Shown here: positions 1 to 64,000 of the stretch, one piece after another | Numbering within the stretch: the first letter of the stretch is position 1 | How the letters are laid out: each line of letters opens with the position of its first letter | Source of the DNA: Strigamia acuminata | Taxonomy: Eukaryota; Arthropoda; Chilopoda; Geophilomorpha; Linotaeniidae | DNA: 64,000 nucleotides | Direction: 5' to 3' | NCBI GenBank assembly: GCA_949358305.1 | Contig: OX442314.1 | Coordinates: 34,219,608-34,283,607 of the forward strand | Position numbers and translations under genes: made by a program | The notes under the pieces: model-generated | Databases searched by the model: none | Seen by the model: the letters and a program-made list of their open reading frames with translations, nothing else | What the model was told of the DNA's origin: nothing

Positions 1-1077
1 AGTCACCTGCGAGTTTGACTTAGCTTAGCTTTAAATTTGGTTAAGTTTTAGTTAAAGATTCCCGGATCGCAAAAGGTCATCCTCCTTTGCAGGGTAGATT
101 GACCCAGTATCGGAAAGGAGGAAGATAGATGGAGCTGAGAGAGCAGACAGAGAGTTGAGACTGTAAGGTGTGCAGACATGTGCGACGAAGGTCCTGAAGC
201 CAGCAAGAGCAACCATTCCCGGTGCTGACTCTGCTCTCCTCACCATTCACCACTGTGACGCTCAGTAGCATGGCGATGGGCCTGCTGCAGCCTCCATGAG
301 CAGCTACATGGGTCGTATGGGTAAGTAAGACGGAATGTTGGTGTGTAACCTGTGTGTGACGGGTCAGTTGCTGGTGTAGCGTGCTTTATGGCACAGCCAC
401 ACTTGGGTAGATGGGAGACTCCGACCCCTAGAGAACGGATTAAAGACCAAAACCTAAAAATCCGGAGTCCCCATCTCATTCTTTATGCGAGTATACATCC
501 AACCCACAGTATTATCGGAAAGTTTATTATCGGAAAGACCATACCAGTCACAAAGGTCTGCAGTATGCAACATTGGTTGTTTCACCTACTTTTCGAAAAA
601 GAAATTGTACTTCATTCTGCATTCCCACTTTCATTGCTTGGGCATATCGATACGGCATGACACTGTCTTTGATGGATGTCTGAATTCAAAATACAGGTTT
701 ATACTGAGATTAAAATAATTTGAAAAGAAGATTCTTACACCAAGAAATGGTTGGTCACATGATCCATTTTTTTTAAATAAACACTGAAATGCCATATTTT
801 GGGCTAGTTTGATATCTAAATGAAAATTGAGAAAATTTTAATTAGAAATGGAAATAAAACATTGATTTCCTCCAACCAGGTTTGATGATCAGTATATTTC
901 CAAAAACGGTATTTTCATATTTGAATGAAATAGTAGTGTCTTCCTTTTTATAAATTCCATTTGCCATTGAAGTTTCATGCAGTACAGTCTTGCCCTGAAA
1001 TAAATATGACGCGATCATTGATTGTCAACAATTATACTAGTACCAATCGTTTATTATTCAACAAGGTTGAATTCCAG
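1..1077. other. no gene recognised
   Basis: AT-rich sequence with only short overlapping open frames on both strands. None shows a domain, codon bias or splice context that I can support. If the DEG/ENaC-like exon at 1259-1747 continues, its later exons would lie here or outside the window, but I found no convincing continuation. Confidence 0.4.
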
Positions 1078-1210
1078 TTTATGGGCCACCTCTCAGATCG
1101 TTTTCAAAATTTGGATTCAGGAGTAGTCAAGGGTGGGGAATCGAATGGTGTTGACCCTTGACTACCCCTAAATCCAAATTTTGGAGATGATCTGAGAGGT
1201 GGCCCATAAG
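1078..1210. repeat. inverted repeat with ~57-bp arms (hairpin)
   Basis: The segment starting at about 1078 (ATGGGCCACCTCTCAGATC and on) recurs as its reverse complement ending at about 1209, with a loop of about 17 bp. A few mismatches and one short indel separate the arms. It could be a small foldback or MITE-like element. No clear target duplication was seen. Confidence 0.75.
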
Positions 1211-1258
1211 TTGTAACTGCTCCACACCTAGTAATAATAATATAGATTAAAGGGATAC

Positions 1259-1747
1259 CTGTTTAACTTTGAAGTGTTGGAAATTCTTCGAAATGTTAGA
1301 ATGCGACCATAATTGGGTATAGTTTTCCACTTTCAATTTCTCTTTTATGATCCCTTTCACTGCAAGGGGACAAGCTAAGCTTTTTGTAAAACTACTCATG
1401 GGCAAGTCATCAATCTCCTTCCAGTACGCAGACAATAATTGGGTATCCAGACCGTACAGAAGGAATTCAAACGGCTCCTTTTCTGCAATTGGAACAAACT
1501 CAATCTCAACTTTGAAATGTCCATGAATATAGTATTGAATTCTTTCAATTGTTTGAAAACAACAGACGCTGAAACAAACAATTAAACCAACCAACCAAAC
1601 TGTTCGAATTGCACGGCTGTTTTTCTTATTGAAAGCATTGTCGATAAATTTCAAACTATCATTGTCAGATATAGAAGTTTGCATTTCTTGTCTCACAAAA
1701 TGGCGAATAAGCCTACGACGTAAACGCAAACCTTCTAACTCTTTCAT
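1259..1747 (-). CDS. DEG/ENaC (pickpocket-like) channel, N-terminal exon
   Basis: A 166-codon frame starts with the first ATG after an in-frame TAA. It has a basic start, then a stretch ending in TSIS..SLKFIDN, which resembles the TSIHGLKYI-type motif before membrane segment 1 of degenerin/epithelial sodium channels. A hydrophobic segment follows (about residues 48-68, RTVWLVGLIVCFSV), then the start of an extracellular region. The usual FPAVTIC motif after the membrane segment is not recognisable, which weakens the call. The frame meets CAG|GTATCC at 1259/1258, a plausible splice donor, so this is probably a first coding exon; without splicing it stops at 1247. The family forms amiloride-sensitive cation channels in the plasma membrane. 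I could not find the following exons in the window. Confidence 0.5.
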
Positions 1748-2996
1748 TTTAGTGGTGTCTTTTTATGCTGTGACGATTAATTAAGCATCTAAGCTAATCA
1801 ATTAAGCTTGAGTTTTCCTCTTGAATATTCTGATCCAAAAATATACCCGTCACCACAGAAGGTTAAGACAATCTGTATAAGGAGCAGCAGAAATTAAGAG
1901 AAAAAAATTTCAAATAATCAAAAATTTAAAAGGAAACGTCAGTGTGTTTTAAAGGAATTGTGAATTGTAATAAGAAATGTCAGTTTGTTTCAAAATTGAT
2001 AATATAAGAAAAATTGCCATTTTTAAAAAATCAACATTTACATACCATTATTTGTGTGTAAAACACTGTAGTGTAACTCGAGAAGCCGCACTGCCAGGTG
2101 TTGACCGTCTTAGCAGAATGGATTATGATGAGAACTGACCACCTGTAATTTTTTAGTCAACATGAAACTAATTATTTTTGAGGAATATCACGAACATGTA
2201 CAACTATAAATTTTTCATCAAAATTGACTTTACTTTTTATATACAAGTTGTGTTTATGTGGATTAAAATTACTGTTTTGCAGTAAAAGTGAAATGTATTA
2301 AATATGCAAATTATAGCTCTTTCTATATTAATTAAGAAATTATTTCTCCAAGGCTCGAGTGATTATACACCGTGTGCCAACAAACATTAAAATTCGATAT
2401 TTTAATGATTAAGTATGCACCTTGTCATACGTGCAATTACAAACTCGGTTTCACTTTTTTATGGATAATTACACAGTTAATGACGAATTCAAATTCAAAT
2501 TTCAAATTTAAATTTCCATCAAACTTAACTTGGCACAAACCATGAATTACACTTCCTTGGAACAAACAACAACAGCAAAAAGGGGTGGCAGTTGTTATTC
2601 AATTTTAGTTTGTAATTACACATGGCCTGACATTGTCACCATGGAAATGTGAGTGTGATTGGCACTTGGGAGGAGACAACTCTACTTCAATTGAAATTGT
2701 AAAGAGAAATGTCAGTTTGCTTCAAAAAATTGTAAATTATCCAGTATGAGGAAATGTCAAAGTTTGTTTCAAAATTAAAAATAAAATAAGTTAAATAACC
2801 CTTAATTACTGTTTTCAAGGTATTTCAATGCTGTAATTTGGTCGAGAAGTCTTACTGGCAGATAATGACAGCTTTTGCAGCAAATACAAATTGATTGACC
2901 ACCTGCAATTATTTTTGTGGAATATCAAGAATTAAATTTTTCATACAAATTTCATTTTTGCTTTCAAATACTAGTTTCCATTTTTTGATTAAAAAT
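1748..2996. other. AT-rich intergenic sequence
   Basis: No supported gene. Two loosely similar stretches (about 1880-2180 and 2690-2920) share phrases such as AAATGTCAGTTTG and a TGACCACCTG(T/C)AAT motif, suggesting an old tandem duplication of about 0.75 kb. Confidence 0.4.
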
Positions 2997-3188
2997 AACT
3001 TTTTTGCAATCAGAAATGATAACTTTTTTGCAATCAGAAATGATAACTTTTTTGCAATCAGAAATGATAACTTTTTTGCAATCAGAAATGATAACTTTTT
3101 TGCAATCAGAAATGATAACTATTTTGTAGTGAGTAGTGATAATTATTTTGCAGCCAGAAGTGATAACTATTTTGCAGTCAGAAAGTTA
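2997..3188. repeat. 24-bp tandem repeat, 8 units
   Basis: The unit AACTTTTTTGCAATCAGAAA plus TGAT is repeated five times without change (2997-3116), followed by three diverged units to 3188. The unit length is a multiple of three, so a plus-strand frame reads through it as NDNFFAIR repeats, but nothing else supports a protein here. Confidence 0.9.
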
Positions 3189-3716
3189 ACAGGACAATAA
3201 TCTTCCAGAAATAAAAATAAATACATCAACCTAGATGATGAGGCAGATTGTTTATTGTATGAAGTGGAAGGGGGTTCAGGCACAAGTTTGTTACAACGTC
3301 AGAACTACATCCCGACAAGAGATGGCGCTAGAAGAAGTATTGTTGTCGTTTGTTGGTGGGCTTGCTATCTGTATTGGTCTGTAAGAAATGTGTCTGTGTG
3401 CAACAACATTTTTTCTGCTGTGCCAATGCTCCCAGACTTCACTTTTGCAGCGACCAAAAAATAAAGTCCAGGCGCAATTAATGCATATTTCATGCAGAGT
3501 CTCCAGTGATATTTTATAAGCCACATTAAACAGTTTTTGAAAATATTTCTCTTCAACACATGGAACAAATGCATACGAGTTTCCCCTAACAATAATTATT
3601 GTGTTGGATGACAAGAATGAAGGCCATTCCGGTCTGTTTCATTATTTCAAATAAATAAGTTTAGTCTGTGGTGCACATGATACGTTGATCAGACTTGGAG
3701 AAAACAACTTCGACTT
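3189..3716. other. no gene recognised
   Basis: Short frames on both strands with no recognisable domain. I see nothing else. Confidence 0.35.
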
Positions 3717-3938
3717 GTGAAGTATCAAGAAGAACAAGTGATGGTTTATAAAGTGCTTCGGTGTCTTCTGCAACAAACTGACAGGGAATCATTTAAAAGA
3801 ATGCAAAATGAATTTAATCACGAATTAATCTCTAAAGGATTAAATGATTCTGATGATTATTTTAAAAAATACTACATACGCCACATTGAGAAATGGTCCT
3901 TCTGTTATCGCATAGGGCTAGGTATCCACAGCGTATAG
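3717..3938 (+). pseudogene. possible MULE-type transposase C-terminal fragment
   Basis: About 73 codons without a proper start. The end of the frame, roughly DYFKKYYIRHIEKWSFCYR followed by GIHS, resembles the 'YF..YY....E.WA.CYR...GI.TN' block that follows the catalytic region in MULE/FLYWCH-type transposase relics of arthropods. The frame stops at a TAG right after it, where the family continues with a conserved H-E-F-H stretch. It is best read as a broken fragment; the similarity is from memory and modest. Confidence 0.35.
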
Positions 3939-4352
3939 TCATAAAAAATGCCATTTATTGTGCGTTGCCAAACGGCAAATCTGTCTTACAGTATGTCTTT
4001 TTCATGTTCTGCAAGCTGTGTGGCGATGGTTGTGGGACAGCAAACACAAGATTACAAAGGAAAAAAGGAAGATTCTCCACGTGGTACCCGCTGGAAACGT
4101 CGTCTGTGGCGATGGTGCTGTCCTGATTGCGGTGGCGGTGGGGTTCTCATCCGTTTGAACTACGCCGCTGCTGCCTTGTCGGATGGTACTGCCGCTGCGG
4201 GCGGCGGCTAAGTGTCGCTTCAAAATACCCCGGCGATGATGGGCGCCGTCGAGGGGTTCTCTCGAGCCCGCGACCTTGCAGCGGATATGGAATGTAAATG
4301 GAACTAATACACGGACTTAAGCTGGATAACTAACAGAACAAAATTTAACGCG
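3939..4352. other. GC-rich leader upstream of the R2-like frame
   Basis: Base composition shifts to GC-rich at about 4080 and stays so to about 5450, so 4080-4352 probably belongs to the R2-like element as its 5' untranslated region. A short hairpin with CTCGAG near 4245-4270 is visible. I do not see 28S rRNA sequence at the junction. Confidence 0.4.
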
Positions 4353-5487
4353 TTGAACAGTACAAATATAGGCCAAGCCTCGGCTTCGGTGTCCGATGGA
4401 CCCCGGGCACCTTCGGACCATCAGGGGTCTAATGGTGACGAAGCAGACCGGACCAGGACAATCCGATACCCGTACAAATCGGGGCCATGCGTGACTTGTG
4501 GGGAAATATTCACGGCGAGTAAAGCACTCCTCCAGCACCTAATCGTGCGGCACGGGGTTGCGGCGACCTTCCTTTGTACGAGGTGTGATCGGTTCGACTT
4601 CCGGAGTATTCACTCCGTGGCCAGCTATTACCCTCGCTGCGTCGGTGTGGTCGTTGCCCCCACTCATCCCTTCAAGTGTGCGGAGTGTGTAAAATCATTC
4701 CAAACGCAGTCGGGTTTGGGGCAACATAAGCAGCACGAGCATCCGGCCGCAAGGAATGCAGCCAGAGCCTCTACCGGAGCTGGTCGTAGGCCTAGGCCTA
4801 CCCAGCTCTGGCCGGAGGCCGAGGTGGAGGATCTCCTGCGATTGTGCGAGCGATTTAAGGATAAGCCCTTTATCAATCGCTTGATTGCGAAGGCTCTACA
4901 AACCGGGAAGACTGCCCTGCAGGTCTTTGAAAAACAAAGGCTACTGGCGGGCAAACGAGGCGAGCACGTGCCGAACAGGGTCGTCAACCTGATACACCTG
5001 GCCCATCCCGAGCAAATGCAGGAATGCCGAGGGGGACGAAGAAGTGCGCGACGAGTCATTGACTCGGGAGGTGTCAATTGCCGACATGGTGCAAGAGGTA
5101 GAAGGGTACATAGATGCTTATGACGGCCCGGCCGCAGCGTCCTTGGAAGGGATTAAGTCTCTCCTCGGAGACCTCGGTCGCGGTGCGGTCAACAATTTGG
5201 CGGAGCGCATTGAGGTGCTTGTGGTGGACATGTTGGAGGTGATAAGGGGACACAAACCAAAGCGTAAGAGTAGACAAGCTCGGAAAAGGCCGAACGGAGT
5301 CATTACTGGAACAGCTCCAAGGGCCACCCAACGGGCTAACATACGGGCTCAGGCTTATAAGAGAATCCAGTGCCTGTATGGCAACAACAAGAAACGATTA
5401 GTCCAAGAAATTTTGACCGGAGTTGAGAATGGAACCACGGCAGAACCAGCTAAGCCACTTGGAGTGCTACCCAATATTTTATTGTAA
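4353..5487 (+). pseudogene. R2-type non-LTR retrotransposon, N-terminal DNA-binding part only (frameshifted)
   Basis: The first frame (4353-5123) carries three zinc fingers in the order CCHH (C46, C49, H62, H67), CCHC (C75, C78, H87, C96) and CCHH (C109, C112, H125, H130). A Myb-like segment follows (about residues 151-200, LWPEAEVEDLL to QVFEKQR). This order is that of the R2-A clade, whose protein binds 28S rDNA target sites. Near 5020 one extra base shifts the frame; the second frame (open to 5487) goes on with the linker that precedes the reverse transcriptase, including AYKRIQCLY and RLVQEILTG. It then stops and no reverse transcriptase or endonuclease follows. The start is uncertain because R2 proteins often lack a clear ATG. 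The GC content differs sharply from the AT-rich flanks. It is either a rearranged relic or, less likely, a reused DNA-binding domain. Confidence 0.75.
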
Positions 5488-7493
5488 AGGACACCAACTA
5501 GTCAAACAAGACAGTTGCACTGCACTGTTAAAACTTTTAATTTTTTAATTGGATTTATTTTATTTGTGAAAATGTTTGTCTTTTCCTATCTAAATCATGT
5601 ATTTGTTTTGTTTATATTTGAAGCCCTGACATTGAATGACGTGTCAGGGAAACATGTGTTGTGCCTAGGGGCTTTCCCTGAATTCACTTTGAAGACCCCC
5701 AAAATTAGTAAAATAAAACCACTTCCTGTTTTCATCGAACCACATGTACCATTTTTTTCACACTCAATTTTTATCAACTTTTGGAAAAATAACAACTCCA
5801 ATCCTGCTTCAACCACTCCAAACGATTTGCGAATGCGAAATGTACCAACCAGTCTGCAAAGAATGCAAACCCGCTTAAATAAAGACTTCATCTGCAAAAC
5901 ACACTTTTGAAATATTTACAAGATTTCGGTGCACTTGGAACTAGGAATTTGTTATTATTTGCGAAACCCACCACTACCAGTAAATGTCTATTAAGTCTAT
6001 TATTTCTTTTTATTACTACTATTTAATGTTTTTCATGTAAATTGTCCGGCTATGGACCGTACAATACCCTACAAAAGCAGCCAAAGTTCAAGCAATGGTT
6101 CACTAAAGGATTGGACCAGGAATTAAGCCCAATTCTTTTTAGACATCCTCTTATTAAAATTGCTTTCTACAATAGTTGATACTCCACATTTTTTCATTAC
6201 CCAATGTTAATTCCAGCACAGCTGCTGCAATTTAGATATTTTAAAGCAAATACCAAAAATATTTAAATGATACTTTCTACGAGAATGTCAAAAAAACAAA
6301 AATAAATATTAAAATGAGGGATAAGTAGAAGACTCCACACAATTTACCTAATAACAACTTCAGAAAAATGTAAATGTTTCGGAATACAGCTTACAATGTA
6401 AATGCCACACCCATTCAAGAATGTGGTCTTACAGTACAAAATCATGTAAAAAGCCACATTCATGTGAGAATGTGGGCTTACAAATACAATAAATCACAAA
6501 TTTAGTAAGTGGTGTGTAATAAATAGAAATGGAAGCCATTTGACGCCGAGAAATGGAAATTAACCTCGTACTCCACTTAATACTTCGATCAGAATCGAAA
6601 AAATAAAATTAAAAAAATTACTTAAATGTACAGTAAAGCACAACACAGGAATATTCAAAGCGGATAAATTCCACAGAAACGAACCAAAATCAAACAAAAA
6701 TGCAAGTGAAGAACAAACCAAGCCCGAAACGAAGCAACGTGGCACCCGGAACAAAGATCCAAATCATTCTGCGGGGTTCACATTGCTAAACACGGACGCT
6801 ATATTAAAAGTAGAACGAATCTTTTCTCGAGGAATGAACCAATCGTCAATGTTGAAGATTTTAAACGTCACGACATAATCAAATGATGATTGTGAATAAA
6901 AATGCAAAATATAACCGATAAACCAAAATTAAAAATCCCAACAATTTTAACCATTCCTGGTGCGAGTAAAACGTGGCGATTTCAAATTTGTTAACTAAAA
7001 AATTATTTTAGTCTGCAGATGTTCAATAAATTAAAAACATGTTTCTAAGATTTATTTGAACATAATTCAGATGGCATTACAAAAAAAATCAGCTATACTT
7101 TTGTTCGACTCAAAAGGGGCCCTTTCTCCCATTGGCCGAGCAAATTTTTTAACAGCAAACTGTTAATAAAATGAATCACTTCATTTTTTATAGCCAGTTT
7201 GGGAAATGCAAATCAATGCTTCTTTTTCCATGCAGCTTTCTGCAAGCTATTAAAGTTTTGCAAAGCTTGACATGGCAGCTACGAACAACATTTTCCCAGG
7301 AGTCGTACTTAAATTTACCGCCATTTGCCGTTTTGTCAAACTAAAATCCGTTATGAGGCACTGTGGTAGTTCTGGCCAAACGTTTCCAATGGCGACATTT
7401 AGGGGTTAACAACATAACAGTGAAAATGTAATGTAGAATTTTACAAGGTTTATTTTTTAGTTTTATTACTCTGTGATTTGAAATTGGAAAAGT
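5488..7493. other. AT-rich region, no supported gene
   Basis: A 131-codon plus-strand frame (5515-5910) is AT-driven and has no domain that I recognise. Near 6400-6490 two related units, each with a CCACA..TGTGG palindrome, lie in tandem. Nothing else stands out. Confidence 0.4.
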
Positions 7494-7805
7494 CTACTGA
7501 AAAATTCTTAGAACGCGGGTCACTGTTGCACGACAGAAAGGGCACTGGGGTGTTCTATCCACCCTTTCAACATTCGCCTGATCCGTGTACTCACCTAGCA
7601 TGGCCCTTTGACTGCATGTCATGCAACAGTGGCCATGTGCACACGGCAAGAAGACTGCATTTTTTCGTGAAGTAAGGCAAATAATGCACTTTAGGTCCTC
7701 GATGGGGACTCCAGTAGCTGCTGTAGTATTCCACGTACGCAGACTGTACTGTGTACAAAATCCTCGGTTTAATGCATTATTTAAAGGAGTTTTGTTTTGA
7801 AAAAT
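7494..7805 (-). CDS. RING-finger (C3HC4) protein, C-terminal exon
   Basis: On the minus strand a frame opens after a TAG at 7806-7808 and runs 103 codons to a TAG at 7494-7496. It contains a complete RING: CIIC, then CAHGHC with a following CMTC, and after a roughly 20-residue spacer the last pair CPFC, ending RVLRIFQ at the stop. A RING at the extreme C-terminus with CPFCR..V.RV.R is typical of Mind-bomb/Neuralized-like E3 ubiquitin ligases, which recruit E2 through the RING. There is no ATG in a good place; a weak acceptor (TTTAGATAG) lies just upstream, so this is probably a last exon whose earlier exons I could not find, or a gene fragment. The listed ORFs in this stretch are on the opposite strand. 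Confidence 0.6.
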   Translation of the reverse strand: MFQNKTPLNNALNRGFCTQYSLRTWNTTAATGVPIEDLKCIICLTSRKNAVFLPCAHGHCCMTCSQRAMLGEYTDQANVERVDRTPQCPFCRATVTRVLRIFQ

Positions 7806-7874
7806 CTATCTAAATTTATAAACAGTGATATTAATAATAGAAATATTATGTTTTGATGACACCATAAATTAGTT

Positions 7875-8019
7875 GCACACTATTTATTCTTAATTGCGCA
7901 CTAATTTTAATTGCTTTCCGCACTACTTTTTTCCGCACTATTTGTACTTATTTTTACACTAAATGTTCTTTATTTGAAGAAAATCACTTTTAGTGAAAAA
8001 CAAAGAATAAATAGTGTGC
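7875..8019. repeat. short inverted-terminal-repeat element (MITE-like)
   Basis: The 17-bp sequence GCACACTATTTATTCTT at 7875-7891 recurs as its exact reverse complement at 8003-8019. Between them lie three shorter repeats of the type GCACTA.TTTT. The whole is 145 bp and sits just upstream of the small secreted-peptide gene. Confidence 0.55.
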
Positions 8020-8056
8020 CAATAAATACAACCCTTAACTGTAATTATATTTTCTC

Positions 8057-8090
8057 TATATAAACCGAGGCAATCTCGAGCAGTCATATC
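8057..8090 (+). promoter_or_regulatory. TATA box and initiator of the cysteine-rich peptide gene
   Basis: TATATAAA at 8057-8064 is followed 29 bases later by TCATAT (A at 8086), close to the arthropod initiator TCAKTY. This predicts a transcription start near 8086 and a 5' untranslated region of about 72 nt before the ATG at 8158. Confidence 0.6.
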
Positions 8091-8157
8091 CTGCTAACAA
8101 AATCTTGCATAAGCCACAGGTCAATTTGTTTCTCCAACTTGTTTCATCAGTTTTAAA

Positions 8158-8388
8158 ATGAAATATCTAGCATTCATCTTCTTCCTTGTAATTCTATCGT
8201 GCATGGGTAAGTTATATTTTGCATGAAAAATAATCTGTTTATTTTTTGTGCATTCACATGTTTTCATCCGATTAGCCATGACAGCAAATGCGGAGTGTGA
8301 ACAAGATCAATGCCAAGAGCAATGTCAAAATGATCATCAAAGAGACGGTCATTGTGACGACGATAACTGCAATTGTGACCAGGAATGA
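8158..8388 (+). CDS. small secreted six-cysteine peptide, CS-alpha/beta (defensin-like) pattern; two exons
   Basis: Exon 1 is 8158-8206 and ends at a perfect donor GTAAGT; a 69-nt intron ends at ATTAG; exon 2 is 8276-8388. The joined frame gives 53 residues. Residues 1-22 form a signal peptide (MKYLAFIFFLVILSC core, ending ANA before the cut). The mature part of 31 residues has six cysteines spaced C-x4-C-x3-C-x9-C-x4-C-x-C with a Gly two residues before the fourth Cys. That matches the CxxxC...GxC...CxC rule of the CS-alpha/beta fold of invertebrate defensins and related peptides. Unusually it is strongly acidic: 11 Asp/Glu against one Arg, unlike cationic antimicrobial defensins. A TATA box lies upstream and AATAAA 52 nt after the stop. 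Element 1 inserted about 100 bp downstream. Function is inferred from fold only. Confidence 0.75.
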
Positions 8389-8439
8389 GAAAATAAGCAC
8401 GTGTGTCCAAACAAGAGACGAACTGGGCACCAGCACCAG

Positions 8440-8445
8440 AATAAA
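8440..8445 (+). promoter_or_regulatory. polyadenylation signal of the cysteine-rich peptide gene
   Basis: Canonical AATAAA 52 nt after the stop codon and about 40 bp before the insertion point of LTR element 1. Confidence 0.5.
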
Positions 8446-8485
8446 AAATAGACATTTTATGAATATGAAAAATCAATGGAAACAC

Positions 8486-9937
8486 TGATGTGATCCAGAA
8501 TCTCCACTAACACTAAAGTAGGACTAAAGATTACTTCGGGTTGCCTCAACGGGACTTATACTCATAAAACTATCACTGCACTAAATTTATATTTAATCTA
8601 ATTGGCCTAAGTGAATTTTAACTCAAAGGAAATAATAACAAATTATTTCTAAAGGACACAACTGATTTATTCTATTCTCGGTGAATAAATCTCAAATACA
8701 ATAAATAATAATTCGAAATACATTTAACTTAACTTACGTTTTACCGTTAAACAATACTAAAATGCTTAAAGGAAATGAAGGAAGAAAGAATAAACAAAAT
8801 GGCGACGTCAGGCACGATCTTCTTGGCTGCGACGCGGCTCGTCTTCTCCTCGTATTTCGACGTCGGTCCGACGTTGGATTTCCCTCGATCTTCGGCTCCA
8901 CAACTACACGACTACGGAAAACTTTCCGTCTCGACACTCCACGATCTCGAACGATGTTCTCGATCGCACACGCTCCGAAACAATTTCACACGACTCGGGT
9001 CTCTGCTCGGCTCGACGGCACGACAGACGACCGTGACGGTGACAAAATGTTCCGACTATACTCAGCTTCCTCGGTTCAAACTTGAACGACTCCCGCGACT
9101 CGGGGCTCACTTGGCACGCCGGCACAAGTGACGACCTTGACGTGGAATCGCCAATTTGGCTCTCTAAACTCGTAAAACTCTCGTCGCTGAATTCTCGGCG
9201 ACAAGAATGAAATCTCACAACAGCGTTCGTGCTGTTGCAAGAAAAGGAAATCTCGTTACTGAAATGTTCAGTAACAAGAATGATATCTCGAAACAACCAA
9301 ACTGGTTATTCAAGAAAGGCTCTCAAAACAACAAACTTATTGTTTCAAGAAGTGAGTCTCGTGGCTTGACAAATTTTGTCATGAAATCAGGCAGAGTTTT
9401 CAGGTTTCTGGACAATTTCAAATATGACTGGATTCAACAAGGTTTAGGACAAGACTGAGGATTTTCTCATAATTTTCTTCATTTGACAGGAAGCATTTCC
9501 TGTATTGGCTCCTTGTGGGCAGGTTGCCCTGGCAACCTCCCACTCACCCACTTTGCAGACTTTAGCAGGCTTGCTGGAGTTCTAAAAATAACTTTGCTAG
9601 ACTTCATTTGCCACAATTAATTGACTCAACTTCCTTGAATAACTTAAATCAAAGAAATAATAAAACAGCAACTTTTGCTAAATTAAATTATTACTCAAAT
9701 ATTCTAATGATTAAACTTGCTAATTAACTCTAAAATAAACACACTTTATTTTAATTCAAGCGAACAATCTTTATTCGGGTTTCAATACAAAAATAATAAA
9801 GCAAACTCTGCTAAAATAATACAAACAAATTCCAGATTTATTTATTCTGTTTCACAAAGAAATTGACTTATTTTCTCTGCATTTTAATCGCCAAATAAAA
9901 TAAATGCTAACTTCTCGGTGGCATCCGGGCCACCGCA
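8486..9937 (-). repeat. 3' LTR of element 1
   Basis: It is 1452 bp with TG...CA ends as written on the plus strand. It matches 21632-22988 closely from about 8640 onwards, but its first 150 bp contain about 95 bp missing from the other LTR and several further differences. Open frames inside it on both strands are identical in the two copies and are not genes. Confidence 0.9.
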
Positions 9938-9951
9938 CTTCCCCTCTTTTT
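9938..9951 (-). promoter_or_regulatory. polypurine tract of element 1
   Basis: Read on the minus strand, AAAAAGAGGGGAAG directly abuts the LTR start TGCGGTGG. This is the expected primer for plus-strand DNA synthesis. Confidence 0.8.
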
Positions 9952-10073
9952 GGGAAGTTTTCCCAAAACTTCTACCACTCGAGTTGATTACTCGTTTCGA
10001 CCACCGGAATTTCGTTTTTCGGACACCGAAATCCGTGGCAGGCCTCTTGCTGGACTCGAGACCATTCCAAGGT

Positions 10074-12344
10074 TTAAATGTAGCCAAACCTCTTGGATAT
10101 CTGAGTGTCACGCGCTGCGCACTCCAGCCACTTAAACACCTCCTTGCATAAGGTGGAGCTATTAATTAGCAAAGAACGAGTGGCTTCAGAGAGTCGCAAT
10201 CTTCGGTAAAAATGCCTTATTTTCCCGTATTCCAAATTTGGTGGCAATTGTGTTGCCTCATTCTCGGATTTTCCATCTTTCGACTCTACTGCGGACGATT
10301 CTTGCTCCGACGAGCCGATAGAATGTATTCCCGATTCTGGGGTGGTTGCCTTGGCGTGGTATAACGCGTACGCTTCTGCGGGCTTGTACGTCATGTACGA
10401 CCCACCTGTCGGAGTGGTGTTGGCAGGTTTGAACGGCTTCACTGGTCTCGGGTTGGGCGGGGCCCCCGCTGGTCTCCAGAGCGTCCATTCACCTCCTCCG
10501 AACGTTTGTGACTCGCGTCGTTGTTCCAGTTCTGCTTTTCTTTGCTCCCACTCTTTGCGCAATCTGTCCTTGCATCTCAGGACCGTTTCTCCATTAGCCA
10601 GAGTCTGATACACAAGATTGCTGTGCAGGAGGACTGGATCATACAGCACCGACTTCCAGTTAGCCAGCATTGGCTCTGGAATCCCCATTGGCGTAGTGTA
10701 AGGGATTGTGGAAGCGATTAGCGATGCTTCGTCGGTGAAGAAGACCCCTGGAAAGACAACTCTTTGTTGTGGCTTGATTGTCTTTTTCTGGAACTTGGCG
10801 AGCCACTTCTCAGTTTGATCCTCCAATGGCTGTTGGACAAACTCTCGTGCCAATCGCCTCATGTCATGAATCGATTCATTTACTTGCGCTGCTTGGTAAT
10901 TGTCAAAATTTGAAATGATCAACTTCTGCGAATTTAGCGGGTATCGCATGTAGTTTTTGCGAAGTTGATAAAAGTTTTTGTCAAAATCGGGTTCCGGCAA
11001 CATCGGCACGCTTCCGGGACAAGGGAGTGTTCCAACTTCTGGCACTGGCACCGAATGATCTATCAGTGGTATTGGATCAGTTACTGGTAGCGTATGTGGA
11101 TCCACAATTGGTGATTTCTTTTTTAACTTTCGTAATCTGTCCCTTTCCGCCGAACCAGCTGGTCGCAACATTCTTGGCTTGCTTTTCTTGGGCGCCTTCA
11201 CTTGGAGCGACATCAACTCTTTCAACTCAGACAGAGGTGGTGGAGGAGGCGGCGTCTCCAAATTGGAGGTTAAACTTGGCACCTCAAGCATTTGAGCGTT
11301 TTCAGGCGACGACATGCGTGGCGATGGTGTTTTCGGTCGTGCCTCTCGACGTGTTGGTGGTCTTTCTTCCTCGCCAGTCGATGAGGAATCCAATTCGTCG
11401 ATTTCATCAACCACCACGTATTCTTCCGGCCAGGAATCGTCGTACGATGCCAGCGGAATTATTGGCGCGTCCGGATCTGCTGTTCCTTTGATTTTAATCA
11501 ACAACGCTTCTTTGGCTGAGTGCGACACCGTAATTTCCCGATGAGAGTGGCTCCTACGCTTAGACCTTCGATGCTTTCGCGACTTTCTTGGTGGCGGTGA
11601 TCGTCGTGGTCTTTCTTCCCACTCAATTGGCGAATGGCGACTTGCAGTTTGGCGTCGTTCTCTAGACTGTTGTCGACGTCTTTCTCTTGATGGGCTTCTC
11701 CTTGATGGATCCTGACGTCGTTCTCCTGACGGATCTCGGCTTCTTGACCCCGCAGCTTCCGGGACATTACGTCCGCCTCGTCGATGAAAATTGGCTTTTA
11801 TCGAAAATTTGTTCCCGACCGCTCCAGTTAGGTAGAGCTGATGCATTTGTGTTTGGGTTTGACCAAAATGATCAGGTCTCCCCATGGCTGGAGGGAATCC
11901 TTCCTCTTCAACTTTCGCCAAAAACTCCTGGTGTCGGACCAAATAGGTCGCTGCGACATCGTCTGCCGTACTGCGTATACGTTCCATCACTTCCTTCGCG
12001 AATTCCAGTCTATCAGTAGCGGGGTCGCAAAAAACGGTGTAGTCCTGCGCCTCCTCGACAATCATCGGAAATTCATCTTCTAGAAGTGAGTTGAAAATTG
12101 GGCCATAAGGATCTTCTTCCTCCGATATTACTGCCCTCAACGCTTCGGCGTCCGCCGTGTTGCCTGAACAGATGCGATTTGTCGTCCCCCAATATCTTCT
12201 TAATTGGTTTGTGAGCCACTTGCGAACATCCCACGCACTGTAGCCCATTGGTTCAAAAACACCTCGCATCTTCTCCGGTATCTTGCCTCGGTAAATGTTC
12301 AGTTTCATCATGGCCGTTGGTGGAATACGATCCCATGACATCAT
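10074..12344 (-). CDS. ORF3 of element 1: env-position protein, Arg/Ser-rich, unknown function
   Basis: A 756-residue frame lies between pol and the 3' LTR, the place where retroviruses keep env. It starts MMSW at 12344, 12 nt behind a splice acceptor (TTATTTTATTAG). I see no signal peptide, no membrane-spanning segment, no furin-like site and few cysteines, so it does not look like an envelope. Residues about 1-200 are mixed and possibly folded. Residues about 205-275 are rich in SR/RD/RR repeats, followed by an acidic stretch (YVVVDEIDELDSS) and a proline-rich run (about 367-373). The C-terminal third is basic/aromatic with WTLWRPAG and Pro-rich patches. RS-rich regions are known from nuclear and RNA-binding proteins; nuclear or RNA-handling function is an inference. 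I know no named family for it. Confidence 0.85.
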   Translation of the reverse strand: MMSWDRIPPTAMMKLNIYRGKIPEKMRGVFEPMGYSAWDVRKWLTNQLRRYWGTTNRICSGNTADAEALRAVISEEEDPYGPIFNSLLEDEFPMIVEEAQDYTVFCDPATDRLEFAKEVMERIRSTADDVAATYLVRHQEFLAKVEEEGFPPAMGRPDHFGQTQTQMHQLYLTGAVGNKFSIKANFHRRGGRNVPEAAGSRSRDPSGERRQDPSRRSPSRERRRQQSRERRQTASRHSPIEWEERPRRSPPPRKSRKHRRSKRRSHSHREITVSHSAKEALLIKIKGTADPDAPIIPLASYDDSWPEEYVVVDEIDELDSSSTGEEERPPTRREARPKTPSPRMSSPENAQMLEVPSLTSNLETPPPPPPLSELKELMSLQVKAPKKSKPRMLRPAGSAERDRLRKLKKKSPIVDPHTLPVTDPIPLIDHSVPVPEVGTLPCPGSVPMLPEPDFDKNFYQLRKNYMRYPLNSQKLIISNFDNYQAAQVNESIHDMRRLAREFVQQPLEDQTEKWLAKFQKKTIKPQQRVVFPGVFFTDEASLIASTIPYTTPMGIPEPMLANWKSVLYDPVLLHSNLVYQTLANGETVLRCKDRLRKEWEQRKAELEQRRESQTFGGGEWTLWRPAGAPPNPRPVKPFKPANTTPTGGSYMTYKPAEAYALYHAKATTPESGIHSIGSSEQESSAVESKDGKSENEATQLPPNLEYGKIRHFYRRLRLSEATRSLLINSSTLCKEVFKWLECAARDTQISKRFGYI

Positions 12345-12355
12345 GGCTAGCTTGG

Positions 12356-12358
12356 TCT
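12356..12358 (-). promoter_or_regulatory. splice acceptor in front of ORF3, element 1
   Basis: Read on the minus strand, a T-rich run ends TTTTATTAG and the ORF3 ATG follows after 12 nt. The position just before ORF3 argues for a spliced subgenomic mRNA. The matching donor in the leader or gag has not been identified. Confidence 0.6.
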
Positions 12359-13304
12359 AATAAAATAATTTTATCAATCAAACTGTCAATTTCCAATAAT
12401 TTCTGCGTATGTGACATTAATTTTTTAGAGTGAGCGATAAAGTGTCGCTTTTACTTGTATTTCGGGTCGCTAGATGGCGTCCCCTCTGCTTGTGTTTATG
12501 GAGTTAAACAATTTTGACAATTTCTGTCTTTCAAATTTTAGTTTTTGATTCGGACAATTGCAAATCTTTTTTAACTTTATTATCCACTCTATTATTTCTG
12601 TCATACGCAACCATTGCTTTTGTTCTATGTGTATGTCAATGTTCGCTTTTCGTAATCTTTTGCCATTTTGGTTCTGATTATTGACTCAAGATGGCGTCCG
12701 TCTTTTTGAATTTCTCTTCGATTCCCGTAATCGTACTTAATTTTTGGGAATATTTTCAATTAAACGTATCAAATTTCCTCTTGAATATGAATTATCTTAT
12801 CATTTATTCATTTTTTGACAAAGTTTCAGACAGTATTTTCCTACTTTTCATTGACTAGCGAATTTTTTGATTTTTCATTCATTATGAATTCTCTTATTTT
12901 CGTAGTCAAACATTGACATTCACATTTATATGAATAAAAGCTTTCTTTAAAACTTATTCTTTATCTATCCAATTGATTGAATTTCGATTTTTAACTACCT
13001 CGTTCAGAATTTTCTGCAAGTTTTCATCAACTTCGTCTGCTTGACGTTCTCGCGACATCGTTCCGGTTTTTTCGGCTCCTTCGTCCGTGTCTAGTTGTGG
13101 TTTCTCCGCTCCAATTGTGGCTAGTCGCCAGTGAAGAATATCCAATTTTGTTTTGTTTTATCAAATATTCACGGAGCTTTAACAGTTCACACTTATTGTT
13201 GTGGTTAGGTGTTTCGAACTACAGCTGTTCCCTTCGGCGACCAATCACAATCGAGCAATGACGTCGTCCATTTCCGGACTTCCGAGCGACGTCTTATTCT
13301 ATTT
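12359..13304. other. pol-ORF3 spacer of element 1
   Basis: About 950 bp of AT-rich sequence with no supported gene. A 63-codon minus-strand frame (12954-13145) has no domain that I recognise. CGCTAGATGGCGTCC at about 12468 resembles the CTAGATGGCGC motif seen in the LTRs of elements 2 and 3. Confidence 0.5.
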
Positions 13305-16300
13305 TTAGAGGTAATCCGGAGGCTTTAACTTCGATCTGTCTCGAAGTGGATATTGTTTAAAAGCCTTTTTCTTTTCACGACAATTCAATTCTTGATATTT
13401 CTTTCTAATTTCGACTTTCTTTTCCACTCTCTTTCCCCTCTTTTTGGAAAAAGAAGCATTTTGCTTTTGATTTCCAAAAACGTCATTTTCTGGCGAAATT
13501 AGTGGAATGTCTGTCTCTGTGTCCTCTGAACTTTCTGCGTCATATTTTTCTGCAAGTTCTTGTGCAGCTTCTGCACCTTGTAAATCCTCGACACTTTGCG
13601 CACTGGTTTGTGCATTTTCTTTGTGTTGAACGTTTTCTGGACGTTCATTATTTTGGGTGTCGTCTGCATTTTTTGCATTCGCAATTTCTTGCGTTTCTAT
13701 GACAACAGTTTCTGGATTGAAATCAAACTCAAAATCTGGTAAACTTTGCAAATTTTCGACAGTTTGCATTTCTGATTGCAGTTGAGTTTCTTGTGCATTT
13801 TTTGACGTTTGCACATTTTCTGCGACTACCGTACTTGGCACATTTTCTGCCTCTTCCACTACTTCTGAATCGTCCCTTCTTGCTGGAATGTCATCAAATA
13901 AGGTGTTTATCACCTCGGCATTGGGGTTACTTTTAGTTTGACCTTTTAACCATATCTCTTGGTTAAATTCAGGGAAGTAGGGTGACAACTCGGATTTGTG
14001 AATTGAGTTGAAGATGCGGTTGTCTTTTACTCGACGCAATCTGGCCGCTCCACCCTGATGTATTTGGGTAATGACGTAGGGGCCAGTTCGCTTGTCCGCA
14101 ATGCTTGCAGAAATACCTGCTGAGGCCTTGGAGAGTGCATGATTTTCTCTCCACACAAGGTCATTAATTCTGAAGTTTTCAAATTTTGCGTCATCTTGGT
14201 GACTGCGCACTCTCTCTCTCAAATCCACAATATGCGCCATCATGTGGTGGTACGTGTCGCTGATTATTCTTTGCAATCGCTGGACATATATGTGGGGCTG
14301 TTTTGGGTCAATTCGAAGAATCCCATCAAGGACTCTTGGGTCCCAAGGAATACGAAGTTCTCTGCCGCAGTTGAGATAGGCAGGGGAGTATCCTCGACCC
14401 CTTGACTCAGTGGACCTGATGCTGAACGCTATTTCTCTTAAATATTCGTCCCAGCGGCGGTGCAGGTCTGTGAAAATGGCAATGACATATTTGATGTCCC
14501 TGTTGAGCCTCTCGACTGGATTGGCTTGCGGATGATACGGCGAAGTGAATTTTGGGATGATTTTGAAACGTTTGCAAAACTCCTTGTAAATTCGGGCTTT
14601 AAACTGTGGTCCATTGTCGGATATTATTTTTAGAGGAAATCCCCAGTCCATGGACGTGTCGTACACACAATCCGAGATGATTTGGGCAGTGGGGTCCTCC
14701 AACGGATACAATTTCGGCCAATGAGTTGCAACATCCAAAATAACCAAAATATAGTTGTTGCCTTCGATCGTCCTTGGTTTTGGGCCTGTCAAATCGATGC
14801 TCAGGCACTCGAACGGTGCATAAGGCCCAATTTCAGCTGGCTCAACTTTAGTTTTTGGTCGTGGCTTGCACGCCTGACATCTGACACAGTGCTTGATGAA
14901 TTTTGCAGTGTCCCTTTTCATGCCGTCCCAAACGTAAATGCAGCGCATCCGGTAAAGCGTTCTTGCGATACCGCTATGGCTCGCCAATGGGTGGCCGTGC
15001 ATTAACCAAAGTACTCGAAATCTCAACGACTTTGGTACCACGACTTTTAGTGCACTATTATCCTCGCCTAGCTCGTCGGAAATCGTTGGTTGATACCGCA
15101 TAAGCAGATCTTCCTCGAGGATATGTCTGGTTGCTAATACTTTGAAATTTCTTCTTTGAAGGCGAGTTGTGACATGTGGTGGGAATTGCTGTGTTTCCAG
15201 ATAGAAGCGGATGATTTGACAATGTTTGTCTGCCTTTTGCTCGGCTATAAATTCCTCGCGAGTAGGTGGAGTGCAATTTAATTGCTCTGTCACTTTGAGG
15301 ATGAAGGCATTTGCCATCGCATTGTCGGATTTTGGCATGTATCGCCATTCTTCCTCCTCGCGTATTTTTTGCTTCGTCTCTGCCGTTGGTGCAACATACA
15401 AATTGCACCAATAAGCGACCATTGGATCTTCCGGGGCTTTCGGCGTAGGCAGCTGGTTCCAATTCTTAATTTCCCAAGAATGGACCTCTGTCGGCCAATA
15501 ACGTGTATCACCGTCAGCTTCTCCGCATTCATCTTCACCACTTGTCAAATCTGTTGGCGCACGCGACAATGCATCAGCAAGCACATTGGTTGGACCCTTG
15601 ACGTACTGGATTTTAAAGCTATACGACATGAGTTCCATTTGCCATCTGGCAAGACGACCAGTGGGCTCATCCAATCCCATGAGCCATTTCAAGGCCTGAT
15701 GGTCAGTCTGTACAGTGAAATGGGTGAATTCCAGATATTCTCGGAATTTTCGTAGCGCCCAAATGACCGCCAGACATTCGAGGTCTGTGACGCTGTAATT
15801 CAGTTCTGCTGCCTGCAGGCTGCGACTAGCATATACGCAAGGGACCTCGAGTTCTTGCCCGTTGACCATGTTCTTTTGCATTAAGGCCGCTCCGAGCCCT
15901 TTTTTGCTTGCGTCGGTGTGGACAATAAATGGACGGGTTAAGTCTGGCAACGCCATTGTTTCTGAGTCAGTGAGTAATTTTTTGACTTCATCAAACGCTC
16001 GTTGGTGGTCTCCTGTCCACACGAAATCAATGCCCTTTTTCAAGAGCGGACGCAGGGGCTCGGCCACAGTGGCCAAATCCTTCAAAAGTCTGTGAAAAAA
16101 GTTCACCATTCCAAGAAAGCGCTGCAGCTCGGTGAGATTGGTTGGCGCTGGAAACTTAGTAATGGCGTCCACTTTTTTCGGATCTGCACTTACACCGTTG
16201 ACTCCCAAATTATAGCCTAAAAATTTTAGCTCTTTGCGACAAAATTTTGACTTTTCAGGATTTACGTGCAAGCCAGCTCTTTCTAATTTAGATAAGACGT

Positions 16301-18128
16301 CGTCTACATGACGCATGTGCTCTTCATATGTTTTCGATACAATGACGATGTCATCCAAGTACGCCCAGGCGTACTTACGATATGCATCGCCGAGCACTTT
16401 TTCGATTAGGCGCTGGAATGTCGTGGGCGCGTTCACAAGCCCAAATGGCATGACATTAAACATTAGGCGCCCAATCGGGCTCCAAAACGCCGTCTTTGGT
16501 CTATCTTCTGGGCGCAACTCAATCTGCCAGTAACCCTTGGTCAGATCTATTGTCGTCACCCAGTTGAACTCTCCTAGTTCTCGCAGAATCTCCGTGATCG
16601 TGGGCATTTGGGGCGGATCATATAAAGTGTGCTCATTGATCGGCCGATAGTCGATACACAATCGGGGATCTGATCCAGTTTTTGACACTAGTACGATCCG
16701 CGCAGCATAATCTCCTTCCGCATCCGACACAAAACCTTTGTCTTTGAACTCTTGACAGAGCTGGCGCAAAATTTCGCGTTTCTGCGGATTCCAGCTTCGA
16801 AATGGCACTCTAATAGGCTTTTTTGTGTCCAACTCGATTGTATGCTGCAAGACATGTGTTTTCCCTGGCGTTTTGGTGAGAATTTTTTCATGCTTTCTAA
16901 GCACTGATTCTAACTGAAGAGCCTCTGTTAGTTGAAGTTTGGCTTCTTCCACCAAGTTGTCTACGCCGTTGTCCATTCTCAATCTTGCATTGAAAGCATT
17001 GTAACATGTTTCTTTTGCAAAAGTTTTGAACGTTGATTCTGGTTGCTCTAACGTTTTTTCGAGTTTGTCCAGCACGTACTGCGGAACATATGGAGTTGGT
17101 ACTTCCAAAGTGGTCACGAAATTCCACTTTCCGCTGAGGGGATTTGGCTGGATTCTCATTCTTTTCATGACATCGTTCCCCATGAGCATGAAATGCATTT
17201 CATGCGGCAGCACCAAAAAATAGTGTAACATCATGCCGTGTGTCCATCGGAACAGTATTCGAATTGAACCGATTGGTTGAACTTTTTTATCTGCCGTATT
17301 TATGGCCATGTTAGGCCCAACTTTGGTAATCAAATCGTCGATTCCCATCGCTCTTACTAACGGCAGCGACACACAACTTCTGTTTGCACCGGAGTCTAAT
17401 GTTGCAGCGATGCTTCCGCTCTCAGTTAGGATGTCCATTGTTGTCATTCCTCCTAATTGTTCGTCGTCGGGGATCAAAGCATTGAACACTCGTATTCTTT
17501 GGCTCTCTTCAGGTTGCAGTTTTGGAAGTTCGTAAAGTAATGGATCCCACACAATCGGTTCCACCGGTGTGTTCATCATCCACGCCGCCTCTGAAGGGTC
17601 ATTCTCGTATGAATGTTTTACATTTGCCCAAAAAATTGTCGCCTCATTTTCTTCATCTAATCCCACCTCCTTCAATGCTTGTGAGATTTCATTCACAAAA
17701 TATGTGTTGTCGACGTTTTTAATTTCCTCACTTTCTGGAATTGTTTTTAATTCTTGTGTTGGAAATTGTAATTCGACAATTTTGCCGTCTTTAGGTTTGC
17801 AAATCACTTCGTCTTGAGCAGGTTGCATTGTCCCTATGGCTTCTGGAGGTGTGAACACACAAGGAATTATTTTCCGTGCAAGGCGAACATTTTCAATCAC
17901 ATCTTTCTTTTCAATTTTAGGAGAAGCTAATTCTGGTGGCGGAAATCTGATGGAAACTATTTCCCCGCCTATGATTTCACAAATCATTTCTCCTTTTCTT
18001 TTCCCCGTCTCTGGATCAATAGAGGGTAACACTTCTTTTACTTCTGCAGTTGTGTCTTCACTTTCCTGCAATTCTTCCGATTTTTTTGATGGCGCGGGCT
18101 CCTGATTTACTGGTCCCGCGCTCGCAAG
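13305..18128 (-). CDS. pol: Pol polyprotein of element 1 (protease, RT, RNase H, integrase)
   Basis: The frame is entered from gag by a minus-one shift at 18128; without it the first usable start would be a TTG at 18071. In order it shows: an aspartic protease with LDSGANRS (DSG instead of the more common DTG); a reverse transcriptase with IDYRPIN and the catalytic YLDD; RNase H beginning FIVHTDASKKGLGA; an integrase zinc domain with H-H-C-C (HPLASHSG...CVRCQAC); the D,D,E core (SIDLTGPKP, ISDNGPQF, NPVERLNRD); and a C-terminal GPY/F-type module (RTGPYVITQI). Integrase after RNase H defines Ty3/Gypsy. The 300-residue tail rich in Asn, Gln and Glu is unusual. No internal stop, so it may be functional; only gag is broken. 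Confidence 0.93.
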   Translation of the reverse strand, partial: LASAGPVNQEPAPSKKSEELQESEDTTAEVKEVLPSIDPETGKRKGEMICEIIGGEIVSIRFPPPELASPKIEKKDVIENVRLARKIIPCVFTPPEAIGTMQPAQDEVICKPKDGKIVELQFPTQELKTIPESEEIKNVDNTYFVNEISQALKEVGLDEENEATIFWANVKHSYENDPSEAAWMMNTPVEPIVWDPLLYELPKLQPEESQRIRVFNALIPDDEQLGGMTTMDILTESGSIAATLDSGANRSCVSLPLVRAMGIDDLITKVGPNMAINTADKKVQPIGSIRILFRWTHGMMLHYFLVLPHEMHFMLMGNDVMKRMRIQPNPLSGKWNFVTTLEVPTPYVPQYVLDKLEKTLEQPESTFKTFAKETCYNAFNARLRMDNGVDNLVEEAKLQLTEALQLESVLRKHEKILTKTPGKTHVLQHTIELDTKKPIRVPFRSWNPQKREILRQLCQEFKDKGFVSDAEGDYAARIVLVSKTGSDPRLCIDYRPINEHTLYDPPQMPTITEILRELGEFNWVTTIDLTKGYWQIELRPEDRPKTAFWSPIGRLMFNVMPFGLVNAPTTFQRLIEKVLGDAYRKYAWAYLDDIVIVSKTYEEHMRHVDDVLSKLERAGLHVNPEKSKFCRKELKFLGYNLGVNGVSADPKKVDAITKFPAPTNLTELQRFLGMVNFFHRLLKDLATVAEPLRPLLKKGIDFVWTGDHQRAFDEVKKLLTDSETMALPDLTRPFIVHTDASKKGLGAALMQKNMVNGQELEVPCVYASRSLQAAELNYSVTDLECLAVIWALRKFREYLEFTHFTVQTDHQALKWLMGLDEPTGRLARWQMELMSYSFKIQYVKGPTNVLADALSRAPTDLTSGEDECGEADGDTRYWPTEVHSWEIKNWNQLPTPKAPEDPMVAYWCNLYVAPTAETKQKIREEEEWRYMPKSDNAMANAFILKVTEQLNCTPPTREEFIAEQKADKHCQIIRFYLETQQFPPHVTTRLQRRNFKVLATRHILEEDLLMRYQPTISDELGEDNSALKVVVPKSLRFRVLWLMHGHPLASHSGIARTLYRMRCIYVWDGMKRDTAKFIKHCVRCQACKPRPKTKVEPAEIGPYAPFECLSIDLTGPKPRTIEGNNYILVILDVATHWPKLYPLEDPTAQIISDCVYDTSMDWGFPLKIISDNGPQFKARIYKEFCKRFKIIPKFTSPYHPQANPVERLNRDIKYVIAIFTDLHRRWDEYLREIAFSIRSTESRGRGYSPAYLNCGRELRIPWDPRVLDGILRIDPKQPHIYVQRLQRIISDTYHHMMAHIVDLRERVRSHQDDAKFENFRINDLVWRENHALSKASAGISASIADKRTGPYVITQIHQGGAARLRRVKDNRIFNSIHKSELSPYFPEFNQEIWLKGQTKSNPNAEVINTLFDDIPARRDDSEVVEEAENVPSTVVAENVQTSKNAQETQLQSEMQTVENLQSLPDFEFDFNPETVVIETQEIANAKNADDTQNNERPENVQHKENAQTSAQSVEDLQGAEAAQELAEKYDAESSEDTETDIPLISPENDVFGNQKQNASFSKKRGKRVEKKVEIRKKYQELNCREKKKAFKQYPLRDRSKLKPPDYL

Positions 18129-20884
18129 TTTTTTTGCACGGCTTCTGTGAGGACTTCCACCAACTTTTCAATGTCCATTTTTGGTGAAGGCTGCTTTTTT
18201 GGTTGTGGGCACTGTCTTGCCCAATGTCCTAGTGCGCCGCAATTATGACAAGGTGAATTATCAGGCGTCATTCTTGGTGTAGTAGCTGTTTCTACACTTC
18301 CTTCACTTTTGGCTGATGCAGTCGTAGCTTGACTGTTGCTTTCAGCTTTTCCAGTTTCCTGTGATGAATTTTTCGATGGAAACTCGAGTGAAAAACTTTT
18401 GGGCGCTTGATTTTGCCCATCTTTGGCGTCACTAGTTGTTGATATCTTTGGCTGCATAGGCGGCTTGTACTTTGCAGTTGTCGCATTATTTTTAGCGAAA
18501 TACGCATTTGTGGCCTCAACCAAAGTTTCAATATGTTGATCGGTTAATTCCATAGAGATTATTTGGCTATTTGCCGAATCTCCCTGGTCATCAACTTCCT
18601 GTGCCCATCTAGCTGTGGGTCTAGTTGGAATTTTTGGAGGAGGGTGAGGAGTTGGTTCATTGTCTTTATTGCAATGAAATGTGACTTCCTTGCGGGGCAT
18701 GGTGAACAGTGATCGAGGTTGCATCACTTTTGTACCTCCTCTAGCAAAGTTTGCTTGACGTCGCAATAACTCCTCTTGTCCCCTTTGCTCCTCCGGCGGC
18801 AAATCTTTGATGTAACGATCATCGATGTACATCTGATTTGTTCTCATAAATTCAGCCAATTTCTCAAAAGAGTTCGCCAAGGGCGCTTTGACCATTGACA
18901 ACACTCTCTCTGAGAATTCCGTTAAACCTCGACGGAATTGGCGGTCAGCTGAAAAGTCATCAACATTGTATGGTAATTGATCAAGTAATTCCTCCGTTCT
19001 TCGTAAATACGAGCGGAGATCTTCACCTAACATTTGTTTCAAGTTATCCCAATTATGGTATAAAGTCGCATTCGACTCTCCGTATTCCTTCATAAAAGCG
19101 CGCACAAATTCGTTCCATGATGCAAATGAGCGACCATAGAACCATTTTGCCGCACCCCCGGTTAGAATTTTAGGGATAATTTTATCTAGTGTGGTTCTCG
19201 GGTCAATGCCGTGACTTCTTGCAATTTGCATTACGTCATCAAAAAATTGAGTTCCGGCTTGCCAAGTTCCATCAAACGGATCGGGTGTTATTCTATCCCA
19301 TTTTATTTGACTTGGGTCAGTGAATGTGTGTGACCAATTTCCAGCACAATATTTTCTAATTCTTTTTTGCAAAACTTCTTCCATCTCTTGAGCTTTGGAT
19401 GGAATTCTTGCTAAACGTTCGTCAATTTGACTGTTAATGAATTCTCGCCACTGAGTCGGGCTCATTTGTGGCGGGTTGCCATCACCAGCAGGTATTCCAC
19501 GTTCATCTGAACGATATTCGGATCTTTGTTGACGTTGTCCGAAATTTCGTGAGTCATTTCCTTCATTTGGTCGGAAATGTTCCGAATTTGAATATTTTCG
19601 TTCGTCTCTTTCATTTCGTGTGCCTCCTGGTGGTGGACTAGTGTAATCTCTTTGCCACTCATTTCGACGAGAATGGTCTCTGTCCTGGTGAGAGTCACCT
19701 CTGTGACGTGACCCATCTCTTTGCCGTGATCGATCTCTGTCGTGCGAATCGTCTTCTTGACGTGAGTCGCCCGCATAGTAACGTTGATCATAATTTTGAT
19801 AACGTTGGTCCTCATATTGGTAACGTGAGTCCCTTTCTTGCGGATTCCCCCGTGATGACAAATATTGATCATTTCTTTGACGTGAGACTTCATCATAACG
19901 TCTGTCTCGATCATCATAATGACGATTTCCTTCTGAAAATTCGTGTGTAGGGACTTCTTGATCGCCTTGTGAAGGATAACGCTCATTTTTTGGAGCAGTG
20001 TTAACTTTTTCTTTCCATTCTTTCGATACTGGAACATTGTGATAAACGTCCTGCCCCTGTGAGGTCACCCGACCTTGATCAGTGTGACGTCTTCCTTCAT
20101 TTTGATGTGAAAGATAACGTTCATCTACATCTTGATTTGGCGCAAAAGAATTTGCTGTCGCGCCTTGATCTTGTTTTCTATCGTCTTTATTTTTTAATTT
20201 GCTGGAATCATTTTCCCAAGGGCGAAAGGTTTTGTTGGCGTTCGAATCTTTTGATTGTTCAAAATTTGATGCACCAGCTTGGTGTTGATCATTATTTCCT
20301 GGCCAAACACCTGCGTACACATCACGTGAACGTTCTTTTTGTGCCCTCGTCGCTGGAATTGTGACGATTTCCGGTTGCAAAGTAACGTCTATTGTCTTTG
20401 TTCTGTGTTGAGTGGTCTGTCCTTGACTGTCAGGACAATGTTGGGCACTCCACTGGTCAATGACTTCGAATAAATTCCTAGTTGGTGACGATAGCATTCT
20501 TTTGCTTGCTGAATCTCCTTCAGCACCTTCTCTCCCCCTTTTGAACGAAGTTCCAAAAGAATCAGTCTTTTTCTGCCCAACTTCCGTCGGACTAGCGGTC
20601 CTTGTGGGCCCCGCAGCTCTCGGATAATTGACGTGGGCGAGATACTTCATATCTTCTAACTCCTTGCGCATCCGCTCGGCATCTTCTTGCGCTTGCAGAG
20701 TTGCTTGACGAAGACGTACATTTTCATCTTGAACTGATGTCTCCATTGCTTTTTCTCTTGCAAATAAAGCTTGCTGCCGAGTGTCCAAGCGCACTTTAAA
20801 AGCTTCCATTTGTTCTTTCTCTTGTTGTAAACGATTTTCTTTCTGTTTCGTAACTAGCTCCAATTCCAATTTGGAATTTTTGAA
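18107..20884 (-). CDS. gag: Gag of element 1, main part after an in-frame stop
   Basis: About 920 residues. It opens with a coiled coil (LVTKQKENRLQQEKEQMEAF and on), then a long Arg/Asp/Gln/Ser-rich disordered part, then the retrotransposon gag (capsid-like) region around WDRITPDPFDGTW and KWFYGRSFASWNEFVRAF, and near the C-terminus one zinc knuckle of the form CHNCGALGHWARQC. It ends LRARDQ at a TAA, 18 nt after the slippery site. The reading frame is the same as that of 20885-21496, with a TAA between them, so the two are one gag gene interrupted by a stop. Gag forms the particle and binds the element RNA. Confidence 0.88.
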   Translation of the reverse strand, partial: FKNSKLELELVTKQKENRLQQEKEQMEAFKVRLDTRQQALFAREKAMETSVQDENVRLRQATLQAQEDAERMRKELEDMKYLAHVNYPRAAGPTRTASPTEVGQKKTDSFGTSFKRGREGAEGDSASKRMLSSPTRNLFEVIDQWSAQHCPDSQGQTTQHRTKTIDVTLQPEIVTIPATRAQKERSRDVYAGVWPGNNDQHQAGASNFEQSKDSNANKTFRPWENDSSKLKNKDDRKQDQGATANSFAPNQDVDERYLSHQNEGRRHTDQGRVTSQGQDVYHNVPVSKEWKEKVNTAPKNERYPSQGDQEVPTHEFSEGNRHYDDRDRRYDEVSRQRNDQYLSSRGNPQERDSRYQYEDQRYQNYDQRYYAGDSRQEDDSHDRDRSRQRDGSRHRGDSHQDRDHSRRNEWQRDYTSPPPGGTRNERDERKYSNSEHFRPNEGNDSRNFGQRQQRSEYRSDERGIPAGDGNPPQMSPTQWREFINSQIDERLARIPSKAQEMEEVLQKRIRKYCAGNWSHTFTDPSQIKWDRITPDPFDGTWQAGTQFFDDVMQIARSHGIDPRTTLDKIIPKILTGGAAKWFYGRSFASWNEFVRAFMKEYGESNATLYHNWDNLKQMLGEDLRSYLRRTEELLDQLPYNVDDFSADRQFRRGLTEFSERVLSMVKAPLANSFEKLAEFMRTNQMYIDDRYIKDLPPEEQRGQEELLRRQANFARGGTKVMQPRSLFTMPRKEVTFHCNKDNEPTPHPPPKIPTRPTARWAQEVDDQGDSANSQIISMELTDQHIETLVEATNAYFAKNNATTAKYKPPMQPKISTTSDAKDGQNQAPKSFSLEFPSKNSSQETGKAESNSQATTASAKSEGSVETATTPRMTPDNSPCHNCGALGHWARQCPQPKKQPSPKMDIEKLVEVLTEAVQKNLRARDQ
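18128..18134 (-). promoter_or_regulatory. minus-one ribosomal frameshift site, element 1
   Basis: In the gag frame the minus strand reads CAA AAA AAC, giving the canonical heptamer A AAA AAC. The minus-one frame continues straight into pol with no stop, and the gag stop lies 18 nt downstream. A seventh A precedes the heptamer. I did not fold a downstream pseudoknot. Confidence 0.85.
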
Positions 20885-21496
20885 TTAACATTCCTCCAAC
20901 CTCATTTGTTTCATGAGTTGGTATTCTTCTGAGCCTGCTATTCGAATGTCGTCTTCCCGTGCTTGTATTGCAGCTACTCGCTCTGCTGCTTCTTCATCCG
21001 TAATTGGGCCGCCCTCTAGATATTTCAGCTGCGCTTCCGTCAAACTGGTAGCTGCTGCTTGCATTAGATCGTGAATGCGTTGGCGGACCTTTTCCAATCT
21101 TTCCTGGGTCGGAGTACTGGTCCCAGATGTGACAGCGCTGATGTCCCTACTCCTGGACGCGGCAATACGGTGCGCTTTTAACAACTGACCCCTTTTCTTG
21201 GCCACTACTAGCAACTCTTCGCGTGATAAATGCGATAAGTCGGCCTTCAAACTGGCCGTGGAACTTGCGTTCTCTGCGACGGACGTGGGAGAGGGTGGAC
21301 GTGACACAAGTTGGCGTTCAACGTCACTTGTCGTAGGCCAAAAGTCTTGACTGAGCGGATTTGGCGTTCTTCCGCCGTCGGCTGACCGTGACGACGATCG
21401 TGAGCGTGTGTCGTGATGGTCTTCCGTTGCTCCGTCCGTTCGTCTGGCTTTACGCGTCGGGCCCTTTCCTCTTCTACTGTCTCTTTCTTGATCCAT
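20885..21496 (-). CDS. gag: Gag of element 1, N-terminal part before an in-frame TAA
   Basis: It starts at an ATG with good context (TGACCATGG, 21496) and runs 203 residues: a basic start, a Ser-rich stretch, then charged helices (SREELLVVAKKRGQLLK; TEAQLKYLEGG; ERVAAIQAREDD). It ends MRLEEC then TAA. Translation in the same frame resumes at once into the coiled coil of the main gag part, so the helix appears to run across the stop. It is either a nonsense mutation in this copy or a read-through codon. Confidence 0.75.
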   Translation of the reverse strand: MDQERDSRRGKGPTRKARRTDGATEDHHDTRSRSSSRSADGGRTPNPLSQDFWPTTSDVERQLVSRPPSPTSVAENASSTASLKADLSHLSREELLVVAKKRGQLLKAHRIAASRSRDISAVTSGTSTPTQERLEKVRQRIHDLMQAAATSLTEAQLKYLEGGPITDEEAAERVAAIQAREDDIRIAGSEEYQLMKQMRLEEC

Positions 21497-21616
21497 GGTC
21501 AATTAAAAAGAGTGAAGACAGAAACAGACTTAATACTAACAAGATTTTATACACAAAAAAAAATTCTGGAGGTCCCTAGAATTTTACACAAATGCAAATT
21601 CACTTAAGGTTCAAAA

Positions 21617-21629
21617 GGACGGGCCCCCA
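21617..21629 (-). promoter_or_regulatory. primer-binding site of element 1 (tRNA-Pro-like)
   Basis: Read on the minus strand, TGGGGGCCCGTCC lies 2 nt after the 5' LTR. It differs at one position from the common tRNA-Pro primer-binding sequence TGGGGGCTCGTCC. The tRNA assignment is from memory. Confidence 0.6.
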
Positions 21630-21631
21630 AG

Positions 21632-22988
21632 TGATGTGATCCGGAATCTAATTAAACCTAAGTGAATTATAACTAACTGAAAATAATCACAAATTATTTC
21701 TAAAGGACACAACTGATTTATTCTATTCTCGGTGAATAAATCTCAAATACAATAAATAATAATTCGAAATACATTTAACTTAACTTACGTTTTACCGTTA
21801 AACAATACTAAAATGCTTAAAGGAAATGAAGAAAGAAAGAATAAACAAAATGGCGACGTCAGGCACGATCTTCTTGGCTGCGACGCGGCTCGTCTTCTCC
21901 TCGTATTTCGACGTCGGTCCGACGTTGGATTTCCCTCGATCTTCGGCTCCACAACTACACGACTACGGAAAACTTTCCGTCTCGACACTCCACGATCTCG
22001 AACGACGTTCTCGATCGCACACGCTCCGAAACAATTTCACACGACTCGGGTCTCTGCTCGGCTCGACGGCACGACAGACGACCGTGACGGTGACAAAATG
22101 TTCCGACTATACTCAGCTTCCTCAGTTCAAACTTGAACGACTCCCGCGACTCGGGGCTCACTTGGCACGCCGGCACAAGTGACGACCTTGACGTGGAATC
22201 GCCAATTTGGCTCTCTAAACTCGTAAAACTCTCGTCGCTGAATTCTCGGCGACAAGAATGAAATCTCACAACAGCGTTCGTGCTGTTGCAAGAAAAGGAA
22301 ATCTCGTTACTGAAATGTTCAGTAACAAGAATGATATCTCGAAACAACCAAACTGGTTATTCAAGAAAGGCTCTCAAAACAACAAACTTATTGTTTCAAG
22401 AAGTGAGTCTCGTGGCTTGACAAATTTTGTCATGAAATCAGGCAGAGTTTTCAGGTTTCTGGACAATTTCAAATATGACTGGATTCAACAAGGTTTAGGA
22501 CAAGACTGAGGATTTTCTCATAATTTTCCTCATTTGACAGGAAGCATTTCCTGTATTGGCTCCTTGTGGGCAGGTTGCCCTGGCAACCTCCCACTCACCC
22601 ACTTTGCAGACTTTAGCAGGCTTGCTGGAGTTCTAAAAATAACTTTGCTAGACTTCATTTGCCACAATTAATTGACTCAACTTCCTTGAATAACTTAAAT
22701 CAAAGAAATAATAAAACAGCAACTTTTGCTAAATTAAATTATTACTCAAATATTCTAATGATTAAACTTGCTAATTAACTCTAAAATAAACACACTTTAT
22801 TTTAATTCAAGCGAACAATCTTTATTCGGGTTTCAATACAAAAATAATAAAGCAAACTCTGCTAAAATAATACAAACAAATTCCAGATTTATTTATTCTG
22901 TTTCACAAAGAAATTGACTTATTTTCTCTGCATTTTAATCGCCAAATAAAATAAATGCTAACTTCTCGGTGGCATCCGGGCCACCGCA
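21632..22988 (-). repeat. 5' LTR of element 1
   Basis: It is 1357 bp and ends CCACCGCA. Over most of its length I find only a few base changes against the 3' LTR. Near its PBS-side end it lacks about 95 bp, apparently lost between two AATCT repeats. Confidence 0.9.
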
Positions 22989-23045
22989 ACACATGCTAAA
23001 GAAATAAAAAATTGATTACGACTTTTTTGTTTTAAAATTGATATT

Positions 23046-23540
23046 CGCTTACTTTGTGGCTCTGCACTTCATGCAATCCGAGCTGTTTGGTTTTTGTTTT
23101 GCAACCAAAAATAAGGTGTAGTATCTCCACCGGACTGCTTAGCGCCCTGGTCAAGACAGACTAATGGTCACGGATACACACAAACCTTTCTCGAGAAATG
23201 GACAAACGATATGTATTATATTATTTAAACGCGACGTTTCCTGCTGGTTGGGACAGCCAAACTTAACCGGTTGGTCATCTGGTTTTGAAACTGAATGCAA
23301 TAAAGGTTGTAAAGGTGACGTGGGCGGTGGTTGTGATGGTTGTGTTGGTGAATACGGATTCAGTTGATCATTTGATCGTTGATGGCGGAGCTTATCGTTC
23401 TTGTTGGTCGAATGGTTGCGACCGGTCTCCGTCTAATGGTCTACCTGCCGGCAAAATTCAAATTTGTATCAATAAACAAAGACAAATCAAACAACGGCGC
23501 GTTTTAGCGCGCGCAATTTCAAATTCATCTCATCGAAAAA
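23046..23540 (+). repeat. dispersed segment copy 1, split by a ~280-bp insertion
   Basis: TTACTTTGTGGCTCTG... (23048-23100) and ...TTGTTGGTCGAATGGTTGCG... (23381-23540) together match the continuous copy at 29515-29790. The 23101-23380 stretch is extra here. Related copies lie at 38374-38500 (plus) and 54062-54560 (minus). The copies sit next to RBR gene pieces, so the segment may be the old promoter/5' region of that family or an unrelated repeat. Confidence 0.65.
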
Positions 23541-23698
23541 TTTCATCGGTTTAAACCCTATTTACATTTTTACACATTAACACGTCCATTTTTGTATCTG
23601 ATTTATGCTTTTCTATTTTAAAAGATTCATTTGTCACTTTATTTACATTTTTACATCGTAAGGTCGTTGGGTGTTGGGTGTAAGTGCTTGTAAGAGCA

Positions 23699-23720
23699 GC
23701 GACGACGACGACGACGACGC
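23699..23720. repeat. (GAC)n microsatellite
   Basis: Seven GAC-type triplets in a row. Confidence 0.8.
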
Positions 23721-23878
23721 AACGGATCGACCGGACATTCCTGCATAATTGCCGTTGACCCCAAGCGACTGCGCGCGGGCGAAGAAAATGGCATTTTAGA
23801 GATGTTTGTTCGTAAATTATTTATCTGCACACTTCACAAGTATCAAAGCAAATTAAAATGCATTCAATTTGTATCTAG

Positions 23879-24472
23879 AGAGTAACTTTGATCGTATAAA
23901 CACGCTTCGAGAACTGCATCCGGATTTCGTAGTAAATCCGAATCAGATTTACGACTTGCTTGCATCGTGGAGTACAAGTGCCAACAGAAGGAACATCGTG
24001 ATTTATTGGCTGATCGCCAAACGGCTGAAGGAACCCAAAGAAGCGCCGTTGTACATCCTGGAGGAAAACAGACAATTTCGAGGAATTGCTGAACGATGCG
24101 GAGGTGGTGAGCAAGTTCGTTCCGAATAAGAGCCGGGAGATGATCTTCACGAGAATCCGAACCGGGTGCGCATCGTCATCAACGAGTTGGAGCCGTTTCC
24201 AGTGATGAATGAAGCCCCGAATGCCGGGAATAATGGGCCGGAAGCAATCGCGTCCACTTCGACGGAAAAGAATAACCCTGTGTCGGCGACGGTGGAAAAA
24301 GTCAACTTGATTTTGGAGCTGTTTCCATACGCTGATCCCGAATACCTACGATCTTTTGTCGTGCAATAGTCGATTACATCATGGCGGTCTGGTGGTCTGG
24401 TGGTTGGCGATTCGCTCGTATCCCAGGTTAGCCGAAGCCAATAGGCGGCGACTAAAAGGAATTTATAGAAAG
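23879..24472 (+). pseudogene. RNF216-like RBR gene, decayed copy of exon 2
   Basis: It begins behind a TATCTAG acceptor and ends before GAAAG|GTTTTA, exactly the boundaries of exon 2 of the intact gene at 25538-26181. The first 80 residues (LRELHPDFVV, NRRNIVIYWLI) are still readable. Deletions of about 20 nt near 24140 and 24190, frame changes and stops (for example CAATAG at 24363) break it. Neither exon 1 nor exon 3 follows, so only this exon survives. It is evidence for tandem duplication before decay. Confidence 0.8.
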
Positions 24473-24798
24473 GTTTTATAGTTACGGTACTTGGTTTATT
24501 TTGTTTGTTTTATGTGTTTTTCAGTATCAGGTGCATTCATTAACGCATAAACGGTCATTTAAACCCTTTAAAAGAGGTTTTGAACGAGATTTTCTGTTAT
24601 TATTATTATTATTATTTGAGTCAGATCGACGCCACTACGATGTAAGGTGAGCAATTTTGCACCAGTTATTTTTTGTTTACGATTATAAAGAAGAAGAATG
24701 ATACTTACGTGTATAGTTAGGCCTGGAAACAAAAAGAAAAGCGAGGGCGAGGAAACAATGCAGGTCGCTGATTCTCAAAAACCGTGAAATCGTTCCAC

Positions 24799-24846
<48 letters not shown>

Positions 24847-25185
24847 ATATAATAACAATAATATTGCAACTGAAATAATCAAAAAGGATGAGAACGATAT
24901 AGAACGACGGTCATCTCACAACTTTTGGCTCACATTTCCAAATCTAGGCCTGAAAGCCTATTTCGGGTTCTTCTTGCAACAAATGTTTTTTTGTTTTTTT
25001 TGACTTTTCGACCTCCCTGTTTTAGATGACGGTTCGAACTTGCTCGCATCAAATTTCCAGGTGAACTTACGATTAATTCCGGCAAAACCCGTTCTAACTT
25101 CCCGTTTCATTTCGATCACAGAGTGGAACAGTTATGGATATCAACCAAAAAGCACACTGACTTCTTAATTTAAGAAAGAAAGACG
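24473..25185. other. spacer with (AAT)n microsatellite; 5' flank of the RBR gene
   Basis: A TTA run lies near 24597-24615 and a perfect AAT run at about 24801-24843. No gene. It should hold the promoter of the RBR gene that starts at 25186, but I see no convincing TATA box. Confidence 0.5.
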
Positions 25186-28100
25186 ATGAAAAAAGTTACA
25201 TTTTTTAAATCCGGCCACAGCAGCGACGATGACGACGAAGACGGAAACGGTGACACCACCGACGACGATGACAACGAAGACGGAGACGAAGACGACGACG
25301 ACAACATTCCGTACATTCCCGGGATGATCGCAGTTCCGCCCGCGCCACACGACGCAGTTGAAGAAAACAGCGACGACGACGACGACATTGCGAATCGTCC
25401 GTACCTTCCTGGTATGATCGCCGTTACTCCCGCGCCACAGCAGATAGTTGAAGTAAACGACATCACAGAAGTATTTCGTCCTAAATTAATCCAAACTATC
25501 AAACAAAATAATTAAAATGGAATTAATTTGTATGTAGGATGTGAATTATATCATTAACGGGCTTCGAGTGGTTCACCCGGACTTCTTGTTGGATCGGAAC
25601 GAAGTTTACGCGATGGTTGGAGCCGTGGGTCCGAATCCCAACAGAAGAAACATCGTAATCCATCGGTTGATCACCAAATGGCTGGAGCAACCCGCACAAG
25701 CGCCGTTGCACATCCCAGAAGAAAACCAACCGAACAAGTTCAACGATTTGATCAACGATGTTGAGGTCGTGAGCAGATTCGTCCCGAACAAGAGCCGGGA
25801 GGAAATCCTCGCGTATCTGGAGGCGCATCACGGGAATGCAAACCGGGTGCGCTTAGTCATCGGCGAGTTGCTCGATATGAAGGGGATGGCGTCGTCTCCA
25901 GTGACGAACGAAGCCCCGAATTCCGGGAATAACGGGCCGGAAGCAATCGCGTCCTCTTCGACGGAAAAGAATAACAATGTGTCGGCGACGATGGAAAAAG
26001 TCAACTTGGTTTTAGAGCTCTTTCCGGACGCTGATCCCGAATACCTGCGCACCTTTCTGGAGAAATGGAAGAACGATGTGAATTACATAAACGCGACGGT
26101 CAACGGGTGGTTGGAAAGTCGTTCGTATCCCAAGTTGGCCGAAGCTCAAAAGGCGGCGGTCAAGCGGAAATTTGTCGAAAGGTTTTCTACTTATTTTTTC
26201 TGTTTAATTTCGTTTTTAGTGTTTCTACGAACAAACCGTTTTTAATGGATTTTTCATGATTTGTCGTTGTTTGTATTGATTTTTGTCATCATTTTGCACT
26301 GAATTTCTTTTGCAGCAAGTTCAGCGTTGAGGAATTCCTCGAGATGTTCCCAGACCCGGAGAACTTCTTCAAAAATAACGACCGAGTCGTGAGTGCATCG
26401 TACCGGTTGCACGTTGAATGCTACGTCAGTAACCAGTTCCGATACGCGTACAAAAACGATTTGACGCAAGTGATGGAGAAACACCGTTTCCACCTCACGC
26501 CCATCATGAAAGAGATGAATGCGCTCTGGAACGTTTCCCCCACTGACGGTGAATTCATCAAAAGAAAATAACAAATTATGACTGTCCGGTTTTAACCAGG
26601 GCAACCGAGGGTCAAGAAACCTTGGGGTGGGACGCATGCTAGACAAAATACTCTAGATTGTTGGGTTTGGTGGCCTTTAATCCGTTGTCTAGTAGTTGGA
26701 GATCTACCGTCTAACTGGCTAATATTTTGGTCATAAATTTCTTTTAATGATGAGGTTATTGTTTTATTTACTTTATTTTAGCATTATTAGGTCTAATATT
26801 AGGCTTAATACTACTAAATAACAAGTGGAATTAGAAAATCTCTTGTGCAGAATGGGATGTGCCGTAGGAATTTAGCATCAAGATACCGGGCTTACCTCGT
26901 GGCCATTGGGCAGTGTGTGTCAGTGACACTTCGTACCTTTGGGTGGTCACAAAATAATCAACTTACTTGATTAATTCGATTAATTACAGAACCATTAATC
27001 AAGAAAAGGAGAGAGAACTTGAGGAAAAAGAAGGTGAAGAGCCCCCTGAAATTGATGCCGCAACAAATCGACGAACTCTTCTACAAAGAGAAGTTGTTCA
27101 TCGAGATGGAAGACAGGATCATTCGTACAGTTTAAAAAGCAAAAATCGTGTCGTGTAAATACATGTCATTCCTTTTCTAGAATACAAGAAAGTCAAGGAG
27201 GCGGAACGTCTGAGTAGAATCGAAGTGGCGAAAGCAAACAACGAACTGATGGAGTGCAGTTGCTGCTTCGAGGACGAAGTGCTCTTGGAGGACATGCTGC
27301 AGTGCACGGACGGGCACTTGTTCTGCAGATCGTGCATCCGGCGTCACGCCGAGGTGCACATCGGCCAGGGCAATTACCACTTCCCGTGCCTTGACCCGTA
27401 CTGCGAGCACGAGTTCCCGCCCGTCGTCCTGCAGAGTGTTTTACCACCCAATGTGTTTTCTAACGTCGTACGCAAGATGCAGGAGGAGGAGATCCGGCGC
27501 GCCGACATCCCGGATCTCGAGTCGTGTCCTCACTGCTCTTTCTGCGCCATCATTCCGGACGCGGACCTCAAGATCTTCCGCTGCCTCAACCCGGAATGTC
27601 TCAAAGTGACGTGCAGGTGACGTAAAAATGTAAAAAAGAATAAATTAAATGCTAATTTAGTTTATGAATGAAGGTTGTGCAAGGAACCGAACCACCTCCC
27701 GCTGCGCTGCGACGAGATTGAGCAGAGGCCGGAAGTGCAGTTCCGCACCTACGTAGAGGATCAGATGACGGACGCGTTGGTGCGCACGTGTCCCAAATGC
27801 AAGCGGCCCATCGTTAAAGAACACGGCTGCAACAAAATGACGTGCACGTGCGGCCAGATCTTCTGCTACGTGTGTCGCGAGGCCATCAAGGACTACACGC
27901 ATTTCGACAACGGAAGGTGAGTTAATGATTGAAATGGAATGCCAATTAATGAATTAATGCAACTTCAGGTGTCCCAAATTCTCGAACGACGCCGAAATGC
28001 ATCGGCTGGAGGTGGAGCAGGGCGCCAAGAAGGCGAAGCAAGAGTACATCGAGACGCATCCGGAAGCGCAGGCGGTCGAGTTGCGCCACGACCCGACCAA

Positions 28101-28584
28101 AACGCCGTTCGCGGCCGTGCAGAAGTCCCAGCAGCAGTACGCGCAAGGCTTCATGCCCATGGTCAACGGGCGTGGCCAAATCGCCTTCCAGCGACTCATG
28201 CAGCAGCAGCAAGCTCAAGCCCAAGCCCGACTGATGGTCGCCGCCAATGCCAATGCCATTATCCGACCAGTACAACCTGTGCCGAGGAATCCGCCCAGGC
28301 CTCCGCCCAGGACCATGCCCATGCTCTTGCCCAGACCCCCGCCGAGGGCCCTGCCAAGACTTCCGCTCTGGCCTCTGCTCAGGCCTCCGCCCAGGACTTT
28401 GCCCGTGCTCCCGCCCAGACCCCCACCGAGAACTCTGCTCAGGCCGGTTGCACCAGCGACACAAGCGGCGGACAACGCAGGTACTCGTCGTTTTGTTCGT
28501 GCGTCCAATTAACGACAACAATTCAATTTGACAGGCAACAAGAACAACCGGAAGAAGCGAGGCAACTCGTCGTCGTCGTCGTAA
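25186..28584 (+). CDS. RNF216/TRIAD3-like RBR E3 ubiquitin ligase, eight exons
   Basis: Exons: 25186-25470, 25538-26181, 26316-26548, 26990-27124, 27181-27616, 27674-27916, 27969-28480, 28535-28584. All phases agree and the total is 2538 nt, 845 codons plus stop. Exon 1 is an acidic Asp-rich start with two (I/L)PGMIAV.PAP repeats. Exon 2 holds three CUE/UBA-like helical units (around HPDFLLDRNEVY, VSRFVPNKSREEIL and LFPDADPEYLRTFL). Exon 5 has RING1 from C458 (CSCCF...CTDGHLFC..C) and the start of the IBR. Exon 6 finishes the IBR and has RING2 (CPKC...NKMTCTCGQ, C635 the likely catalytic Cys by analogy with the MSCRCG motif of RNF216). The tail is Gln- and Pro-rich with poly-Ser. RBR ligases pass ubiquitin through a RING2 thioester. 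Donors of exons 2 and 4 (GTTTTC, GTACAG) are weak. Confidence 0.88.
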
Positions 28585-28729
28585 TTCTTTTTTCTCTTTG
28601 GCATCCAAGGACGTTGTGAACACAAACATTCTTCATTGTTTGTTGTTTGAAATCGATGGATTGATTGATTGGTCGTCGTGTACATGAAAAGAAATTCTAT
28701 TTTACTTCTCACTTTTATTTTAAATTCAG

Positions 28730-28735
28730 AATAAA
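28730..28735 (+). promoter_or_regulatory. polyadenylation signal of the RBR gene
   Basis: AATAAA 146 nt after the stop codon. A T-run of about 30 bases follows at about 28768. Confidence 0.5.
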
Positions 28736-29291
28736 TGACCGTGAACTCGATTTGGAATTTGACTTTACAATTATTTTTTTTTTTTTTTTTTTTTTTTATT
28801 AAGAGAGACACTCCAGTGGAGTAGGATACAGGTTTATAAAAGAGCTTGTTGGTCTAATTGGTGTTTGCTTATACGCTTATGAAGGTGGCGACAGTGGAAA
28901 CGACACTTTGAGGCAGCACAGTCAAAGACCGTATTGTATTTGTATTGATAAGATATGAAGTGCGTGGAACTCGTACATCGATTCAACAGCGTCCGAGTGC
29001 AAATGTAGCGACGAGCAAAATTGGTGTCGCTTGGAAGAGAATGTTTCGTACGCCTCCTGTCGCGTCGACGACTCCGACTCCGACTCCAGCGACGCTAAAT
29101 CGCACGTCTTCTACTCCGACAACGACTTTGTTCTCAATAAAATCAAATAGACAAACGTAAAACGATAAATGGATGGACTGCTTTATTTACTAGACCTTTA
29201 CTAACAAAACAACCTGCAACTAAAGAGAAGAAATCGAGCATCTTCACATTACATCATTAGACGTGTGACAAAAATAAACAATGTAAACATA
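28736..29291. other. no supported gene
   Basis: A poly-T run (about 28768-28799) is followed by a short Thr/Pro-rich plus-strand frame (28945-29160) that I cannot support as coding. Confidence 0.4.
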
Positions 29292-29477
29292 CAGTGTAGG
29301 CTGCGTAGCCCAGACATAGCACCGTCCGGACAGCTGTGTGGTCTGGACAGTTTGGAGGGCCTGATTTGGTCCCGCCCAATACCCAGCAATATTAAATCTC
29401 TTCTCCCGTCCGGACATTCCCCAGACCGGACAAGTTTCTGGGTCCCGTCCTATGTCCGGGCTACGCAGCCTACACTA
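29292..29477. mobile_element. MITE with ~28-bp terminal inverted repeats and TA duplication
   Basis: CAGTGTAGGCTGCGTAGCCC at the left end recurs inverted at the right end with few mismatches (CAGACATAG against CGGACATAG). TA lies on both sides. The 186-bp interior has no gene but contains further GTCCGGAC-type inverted pieces. TA duplications and CAGTG ends are typical of Tc1/mariner-type nonautonomous elements. Confidence 0.8.
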
Positions 29478-29514
29478 TATGTTAAATAAAGAAAAAGTGA
29501 TTACAAAATTGGTG

Positions 29515-29957
29515 TTTTCAAATGGATTTGTTTACTTTGTGGCTCGAGAAAGCAGTTCGGTTTTTATCTTCGACTGGAAACATAGAGGCGCATATCGTTT
29601 TTGTTGGTCGAATGGTTGCGACCGATCGATCTACGTCTAGCGGTCCATCTGCCGACGAAATTCAACTTTGTATCAACAAACAATACAAACACAAATCAAA
29701 CACAACGGCGCGAGTTCAGCGCGTGAGATTTCAAATTCATCTCATCGAGCCATGCAAGTTTCGCCTTTCATTTTCGAATGTCGGACGAAAAAGGCTAAGA
29801 GCCTTTCGGATTTTTTTAAAAAAAGAACACGAAATTAAATCAATAAAACCGGCGGTTTTATTGATTTAATTTGGTAGCAGCAAATTGTTTCAGGTATTTC
29901 TGAGTAATTAATTAAACTTCGGATAAATTTAATAACTGGCACTTAAAGTACATCCAT
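29515..29957 (+). repeat. dispersed segment copy 2
   Basis: The most complete copy of the segment also found at 23046, 38374 and (inverted) 54062-54560. It contains a 41-bp near-perfect palindrome at 29832-29872 and joins directly to RBR exon 5 sequence at about 29958. Confidence 0.75.
29832..29872. repeat. 41-bp palindrome centred on CCGGCGG
   Basis: AAATTAAATCAATAAAACCG, one G, then the exact reverse complement. The same palindrome occurs twice in opposite orientation at 54145-54232. Confidence 0.9.
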
Positions 29958-30650
29958 TTCTGCAGTGCTCGGACGACCACTTGTTTGCACGACCACTTGT
30001 TCGCAGGACCCATGCAGGCGGAGATGCACCTGAGGCCAGGACAATTATGGTACCAGTTCCCATGCCTCGACCAGAGAGCGACTTTCCGCCCATCGTGCTG
30101 TAAAACGTTTTAGCGCCCAACGTGTTCTCCAACGTGGTGCGTAAGATTCAGGAGGAGGCGCGGGCACTGCTCCTTCTGTACCATCTTTCCGGACGCGGAC
30201 CTCAAGATCTTCGGTGTCTCAACCAGGAATGTCTCAAAGTGACGTACAGGTGACGAAAACAGAAAAAAGAATAAATTAAATGCTAATTTCATTTGTAAAT
30301 GAAGGTTCTGCAAGGAACCGAACCACCTCCCGCTGCGCAGCGACGAGATCGAGCAGAAACCTGAAGTGCAGTTCCGCACGTACGTCCAGGACCAGATGAC
30401 GACTCGTTGGTGCGCACGTGTCCTCGGTTCAAGCAGCGCATCATCAAAGAACACGGCCGCAACTGGATGATGCGCACGTGCGGCCACGTGTGTCGCGAGG
30501 CCATCAAAGACTACACGCATTTCGAGAACGGAAGGTGAGTTAATGATTGATGAGTCACAAAAGTTAATCGATCTCATTTCAACTCACTCGTCAGTTGTCC
30601 TCAAATCCCCAACGACGTGGCTGGAGGTGCAGGAGACAAGACGGAGCAGT
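29958..30650 (+). pseudogene. RBR ligase pseudogene: part of exon 5, exon 6, start of exon 7
   Basis: It starts inside RING1 (matching LQCTDGHLFC of the intact gene), runs to the conserved donor at 30249/30250, continues with exon 6 (30305-30534) and the first 50 bp of exon 7 (from 30595). Introns are kept in place, so it is a DNA-level duplicate rather than a retrocopy. A small duplication in RING1, a TAA at about 30102, a deletion in the IBR, and loss of several RING2 cysteines (MTC replaced by MMR) make it non-functional. Confidence 0.85.
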
Positions 30651-30681
30651 GCGTTTTATTTATTCCTTTTTTTTTAAGTCA

Positions 30682-31199
30682 CCTGCACGTCACTTTAAGA
30701 CATTCCGGGTTGAGGCAGCGAAAGATCTTAAGGTTTGCGTCCGGAATGATGGCGCAGAACGAGCAGTGAGGACACGACTCGAGATCCCGGATGTCGGCGC
30801 ACCGAATTTCCTCCTTCTGCATCTTGCGCACGACGATAGAGAACACGTTGGGCGCTAAAACACTCTGCAGCACGTTGGGCGGGAACTCGTGTTCGGAGTA
30901 CGGGTCGAGGCACGGGAACTCTTACTTGTCCTGGCCGATGTGCACCTCGGCGTGGCGCCGGATGCCGGTTGCGCGGAACAAGTGGCCGTCGAAGCACTGA
31001 TGCATGTCATGGATGATCAGCAATTGCACGTCATCAGTTCGTTCTTTGCCTTCGCCGTTGCGATTTTTATCTGGCGCTCCGTTTCTTTGTACTTTTTAAA
31101 TTCTAGAAGTGGAATTAAATGCCATTACATGCCACAATTTTTGTTTTTTAAAAGCTACACTCGTTTTATTCTGTCTTCCATTTCGATGAACAATTTCAA
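30682..31199 (-). pseudogene. RBR ligase pseudogene: exons 4-5, inverted
   Basis: On the minus strand, the end of exon 4 (31163-31199, reading LFIEMEDRI), an intron of about 60 bp, and exon 5 (31102 down to 30682) with RING1 and IBR matching the intact gene. The exon 4 donor is mutated from GT to GA and small indels break the frame in RING1. Its orientation is opposite to the exon 6-7 block that follows, so the block was inverted inside one gene copy. Confidence 0.85.
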
Positions 31200-31204
31200 T
31201 GAGG

Positions 31205-31790
31205 TGTCCGATAAGTCCGACTTACTACGCACGTGTCCCGGGTGCAAACGCCGTATCATCAAAGAGTACGGCTGCAACATGATGACGTGCACGTGCGGCC
31301 AACAGTTCTGCCACATGTGTTGCGCGCCCATCTGAGGCCACATTCATTTCGGGATCGCAAGGTGAGTTAATGACTCACAAAAGTTAATCAATTTCATTTA
31401 AACTCACTCGTCAGGTGTCCTCATTTCTCCAACGACAATGAACTGCATCGGCTGGAGGTTCAGGAGAGCGCCAAGAAGGCAAAGCAAGACTACCAAGAGA
31501 CGCATCCAGAAGAGCGGGCGTCGGAGCAGAGGCACGACCCGGCCCAAACGCCGTTCGCGGCCGTGCAGAGGCAGCAGCGGCTGTACGCGCACGGCGCCAT
31601 GCCCATGCTTAACGAGCAAGAACAGATCGTCTTCCCCAACCAGCAGCAGCGTGCAGCAGCAGGGTGCCTTAGCCATTCAACTTGCCTTTGCCTTTTAATT
31701 TTTGGTGACCCGCACCGAGGCTCCCACCGGTAATACCTGCTCCAGACCCTTTTCTTTTTGACAACTTGCGCCGAGGCCACGTCGTCGTCG
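31205..31790 (+). pseudogene. RBR ligase pseudogene: second half of exon 6 and exon 7
   Basis: RING2 is well kept (CPGCKRRIIKEYGCNMMTC, then TCGQQFCHMCC), with a TGA after CAPI at 31333. The donor (31362), a 53-bp intron and the exon 7 start (31415) match the intact gene. Exon 7 reads CPHFSNDNELHRLEVQESAK and on, to a decayed Gln-rich end. With the inverted block 30682-31199 it makes up one rearranged gene copy. Confidence 0.85.
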
Positions 31791-32129
31791 TCGTAGTGAT
31801 TGTTATTAATTAAACAAAAAGCAAAAATTAATTATTATTATTTATTATTGTAGTTTGAAATACAAAGAAAATACAATACTTTATAAAATAAGAATAAATT
31901 GCGAGTGAACCCGGTTGAAATTTGACAAAATTTTTTCAAGAATTGTCGAGAATTCCTTCATTTCTGAGGTTCCTGAAGTTCAACGTTTTGTTTTCTATCA
32001 ATTCGGAGGACAATCCGCTGATTGCAGTTGAATTCATTCTTCTGCTTATTTGGATCAGACGAAACTAAAATTATTATAAATTAAAAAAACGTCCCCTTGA
32101 AACTTCTCTGCACCTCACAATGAATAATA
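31791..32129. other. no gene recognised
   Basis: AT-rich spacer between the RBR relics and the Ig-domain relic. Confidence 0.4.
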
Positions 32130-32794
32130 AAATGCGAGACGTTGCACAAGATCCTTCCAGAATGCGCGAGTCTGTATTAGGACGTATTATCGTTCGTGTC
32201 CACTGGGATCATGTTCTTGAGCCAAGTGATGGTGAGTGGAGGATCGCCCAATTGGCCGGCACCTAAAACGCGCCTCTTCACCTTTCTTCACCCAGTAGTC
32301 CTCAGGACGAACCATAATTTCTAGAAACCCATCAGGCAACTATTTTACTATCAGAATATACAAATAAATTAATAAATTTAAATTTAAATAAATTTAAAAT
32401 TTAGGAGTACATATGATTTATAATTGCGCACGGCGCGCACGGCCTCTCCGCTTCCGTTCGCGGCGACGAACTCGATACGTATCTCTTTCCGCGTTTCGTG
32501 CACGAGCATCAAGCGTAGAAGCGAGCCTTGCGGCGTTTTGACGACCGTTTCGCGGCCATAGCTGCTGTTCATGCGCCAATTGATTTGCGGGTTCGGGTCG
32601 CTGGTGGCTGAGTGGAAGGAATCCGCCGCGCCAACGTTGGCCACCGTCCGGTTCATCAACCGTACTACGAGACGAGCTGTGGTGCCTGTGCGGTGAGTGC
32701 ATCCATCGCTAATAATACCGTAGCCAAGTGTAGACAAAAACAAATTATGATTTAAATGATTATACCATTTATTTCTGCTCCATAAAAACAACAA
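32130..32794 (-). pseudogene. immunoglobulin-domain protein fragment (Dscam/hemicentin-like), broken
   Basis: Two pieces on the minus strand. The upper one (about 32400-32790) reads TARLVVRL..., NPQINWRM, then GSLLRLMLVHETRKEIRIEF and VAANGSGEAV, which follows the C-strand Trp and the A.N..G end of an Ig fold, although its usual second Cys is replaced. The lower one (about 32130-32330) begins the next Ig domain with MVRPEDYWVKKGEEARFRC, then continues in another frame with GDPPLTITWLKN, then meets a TAA. The frame change between FRC and GDPP and the stop suggest decay. Higher GC than its surroundings supports a coding past. The family is cell-adhesion and axon-guidance type; the exact member is unclear. 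Confidence 0.5.
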
Positions 32795-33289
32795 ACATTA
32801 CATAAAATACCGTAAGTATAATTATAAACGAACAAACAAACTGCATTGACAAAAAAAAAATGCACCTATGAATAAAAAAAATGCCATTCCAGGCACAAAA
32901 ACATGTATTTTTGTTGTAAAGCCAAAAAAAAAAAGGAACAAGAAAATATGATTAAAAATGAAGAAAAACGACAAAATGTGGTTTAAAATGACAATTTTTT
33001 TTTTAAATTAAGAAAAAATGCAAAGTGTGGTGAATGAAGAGAAATGGCAATATGCGATTCAGATAGAAATAGAAAAATTAGAGAAAAATGACAAAATCTT
33101 TTTTTTTAAATGATTAAACACAAAATGTAAATTTAAAAAACTTAAAAACACATAACTTGGAATATACAAAAAATAATTAATTTTGTTTAACGAGCTTGAA
33201 CAATTTTCCAGATTTGCACGCACTGGCAACAGGTTTTAAATGTTTTCTGCACTTTTTAAACGTGGATACAAGCGAGAGAAATATTACAA
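32795..33289. other. no gene recognised
   Basis: Very AT-rich with many short A runs; I see no supported feature. Confidence 0.4.
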
Positions 33290-33760
33290 TTTAACAGGTC
33301 TATGTTGGCTTTTTAAATTTCCATTTCGATTGCTAGAATAAGCACAGAAATGTAATGTGAGTTTTTTTTCCTGTGTGGGTTAATAGATGACTTTTTAAAT
33401 TAAAATTTTGATTAGTAGAATAATCACACAAATGACACTTGAATGGTTTTTCTCCTGAATGGGTTAATAGATCATCTAATAACCCATTCAGTAGAAAAAC
33501 CATTCAAGTGCCATTTGTAAATGGCAGTTGAATGGTTTGTCTCCAGTGTGGGTTAATAGATGTCTTTCTAAATGTTCACTACAATAAGCACACAAATGGC
33601 ACTTGAATTGTTTTTCTCCGATGTGAATTCGCATGTGGACAGTCATGCTTGTTTTCATCCAAAAGGAAAGTGAACATATTTGACATTTGAAAGGCTTTTC
33701 ACTCGTGTCCCATCACACCGATTGCAACAATAAGCTTGAAATTGTATGCTAATGATTCTG
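33290..33760 (-). pseudogene. C2H2 zinc-finger gene remnant
   Basis: The minus strand reads EKPFKCQICSLSFWMK...HMRIHIGEK, then a second finger with a short spacing (CHLC...HLERHLLTHTGDKPF), then a stop. Further down another finger (CHLCDYSTNQNFNLKSHLLTHTG) appears in a different frame. TGEKP-type linkers are clear. An acceptor TTTAAATTTCAG at about 33766 suggests this was a last exon. A 37-bp-arm inverted repeat (33429-33518) made from finger sequence interrupts it. These are DNA-binding proteins; this copy is broken. Confidence 0.75.
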
Positions 33761-34964
33761 AAATTTAAAGAATAACAATTAATTAATTAAGTTGAAATAT
33801 GCAACCTTGTAACATAATTCGCCAGTTCGTTAATAATACGGTACTCTGAACAGAAAAAAAGAATCCTACAGTTGCAAATCTTTACACTTTAAAAATCGTT
33901 TTGTCGTGACAGCTATTATTAAATTTGTTGCAACCAAAATTTTTATTAAAATAGGTGACAACCAACGACTAAGTTACTAGACAAAATTAGTTTGTTGCAT
34001 GTATTTGGTTGGTTGAACTAATTAAATCTGTTAAATGAAATCTGCAGAAAATAACTAGACGTGTTCTTATTCGGTACGAAATAGTTTTATTGACAACCAA
34101 AATCTTTGGTTTAATCAACTAAATTTATACGTGAGTTGACTAAACACCCACCAAATACATTTTTTTAGTTGCCACAACACACACAGTTTATCGAGTGCAC
34201 TCTGGTGGTTTTATCCACATGATCACCATGGCTCAGTGAACAAACTTTCCGCCACAATCTTTAAATAATGTCCAAATATTTTGTCAAGTCATTTTGTTTA
34301 CCTGATTAAAAAGAATGCGGTCGAAAGGAGTCCTGGTGGGCAAAGATCGAATTCAATTCCACGAGTTAGGCCTACCGTACGAAGCACGAAAATGGGAATA
34401 AACAAATTTAGATAATTTCTCAAAAAGAAAATTTATAGACTCCATTTACCTTTAGCAATCGTCTGCTACCATTTTTGTAGTGTTTAGCAACTTCGACACC
34501 TTTCAAACGAAATAAAATTGCGTTTAATCGTGCGCGAGAAAAGTGTGATACATCAAACTAGAAAAAGACAAAGATATTGGCGGTTGCCGTAGAAACTACC
34601 GTAGTGCATAGTAACAGAAGCGAGTCGTAATAACGCTGCAGTCCAATCACAATGCAGGAAAGAATTGCACATTCTTTCAAAAAAAATTCTCGAATTTGTC
34701 AAAATAAGTTATGGTACATGAAACTTAATTTTCCCAAATTGTTTAAGAAAAAATTTAATTTTCGCAACTTTTCCAAAATTTTTTTCCAAATTTTCTCAAA
34801 AAGTTTTAATAAATTTGAGAATTTTTGTAAATCATGTCACTTACGTGAGATTTTCGTGATCCATCGCTTGTCCATGTAATAAGTTGGCTAAACGTGACAC
34901 TATTTTTTCAAACTAGTAATGATTTATTCATTAGTTTTGTTCTTTTTGTTGCCGGGTTAATTTT
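33761..34964. other. AT-rich region, no supported gene
   Basis: A 75-codon Lys/Phe-rich plus-strand frame (34652-34879) is low-complexity and not supported. The left target-duplication copy of the foldback element, TTAATTTT, is at 34957-34964. Confidence 0.5.
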
Positions 34965-35226
34965 GGCATAATGCTTATCTTCCTGGATCTTAATAAAAAT
35001 ATGCTCATTTTGTTCGTCTCAGCGAGCTGATTCCGAATATGTATGGTAGAAGGGCCAAAAGTGTGCGCAAATGCCTGAAAAACGAGTTTGAAAGTTAGGA
35101 CTTAGGTCTGTGCCTAGACTCCAAACTTCGAATTGAAATTGTGCAACAACCACGCACAGGATATGCCCCAAAATTTTTTTACAACTTCCCTGACTCATCC
35201 TTAACCCACCCAACAAGTTTCAAGAC

Positions 35227-36345
35227 CTCGCACCTTCTGATAGTTGAGTTACTCACTCCCAAACATAGCTACTTTTCCCGAAATAGCACCCGACTTCAAC
35301 CACCCATTACACCGGAACCATACAGAAGAAACTTTCCAAACTTTTTTTACAACTTCCTTGACTCCTCCTCAACACACCCAACAAGTTTCAGGACCTAGCA
35401 CTTTCTGATACTTGAGTAACACACTCACAAACTTAGCAACTTTTTTCGAACATTGAAACTTTTTGAGAAATCGCACCCGACTTCAACCACCCATTACACC
35501 GGAACCATACAGAAGAAACTTTCCAAACTTTTTTTACAACTTCCTTGACTCCTCCTCAACACACCCAACAAGTTTCAGGACCTAGCACCTTCTGATACTT
35601 GAGTAACACACTCCCAAACTTAGCAACTTTGCTCGAACATTGAAACTTTTTCAAAAATCGCACCCGACTTCAAACAGCCATTACACCGGAACCATACAGA
35701 AGAAACTTTCCAAACTTTTTTTACAACTTCCTTGGCTCCTCCTCAACACACCCAACAAGTTTCAGGACCTAGCACCTTCTGATACTTGAGTAACACACTC
35801 CCAAACTTAGCAACTTTGCTCGAACATTGAAACTTTTTCAAAAATCGCACCCGACTTCAAACAGCCATTACACCGGAACCATACAGAAGAAACTTTCCAA
35901 ACTTTTTTTACAACTTCCTTGACTCCTCCTCAACACACCCAACAAGTTTCAGGACCTAGCACCTTCTGATACTTGAGTAACACACTCCCAAACTTAGCAA
36001 CTTTGCTCGAACATTGAAACTTTTTCAAAAATCGCACCCGACTTCAAACAGCCATTACACCGGAACCATACAGAAGAAACTTTCCAAACTTTTTTTACAA
36101 CTTCCTTGGCTCCTCCTCAACACACCCAACAAGTTTCAGGACCTAGCACCTTCTGATACTTGAGTAACACACTCCCAAACTTAGCAACTTTGCTCGAACA
36201 TTGAAACTTTTTCAAAAATCGCACCCGACTTCGAACAGCCATTACACCGGAACCATACAGAAGAAACTTTCCAAACTTTTTTTACAACTTCCTTGACTCC
36301 TCCTCAACACACCCAACAAGCTTCAGGACCTAGCACCTTCTCATA
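35227..36345 (+). repeat. 187-bp tandem array, left arm
   Basis: The marker CCTAGCAC recurs at 35394, 35581, 35768, 35955, 36142 and 36329, exactly 187 bp apart each time, after one diverged outer unit. Units exist in at least two variants (CCACCC...TTTTTTCGAAC and AACAGCC...TTGCTCGAAC). Confidence 0.95.
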
Positions 36346-36589
36346 CTTGAGTTACTCACTCACAAACATTTGAAATTTAAACAAAATACTTAGTTACAAT
36401 TATTTCTTAGTTTAGAGCAATAAAGGTTTATTTCAAATTAAAAAATGACTGTTACACATACAATTTATTTTTTTTTATCTAGCACATCCTTCAGTGAAAG
36501 AATGGTCATAGAAAATTGATTTTCGCATTCTGTGATCATGTTTCCATCATTTTCCCATTGCTCTTTGGCAGCAACGACATAGTTAATGG

Positions 36590-37985
36590 TAGTACTGTTT
36601 GAAGTCGGGTGCGATTTTTGAAAAAGTTTCAATGTTCGAGCAAAGTTGCTAAGTTTGGGAGTGTGTTACTCAAGTATCAGAAGGTGCTAGGTCCTGAAAC
36701 TTGTTGGGTGTGTTGAGGAGGAGTCAAGGAAGTTGTAAAAAAAGTTTGGAAAGTTTCTTCTGTATGGTTCCGGTGTAATGGGTGGTTGAAGTCGGGTGCG
36801 ATTTCTCAAAAAGTTTCAATGTTCGAAAAAAGTTGCTAAGTTTGTGAGTGTGTTACTCAAGTATCAGAAAGTGCTAGGTCCTGAAACTTGTTGGGTGTGT
36901 TGAGGAGGAGTCAAGGAAGTTGTAAAAAAAGTTTGGAAAGTTTCTTCTGTATGGTTCCGGTGTAATGGCTGTTTGAAGTCGGGTGCGATTTTTGAAAAAG
37001 TTTCAATGTTCGAGCAAAGTTGCTAAGTTTGGGAGTGTGTTACTCAAGTATCAGAAGGTGCTAGGTCCTGAAACTTGTTGGGTGTGTTGAGGAGGAGTCA
37101 AGGAAGTTGTAAAAAAAGTTTGGAAAGTTTCTTCTGTATGGTTCCGGTGTAATGGCTGTTTGAAGTCGGGTGCGATTTCTCAAAAAGTTTCAATGTTCGA
37201 GCAAAGTTGCTAAGTTTGGGAGTGTGTTACTCAAGTATCAGAAGGTGCTAGGTCCTGAAACTTGTTGGGTGTGTTGAGGAGGAGTCAAGGAAGTTGTAAA
37301 AAAAGTTTGGAAAGTTTCTTCTGTATGGTTCCGGTGTAATGGCTGTTTGAAGTCGGGTGCGATTTTTGAAAAAGTTTCAATGTTCGAGCAAAGTTGCTAA
37401 GTTTGGGAGTGTGTTACTCAAGTATCAGAAGGTGCTAGGTCCTGAAACTTGTTGGGTGTGTTGAGGAGGAGCCAAGGAAGTTGTAAAAAAAGTTTGGAAA
37501 GTTTCTTCTGTATGGTTCCGGTGTAATGGCTGTTTGAAGTCGGGTGCGATTTTTGAAAAAGTTTCAATGTTCGAGCAAAGTTGCTAAGTTTGGGAGTGTG
37601 TTACTCAAGTATCAGAAGGTGCTAGGTCCTGAAACTTGTTGGGTGTGTTGAGGAGGAGTCAAGGAAGTTGTAAAAAAAGTTTGGAAAGTTTCTTCTGTAT
37701 GGTTCCGGTGTAATGGGTGGTTGAAGTCGGGTGCGATTTCTCAAAAAGTTTCAATGTTCGAAAAAAGTTGCTAAGTTTGTGAGTGTGTTACTCAAGTATC
37801 AGAAAGTGCTAGGTCCTGAAACTTGTTGGGTGTGTTGAGGAGGAGTCAAGGAAGTTGTAAAAAAAGTTTGGAAAGTTTCTTCTGTATGGTTCCGGTGTAA
37901 TGGGTGGTTGAAGTCGGGTGCTATTTCGGGAAAAGTAGCTATGTTTGGGAGTGAGTAACTCAACTATCAGAAGGTGCGAGGTCTT
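36590..37985 (-). repeat. 187-bp tandem array, right arm
   Basis: The reverse-complement marker GCTAGG recurs at 36686, 36873, 37060, 37247, 37434, 37621 and 37808, again exactly 187 bp apart: seven units against six in the left arm. The variant order is not a mirror of the left arm (the CCACCC variant appears twice here), so units have been gained or exchanged since the arms formed. Confidence 0.95.
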
Positions 37986-38373
37986 GAAACTTGTTGGGTG
38001 GGTTAAGGATGAGTCAGGGAAGTTGTAAAAAAATTTTGGGGCATATCCTGTGCGTGGTTGTTGCACAATTTCAATTCGAAGTTTGGAGTCTAGGCACAGA
38101 CCTAAGTCCTAACTTTCAAACTCGTTTTTCAGGCATTTGCGCACACTTTTGGCCCTTCTACCATACATATTCGGAATCAGCTCGCTGAGACGAACAAAAT
38201 GAGCATATTTTTATTAAGATCCAGGAAGATAAGCATTATGCCTTAATTTTAGACGCCAAGCAGAGACCGGTTGGAACCAGTAATGGTGGCCACACGTTGA
38301 ACTACCGAACCGAGTTGTGGTTGAACAAACAATGGAAACATGTGTTAAATAAAACAAAGACTGATTAGAAACT

Positions 38374-38530
38374 TTGCTTTAAAATTGATTTGTTTACTTT
38401 GTGGCTCTGTGCTTCACGGAGTCCGAGCTGTTTAGTTTTTAATTCCAACTGGAAAGAAACATGGCGGAGCATCTCGTTCTTGTTGGTCGAATGGTTGCGC
38501 ATCATCATGGAGCACGGCTGTGACTTTGTT
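38374..38530 (+). repeat. dispersed segment copy 3 fused to an RBR RING2 scrap
   Basis: 38374-38498 matches the first part of the segment at 29515, then switches to about 30 bp resembling the RING2 region of the RBR gene (RIIMEHGC against RRIIKEHGC in the related copies). Element 2 inserted about 75 bp downstream. Confidence 0.6.
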
Positions 38531-38606
38531 TATCTCAAGTGAAATTTATAGTGGTTCATCATTTATTTAATTCGATATTCTACTCCTTAAAACTCGAGCT
38601 TCACTT

Positions 38607-40178
38607 TGTGACGATTCTACTTTTGGCTGAATAATTAGCCATTACAAGAGATAAATCGGTTTAGACAAGACATTTCTACAACTAGAAATAACCTAACCGA
38701 GATAAGCTACGGAAGTCTGTACAACGTGAATATGTGATCAAATATAACAACTTACGATTTTGTGTGATATAATTACATGTTTATTAACATTACAACTGGA
38801 GTTGGGGTTCTGGATAAGTGTAACGGCGGCTACACTGGTTGAGGTTCCGGGCGATGCTGTTCGAGTGGTGCGGCTGACTTTGCGGCATCGTCACAGTTAG
38901 CGCTACGGAGACGTATTCGGTCCCGCAGCTCGGATATCTATTAATACGAAGAGTCCTTCGTATTCGGTCGGGAATATTCATTAGAATATTCCATATTTAA
39001 TTCAACAAAACAATATTAGTGTAATATAACAAATGAATTGTTATATTGTTATTCTATGGGCGGGGACAGTCACGACAGTCGAGGGGACCATCGCGGGAGT
39101 TGTTGAAGCTCCATCCGCCAGCATGCCTTACGACGACAAGATCTCGTGATCAGGCGCCGGGTATTTGTTTTCTGCGACGAGTCGCTTTCAGTGGTACCAA
39201 CCACTGGGTAAACAGTTCCTGGGGGACTACCAGATCGGCATTACCAATACCCGAGTGTTTGTTTAGCGCAAGGTATGAATGCAATTGCTCACGGGCCACC
39301 AACCCGGTGCGTCGCCTGTGAATAAGGCTTTTACCGACCTCGGACAAGTCTTGCCCACTTAACGGAAGGGCCAATGCACTGCATCGGAACCCTGGGAAAA
39401 CAGTTTGCCCATATTTGTTAAACGAGTTCGACTTCTCGTATATGTGCTCTGGCAGAGCATCTGACCTATGATCGGAGAATCTCGCAAATAGATGCGACTA
39501 TCACCGATCATATAATTTGACATTTGTTTAACGGGTTAGTCATTCCCGTGCATGAGCGATATACTAAGCCACCGTATGAAATCCTACTGTCCCTTAGAAC
39601 AGCTGGCTAACACTACGGGGCCATTTCATGTGTGAAACATGTCTATTACCGGAGTTAGCCTTCCCGAAAGGGCCCTACAACAAGCAATAACAAACTAGTA
39701 ATAATACTATTTGTGGAGAGCTGAGGAGGCCTGATGTGTCGATAAAGAAAGTGAGATCCAACGATAACAACTTATCAATACAAACAATATAAACATATTC
39801 AGAATCAAGCCAAGGGGGGAGCTCGTGAGAACCAGAGCTTATATGGTTCTAGAGAACAATCAGATTGGCGACAGCCAATCAGGTGTCTGAATCGATGGAT
39901 TCGTGGATCACTAGTCCGGACCTAATATTGAACTGGGTCCAGAAGAGTCCGATTGGTCATCTTCAACAGGTAAGTAAAACCGGATATTGATTCGATAGAA
40001 TCAATATCTCAAGTAAATAATACTTAGCTTAGTCCAATAAAATACTGTATATTTTATTCGCAACGTTATATTAATTCTTTAATATAACTCGCAACTTTAT
40101 CGAGTTTAAACTGCGCGCGTTAGACAAACAGCGCCATCTAGTGTGAACATTGGATAATACGGTTTTATAACCGTCACA
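38607..40178 (-). repeat. 3' LTR of element 2
   Basis: 1572 bp, same length as the 5' LTR. It contains one GGGCGGGGAC..GTCACGAC / CATCCGCCAGCATGCCTTAC module (about 39056-39165) and, near its plus-strand end, ACAGCGCCATCTAG (40128-40141), which on the other strand is the CTAGATGGCGC motif. Confidence 0.95.
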
Positions 40179-40190
40179 CATCCCCCGGTG
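40179..40190 (-). promoter_or_regulatory. 3' polypurine tract of element 2
   Basis: Minus strand CACCGGGGGATG directly before the LTR start TGTGAC. The same tract stands at 60535-60546 in element 3. Confidence 0.75.
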
Positions 40191-40898
40191 ACAAGCATAG
40201 AGTTTCCAACTCTTTAATTGTCATTCTTAATATCTTAAGAAATGTTCACCAAATTCTATTGAATTGTTATACTCAACTCGTACTCTATTTTAATTTATTT
40301 AAAATTAATCAACTACTTTCTTTCAGAAACAGCGTAGACGATTAGACTAATCGGCTTTCCCGCACAGCACATCTCCCGGTTGCCAAGCAACGAAATGAAC
40401 TCGTCCGAACTCGTTCTCATGTTCGACAGCGCGGATTTCAAAGGAAATCTTAACTTCTCTGATCAAAATAAACTTCTCCGTAGTTTATATAATTCAGATG
40501 AGACATTAAATAAATTTATGCAAATTTTATTTATCAAATCTAAACTACGAATCATTCTTTATTACGGTTGTTATAAAAATGAAAACTGACTTCAACTCGA
40601 AGTCTTTTAAAACTTTGATCAAAGTGAAAACAAAACACACAAATCTTTATGTAATTCAAACACATCTAATTATGAAAATAATCAAGATCAACAACATAAA
40701 TTGAATTCAAACTTGAATCCAATTTTCAAAATTAACTTATTCTTAGGAATATTAATAATTAGCTCAAAAATCTTCAAACATTTAAACAAATTATTCTTAA
40801 TTCGGAAATAAACGAAATCACACTTGAAAACACAACAAACAACACTTGGCATATTTTAAATTTAAAATATCCACTCGGAAAAAACAAATGTTTAACTT
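40191..40898. other. 3' untranslated part of element 2
   Basis: AT-rich; a nested hairpin TGACAA..AGAGTT..AACTCT..TTGTCA at 40188-40227 adjoins the polypurine tract and is kept in element 3. The plus-strand 69-codon frame at 40380 is not supported. Confidence 0.5.
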
Positions 40899-42392
40899 CT
40901 ATTCTTTCTTCTCGACGTTGGTCGACTTCTCAACAGGTTTCTCGACTTCAGTCGAGGTTAGGAAATCTGAAGATTCTTCAGTTGCCTCAGTGGAGGCGGC
41001 GGAAAATACTGCTTCCTCGGGTTTTTCCACTTCCGCCGGACTCGGCGGAGGGAACGGCAAATCTTCAAAAAGATCAGCCACGAAGTCGACGATAGAAATC
41101 GGATTCTCCTCGGCATCCTCGTACTTCGACTCGTCGGAAACATCCGACTTGGCCACTGGAGGAACCTCCGGTTTTTTACCTTGCTCCGACACAATCTTCT
41201 GGAGCCGACGGGCTCGTCCTCGAGCGACGATGTTTTGTCGCTGCTCCTGGGCAATTGCTTTAGCTCTGTCCAGTGTAAGGCATCCTCGTCCACGAGACAT
41301 GGTTCTCGGACGAGTTACCACTTCTTCCTCGACGCTCTCAACCTCTTGCACCGTTTCGTCCGAAATTTCCGACACATTCGATGAGGGCGGATGTCGAAAG
41401 GCTTCGACCGTCAGTCCTGCATTGGCAGCGGCTCTTTCCTTCGTGAGGAACCTGGGGTCGATGTAAACGGCTTCTCCTCGCGCGTTGAGAAACACGCGAC
41501 AAATTGGGCAGTGAGCCCAACATCTCTTCTCGTTAGGCTTCATCCCCTTCACGACATGGGGTTCCACCTCCTTGCGCCAGGGCTCTGAGCGCGGTCGCAC
41601 CTTCGTGCCTCGGCAGTTGGGGCATCTCATAAGAGAAGAGCCGGCGGAAGCACCGCAACACCAACCACAACCAACACAAAATGGACAGATGGTCTCCGTC
41701 GCTTGGTCGGTGACAATATTGTCGTGGGGAATTCCCTGCGCAATATCCCGCGCACACTGCTCACGGCGCTTTTGGGCCGCCTCGTCCTTCTTCTTGGCTT
41801 TATAAGCCATGCGCTGCGCGTTGGGACGGGCCGTCGACGCGGGCAGCCGAAAAGCTCCTGGCGGAGGTTCCGTCCATCCAGACGAGGAGGCAGACGACTC
41901 TGCTCCGGCGGGAATCCATCCTGGATTCGCAGCTACAGTGGTAACTGGGGCACTAACAACGGAAGTATTCGCGACGATTGGCGGAACACTTGCTACGGGT
42001 GGCTGGAACACTGGCGTGTGTGGAGCCAACGGGACACTGATGACGTTAGTCGGTGGGTGTACTACTTGCGCGAGCGGGGCCAACTGGGCCACTGGAACTG
42101 ACTCGGAAATTGTCAGCTGCGCACCTATTCCAGGAAAGACTTCCGTTGGCAATGGAGCATTTGTTTGCATATCGTGCGGAAGACATTCCGGGTGCGAGCC
42201 AATCCAATTCAGCGCGGCTAATTGAAGCGGCGTCAGGTTGAACGTCGGCACAGGTGCAATTTGTTGCAACCTCATCAAATTCCGTTCGGCGGAACGACGC
42301 TGTTCCCCCTCTGTTGAGGTGGATGAGCTGGAGCTGGAACTTCGTCGATGCCGACGATGGCTTCGTTTAGAATGGTGTTTATTCGAACCCAT
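40899..42392 (-). CDS. ORF3 of element 2: env-position protein with conserved Cys-rich zinc-binding block
   Basis: 497 residues from the ATG at 42392, which stands one base behind an acceptor (TATTCTATTTTAG). The longer frame to 42431 would begin inside the presumed intron. The start is basic and Ser-rich (SKRSHRRHRRSSSSS). A Pro/Val-rich linker follows, then the block CPFCVGCGWCCGASAGS...CPNCRG, then EPWRKEV..HVVKG.KPNEKRCWAHCPICR and YIDPRFLT: ten or more cysteines in CxxC pairs, like a zinc ribbon or DnaJ-type cysteine module. The tail is Glu- and Ser-rich. No signal peptide or membrane segment is visible, so it is not an ordinary envelope. Element 3 has a homologue. Function unknown; nucleic-acid binding is a guess. 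Confidence 0.88.
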   Translation of the reverse strand: MGSNKHHSKRSHRRHRRSSSSSSSTSTEGEQRRSAERNLMRLQQIAPVPTFNLTPLQLAALNWIGSHPECLPHDMQTNAPLPTEVFPGIGAQLTISESVPVAQLAPLAQVVHPPTNVISVPLAPHTPVFQPPVASVPPIVANTSVVSAPVTTVAANPGWIPAGAESSASSSGWTEPPPGAFRLPASTARPNAQRMAYKAKKKDEAAQKRREQCARDIAQGIPHDNIVTDQATETICPFCVGCGWCCGASAGSSLMRCPNCRGTKVRPRSEPWRKEVEPHVVKGMKPNEKRCWAHCPICRVFLNARGEAVYIDPRFLTKERAAANAGLTVEAFRHPPSSNVSEISDETVQEVESVEEEVVTRPRTMSRGRGCLTLDRAKAIAQEQRQNIVARGRARRLQKIVSEQGKKPEVPPVAKSDVSDESKYEDAEENPISIVDFVADLFEDLPFPPPSPAEVEKPEEAVFSAASTEATEESSDFLTSTEVEKPVEKSTNVEKKE

Positions 42393-42395
42393 TCT
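42393..42395 (-). promoter_or_regulatory. splice acceptor in front of ORF3, element 2
   Basis: Minus strand TTATTCTATTTTAG then A and the ATG. It decides the ORF3 start (MGSNKHH) and parallels the acceptors of elements 1 and 3. Confidence 0.65.
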
Positions 42396-43495
42396 AAAAT
42401 AGAATAAATCATTTATTAAAATAATTTTCACTTCAAACTCCCAAAATTCTTTGTATTCAAAAAAATTGTAAACTACGTTCGTAACAACTTCGTGTAAACC
42501 GAGTTATTTATAACTTGTATCACATGGCACTTAATGACTCATGTCCCCTTGTGTTTACGACAAGAGAATAGACTCGCCCGAAGGATTTTTTCAAAATCGC
42601 AACTTGTTGAGTTTTCTCTCGAAAATTCTTTTTAGCTATCTTTTCAATAGAAACTCTAGTTCTGAATAATTAATTATTCCATTCCACGTGTGAGTGAAAA
42701 TAAAATACCGAATAAACTTTGGTTGATAATTTATTACGAATAAAAATTACCCAAGCCTCGACCGCGACTTAATTTAAATTAGTGCTACTACGCTTAAAAT
42801 AACAACTACTTGTCTAAATTCAAGCCATCTAATTCATTCGATAGAATAATAAATTTCCCCGCTAAATTAGCTAAGTCACGTTTTATAACTACACGTGAAT
42901 TTTCCCAGTTTTAGTCAAAACTTTTATCGGGACGCCGTATACAAGTGTTACGAACATTTTTACAACTCTTTTGAAGAAAGAATTCAAGATTTACTTACGT
43001 AATTATCGTTTTAGGAATTCCTAAATTTCCGCAAACTCTCACTTAATGGATAAGTCCGTTCGTTTAAATCTTTCTCGACGTGCGAAGAAAAGGTAGAGAC
43101 GAGTAGACCGGTGTCCACGTGTTGAAGTGTGTGTGTGCAATGAACCCTGGGATTTTTATCCCCTTTTAATCGGGTTCGAGGTTTAATCGCACTTCGATAA
43201 TCACGTGTCTTCGTGAGAAGACGAGATCACTTGTTTCAAGTAAATCTTCGTATTTTTTAATAATAAAAAAATACCTGCATATCTCAAATAAAGTCAATCA
43301 AAGAGATAATCTATCGAAACTAATTAATTTCGATACAAATTTATATTTTAATATAAATCTGACGAGGATGTGTGTTTATTATGTCCCCCGGTGTTGAGAT
43401 TATAAATCACTACACGAATTTAGACATGTAAATAAGCACACACCAAGTTTTAAATAACACTTTATTAAATCCTAGATAACTTTGAGATTTTTATC
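42396..43495. other. pol-ORF3 spacer of element 2, with a second polypurine tract at 43381-43394
   Basis: About 1.1 kb without a gene. Near its pol end lies a 33-bp block (GTCCCCCGGTGTTGAGATTA plus TAAATCACTACAC on the plus strand, from 43383) that is identical in element 3 at 63771. On the minus strand it contains ACCGGGGGA, the same core as the 3' polypurine tract. Confidence 0.65.
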
Positions 43496-46400
43496 TCATT
43501 GTTGATAAGGCTTCCTAAATACTGCCGTAATATTTCGCACGAAATTTTCATCTGAATATTTCGGATTTGGGACTCGTTCTCTTCGAGGACGCGTGCTAGT
43601 TCGTTCAACTAGTTTCTGGGGTTTACGTGGTTTGCGAGGAGGTTTCTCTAGAGGTTCTCCTCGTTCCACTGCTGCTTTCTTTTCTACAGCAATTAATCGC
43701 TGTCGATGTCTATGTTTAGACTTTTCTTGTACAGATTTTTTGGTCTGTACTTGTGGCGAGTCGGATAATTCCATCGGAACTTCCGTAGGAGTTTCAGGAA
43801 TTATTTCCTCTTGAGCAGGTGGTGACGGAAGTTCATTACTTTCGTCCATCCATTTAGGATTTTCCTGATCTGTATTTGAAGCAGTTTTCTGCCCTATTTT
43901 CCAAGTTTCAATTGGATATAACGGCGTATAAGGATATAAAGCCTTAATGTTCACTGATTTTTCTATTGAACCATCAGCAAGTTTGCGTAATTTATACGCG
44001 CTACCTGGAAGGATTTCGACAATCTCCCAAGGACCGTCCCGCTTCTCAGCAAGACCTGCGGAGATCTTTTTGTCTGCGCACGAGAGAATGTGAGTTTGTT
44101 TCCAAACTAAATCTCCAATTTCGAATTCAACAATTGTGAACTTTTGTTCGTGAATCTTACGATGTCTTTCGTAATTCAATTGAATTCTTCGGTGCATCTC
44201 TTGATGCGCTCTACGTAATATGTCAAGTAATTCTCGAACATACTTCTCAGGGTTATGCTTGTCAAATGGATTGGCATGCCTGAGAATTCTCGGATCGAAA
44301 GGTAGGGTAACAATTCTCCCCGTATTAAGCAACATCGGTGTCGAATTCGTTGCAGCCGATTTATTATTACGAATTACAAATGCAAATTCGTCTAAATATC
44401 GCGGCCATTGGGTGTGCACATCCGTGTAAATTGCCAATAAAATCTTAATGTCCCTGTTGGCTCTCTCTGTCGGGTTAGCCTGAGCATGATAAGTGCTCGT
44501 ATGAGCCGGTCGGATATGATAAGTTTCGCAATATTCATTATAAATATCTGAAACGAATTGTTTCCCATTATCACTAACAATCTTTTTTGGGTGACCCCAA
44601 CGATTTGCAACAGATCTTAATTCTTGAACGCAATTAGTGCTCGTGGCTTTGGTTAAAGCTTTAATCTCTACAAATTTAGTACAGTTGTCAATTATGACGA
44701 AGACGTACTGGTTTTGGGATCTCCCAGCTGGTTTTGGCCCCATTAAGTCCATATTAATATGTTCCCAAGGGTTGGTCATGTTATGAGGTACGTAAGGACC
44801 TGCACGCTTTTTCTGCTGATCCGGTTTGTATTGACTACAATGTGGGCAGCTTTTAACGTAATTTCTTACGCTTCGGCTCATTCCTGGCCAGTAGTAAATC
44901 AATCGAGTCTTCTCGAGAGTTTTACTCATGCCTGCGTGGCCGCTCAAGGGGTGACCATGACAGGCGAAAAGCACTCGCTTTATGAGTGAACTGGGAACAA
45001 CCGCTTTGAAGCCATTACCAGAGTCGTTGAGCTCTTCTTCAAATGAAGGATTAAAGAAAATGATCATTTGATCGCCATCATCTTCCTTTTTGTCCAAACA
45101 ATAGTTTCTAACTTTGTTTTTCCATTCTTTTATTTCCGATTTCGGAATTCCAACAATTCTGTCGAATAAAAGATACTCTCGAATGCGTTTACATTCAGTG
45201 TCGACTAACTGCGCATCAATTATTTCCCTTCTTGTAGGTGGGACTTCTTTTATCACATCAGTGAGAGCACTATACAAAGTTTCTTGTATCTCCTCCCCCT
45301 CCCTTTCTTCAGAATATTCTTTAGAATTTTCTGAAAAATGGACACGAACATTTGCTAAATATTCTGACCTTCCTGGAGCACGATTCAAAGAAATCGAAGG
45401 ATTGCCGTCCCATTCTGGCCAATACTGATTTATTTCGATGGGTTCCACATGATCACGAAGAGGAATGTCTTCCTCTCCTAATGGAGCTCTTGAAAGTGCG
45501 TCTGCAACTTGGTTATAAGCACCCCTTCGAAATACAATCTTGAAAGCACCACATTGGATTCTTAAGGCCCATCGACCAAATTTTCCAGATGGCTCAGGCG
45601 TTCGCATAAGCCATTTTAATGCTTCAGCATCTGACTCGAGTGTAAAAGTACCATATTCTAAATATGGTTTAAAACGATCAATAGCCCACACGACTGCGAG
45701 GCATTCGAGTTCTGGCGTTGTGTAACGCTTCTCCGCTCCTCTCAGTACTCTGCTTGCGTAAGCTACAGGTCTGGGTGCCGTGCCCGTTTTCTTTTTGTCT
45801 TTATCTAAAAGATCAACATCTTGGCAGATGACAGCTCCTAAGCCTTCGTGGGATGCGTCAGTCATGACTACGAAAGGTTTGGACATGTCTGGTTTGTGCA
45901 GACAATTGTCGTTACAAAGCAGCGCTTTAATTTTATTAAAAGCTTCAGTTTGAGCATCTCCCCATTCAAATGGAGTTTTCTCATTCATCATACATGTGTA
46001 TGGCGCAGCAATGGCTCCGTGATTAGGAACGAACTTCCTGAAGAAGTTTGTCATTCCATGAAACCGTTGAATGTCTTTAGCACATGTTGGAGTCGGAAAT
46101 TTCATAATTGCAGAAATTTTATCGGGATCTCCATATAAACCGTCAGGTTTAATCCAATGTCCTAAGAACTTAAGTTCTGTTCTTCCAAAACGAGATTTCG
46201 CTTTATTGATCGTCATATTAGCTTTATTACGCTTTTCCAACACGTCTCGGACATGAATGAGATGTTCATCCCAAGTATTCGAATAGACAATTACGTCGTC
46301 TAAATAAACTAACGCGTAGTTTTGCAATGCTGAGCCTAAAACGCCTTCCATCAATCGTTGGAAAGTGCAAGGAGCATTACAAAGTCCAAATGGCATTCGC

Positions 46401-47671
46401 ACAAATTGATAAGGGCCATTTGGCGTATAAAAAGCCGTCTTTGGACGATCTTCTTTACACATCTCGACTTGGTAATAACCTTTGACAAGGTCAATGGATG
46501 TGAAATACCTTCCTGGTCCAGTATTATGCAAGAGCAGATCTATACTAGGCATCTGAATCACATCTAATTCGGTGATTGCATTCAACCACCTGTAGTTGAT
46601 ACACATTCTGTACGTACCATCAGGTTTCGCAACAATTACAGGATGGCTAATGAATGGCCCAGTGGCCTTTTCAATTAGTCCATCTTGTTCTAGTTCAGCA
46701 ACTAATTTGGACATAATGGCTCTCTTGGCCGGATTGTACATGCGGTACTGCATTCTGGGCAATGAATGCCCTTCTTTGAATTTAATACGATGTTGAGTAA
46801 CATTCGTACATCCAACTTGGTCATGAAATACATTAGATACTGCATTGACCACTTCTCGAAGCGCTAGGCGCTGTTCAGGAGTGCAATCACTACCTTCGAC
46901 TAACTTCTCATCCCATTCTAAAACGGGTGCATCAGATAATTCAGTTGAATCAGCAACTGACGCAAGTTCTTCTAAATATTCGAAAGTAATTCGATTTAGC
47001 GGTGCCATTGCAAAGTTATCCTCTTCTGACACATAAGGGGCGGACCAAGTAGGTTTATCAGCACAAGAGAACTCTTGGAGATGTGGATGTGTACTAATCT
47101 TTTGTCGACGCATGAAATTGTGTCCAAGTATTAATCCACAGACTCGTTTGGCTAAAACGATGAAATTCATCGGCGTGCATTCATCAGCCCACTGTACGCA
47201 CAAAGTTATTTGTCCGACTGGTTTGTGCGCTACACCTACAGCATTAACCAACATGTTTCTGGGTGCTTCTTGTAAAAAATCAGGCAGAGCTTGAGTTTCT
47301 GACAAAAGCTGTTCCCCAATATAACATTGAGAAGCTCCTGTGTCCATGAGCGCATTGTAGGTGAGCCCACCAATTGTGACTTTCATTCGAGGATCGTCTT
47401 TATTATTACCCAAAGTAATATTGTGCAAATTATTGCTCCCGATGACTCTGTTGAGTCGTCTAGGTCTACAAAATTTCTTCGTGTAACATTTATGTGGAAA
47501 CAATGTCAAGCTCATGAATTGCTCCGTCATCTTTTGTAGATTTTCATCTACTCCACCGCTATGACTAGTGGCTTCTTCTAGAAACGTAGTTTCCACGTCC
47601 ATAAACAACGAGTCCGACATAGCATCAGCTATTTCTGGGGGCTGAATGAGTCCTTCATCCCCCGGATCTAG
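43496..47671 (-). CDS. pol: Pol polyprotein of element 2 (protease, RT, RNase H, integrase)
   Basis: Entered by a minus-one shift at 47671; the first in-frame ATG is at 47620. Domains in order: aspartic protease with MDTGASQCYIG; reverse transcriptase with INYRWLN, FGLCNAP and catalytic YLDD; RNase H from FVVMTDASHEGLGA; integrase zinc domain (HPLSGHAG...CPHCSQYK); D,D,E core (NMDLMGPKP, VSDNGKQF, NPTERANRD); GPW/F-type module (RDGPWEIVEI); basic tail ending FRKPYQQ. About 1390 residues, normal for Ty3/Gypsy. No internal stop. The integrase region is close in pattern to element 1, so the two elements are related lineages. Confidence 0.95.
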   Translation of the reverse strand, partial: LDPGDEGLIQPPEIADAMSDSLFMDVETTFLEEATSHSGGVDENLQKMTEQFMSLTLFPHKCYTKKFCRPRRLNRVIGSNNLHNITLGNNKDDPRMKVTIGGLTYNALMDTGASQCYIGEQLLSETQALPDFLQEAPRNMLVNAVGVAHKPVGQITLCVQWADECTPMNFIVLAKRVCGLILGHNFMRRQKISTHPHLQEFSCADKPTWSAPYVSEEDNFAMAPLNRITFEYLEELASVADSTELSDAPVLEWDEKLVEGSDCTPEQRLALREVVNAVSNVFHDQVGCTNVTQHRIKFKEGHSLPRMQYRMYNPAKRAIMSKLVAELEQDGLIEKATGPFISHPVIVAKPDGTYRMCINYRWLNAITELDVIQMPSIDLLLHNTGPGRYFTSIDLVKGYYQVEMCKEDRPKTAFYTPNGPYQFVRMPFGLCNAPCTFQRLMEGVLGSALQNYALVYLDDVIVYSNTWDEHLIHVRDVLEKRNKANMTINKAKSRFGRTELKFLGHWIKPDGLYGDPDKISAIMKFPTPTCAKDIQRFHGMTNFFRKFVPNHGAIAAPYTCMMNEKTPFEWGDAQTEAFNKIKALLCNDNCLHKPDMSKPFVVMTDASHEGLGAVICQDVDLLDKDKKKTGTAPRPVAYASRVLRGAEKRYTTPELECLAVVWAIDRFKPYLEYGTFTLESDAEALKWLMRTPEPSGKFGRWALRIQCGAFKIVFRRGAYNQVADALSRAPLGEEDIPLRDHVEPIEINQYWPEWDGNPSISLNRAPGRSEYLANVRVHFSENSKEYSEEREGEEIQETLYSALTDVIKEVPPTRREIIDAQLVDTECKRIREYLLFDRIVGIPKSEIKEWKNKVRNYCLDKKEDDGDQMIIFFNPSFEEELNDSGNGFKAVVPSSLIKRVLFACHGHPLSGHAGMSKTLEKTRLIYYWPGMSRSVRNYVKSCPHCSQYKPDQQKKRAGPYVPHNMTNPWEHINMDLMGPKPAGRSQNQYVFVIIDNCTKFVEIKALTKATSTNCVQELRSVANRWGHPKKIVSDNGKQFVSDIYNEYCETYHIRPAHTSTYHAQANPTERANRDIKILLAIYTDVHTQWPRYLDEFAFVIRNNKSAATNSTPMLLNTGRIVTLPFDPRILRHANPFDKHNPEKYVRELLDILRRAHQEMHRRIQLNYERHRKIHEQKFTIVEFEIGDLVWKQTHILSCADKKISAGLAEKRDGPWEIVEILPGSAYKLRKLADGSIEKSVNIKALYPYTPLYPIETWKIGQKTASNTDQENPKWMDESNELPSPPAQEEIIPETPTEVPMELSDSPQVQTKKSVQEKSKHRHRQRLIAVEKKAAVERGEPLEKPPRKPRKPQKLVERTSTRPRRERVPNPKYSDENFVRNITAVFRKPYQQ

Positions 47672-49929
47672 TTTTTTGCACTAGAATCAGTCGAATCGTT
47701 AGATTCAGGTTTAGCCAATTGTTTGACTATCTCAGCTAATTGATTAGTGAGCGTCGACTGCAGTTTATTCTCAAAATTATTAAATTTGGAATCAAGTTTC
47801 ACATCTAGTGTCGCATCCAACACTTCTTGGGTTACCCAATTAGGTTTACGCTTAGCAGAGGGATCCAAAGTTGGATTATCTGGGGTATTTCGCTTCTGAA
47901 TGTCTTCAGACTTAAAATTCGAACGGGGTTTTAAATCTGGACACTCTCGTCGGAAATGTCCGGGTTTCTTACAATTAAAGCAAACCATTTGTCCCCTCCT
48001 GTTGGGGTCTACTACACCATTTACTGCGTAAATTAGTTCACATTCTTCGGGTAACTCATCTGTACAGAAATTAATCTGTTCATCTGATTCCAAAGTCAGG
48101 GACTTGGCGTTATTTTTAGGTTGCGAACGAGTGTCCGGTTTCCTAGGTGGGAAAACGACTGGATCGTTTACTCTCACCCCATTGGCTGTACGGCTGTACA
48201 GTCCTTTCTTCTTTGTAATAGCATTATAAATGTCTATGAAGGGAAGTTCATCTAAACCTTGCGTGTGCAAGAGAAGATCGTTGGCGGGAGTAATGCTTCC
48301 CAAGAATATACTCGCAGCTCCCTGAGAGTTAAGGTTATCTTGTAATAACCAAAGTTGGTAAAACTTATGTGTATAATCATACAAGTTTTCTGATTCGAGC
48401 TGTCTCAACTTTGTTAATTGGGTTGTTCGTTCCAAGCATGTGGCAACAAACCTTCCTCTAAACGCTTTTTCAAACGTGTCCCAATTATGAAAGTCGTCTC
48501 GTCTCTCTTGAAACCAACTATATGCGAGGTCGGTTAAGTAACCAGCCACGCCTTTTACTAACATTTCATCGAGTGAAATATTTCGTAGAAACGCAACGTT
48601 TCGAATTATACTGAGGAAGCGCTCGCTTTCTTCAGTTTTACCCGAAAATACAGGTATATCAGGGGGTTTCAAACTTATAGTTTGGGGTGTTGCAGGGGTG
48701 GAATTCTTTCCTACTTGGGCTAGTTTATGCATATTTAATGCAATAGTAGCTAAGTCGTCTGCTGACATCCCAAAACTACTTGTTGGTCGCGAATTATTAT
48801 TCGTCAAACCATTGTTAGAATGACTCGAATTGTTTTGGCTAGAGCCGTTAAAATTATTGGGGTTGAAATTATTCGACCCTCCTTGATTGCCAAAATTCGA
48901 ATGATTATTCGATCCACGGGGATTTTGTCTTCTTTGGTTACCAAAGTTGGAATGATTATTTGCTCCACCTTGATTTCCAAAGTTCGAATGATTATTCGAA
49001 TTTCCCTGATAACCTTGATTCGAAAAATTATTCGACTGGTTCTGATTGCCAGGTTGTGAATAATTATTCCACTGGTCTTGATTACCGAAACTTGAACAGT
49101 TATTCGGGTTATTTAAGTTATTTAAGTTCGGCTGAACTGGATAACTTCCTTGCGATATAGGCAATTGGTTTGGAATATTATTATTTCCAGAAAAAGGATT
49201 CAAACGATTGTTTGGATCGACTATTCCTCTTAGCTGCGCGCTTAGATCATTATTTAATCCATGCGTGGGTTCAGCAGCAAGATTCGGACAACTGTTGGCT
49301 CCATTCGGAAAACCAGGATTCGGGTTTTTATTATTATTAAGACCCATAAATCTTCTTTTATGAGAAGCAACAAATTGATTATTCATTCGCCGATAAAACG
49401 CTTGTTCAAAACTGCCGGGTGTAGGATCCCGTTGATCCCAACGAGATTTCCGGTTGGTCGTCGGAGGTCCTGTCGTCTTCTGACGATACCGAGTGATCGG
49501 TGTTGTCGTATTCAAACCAGGATCTGTCGGTCCTTGATTACGTGGAGTCTGTGATCTAGAACTAGAATGCTCCGACGGATCTCGATGTGTGTTAACAAAA
49601 TCTAAAACTTCGGCCATTGTTCCAAATTGAATTGGATTCAAACAATAATCCCGACAAATAAAAAGTCCAGCTGGACCTAAATGTGATCCATCTTGTGGAC
49701 GATTCATTTCCTCCTCGGGGGTAAGATCAGTTACTTCTTCAACTGGATCGATAATGGCGACTGGGTCGGTCGGTTCAATTGAAACATTATTATCGTCCAC
49801 GTGGTTTTCCACGACATTCACTGTTTCCATTTCATCTGGAACGGGTACAAATCCGGCTAAATTAATTCCACCGGTCAAACACGTTCTTTCCTTACCACGG
49901 GTATTCATCGAATGCTGGTTACTAGTCAT
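47668..49929 (-). CDS. gag: Gag of element 2
   Basis: 753 residues from an ATG at 49929. The N-terminal part is acidic; residues about 250-390 are an Asn/Gly/Ser-rich low-complexity stretch with repeated NNHSNFGNQGG. The capsid-like gag region follows (PDIPVFSGKTEESERFLSII, then WFQERRDDFHNWDTFEKAF), then one zinc knuckle CFNCKKPGHFRREC and a C-terminal helical tail. It ends SAKN at a TAG that directly follows the slippery heptamer. The Asn-rich repeat is prion-like in composition and may help particle assembly (inference). Confidence 0.93.
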   Translation of the reverse strand: MTSNQHSMNTRGKERTCLTGGINLAGFVPVPDEMETVNVVENHVDDNNVSIEPTDPVAIIDPVEEVTDLTPEEEMNRPQDGSHLGPAGLFICRDYCLNPIQFGTMAEVLDFVNTHRDPSEHSSSRSQTPRNQGPTDPGLNTTTPITRYRQKTTGPPTTNRKSRWDQRDPTPGSFEQAFYRRMNNQFVASHKRRFMGLNNNKNPNPGFPNGANSCPNLAAEPTHGLNNDLSAQLRGIVDPNNRLNPFSGNNNIPNQLPISQGSYPVQPNLNNLNNPNNCSSFGNQDQWNNYSQPGNQNQSNNFSNQGYQGNSNNHSNFGNQGGANNHSNFGNQRRQNPRGSNNHSNFGNQGGSNNFNPNNFNGSSQNNSSHSNNGLTNNNSRPTSSFGMSADDLATIALNMHKLAQVGKNSTPATPQTISLKPPDIPVFSGKTEESERFLSIIRNVAFLRNISLDEMLVKGVAGYLTDLAYSWFQERRDDFHNWDTFEKAFRGRFVATCLERTTQLTKLRQLESENLYDYTHKFYQLWLLQDNLNSQGAASIFLGSITPANDLLLHTQGLDELPFIDIYNAITKKKGLYSRTANGVRVNDPVVFPPRKPDTRSQPKNNAKSLTLESDEQINFCTDELPEECELIYAVNGVVDPNRRGQMVCFNCKKPGHFRRECPDLKPRSNFKSEDIQKRNTPDNPTLDPSAKRKPNWVTQEVLDATLDVKLDSKFNNFENKLQSTLTNQLAEIVKQLAKPESNDSTDSSAKN
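47671..47677 (-). promoter_or_regulatory. minus-one ribosomal frameshift site, element 2
   Basis: Minus strand GCA AAA AAC TAG in the gag frame: heptamer A AAA AAC with the stop codon immediately after it. The minus-one frame runs on into pol without a stop. The downstream sequence starts CTAGATCCGGGGGATG. Confidence 0.88.
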
Positions 49930-51032
49930 CTTTTAATCGAAATCAAGATTCCAAAAAATTCACAAATAAACGAAGAAGTTACAAGCGATCTGGAAGGTTG
50001 CAAACGAAGCAATGGTTTCACTGGGTCGTTCTGGGTTTCAAGTACCTCTGTAAACCTTTCTGATTGGTCGAACTTCAAACGTTAGTCTCACGAGATTTTA
50101 ATCTTGTCTGTGATTGATGGATTTCACCTTTTTCGCGGACCCATGATCTAGTCAGATTTCTGAATTATGACGTAGTCAAAAAAAATAAAAATGGACGATC
50201 ATCCAAATTCACCGAAAAAGTATTACTTATTTCCATAGTAAAATCTTATTTATAACCAATTTGAATTTCGCTGAAATTTCGTATAACAAGAGCGCGTGAA
50301 ATCTATCGACTACTACGGCTTTGCTGCAAAGTATTGGTTGCTAGGCAACACAACAAACGAGAATTTCTTCGCCAACATTGGAATGAATTTTTCACTCGTA
50401 GATATTTGATTTCAAAGTTTTGAAATCCTAATTTTGACCGAACATTTTAATGTAAAATCCAGTATGTAAATAAAATAGCTATTTGAAATAAAATATAAAT
50501 TTTAATTCCTTCGAAAATGTCAATTTCCTTGTATTTTATTCACGCGAATAAAGTTAGGTTTAACTTGAAATCTCAAGTATTTATACAGTTATAAAAATAA
50601 ACAAACTACAAATACTTGTCGGAATTCAGTTAGAATTCCCGATAAAACTTGTGGAACTTTTCGCATTAGGCCCAACCACGTGGTTTCTCGAATCGACGAC
50701 GGTGAATCGACGTATCACGGGCGGACGTAACAACGACAAGTTCGGGCAAGATTTTCCAATTCTCGTGGTCGGATCATTAGGCCTGACCACGCGGTGGGAA
50801 ATTATTAGTTTGTTTAAAACATACAATTTCTTCGGCGGAAAATCGGAAATGCAAATGAATTACATTTATTATCTTGCAAAGCACTTTAAAACGGAATAAA
50901 TAAATTAGACACAAATATAAATTTCGTTCGAAACTTATTTTACACACAAAAATCACCGTAAAAGTTACACTTATTCGAATTCACGATAGACACACAAAAC
51001 TTCAAATATTTTATTTAAAATTTGGACAGCCT
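49930..51032. other. leader (5' untranslated region) of element 2
   Basis: About 1.1 kb between the primer-binding site and gag. Candidate splice donors on the minus strand include CAGAG|GTACTTG at about 50052. The short frames at 50626-50899 are not supported. A candidate packaging signal was not identified. Confidence 0.5.
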
Positions 51033-51050
51033 ATCTCGGTAGAACCTCCA
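51033..51050 (-). promoter_or_regulatory. primer-binding site of element 2 (tRNA-Gln-like)
   Basis: Minus strand TGGAGGTTCTACCGAGAT starts 2 nt after the 5' LTR. Its complement fits the 3' end of animal tRNA-Gln as I remember it (ATCTCGGTRGAACCTCCA). The assignment should be checked against the host tRNA set. Confidence 0.7.
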
Positions 51051-51052
51051 CT

Positions 51053-52624
51053 TGTGACGATTCTACTTTTGGCTGAATAATTAGCCATTACAAGAGATAA
51101 ATCGGTTTAGACAAGACATTTCTACAACTAGAAATAACCTAACCGAGATAAGCTACGGAAGTCTGTACAACGTGAATATGTGATCAAATATAACAACTTA
51201 CGATTTTGTGTGATATAATTACATGTTTATTAACATTACAACTGGAGTTGGGGTTCTGGATAAGTGTAACGGCGGCTACACTGGTTGAGGTTCCGGGCGA
51301 TGCTGTTCGAGTGGTGCGGCTGACTTTGCGGCATCGTCACAGTTAGCGCTACGGAGACGTATTCGGTCCCGCAGCTCGGATATCTATTAATACGAAGAGT
51401 CCTTCGTATTCGGTCGGGAATATTCATTAGAATATTCCATATTTAATTCAACAAAACAATATTAGTGTAATATAACAAATGAATTGTTATATTGTTATTC
51501 TATGGGCGGGGACAGTCACGACAGTCGAGGGGACCATCGCGGGAGTTGTTGAAGCTCCATCCGCCAGCATGCCTTACGACGACAAGATCTCGTGATCAGG
51601 CGCCGGGTATTTGTTTTCTGCGACGAGTCGCTTTCAGTGGTACCAACCACTGGGTAAACAGTTCCTGGGGGACTACCAGATCGGCATTACCAATACCCGA
51701 GTGTTTGTTTAGCGCAAGGTATGAATGCAATTGCTCACGGGCCACCAACCCGGTGCGTCGCCTGTGAATAAGGCTTTTACCGACCTCGGACAAGTCTTGC
51801 CCACTTAACGGAAGGGCCAATGCACTGCATCGGAACCCTGGGAAAACAGTTTGCCCATATTTGTTAAACGAGTTCGACTTCTCGTATATGTGCTCTGGCA
51901 GAGCATCTGACCTATGATCGGAGAATCTCGCAAATAGATGCGACTATCACCGATCATATAATTTGACATTTGTTTAACGGGTTAGTCATTCCCGTGCATG
52001 AGCGATATACTAAGCCACCGTATGAAATCCTACTGTCCCTTAGAACAGCTGGCTAACACTACGGGGCCATTTCATGTGTGAAACATGTCTATTACCGGAG
52101 TTAGCCTTCCCGAAAGGGCCCTACAACAAGCAATAACAAACTAGTAATAATACTATTTGTGGAGAGCTGAGGAGGCCTGATGTGTCGATAAAGAAAGTGA
52201 GATCCAACGATAACAACTTATCAATACAAACAATATAAACATATTCAGAATCAAGCCAAGGGGGGAGCTCGTGAGAACCAGAGCTTATATGGTTCTAGAG
52301 AACAATCAGATTGGCGACAGCCAATCAGGTGTCTGAATCGATGGATTCGTGGATCACTAGTCCGGACCTAATATTGAACTGGGTCCAGAAGAGTCCGATT
52401 GGTCATCTTCAACAGGTAAGTAAAACCGGATATTGATTCGATAGAATCAATATCTCAAGTAAATAATACTTAGCTTAGTCCAATAAAATACTGTATATTT
52501 TATTCGCAACGTTATATTAATTCTTTAATATAACTCGCAACTTTATCGAGTTTAAACTGCGCGCGTTAGACAAACAGCGCCATCTAGTGTGAACATTGGA
52601 TAATACGGTTTTATAACCGTCACA
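51053..52624 (-). repeat. 5' LTR of element 2
   Basis: 1572 bp; every open frame and landmark has its counterpart at the same offset in 38607-40178. Confidence 0.95.
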
Positions 52625-52880
52625 ACTTCTTTAAGATAAGAGCGCTTCAACTAAAAGCTTCAATCTTTCACCAGTCAGCTGGTCAAAACAGTGTTTGCTG
52701 ATTGTTTCATACAGTAATTTATAGCTAAAGGTTGGTTTTTCTTCAGGGAATTAAATTAACAAGCCTCAAATTGATTAAGCGCCGCCCTCGAATAAGAGCC
52801 TTGGCTAAGGAAACAAGAATACCATAGTGTCGTGACAATACGGTATTTTGTTTGTATTTAATGTAACGAATGTTCAACGA

Positions 52881-53430
52881 ACGCTACAATCGACATCGCG
52901 CACATCGAAGAGAAATTGTTAATCGAGACGAAAGACTGAATCAAACGTGCGTAGCTTTGAAAAACAAAAATGGTGGCATGTAATTACATTTAATTCCACT
53001 TCTAGAATTTAAAAAGTACAAAGAAACGGAGCGCCAGATAAAGATCGCAACGGCGCGGGAGAAAAACGAACTGATGACGTGCAGTTGCTGCTCATCCATG
53101 ACATGCATCAGTGCTCCGACGGCCACTTGTTCCGCGCCACCGGCATTTGGCGCCACGCCGAGGTGCACATCGCCAGGACAGGAACCAGTTCCCGTGCTTC
53201 GGCCTATACTCCAAGAGCCAGTTCCCGCCCATCGTGCTGCAGAGTGTTTGGCCGCCCAACGGCGGATCTCCTCTTCCTGCATCTTGCGCACGACGTTTGA
53301 AAATACTTCAAACGTCGTGCGCAAGATGCAGGAAGAGGAGATCCGCCGCGCCGACATCCCGGACCTCGAATCATGTCCGCACTGGTCTTTTTTGCCTCCT
53401 GCATCTCCAGACGCGTCGTTGGGAAATTAA
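52881..53430 (+). pseudogene. RBR ligase pseudogene: end of exon 4 and exon 5
   Basis: Exon 4 end (to 52946), intron, then exon 5 from 53006 behind CACTTCTAG. It reads KYKETERQIKIATA, then a RING1 with small deletions, so the frame changes several times. A 41-bp-arm perfect hairpin (53260-53348) replaces part of the IBR by an inverted copy of itself. The end (53390-53430) no longer matches the gene. Confidence 0.82.
53260..53348. repeat. perfect hairpin, 41-bp arms, 7-bp loop
   Basis: 53260-53300 and 53308-53348 are exact reverse complements around AAATACT. The arm is RBR exon 5 sequence (CGCAAGATGCAGGAAGAGGA region), so a local inverted duplication happened inside the pseudogene. Confidence 0.97.
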
Positions 53431-53496
53431 GGACAACTGACAAGTGAGTTGAAATGAGATTCATTATCTTTTGTGACTCGTCAATCATTAACTCAC

Positions 53497-54061
53497 CTTC
53501 GTTCTCGAAATGCGTGTAGGTTGTGATGGCCTCGCGACACACGTGGCCGCACGTGCATGTCATCCACTTGCAGCCCTGTTCTATGATGATGCGCCGCTTG
53601 CAGCGGGGACACGTGCGCACTGCGCAGCAACGCGTCGTCATCTGGTCCTTAACATATGTGCAGAACTGCACTTTCGGTTTCTGCTCGATCTCGTTGCAGC
53701 GCAGCGGGATGTGGTTCGGTTCCTTGCACAATCTTCAATTACAAACTAAATTAGCATTTCATTTATTTATTTATTTTTTTCTTTGTCACCTGCACGTCAC
53801 TTTGAGACATCCCGGAATGATGGCGCAGAAAGAGCAGTGTGGACACGACTCGAGGTCCGGGATGTCGGCGTGCCCCTTCCTCAATCTTGAGCACGACATG
53901 GGAGAGCATGTTGGGCGGCAAAACATTCTGCAGCACGATGGGCGGGAAGTGGCTCTCGCAGTACGGGTCGAGGCGTGGGAACTGCTAATATAATTGTCTT
54001 GGCCGATGTGCATGTCTGCCCGTATGTGTCCTGCCGAAGAAGTGGCGTCTGAGCACTGCAG
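53497..54061 (-). pseudogene. RBR ligase pseudogene: exon 6 and part of exon 5
   Basis: Minus strand: exon 5 from about 54061 (starting at the RING1 CTGCAGTGCTC point) down to the donor at 53790, an intron of 57 bp, then exon 6 (53732-53497) with a kept donor GTGAGT. RING2 starts CPRCKRRIIIEQGCKWMTC, keeping the catalytic Cys position, but GHVCREA shows a deletion; the IBR is shortened. It shares its 5' breakpoint with the plus-strand copy at 29958, so the two come from one duplicated chimera. Confidence 0.83.
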
Positions 54062-54560
54062 AAATGGATGTACTATAAGTGCCGGTTATTAAATTAATCC
54101 GAAGTTTAATTACTCAGAAATACCTGAATCAATTTACTGCTATCAAATTAAATCATTAAAACCGCCGGTTTTATTGATTTAATTTAACACGAAATTAAAT
54201 CAATAAAACCGGCGGTTTTAATGATTTAATTTCGTGTTCTTCTTACAAAGAAGCCAAAAGACTCATAGCCCTTTTCGTCCGACATTCGAAAATGAAAGGC
54301 GAAACTTGCATGGCTCGATGAGATGAATTTGAAATTTCACGCGCTGAAATCGCGCCGCTGTGTTTGATTTGTTTGTTTGTTTGTTGATACAAAGTTGAAT
54401 TTCGTCGGCAGATGGACCGCTAGACGGAGATCGATCGGTCGCAACTATTCGACCAAAAAGAACGATATGCGCATCCATTTTTCCAGTCGAAGATAAAAAC
54501 CAAACGGCTTTCTCGAACTCCGTGAAACACAGAGCCACAAAGTAAACAAATCCATTTTAA
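54062..54560 (-). repeat. dispersed segment copy 4 (inverted)
   Basis: The reverse complement of 29515-29957, joined to RBR exon 5 at the same point as that copy. The 41-bp palindrome of copy 2 is here present as two facing palindromes (54145-54232). Confidence 0.85.
54145..54232. repeat. palindrome of palindromes
   Basis: Two 41-bp palindromes, 54145-54185 and 54192-54232, separated by AACACG. Each is nearly self-complementary and the second is the exact reverse complement of the first. Confidence 0.95.
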
Positions 54561-54844
54561 AACACCAATTTTCTAATTAATTCTTTTTTATTTAACATAT
54601 GTTTATATTGTTTATTTGCAATATTGCTAATAAAATGTGTATTTTCTTGGCGGTGGCATTTATCAATTTTTAATTCAATGTAACGCGGTTTTTGCCCGTC
54701 ATTTTCTGATCAGAATTCCTTTCAACCGAGTCAGAACTTTTCCCAGTTGAAAGGAATCCTAGTCGAAAGGAGTCTGGTTTCTCTAAAAGTAAAAATCATT
54801 TGTCTTCTTCTTCCTCTCCTCCTAGAGAAATAGAACAGAATGAA
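54561..54844. other. spacer, no gene recognised
   Basis: AT-rich sequence between the dispersed segment and the LRR-RING1 chimera. A short inverted repeat (AAAGGAATCC/GGAATTCCTTT type) lies near 54710-54770. Confidence 0.4.
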
Positions 54845-56941
54845 AACTCAATAAACAGAAAAGAAAACGTTGAAGGAGGAGTGCGGACACCATTCAAGGT
54901 CCGGGATGTCGGCACGCTGGATCTCCTCCTCCTGAATCTTGCGCATGATGTTGGAGAATACTTTGGGCGATAAAACGTTCGGAGGCACGGGAACTCGTAC
55001 TTGTCCAGGCCGATGTGCATCTCTACCTGACGCCGTACGCACCTCCTGCAGAACAAGTGTCCGTCCGTGCACTGCAGCATGTCCTCCATGAGCACTTTGT
55101 CGTCGAAGCAGCAACTGCACTCCATCAGTTCGTCGTTTGCCTTCGCCACTCCGATTCTACTCAGGCGCTGCTGTTCGTCGTTTGAACAATAATTGTCGCT
55201 TTCATCATCATTAGAATCGGGAAAAAATTGAAGCTGCAGCTTCACCCCGTATCTCTCAGTCGTTTGCTGCATCAAATGAGCGTCGAAAAACTGTCTTGTG
55301 ACTTCATTAACTTGCAAACTCACATCTAACTCGACCGGAGATTCGATTTTCCAAAGATCCTCAATCGCTGCCGGTCCCAACAAATAATGACATTGATCAA
55401 GTTCCAAACGTTTGACTTTCTTCTTCGCCATAAACTCAGCAAACTCGCGTGCTATTTTATCGCTGAAACCGCAGCAACAGTCAAGTCTAAGCTTCTCGAG
55501 ATTTAGACTCATGTCCAACACCTGAAGAAAGCCAAACGTGCAAGGAACCGCCCACACAAAATTCAACCAAACTCTCCAAATACAAATTCCGCAACCCGAG
55601 TCGATCAAACGCAGCATTTGCGGTATCACTCTCGGTTATGCGAGCACTCAAGAAGGTCAGCTCCTTGAATTTCGTCAAACTGAGCAGCATTTTGAGGGTA
55701 AAAACGTCCGAATAGATGCTGATTCTGCAAACTTTAGGACACGTGAGCACGGCGATGTCCAGCACATCTTCGATGCAGTCATCGAGATACAATTCTTTCA
55801 GGTTGTATTGCTGTGGTGGCGAGTCAAGTGGCAACAGCGCCTCCAGCCACTTATTGCAATTTAAAAGTCCCATGTCTTTGATCTATGGCATCGTGTTCAA
55901 TACAAAGCGATAGCAGTCCGCTGGAATGTCCTCATCGCCTAATTCGAGTACTCGCAACGTCTTTCTGGGTGTGGAATCTTCTGCGCACTGTTTTCTAAGA
56001 AAAACGTCTGTGATTTCATGATTTGAAGCACAACGAGTAGCAGCTGGGCGATTTGTGTGGCCGCGTCGTCTTCAACAACACCGTCGCAAATAATCAGTTT
56101 GTGTAAATTTGGTAATGTCTGGCCCATTAGTTTGCACGCACTGGCTGGGAGTGGACTCTCGTTGGGCAGATTCTGCGTGATAAATACAATTAGAAGAATT
56201 AAAACAAAAAATGTCGCACATTCCCCATTAATGTGCACGCAAATTTGACGGACAAAATACATTTTACAACAGAAAAATGCACGGTTTTGTCGAATAAACC
56301 ATTTTTGTCTGAAAACTGTTTTTTTCTTCTTAGAATATTGCATTTTTTCTGCAAATCCATTTTTTTTTTAACTCAAGATGCATTTAACTGTCTGTATAAG
56401 CATTTTTTTGGCTTGAAAATACAATTTTCTGCTAAAAAAAAAAGGGTCATTTCAGAATTTTCAACATTCAGTCTGTTTTTCTTCGAATTTAATAATTTAT
56501 CGTCTTTTGTGATATTTTCCGTCACACTCTGTGTGAAGTCAGTTCCCTTTTGATACTCACTTTCAACTTGTGGCCACCAATTTTAAGTAAAAATTCCAAA
56601 TCAAAATTTGGACTAGAAAACGTCGTGCTAAGTCTTCTCTGATGGTTGTATATAAATGGAAGAACGACCCACGCTTGTGCCTCGCGAATTTCGTCGTCCC
56701 AAAAATCCTCCTCACTCAAACTCGTCAGCATTTCGTCACGAACAGTATACGCTAAATCGGACCGTGTGTTATTGATAATTAGGAAATAAATTCACAAATT
56801 CAAGTGTAACTTACGTAGGTTATCGAAATAAGTGATTAATTGCAGCGTACTTTTCATTTGATCGTCGTCCATTACCTCAAAGTTCCATTGAATCATACAG
56901 CCGAAAAGAATTTTAATTGCCACGTTGCTTAATGTCTGCAT
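54845..56941 (-). pseudogene. leucine-rich-repeat gene fused to RBR RING1 (chimera, frameshifted)
   Basis: Exon 1 (56941-56815) begins MQTLSNVAIKILFGC and ends at a perfect GTAAGT donor; exon 2 (56751-56561) ends at GTGAGT; exon 3 starts at 56172 behind TCACGCAG. Exon 3 reads NLPNESPLPASACKLM, LRR-like strands, then breaks: a frame change near 56010, a TAG at about 55878, and another frame change near 55520. The frame 55629-54796 then continues LRRs (LEKLRLDCCCGFSDKIAREF), an acidic linker, and directly RLSRIGVAKANDELMECSCC, which is RING1 of the RBR gene, ending after HIGLDKYEFPCL. IBR sequence follows only in another frame. LRR plus RING would suit a substrate-recognising E3, but the breaks make this copy a pseudogene unless the reading is wrong. 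Confidence 0.72.
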
Positions 56942-57446
56942 TTTCGATTCTGCTCAAAAAATAAACAATTTAATTTAAATTTTGTCCCATAAACTTCTTT
57001 TTCTGTCATTATTTCCAACAATAGTTACTCTAGCAACGAGTAGACAAAAACGTGCAAATGTTTAACAACAATAAAAGGTCATTTTTCCTTGCCAAAAAGA
57101 AATTGAAAAACAATTACCACAAACCAAAACAAACAAACAAAAAGTTGTTGTTCACTCCATTGTTGTTTGTTGCTTCGTGCTTCTTTTCTTGAGTGATATG
57201 TGAGTATGTTTCCCACGTTAACCTTTTCTCACAAATCTTGAATAAAATCATTCAAGTCCACTCTTAACTCCAACAATTGCATCCATCAACATTAAGCACA
57301 AGACACAACAATACGCTAATTATCAATACGTCAACTTTTTCACCACCAACAAAATCTACAGGAGGAAATACAACAAGAACAAAACAAACTAGAACGAGAA
57401 TAAAAACAACAATTACTGCAGCAACACTAAGAAAAACTCGTTTCTA
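56942..57446. other. no gene recognised
   Basis: AT-rich spacer upstream of the LRR chimera; it should hold its old promoter, but no clear TATA box was seen. Confidence 0.4.
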
Positions 57447-57770
57447 TTAACGTGTCGTGTATTCAGCTCTGTTTGGACATTCCCACGCCTCAATTTCGTC
57501 CGTCCCGGCGCCTGTTTGGACCCGGCCATTATACGAGTTTGTGAAAACATTCGGAGCTAGGTCGATGGAGGTAACCATAGGATACGTAAGCGCGGCTATC
57601 TCTAGTTCGTCCTCAATGTCGTCACAAGCGTACGCCCAAGTCCACTTTCTGCCATCCGCAGAATCCCACCGTGTTTTTAGCCATAAGCTGCAGCTCAGCA
57701 ACATGAAAATATTGCCGTCTCATCTCATAAATTTGCAAAATCACTATCAACTCCTCAAAGAATCGATTTT
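57447..57770 (-). pseudogene. scrambled LRR gene fragment
   Basis: Minus strand: a piece matching the C-terminal part of the LRR gene (RRQYF..AELQLMAKN against RRQYFDVGALKLMAEK) is followed by a piece matching its start (DDIEDELEIAALTYPMVTSI against DDIEDELETAALVCPNVTII). The order is the reverse of that in the better gene at 57965-58776, so this is a junction between two tandem copies or a rearranged relic. Confidence 0.65.
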
Positions 57771-57964
57771 TAACAAATTTTCTAAAAATCATTTTTATTT
57801 CTTTCTAAAAATCTTTTTTCTATTTTCTAAAATTTCAATTTTGACACCAAAAAATGCATTTTCCTGCCTGCAGATGCGGGATTACAAGAGACACATGTTC
57901 GACATGGCATATCAGCTTTTTATTTTTGAATAAAAAAAAAATCGATTTAGTGTAGACAACTCGG

Positions 57965-58776
57965 TTAGTTCTCGCCTTCATTCCCACCACCGCCATCATC
58001 ATTATCCACAAGTGCATCATGGGAAGGGTCTTCAAATTCTATCGTCAGCATCAGACCGTGCTTTTCAGCCATTAGCTTTAGAGCACCAACGTCAAAATAT
58101 TGTCGTCTCATCTCATCAATTTGCAAAATCACTATCAACTCCTTCAAAGAATCGATTTTGAACAAATCCTCGATCCCCGAAGGTCCCATCAAGTTGCACC
58201 CATCAATTTCCAATCTTCTGAGTTTCCGGACTGGACTGGCAGATCTGAACAAACGAGGAAATAAATACTTAGCGGCACGGGCCACCGACGAATTACCGGA
58301 ATCCCGCGCGGCCAGTCGAGCGCTCTTCTTTGCCATCACGTCGGCCAACTCGCGCGCAATTTTATTACTGAAACCGGAGCAACGGTACAGACTGAGTTTC
58401 TCCAGGATGGGACACATCGCCAACAACTCGAACAAATAACCGGACGTAACCCAACGGTCGTTGGGATCGTACATAGAAATTTCATACAACTCATCAAACC
58501 GCAAATCCCGCAAACAGGCTCGATCGAACGTGTCATTTTCCTCCGCTATATTCAAGTCCGAGTCGTAGCGCATGTCGACAATCAAGATATGCAAATGCTT
58601 GAATTTCGTCAAACTCTGCAGCATTTTTAGGGTGAAAATATTCGGCGTGATGTGGATTATGGTGACGTTAGGACACACGAGCGCAGCTGTCTCCAGTTCG
58701 TCCTCAATGTCGTCGTCAGGGTACACCAACATCAACATTCTCAGTTTGTATTGCGGCGGTGGCGCGCCGATCGGCT
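57965..58776 (-). CDS. leucine-rich-repeat protein, C-terminal part; exon cut by element 3
   Basis: An open frame enters from 58776 (PPPQYKLRMLMLVYPDDDIED) and runs about 270 residues to a stop at 57965. It has irregular LRRs (LQSLTKFKHLHILIVDM, LEKLSLYRCSGFSNKIAREL, LRRLEIDGCNLMGPSGIEDL) and an acidic Gly-rich tail. LRRs form curved protein-binding surfaces; no F-box is visible in this part. The paralogue at 54845-56941 has PLDSPPQQYNLKEL at the same place, so the coding frame should continue upstream, but the LTR of element 3 starts inside it. The rest of the gene would lie beyond 64000. The first ATG after the break is at 58738. Confidence 0.65.
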
Positions 58777-60534
58777 TGTGACGATTCTACTTTTGGCTGA
58801 TTTAATAGCCATTTAAGATAGATAATTAATCGGTTTAAACAAGACGTTGCTAGGAGTAGCAACAACCTAACCGAGATAAGCTTACGGAAGTCCGTGTACA
58901 AATATGAATCAATGACTGAGCAGAAATAACTTACAGTTTTCTTGGTGTAACATAACATATTTATTACTGAATAATAACAATAACAAAGATGGGTTCTTGA
59001 CGCGTGTAAACGGGTGGCATCAACTGGTTGAGGATCCGGGCGAAGCCAGAGGAATACGGCTGACTTGCGGCATCGTCACAAATATCGCTACGGAGACGTA
59101 TTTGGTCCGCAGCTCGAGTATCTAAATATGCGAAGAGTCCTACGCATAAACAGGAATATTCGGCAGAATATTCCATTGTTTCAAATGAATAAAATGAAGT
59201 AATTAAAATAATACAACAAATGAATTGTTATATAAATATTAATTGGGCGGGGACCGTCACGACAATTGAGAGAACGTCGCGGGAGTTGTTGAGACTCCAT
59301 CCGCCAGCATGCCTTACGACGACAAGATCTCGTGATCAGGCGCCGAGTATTTAATTGTGTGCTTTAACTCGCTATCGGTGGTACCAACCACCAGGTAAAC
59401 ATTTCTATGGACTTACCGGGTTTAAAAGATATTGCCAATACAGGATTACCAAAGCCCGAGTAATTTGTTTAACACGATATATTTATATATCGTTCACGGG
59501 TTACTAACCCGGAGGGTACGATGGGGCGGGGACCGTCACGACGGTCGAGAGAACCATCGCGGGAGGATTTGACTCCTCCATCCGCCAGCATGCCTTACGA
59601 TGACGGGATCAGCGGATCGAGCACCGGGTAAAATATTAATCGGCCACTGCCGTTGGATTACCATTATCCAGGTAGTTGTTTCTCGCAACATCTTTAGATA
59701 TTACTCACGGGCTACCAACCCGGCGTGTCGCCTGTATATTAGGTCTTTACCGACTTTTAACGAGCGGAAGGACCAATCGTAGAAAGACGGGAACCTGCGT
59801 GGGCTGTTTACAACAACCATCCTGCAGCGGACTGTGGCCAGTTAGCCGAGGGACCTATTTTCATTTAGCAAGGTCGTACTGTATACGACCGTTATATTAA
59901 GCCACCGTACGAAGTCCTACAGTCCCGTAGAACAGCTGGCTAACGTTACGGGGCCATTTCATGCGAATGCATGTCTATTACCGGAGTTAGCCTTCCCGAA
60001 AAGGCCCTACAACAACAATAACAATCTAGTAATGAATACTAATTGTGGAGAGCTGAGGTGGCCTGATGTGTCGATAGAGAAAGTGAGATCAAACGATAAC
60101 AACAATTCAACTACAGACAGTATATTCATATTCAGTTATCAAGCCAAGCTTTTGGACGTGAGAAACTGATGCTTATATAGTTCTGTAGAACTACTAGATT
60201 GGCGACAGCCAATCAGCGTACGAATCGGCGGATTCGCGGGTCACTAGTCCGGACCTAATATATGACTATGTCCAGATGGGCCCAGTTGGGGTCCAGAAGG
60301 GTCCAATTGGTTCCCTTCGACAGGTGAGTAAAGTAGATATTGATTCGATAGAATCAACATCATCAAGTAATTAATACTTAATTTATATCGAATAAAATAG
60401 TTATATTTTATTCACCGTGTCTAAATAATTATTTATCACATTTTTTAGTCTTTAACCGAGTTTGAAATACGCGCGTTGGTTAAACAGCGCCATCTATGGT
60501 GAACATTGATAACTATCGATTTGTAATCATCACA
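58777..60534 (-). repeat. 3' LTR of element 3
   Basis: 1758 bp, about 190 bp longer than the element 2 LTR. It contains two copies of the GGGCGGGGACCGTCACGAC...CATCCGCCAGCATGCCTTAC module (59245-59352 and 59524-59630) where element 2 has one. ACAGCGCCATCTA lies at 60484-60496. Confidence 0.88.
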
Positions 60535-60546
60535 CATCCCCCGGTG
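60535..60546 (-). promoter_or_regulatory. 3' polypurine tract of element 3
   Basis: Minus strand CACCGGGGGATG directly before the LTR, as in element 2, with the same adjoining nested hairpin. Confidence 0.75.
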
Positions 60547-61273
60547 ACAAGCATAGAGTTTACTAACTCTCGATTGTCATTCTTAATGGATAAGAATGTT
60601 CACCTAATTCTATCGAATTAATCCACTTGGTAAGTATTTTATTAACTTAATCATGTTATTTCTTTCAGAAACTTCGTCACCCGATTAGACTAATCGGCTT
60701 CTCTGTACTGCGCAACTCCCGGTTGCTAAGCGACGGAAATGAACTCGTCCGAACATGGATACATGCTCGAGAAACTAATTTCGATAGAAATTTTATTTCT
60801 CCGTCAAATAAACTTATTCATAGTTTATTAATCAACAAGATAATCAATAAAATAAATTTATGCAAAACTTTATTTATCGAAAATCTAAACTACTCATTTT
60901 TTATTACGACTGTCATAAAAGATAATTAACGAATTTCAACTTGAAATTCTTTAACGCTTCGATCAAAGCAAAATAAACACAAAGTTTCCACAAATAATTA
61001 TGAAATTTGCAAATAAACATATATTAATATGATTAGTTCAAAATAACAACCAAATTGAATTCGGAAAACAAAACAAATTAAATTGAATTCAATTTTAAAT
61101 CAAACTATATTCTTACGAATATTTAAATAATTAGTTCAAGATCTTGAAACCAAACAAACACAACACTCATGAGAATATTTCTTAATTGCAAAAACACAAC
61201 AAAACACTTGGAGTATTTTTAGTCATAAAAATCTCCACTCGGAAAAAATAAACGAATGTTAACTTTGTCCCTT
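60547..61273. other. 3' untranslated part of element 3
   Basis: AT-rich, parallel to 40191-40898; no gene. Confidence 0.5.
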
Positions 61274-62794
61274 TTACTCCTTCTTTTCGACGTCAGTCGA
61301 ATCTTTTTCTTCCCTTTTCTCGACTTCAGCTGAAGTCAGAAAATCCGATTCTTCAGTCGCCTCTGTCGAGACGGCAGAAAATACAGCTTCTTCCGGCGCT
61401 TCGATTTCATCCGGACTCGGAGGCGGAAACGGCATGTCGTCGAGAAGCTCAGCCACGAAATCAACGACTGAAAGCAGCTCCTCGGCGTCCTCAAACTGCG
61501 CGTCGTCCGAAGTCTCAGACTTAGACGCTGGAGGGGCGCTAGACACGTCGGTTACGGCCGCTGGAGGATCCTCCACGGGTTTGGACGACGTTTCAACAGC
61601 CTGTTGAAGCTTACGAGCTCGCCCTCGTGCCAAGATGTTGGTTCGTTGAACCTTGGCAATTTCTCTCGCTCGGTCGAGCGTCAGACAGCCTCGCCCTCGC
61701 GACATCGCTCTTGGTCGAACGAATTCCTCCACGACCTCGCTTCCGGCGCTCTCGACGGCTTGGACAGTTTCAGTCGAAACTTCGGAGTCCTCGGACGGCG
61801 GCGGTGATTGTCGAAGGAGTTCGACTCTTACGCCGGCGTTGGCTTCAGCGCGGGCCCAGGTGAGGAAGCGCGGGTCGATGTAAACCGCTTCGCCGCGACT
61901 ATTCAAGAAAAGTCGGCACTTTGGGCAGTGAGCCCAACATCGCTTTTCGTTCGGCTTAATGCCTTTCACCACGTGGGGCTGAACCTCCTTGCGCCACGGC
62001 TCCGAACGCGGTCGCGTTTTCCTTCCACGGCAGTTTGGACAACGCATAAGCGAAGAACCTGCGGATGCACCGCAGCACCACCCACAGCCGACGCAAAATG
62101 GGCATATCGTCTCCGTGGCTTGGTCCGTCACGATGTTATCGTGAGGTATTCCAGCTGCCATGTCACGCTCGCACTGTTCTTTGCGCAGGCGGGCCTTCTC
62201 GTCCTTCTTTCGTGCCTTATTGGCCACTCGGTACTCGCGGTTGCGAGAAACAGGCTCCGAAAAACGCAGAGCGCCCGGTGGCGGCTCGTTCCATCCATAC
62301 TCTGATGCCGAGGATTCAGCACCGGCAGGGAGGTGCACAGCAGACGTTGATTGTCCCGTCACAGTCGGTGCAGCCGCATTTGACGTGTTGGCGATGGTGG
62401 GCGCTACGCTTGCAGTTGGCGGCCGAAATTCGGGCGAATGCGGAGCCAACGGGACGTTGACAACGTTCGCGGGCGGATACGCCACCTGGGCCAACGGGGC
62501 CAATTGCGCCGACTCATAAATAGTTGGCTGCGCAGAAGTGGATGGGGCCTGCATCATCGCATTTAAGTCGAGCGGAAATCCGTCCGGATGGACGCTCAGC
62601 CAATTTAGCGTTGCGAGTTGCAACGGCGTCAGGGTGTACATCGAGGCGGGCGCCGTCGGTATCGGTTGGGCCCTCATGTAAGCACGTTCCGCTGAACGGC
62701 GTTGCTCGTCACTAGACGAGGTGGACGAGCTGGACGAGCTTTCATGACGGTGTCGTCGATGACTCCGTTTTGAGCGATGTTTACCACTTCCCAT
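61274..62794 (-). CDS. ORF3 of element 3: env-position protein, homologue of element 2 ORF3
   Basis: 506 residues from the ATG at 62794, directly behind the acceptor TTTGCGTCTGCAG. It starts MGSGKHRSKRSHRRHRHESS, then poly-Ser and SSDEQRRSAER. The block from about residue 225 (HDNIVTDQATETICPFCVGC) to about 330 (CPKCR.FLNSRGEAVYIDP) is almost identical to element 2, including every cysteine, while the flanking linkers have changed heavily. The segment MSRGRGCLTLDRA near residue 385 is also kept. The pattern points to purifying selection on the zinc block. No membrane anchor is visible. Confidence 0.88.
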   Translation of the reverse strand: MGSGKHRSKRSHRRHRHESSSSSSTSSSDEQRRSAERAYMRAQPIPTAPASMYTLTPLQLATLNWLSVHPDGFPLDLNAMMQAPSTSAQPTIYESAQLAPLAQVAYPPANVVNVPLAPHSPEFRPPTASVAPTIANTSNAAAPTVTGQSTSAVHLPAGAESSASEYGWNEPPPGALRFSEPVSRNREYRVANKARKKDEKARLRKEQCERDMAAGIPHDNIVTDQATETICPFCVGCGWCCGASAGSSLMRCPNCRGRKTRPRSEPWRKEVQPHVVKGIKPNEKRCWAHCPKCRLFLNSRGEAVYIDPRFLTWARAEANAGVRVELLRQSPPPSEDSEVSTETVQAVESAGSEVVEEFVRPRAMSRGRGCLTLDRAREIAKVQRTNILARGRARKLQQAVETSSKPVEDPPAAVTDVSSAPPASKSETSDDAQFEDAEELLSVVDFVAELLDDMPFPPPSPDEIEAPEEAVFSAVSTEATEESDFLTSAEVEKREEKDSTDVEKKE

Positions 62795-62800
62795 CTGCAG
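62795..62800 (-). promoter_or_regulatory. splice acceptor in front of ORF3, element 3
   Basis: Minus strand ATTTATTTGCGTCTGCAG followed at once by the ATG. Confidence 0.68.
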
Positions 62801-63852
62801 ACGCAAATAAATTATTTTATTAAAAATAATTCCACTCTAAATAGTCATTCTTTGAGTCCAAAGAATTAAAACGTATTGTTCGCAACGAAAATACACAACT
62901 TGAATTATTTATAACCCCTAACACGTGACACTAATGAGTCACATTCCCCTTGTGTTTATGACACAAAATGGACTCGCCTGACAGCGATTTTCATTGAAAA
63001 TCGCAACTTGTTGATTTTTCAAAAGAAAAAATCCCCTTAGTTTTGTAAACTATTTAACCCAATTTCCGAGTATCAAAGATAACATTTCGTATTAATTAAT
63101 TAACACTTAATCTAATAAATATCTTACATTGAAAATTCATCGCTAAATAATTCATGCAAGCCTCGACCGCGACTTGATTTAAATAATTAGTGCCTACATA
63201 CTTAAATCTTAATAATTCATTATTAATATTTAACCCAACTATTCGACTGAATAGCTAAACTTCCAGAGTGATTTAATGCCGATTCATGCTTATAACAGCA
63301 CGTGAATTTATAACTTTTTTTATCGGGACGCCGATATTTTACCAATTGTTGCGAACAATTTCTTAATTCTTTAGTCAAAGAATATTTACGAAAACTACTT
63401 ACAATTAGAAGCTAATGTTCCGGTTTTGAAGTCGGCTGAATGAATTAGCGTCGAAATTCTCAAGTCGAAAAAGTGAAGACGGGTCGAAGGGACGAAGTCA
63501 CTAGTATCCGTGTTTAACGAAGTGTTTTTGTGCAATGAACCCTGGGAATTTTATTCCCTATTAATTGTCGGGTTCGAGGTTTAATCACACCTCGTAAGTC
63601 TCGTACCTTCGTGATTACGCGAGATTATCACTTTTCAAAGTAATTTTCTGTATTTTAGTTAAAATACATGTAAATACGACCAAAAAAATTAAAATATTCT
63701 ATCGAATATTTAATTCATCGCAACAAATTCATATTTTTAATATAAATTTCTATAAATAACGTAATATCTTGTCCCCCGGTGTTGAGATTATAAATCACTA
63801 CACCTGTCAGACATGTAAAAAATTACAGTCTTCAAGTTTTGAATAAAACTTA
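62801..63852. other. pol-ORF3 spacer of element 3, with second polypurine tract at 63771-63784
   Basis: No gene. A 33-bp block starting GTCCCCCGGTGTTGAGATTA at 63771 is identical to 43383 in element 2, although the rest of the spacer has diverged much more. Confidence 0.65.
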
Positions 63853-64000
63853 TCAATTCCAACAGAACTTTGAGGCTTTTTCTCGTTGTTGGTATGGTTT
63901 TTTAAATACTGCAGTGATGTTTCGCACGAAATTTTCATCTGCATATTTAGGATTTGGTTTTCGTTCTCGTCGTGGACGAGTGCTAGTTCGTGGAACTATC
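63853..64000 (-). CDS. pol: Pol of element 3, C-terminal end only
   Basis: The frame reads TSTRPRRERKPNPKYADENF and VRNITAVFKKPYQQ, matching the tail of element 2 Pol (VRNITAVFRKPYQQ), then 9 extra residues to a TGA at 63853-63855. The rest lies beyond the window. Confidence 0.85.
   Translation of the reverse strand, partial: IVPRTSTRPRRERKPNPKYADENFVRNITAVFKKPYQQREKASKFCWN

What the first reader, a model, noticed from the sequence alone, without database searches (positions are those of the whole stretch)
10074..62800. Three Ty3/Gypsy elements with an env-position ORF3 that is not an envelope and begins at a splice acceptor
Seen: in elements 1, 2 and 3 the frame between pol and the 3' LTR (10074-12344, 40899-42392, 61274-62794) starts 12, 1 and 0 nt behind TTTTATTAG, CTATTTTAG and GTCTGCAG. 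None shows a signal peptide, membrane anchor or cleavage site; all have Arg/Ser/His-rich stretches, and two have a Cys-rich zinc block. Known: retroviral and errantiviral env genes in this place are made from spliced RNA. Inference: a spliced accessory protein of nuclear or RNA-handling type has replaced or never been env in this lineage.
Basis: partly seen in the sequence, partly recalled or inferred. Interest (0 to 1): 0.82.

Follow-up and report, generated by a model that had tools for sequence, protein, structure and literature searches.

The report
Intron-bearing extra gene in retrotransposons
Jumping genes in this animal-like genome carry, where retroviruses keep their envelope gene, a conserved non-envelope gene with its own small intron and perhaps its own promoter.

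Summary
In detail: three Ty3/gypsy elements carry a long frame between pol and the 3' LTR, without membrane segment, starting 0-12 nt behind a splice-acceptor-like AG. Element 1's ORF3 is unrelated to that of elements 2 and 3. Both types have many copies in the host genome (109 and 85 matching stretches, lower bounds); the el2/el3 type has dN/dS about 0.1.

Fitting donors are local, not in gag or leader. Element 1 has a 20-codon exon (13058-12999) and a 642-nt GT-AG intron (12998-12357); a 96% copy with gag, pol end and ORF3, and a degraded 86% copy, lack exactly that intron. Elements 2 and 3 have a constant GTAAGT donor and introns of about 605 nt, but 0 of 48 loci lack it.

Behind el1-type pol stands a block, CTCGGAA..GACGTCA..TTGG, found 30 times in the genome, all in such elements, followed by an ATG-free leader. 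This suggests an internal promoter; an acceptor beside it is not excluded.

Best reading: a self-contained, spliced, probably nuclear regulatory gene, not env. No RNA, promoter or protein evidence exists here.

The parts
8595..22988 (-). Element 1: 5' LTR 21645-22988, 3' LTR 8595-9937 (99.0% identical)
18107..21502 (-). Element 1 gag frame, interrupted by one in-frame TAA (20885-20887)
   Evidence: a 99% copy elsewhere has an open 1131-aa frame
13305..18167 (-). Element 1 pol (PR-RT-RH-IN)
13241..13286 (-). Element 1 promoter-like block CTCGGAAG...GACGTCA...TGATTGG just behind the pol stop (ETS-, CRE-, CCAAT-like; labels recalled)
13059..13240 (-). Element 1 ORF3 5' leader, ATG-free; true 5' end unknown
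12999..13058 (-). Element 1 ORF3 coding exon 1, 20 codons, phase-0 donor GAG|GTAGTT
12357..12998 (-). Element 1 ORF3 intron, 642 nt, GT...TTTTATTAG; absent from copies L076 and L077
10074..12356 (-). Element 1 ORF3 exon 2 (760 codons, SR/basic stretches, conserved N- and C-terminal stretches)
38599..52624 (-). Element 2: 5' LTR 51046-52624, 3' LTR 38599-40178 (99.87%), flanking AAGT duplication
47668..49932 (-). Element 2 gag
43496..47680 (-). Element 2 pol
43382..43403 (-). Second polypurine-tract-like sequence behind pol, invariant in 35 distinct el2/el3-type sequences
42999..43188 (-). Element 2 ORF3 non-coding exon 1 window, ATG-free (start chosen at an invariant run; true 5' end unknown)
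42394..42998 (-). Element 2 predicted intron, 605 nt, GTAAGTA...TATTTTAG
40899..42393 (-). Element 2 ORF3 exon 2; ATG at 42392, 497 codons, zinc-like Cys block
58775..60534 (-). Element 3 3' LTR (approximate ends)
63403..63586 (-). Element 3 ORF3 non-coding exon 1 window (approximate)
62795..63402 (-). Element 3 predicted intron, 608 nt, GTAAGTAG...CTGCAG
61274..62794 (-). Element 3 ORF3 exon 2, 506 codons, zinc-like Cys block

Best explanation
ORF3 is an accessory gene of its own inside these Ty3/gypsy elements. It sits in the env position but is not an envelope. Its mRNA starts just behind pol, most likely from an internal promoter (seen as a conserved motif block in element-1-type elements only), carries a short first exon (20 coding codons in element 1, non-coding in elements 2 and 3), loses a small intron of about 600 nt and then encodes a soluble basic-tract protein of about 500 to 780 aa. 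Shown by sequence: the conserved gene layout, coding selection (firm for the el2/el3 type), and exact intron absence in copies of the element-1 type. Inferred: the transcription start, splicing in elements 2 and 3, and the role. The most likely role is a nuclear regulator of the element's own RNA or transcription; Rev/CERV-like export of unspliced genomic RNA is slightly favoured over Tas-like transactivation, because the genomic RNA has to escape splicing of this very intron.
For: Copy L076 (96% identical; gag match, pol end and stop, ORF3 match; its LTRs were not examined) and the degraded copy L077 (85-86%) run from exon 1 straight into exon 2 where element 1 has 642 nt beginning GT and ending AG. 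L068/L078 shows the same join for another family. Two families have no ATG at the exon-2 start but a short ATG exon upstream. Six families have an exon 1 of 16-24 codons, starting M[SA], with a phase-0 GT donor (chosen by eye among the candidates listed). The leader has 0 ATG in 7 of 7 families, against 23.1 in mononucleotide shuffles and 9 on the reverse strand. The block occurs 30 times in the genome, the reversed pattern 0 times; I placed all 30 in such elements by hand. El2/el3 type: GTAAGT donor in 48 of 48 readable loci, 26 of 27 distinct first-exon windows ATG-free. dN/dS 0.12 between elements 2 and 3 (bootstrap 0.09-0.16), 0.10 and 0.08 within the two groups. No membrane segment; basic clusters in P0001 and P0002.
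Against: No RNA data. 0 of 48 el2/el3-type loci lack the intron. The promoter block is not found in elements 2 and 3, and their TATAAATA-like run lies inside the predicted intron. An AG 168-182 nt before the exon-1 ATG, just behind or at the block, recurs in 4 of 6 el1-type families, so an upstream acceptor fed by a leader donor is possible. NES-like motifs are not clearly more numerous than in shuffled sequence. Strong basic clusters are missing by my criterion in P0003 and in two of the five further el1-type sequences (L053, L055). Structure models were poor (pLDDT 38 and 42). The motif cores were chosen from the same sequences on which they were tested.
Confidence: 0.6

Rival explanations
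1. Classic env-type expression: the LTR promoter drives all RNA and a leader or gag donor is joined to an acceptor upstream of exon 1 (or straight to exon 2), with the small intron removed as a second step.
For: Usual route for retroviral env. The A. vaga paper says ORF3s in LTR retrotransposons are typically separate transcriptional units expressed from spliced messages (PMC5408684, passage). An AG at 173, 180, 182 and 168 nt before the exon-1 ATG recurs in W1, L080, L081 and L083. The gag- and pol-bearing intron-lacking copy suggests that the small intron can be removed from a long RNA.
Against: In the other two of six families the best AGs lie elsewhere. Another good-looking AG of element 1 is not an AG in its 96% copy. 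The leader starts next to a block of near-constant spacing with a palindromic core. Donors in leader or gag were not surveyed.
Confidence: 0.28
2. Elements 2 and 3 only: an unspliced internal message starts behind the TATAAATA-like run (42504-42514), and the AG before the ATG is incidental.
For: The run GTTATAAATAA is invariant in 35 distinct sequences about 115 nt before the ATG.
Against: That leader carries an out-of-frame ATG 20 nt before ORF3 in element 2 and a short upstream frame in element 3; splicing would remove both. The constant AG at the ATG and the constant GTAAGT donor would be unexplained.
Confidence: 0.15
3. Foamy-virus-like logic (about the role, compatible with the best explanation's layout): ORF3 is a transcriptional transactivator made early from the internal promoter, which then switches on the LTR.
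For: Same layout as an internal promoter with Tas downstream (PMC7390438, passages). The acidic-hydrophobic motif DFV[AD]xL..xPF is kept in 43 of 43 distinct open el2/el3-type frames. A CRE-like TGACGTC also occurs in the element-1 LTR.
Against: No DNA-binding domain recognised; SR/basic stretches suit RNA work as well.
Confidence: 0.3
4. ORF3 is a worn or unusual envelope or a chance host-gene fragment.
For: Position between pol and the 3' LTR.
Against: No hydrophobic segment, no profile match, coding selection, many diverged open copies.
Confidence: 0.03

Closest known systems
CERV of Cer1 (C. elegans Ty3/gypsy)
   Same: Non-envelope protein of a Ty3/gypsy element made from spliced RNA; nuclear; needed for export of unspliced genomic RNA; has a Cys-rich loop essential for function (PMC10309623: abstract and sections 9 and 15 read, other passages)
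   Different: CERV comes from five exons and exons 1-3 share the gag frame; here exon 1 lies behind pol. Sequence homology was not tested. The Cys block is present only in elements 2 and 3.
Foamy virus internal promoter with Tas
   Same: Second, internal promoter that drives a regulatory gene near the 3' end (PMC7390438, passages)
   Different: There the promoter lies inside env; here no env is seen, and ORF3 has its own intron. Activity untested here.
Grande gene23 / Retand antisense ORFs (plants)
   Same: Accessory gene between pol and 3' LTR; gene23 product nuclear, own promoter (PMC7264820 and PMC11963269, passages)
   Different: Antisense in plants; here sense and spliced.
ORF3s of bdelloid rotifer LTR elements
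   Same: Varied ORF3s in env position, said to be expressed from spliced messages (PMC5408684, start of abstract in a listing and passages)
   Different: From memory, not from a call: those described are enzymes, TM proteins or a viral fusion protein. No direct comparison was made.
sORF1/sORF2 of Drosophila MDG1-group elements
   Same: Non-env accessory ORFs of Ty3/gypsy elements; sORF1 protein is subnuclear (PMC11952523, passages)
   Different: Short, upstream of gag, no evidence of splicing there; sORF2 is a membrane protein.
Ogre (plant Ty3/gypsy)
   Same: Keeps an intron that is removed from only part of the transcripts (PMC6317226, passage)
   Different: [quoted passage not shown] here between pol and ORF3.

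Membership tests
Ty3/gypsy LTR retrotransposon | LTR pair; gag with CCHC; PR-RT-RNaseH-IN order | tested here: met
   (elements 1 and 2; element 3 truncated by the window)
Retroviral/errantiviral env | membrane anchor | tested here: not met
   hydropathy only
Retroviral/errantiviral env | signal peptide | not tested
   no signal-peptide program at hand; hydropathy shows no strongly hydrophobic stretch anywhere
Retroviral/errantiviral env | profile match to an envelope family | tested here: not met
CERV/Rev-like export factor | spliced message | tested here: inconclusive
   strong for element-1 type, inferred for elements 2 and 3; no RNA reads
CERV/Rev-like export factor | exons shared with gag | tested here: not met
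   exon 1 lies behind the pol stop; a further upstream exon is not excluded
CERV/Rev-like export factor | nuclear location and export of genomic RNA | not testable with these tools
   needs experiment
CERV/Rev-like export factor | sequence or fold homology to CERV | not tested
   CERV sequence was not fetched; models too poor
Foamy-virus-type internal promoter unit | promoter upstream of a 3' accessory gene | tested here: inconclusive
   conserved block and ATG-free leader in el1-type elements; activity not testable; not found in elements 2 and 3
DnaJ-type zinc finger (elements 2, 3) | profile score above cut-off | tested here: not met
   only Anti-TRAP at E 0.034 and 0.089, below cut-off
Single ORF3 family for all three elements | homology of element 1 ORF3 to elements 2/3 ORF3 | tested here: not met

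The most novel reading that the evidence does not exclude
Two unrelated accessory proteins in one group of animal-like Ty3/gypsy elements have converged on the same gene design: own promoter behind pol, short first exon, retained sense intron of about 600 nt, long soluble regulatory protein. The intron survives reverse transcription because ORF3 itself makes the genomic RNA leave the nucleus unspliced, so that the gene senses and controls its own splicing.
Probability: 0.25. Interest if true: 0.82.

Novelty: new variant of a known kind. Interest (0 to 1): 0.63.

Why it matters
Env-position ORFs that are not env are often left as 'unknown ORF3'. Here one becomes a defined gene with a promoter-like block, leader and exon-intron layout, in families so diverged that the constants stand out. 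It gives exact junction coordinates to test. It also poses a sharp question: how does an element that copies itself through RNA keep a sense-strand intron? A Rev- or Tas-like regulator in a Ty3/gypsy element, beside CERV, would suggest that such regulators arise repeatedly outside vertebrate retroviruses.

Tried and rejected
Protein searches of 5.8 billion sequences gave nothing for P0002, P0001 and the zinc region of P0002. The first two scored only the 7990 candidates sharing most words (low-complexity words probably crowded them), and the third had 135 candidates, so absence is not shown. Five viral-contig scans gave nothing. Structure models were too poor for any fold search; one of my two jobs went to a two-row alignment and the other to P0001 alone. 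Rfam reached no gathering score in the window. The SL1 search rang in no control genome, so trans-splicing to the acceptors is untested. Profile hits of A1 to CWC25 (E 0.035) and of A4 to a cyclo-ligase (E 0.61) are taken as chance or low complexity. N-myristoylation of MGSNKHHS was considered from memory and dropped (position 6 is His). Pyrimidine content did not separate the exon-2 acceptors from other AGs. NES-like counts were not clearly above shuffles. A leader-donor model was not excluded; donors in gag or leader were looked at by eye only. Window element 2 is also locus L001; where searches counted it twice I give the count without the duplicate.
Full report
WHAT IS THERE. The window holds three minus-strand LTR elements. 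Element 1 (8595-22988) and element 2 (38599-52624) have both LTRs, 99.0% and 99.87% identical; element 3 is cut by the window end. gag and pol of elements 1 and 2 match Ty3/gypsy-type profiles. Behind pol each has a long frame: 12356-10074, 42503-40899, 62836-61274. None has a membrane segment by hydropathy. Pfam gives nothing above cut-off for any of the three.

TWO ORF3 FAMILIES. ORF3 of elements 2 and 3 align at 69% identity with an almost invariant Cys block. ORF3 of element 1 has no detectable relation to them. In the 237.5-Mb genome that contains the window, P0002 has 85 matching stretches (81 candidates scored of 829) and P0001 has 109 (59 scored of 2477); stretches are not copies, since some copies match in pieces, and only scored candidates are listed. 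Besides close copies, el1-type matches run mostly from 29 to 59% identity; many lie in open frames of about 670-1090 aa, others in shorter fragments or with stops. Selection is clear for the el2/el3 type: element 2 against 3, dN 0.24 and dS 1.96, ratio about 0.12, bootstrap 2.5-97.5% 0.09-0.16 (the median came out undefined because dS saturates in some draws); within el2-type and el3-type copies 0.10 and 0.08 (17 distinct frames each, open ones only). For the el1 type synonymous sites are saturated, but third codon positions differ most in all 15 pairs of six sequences. Of 50 distinct el2/el3-type loci with the start motif, 43 are open for 480 codons or more (duplicate removed).

THE INTRON OF ELEMENT 1. 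In six first-sampled el1-type sequences (element 1 and L051-L055, taken by hand) an AG lies exactly 12 nt before the aligned start in five and 9 nt before in one; nearer AGs also exist in four. Two families, seen in L053, L055, L064-L067, L069 and L074, have no ATG there. Two relatives of element 1, L056/L076 (96%) and the degraded L057/L077 (85-86%), lack 642 nt that element 1 has between ...CTGAACGAG and ACCAAGCTAGCC. The extra stretch starts GTAGTT and ends TTTTATTAG. L076 belongs to a copy with gag, pol end and stop and ORF3; its LTRs were not examined. L068/L078 shows the same kind of join for another family whose relative L075/L079 has the acceptor. Of 26 copies inspected at this junction (picked from the matches), 23 have the acceptor and 3 the direct join (its patterns were written from these sequences). 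Donors were seen in six of the 23. In front of the intron lies a short exon with the start codon: MSRERQADEVDENLQKILNE at 13058-12999 in element 1; comparable exons of 16-24 codons, phase 0 before GT, in L080-L084, with introns of 146-869 nt. They were picked by eye from the ATG-to-GT candidates; the near-constant distance of 235-278 nt from the pol stop speaks for them. For L079 no such exon was found within the 1243 nt fetched. Gain in element 1 instead of loss in its relatives is unlikely, because the L051 family has acceptor, donor and alike intron letters at the same place; I did not build a tree.

THE BLOCK BEHIND POL. In all seven el1-type families examined a GACGTC core lies 187-236 nt before the exon-1 ATG, shortly after the pol stop. 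Cores like ACTCGGAAG, TGACGTCA and GTGATTGG occur with at most one mismatch in 6, 7 and 5 of 7 families within 120 nt of the stop, against dinucleotide-shuffle means of 0.2, 0.8 and 0.3 and maxima of 3, 5 and 3 in 500 rounds (the cores were chosen from these sequences). The pattern CTCGGAA-N6-24-GACGTCA-N8-18-TTGG occurs 30 times in the whole genome and its reversed control 0 times. Matching positions by hand, 27 of the 30 lie 0.3-1.2 kb in front of an ORF3 match, and the other 3 (C4:3247467, C6:3080660, C12:43768) lie about 5 kb behind a gag match. Between the core and the exon-1 ATG there is no ATG in 7 of 7 families; mononucleotide shuffles give 23.1, the reverse strand of the same stretches has 9, and the introns of six families have 4-16 each. 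That is the mark of a scanned 5' leader. ETS, CRE and CCAAT are names from memory; no motif library was used. I read the block as an internal promoter. Against this, an AG 168-182 nt before the ATG recurs in 4 of 6 families, so an acceptor there, fed by a leader donor, is not excluded.

ELEMENTS 2 AND 3. The AG at the ATG is kept in 29 of 29 el2-type and 21 of 21 el3-type loci (duplicate removed; L029 has no start motif), although its offset differs by one base between the types. A GTAAGT donor lies about 600 nt upstream in 48 of 48 loci where the stretch could be read (L030 and L049 dropped: block absent or not fetched). The 180-222 nt before it have no ATG in 26 of 27 distinct sequences, 2.1-3.7 expected each by mononucleotide shuffles (window start chosen at an invariant run). 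The predicted introns hold 3-11 ATGs, fewer than the 12-14 of shuffles. These are copies of two subfamilies, so effectively two observations. No copy lacks the intron (0 of 48). The case is good but weaker than for element 1, and the post-pol block of el1-type elements was not found here.

HOW IT MOST LIKELY WORKS. Shown by sequence: gene layout, selection, no membrane segment, exact intron absence in some copies. Inferred: an internal promoter starts the ORF3 message behind pol; the intron is spliced; the protein acts in the nucleus. The genomic RNA contains the same intron, and a gag- and pol-bearing copy without it suggests that it can be lost in one cycle, yet 23 of 26 el1-type copies keep the acceptor. 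So the genomic RNA must usually escape splicing, or intron-keeping copies are favoured. This is the setting in which CERV works for Cer1 (PMC10309623: abstract and sections 9 and 15 read). The layout with an internal promoter and a downstream regulator also resembles foamy virus Tas (PMC7390438, passages). I favour an RNA-export or splicing-control role slightly over transactivation, without direct evidence. The conserved DFV[AD]xL..xPF motif of elements 2 and 3 could serve either.

NOVELTY. Non-env ORF3s, spliced accessory genes, introns and accessory genes with own promoters are each known in LTR elements (Closest known systems). The combination, in sense orientation behind pol, was not met in the listings; these searches were few and the library lacks most subscription papers, so that is weak evidence. 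I rate it a new variant of a known kind. The host species was not identified.

Noticed in passing
window 20885-20887: gag of element 1 is split by one in-frame TAA; a 99% copy elsewhere in the genome has an open 1131-aa frame.
   Followed up: partly
window 43382-43403 and about 63770-63791: A second polypurine-tract-like CACCGGGGGACA directly behind pol resembles the 3' tract CACCGGGGGATG next to the LTR; invariant in 35 distinct copies.
   Followed up: partly
window 12497, 42556, 62957 (minus strand): AAACACAAG followed by GGGGA lies 153-164 nt before the ORF3 ATG in all three elements although ORF3 of element 1 is unrelated; function unknown.
   Followed up: partly
introns of W1, L080, L084; L078 before exon 1: GCCATCTAGNGG-like sites (0-2 mismatches), resembling a CTCF site from memory, recur between pol and ORF3; no chance expectation was computed.
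   Followed up: no
window 42504-42514 and element 3 counterpart: TATAAATA-like run invariant in el2/el3-type copies, inside the predicted intron.
   Followed up: partly
window 34959-38248: 187-bp tandem repeat in two blocks arranged as a 99% inverted repeat with arms of 1420 nt.
   Followed up: no
window 27000-31700 and 52900-55700: Repeated, partly broken copies of a RING/in-between-RING-like gene (RNF216-like from memory) with leucine-rich stretches.
   Followed up: no
window 4308-5123: Open frame with two zinc-finger-like units, recalling from memory the N-terminus of R2/NeSL-type retrotransposons.
   Followed up: no
behind the 5' LTRs of elements 1 and 2 (near 21630 and 51050, minus strand): Primer-binding-site-like stretches, tRNA-Gln-like in element 2 and tRNA-Pro-like in element 1; tRNA labels recalled.
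   Followed up: no
L030: One el2-type copy loses similarity upstream of about 42539, right behind the AAACACAAGGGGA motif.
   Followed up: no
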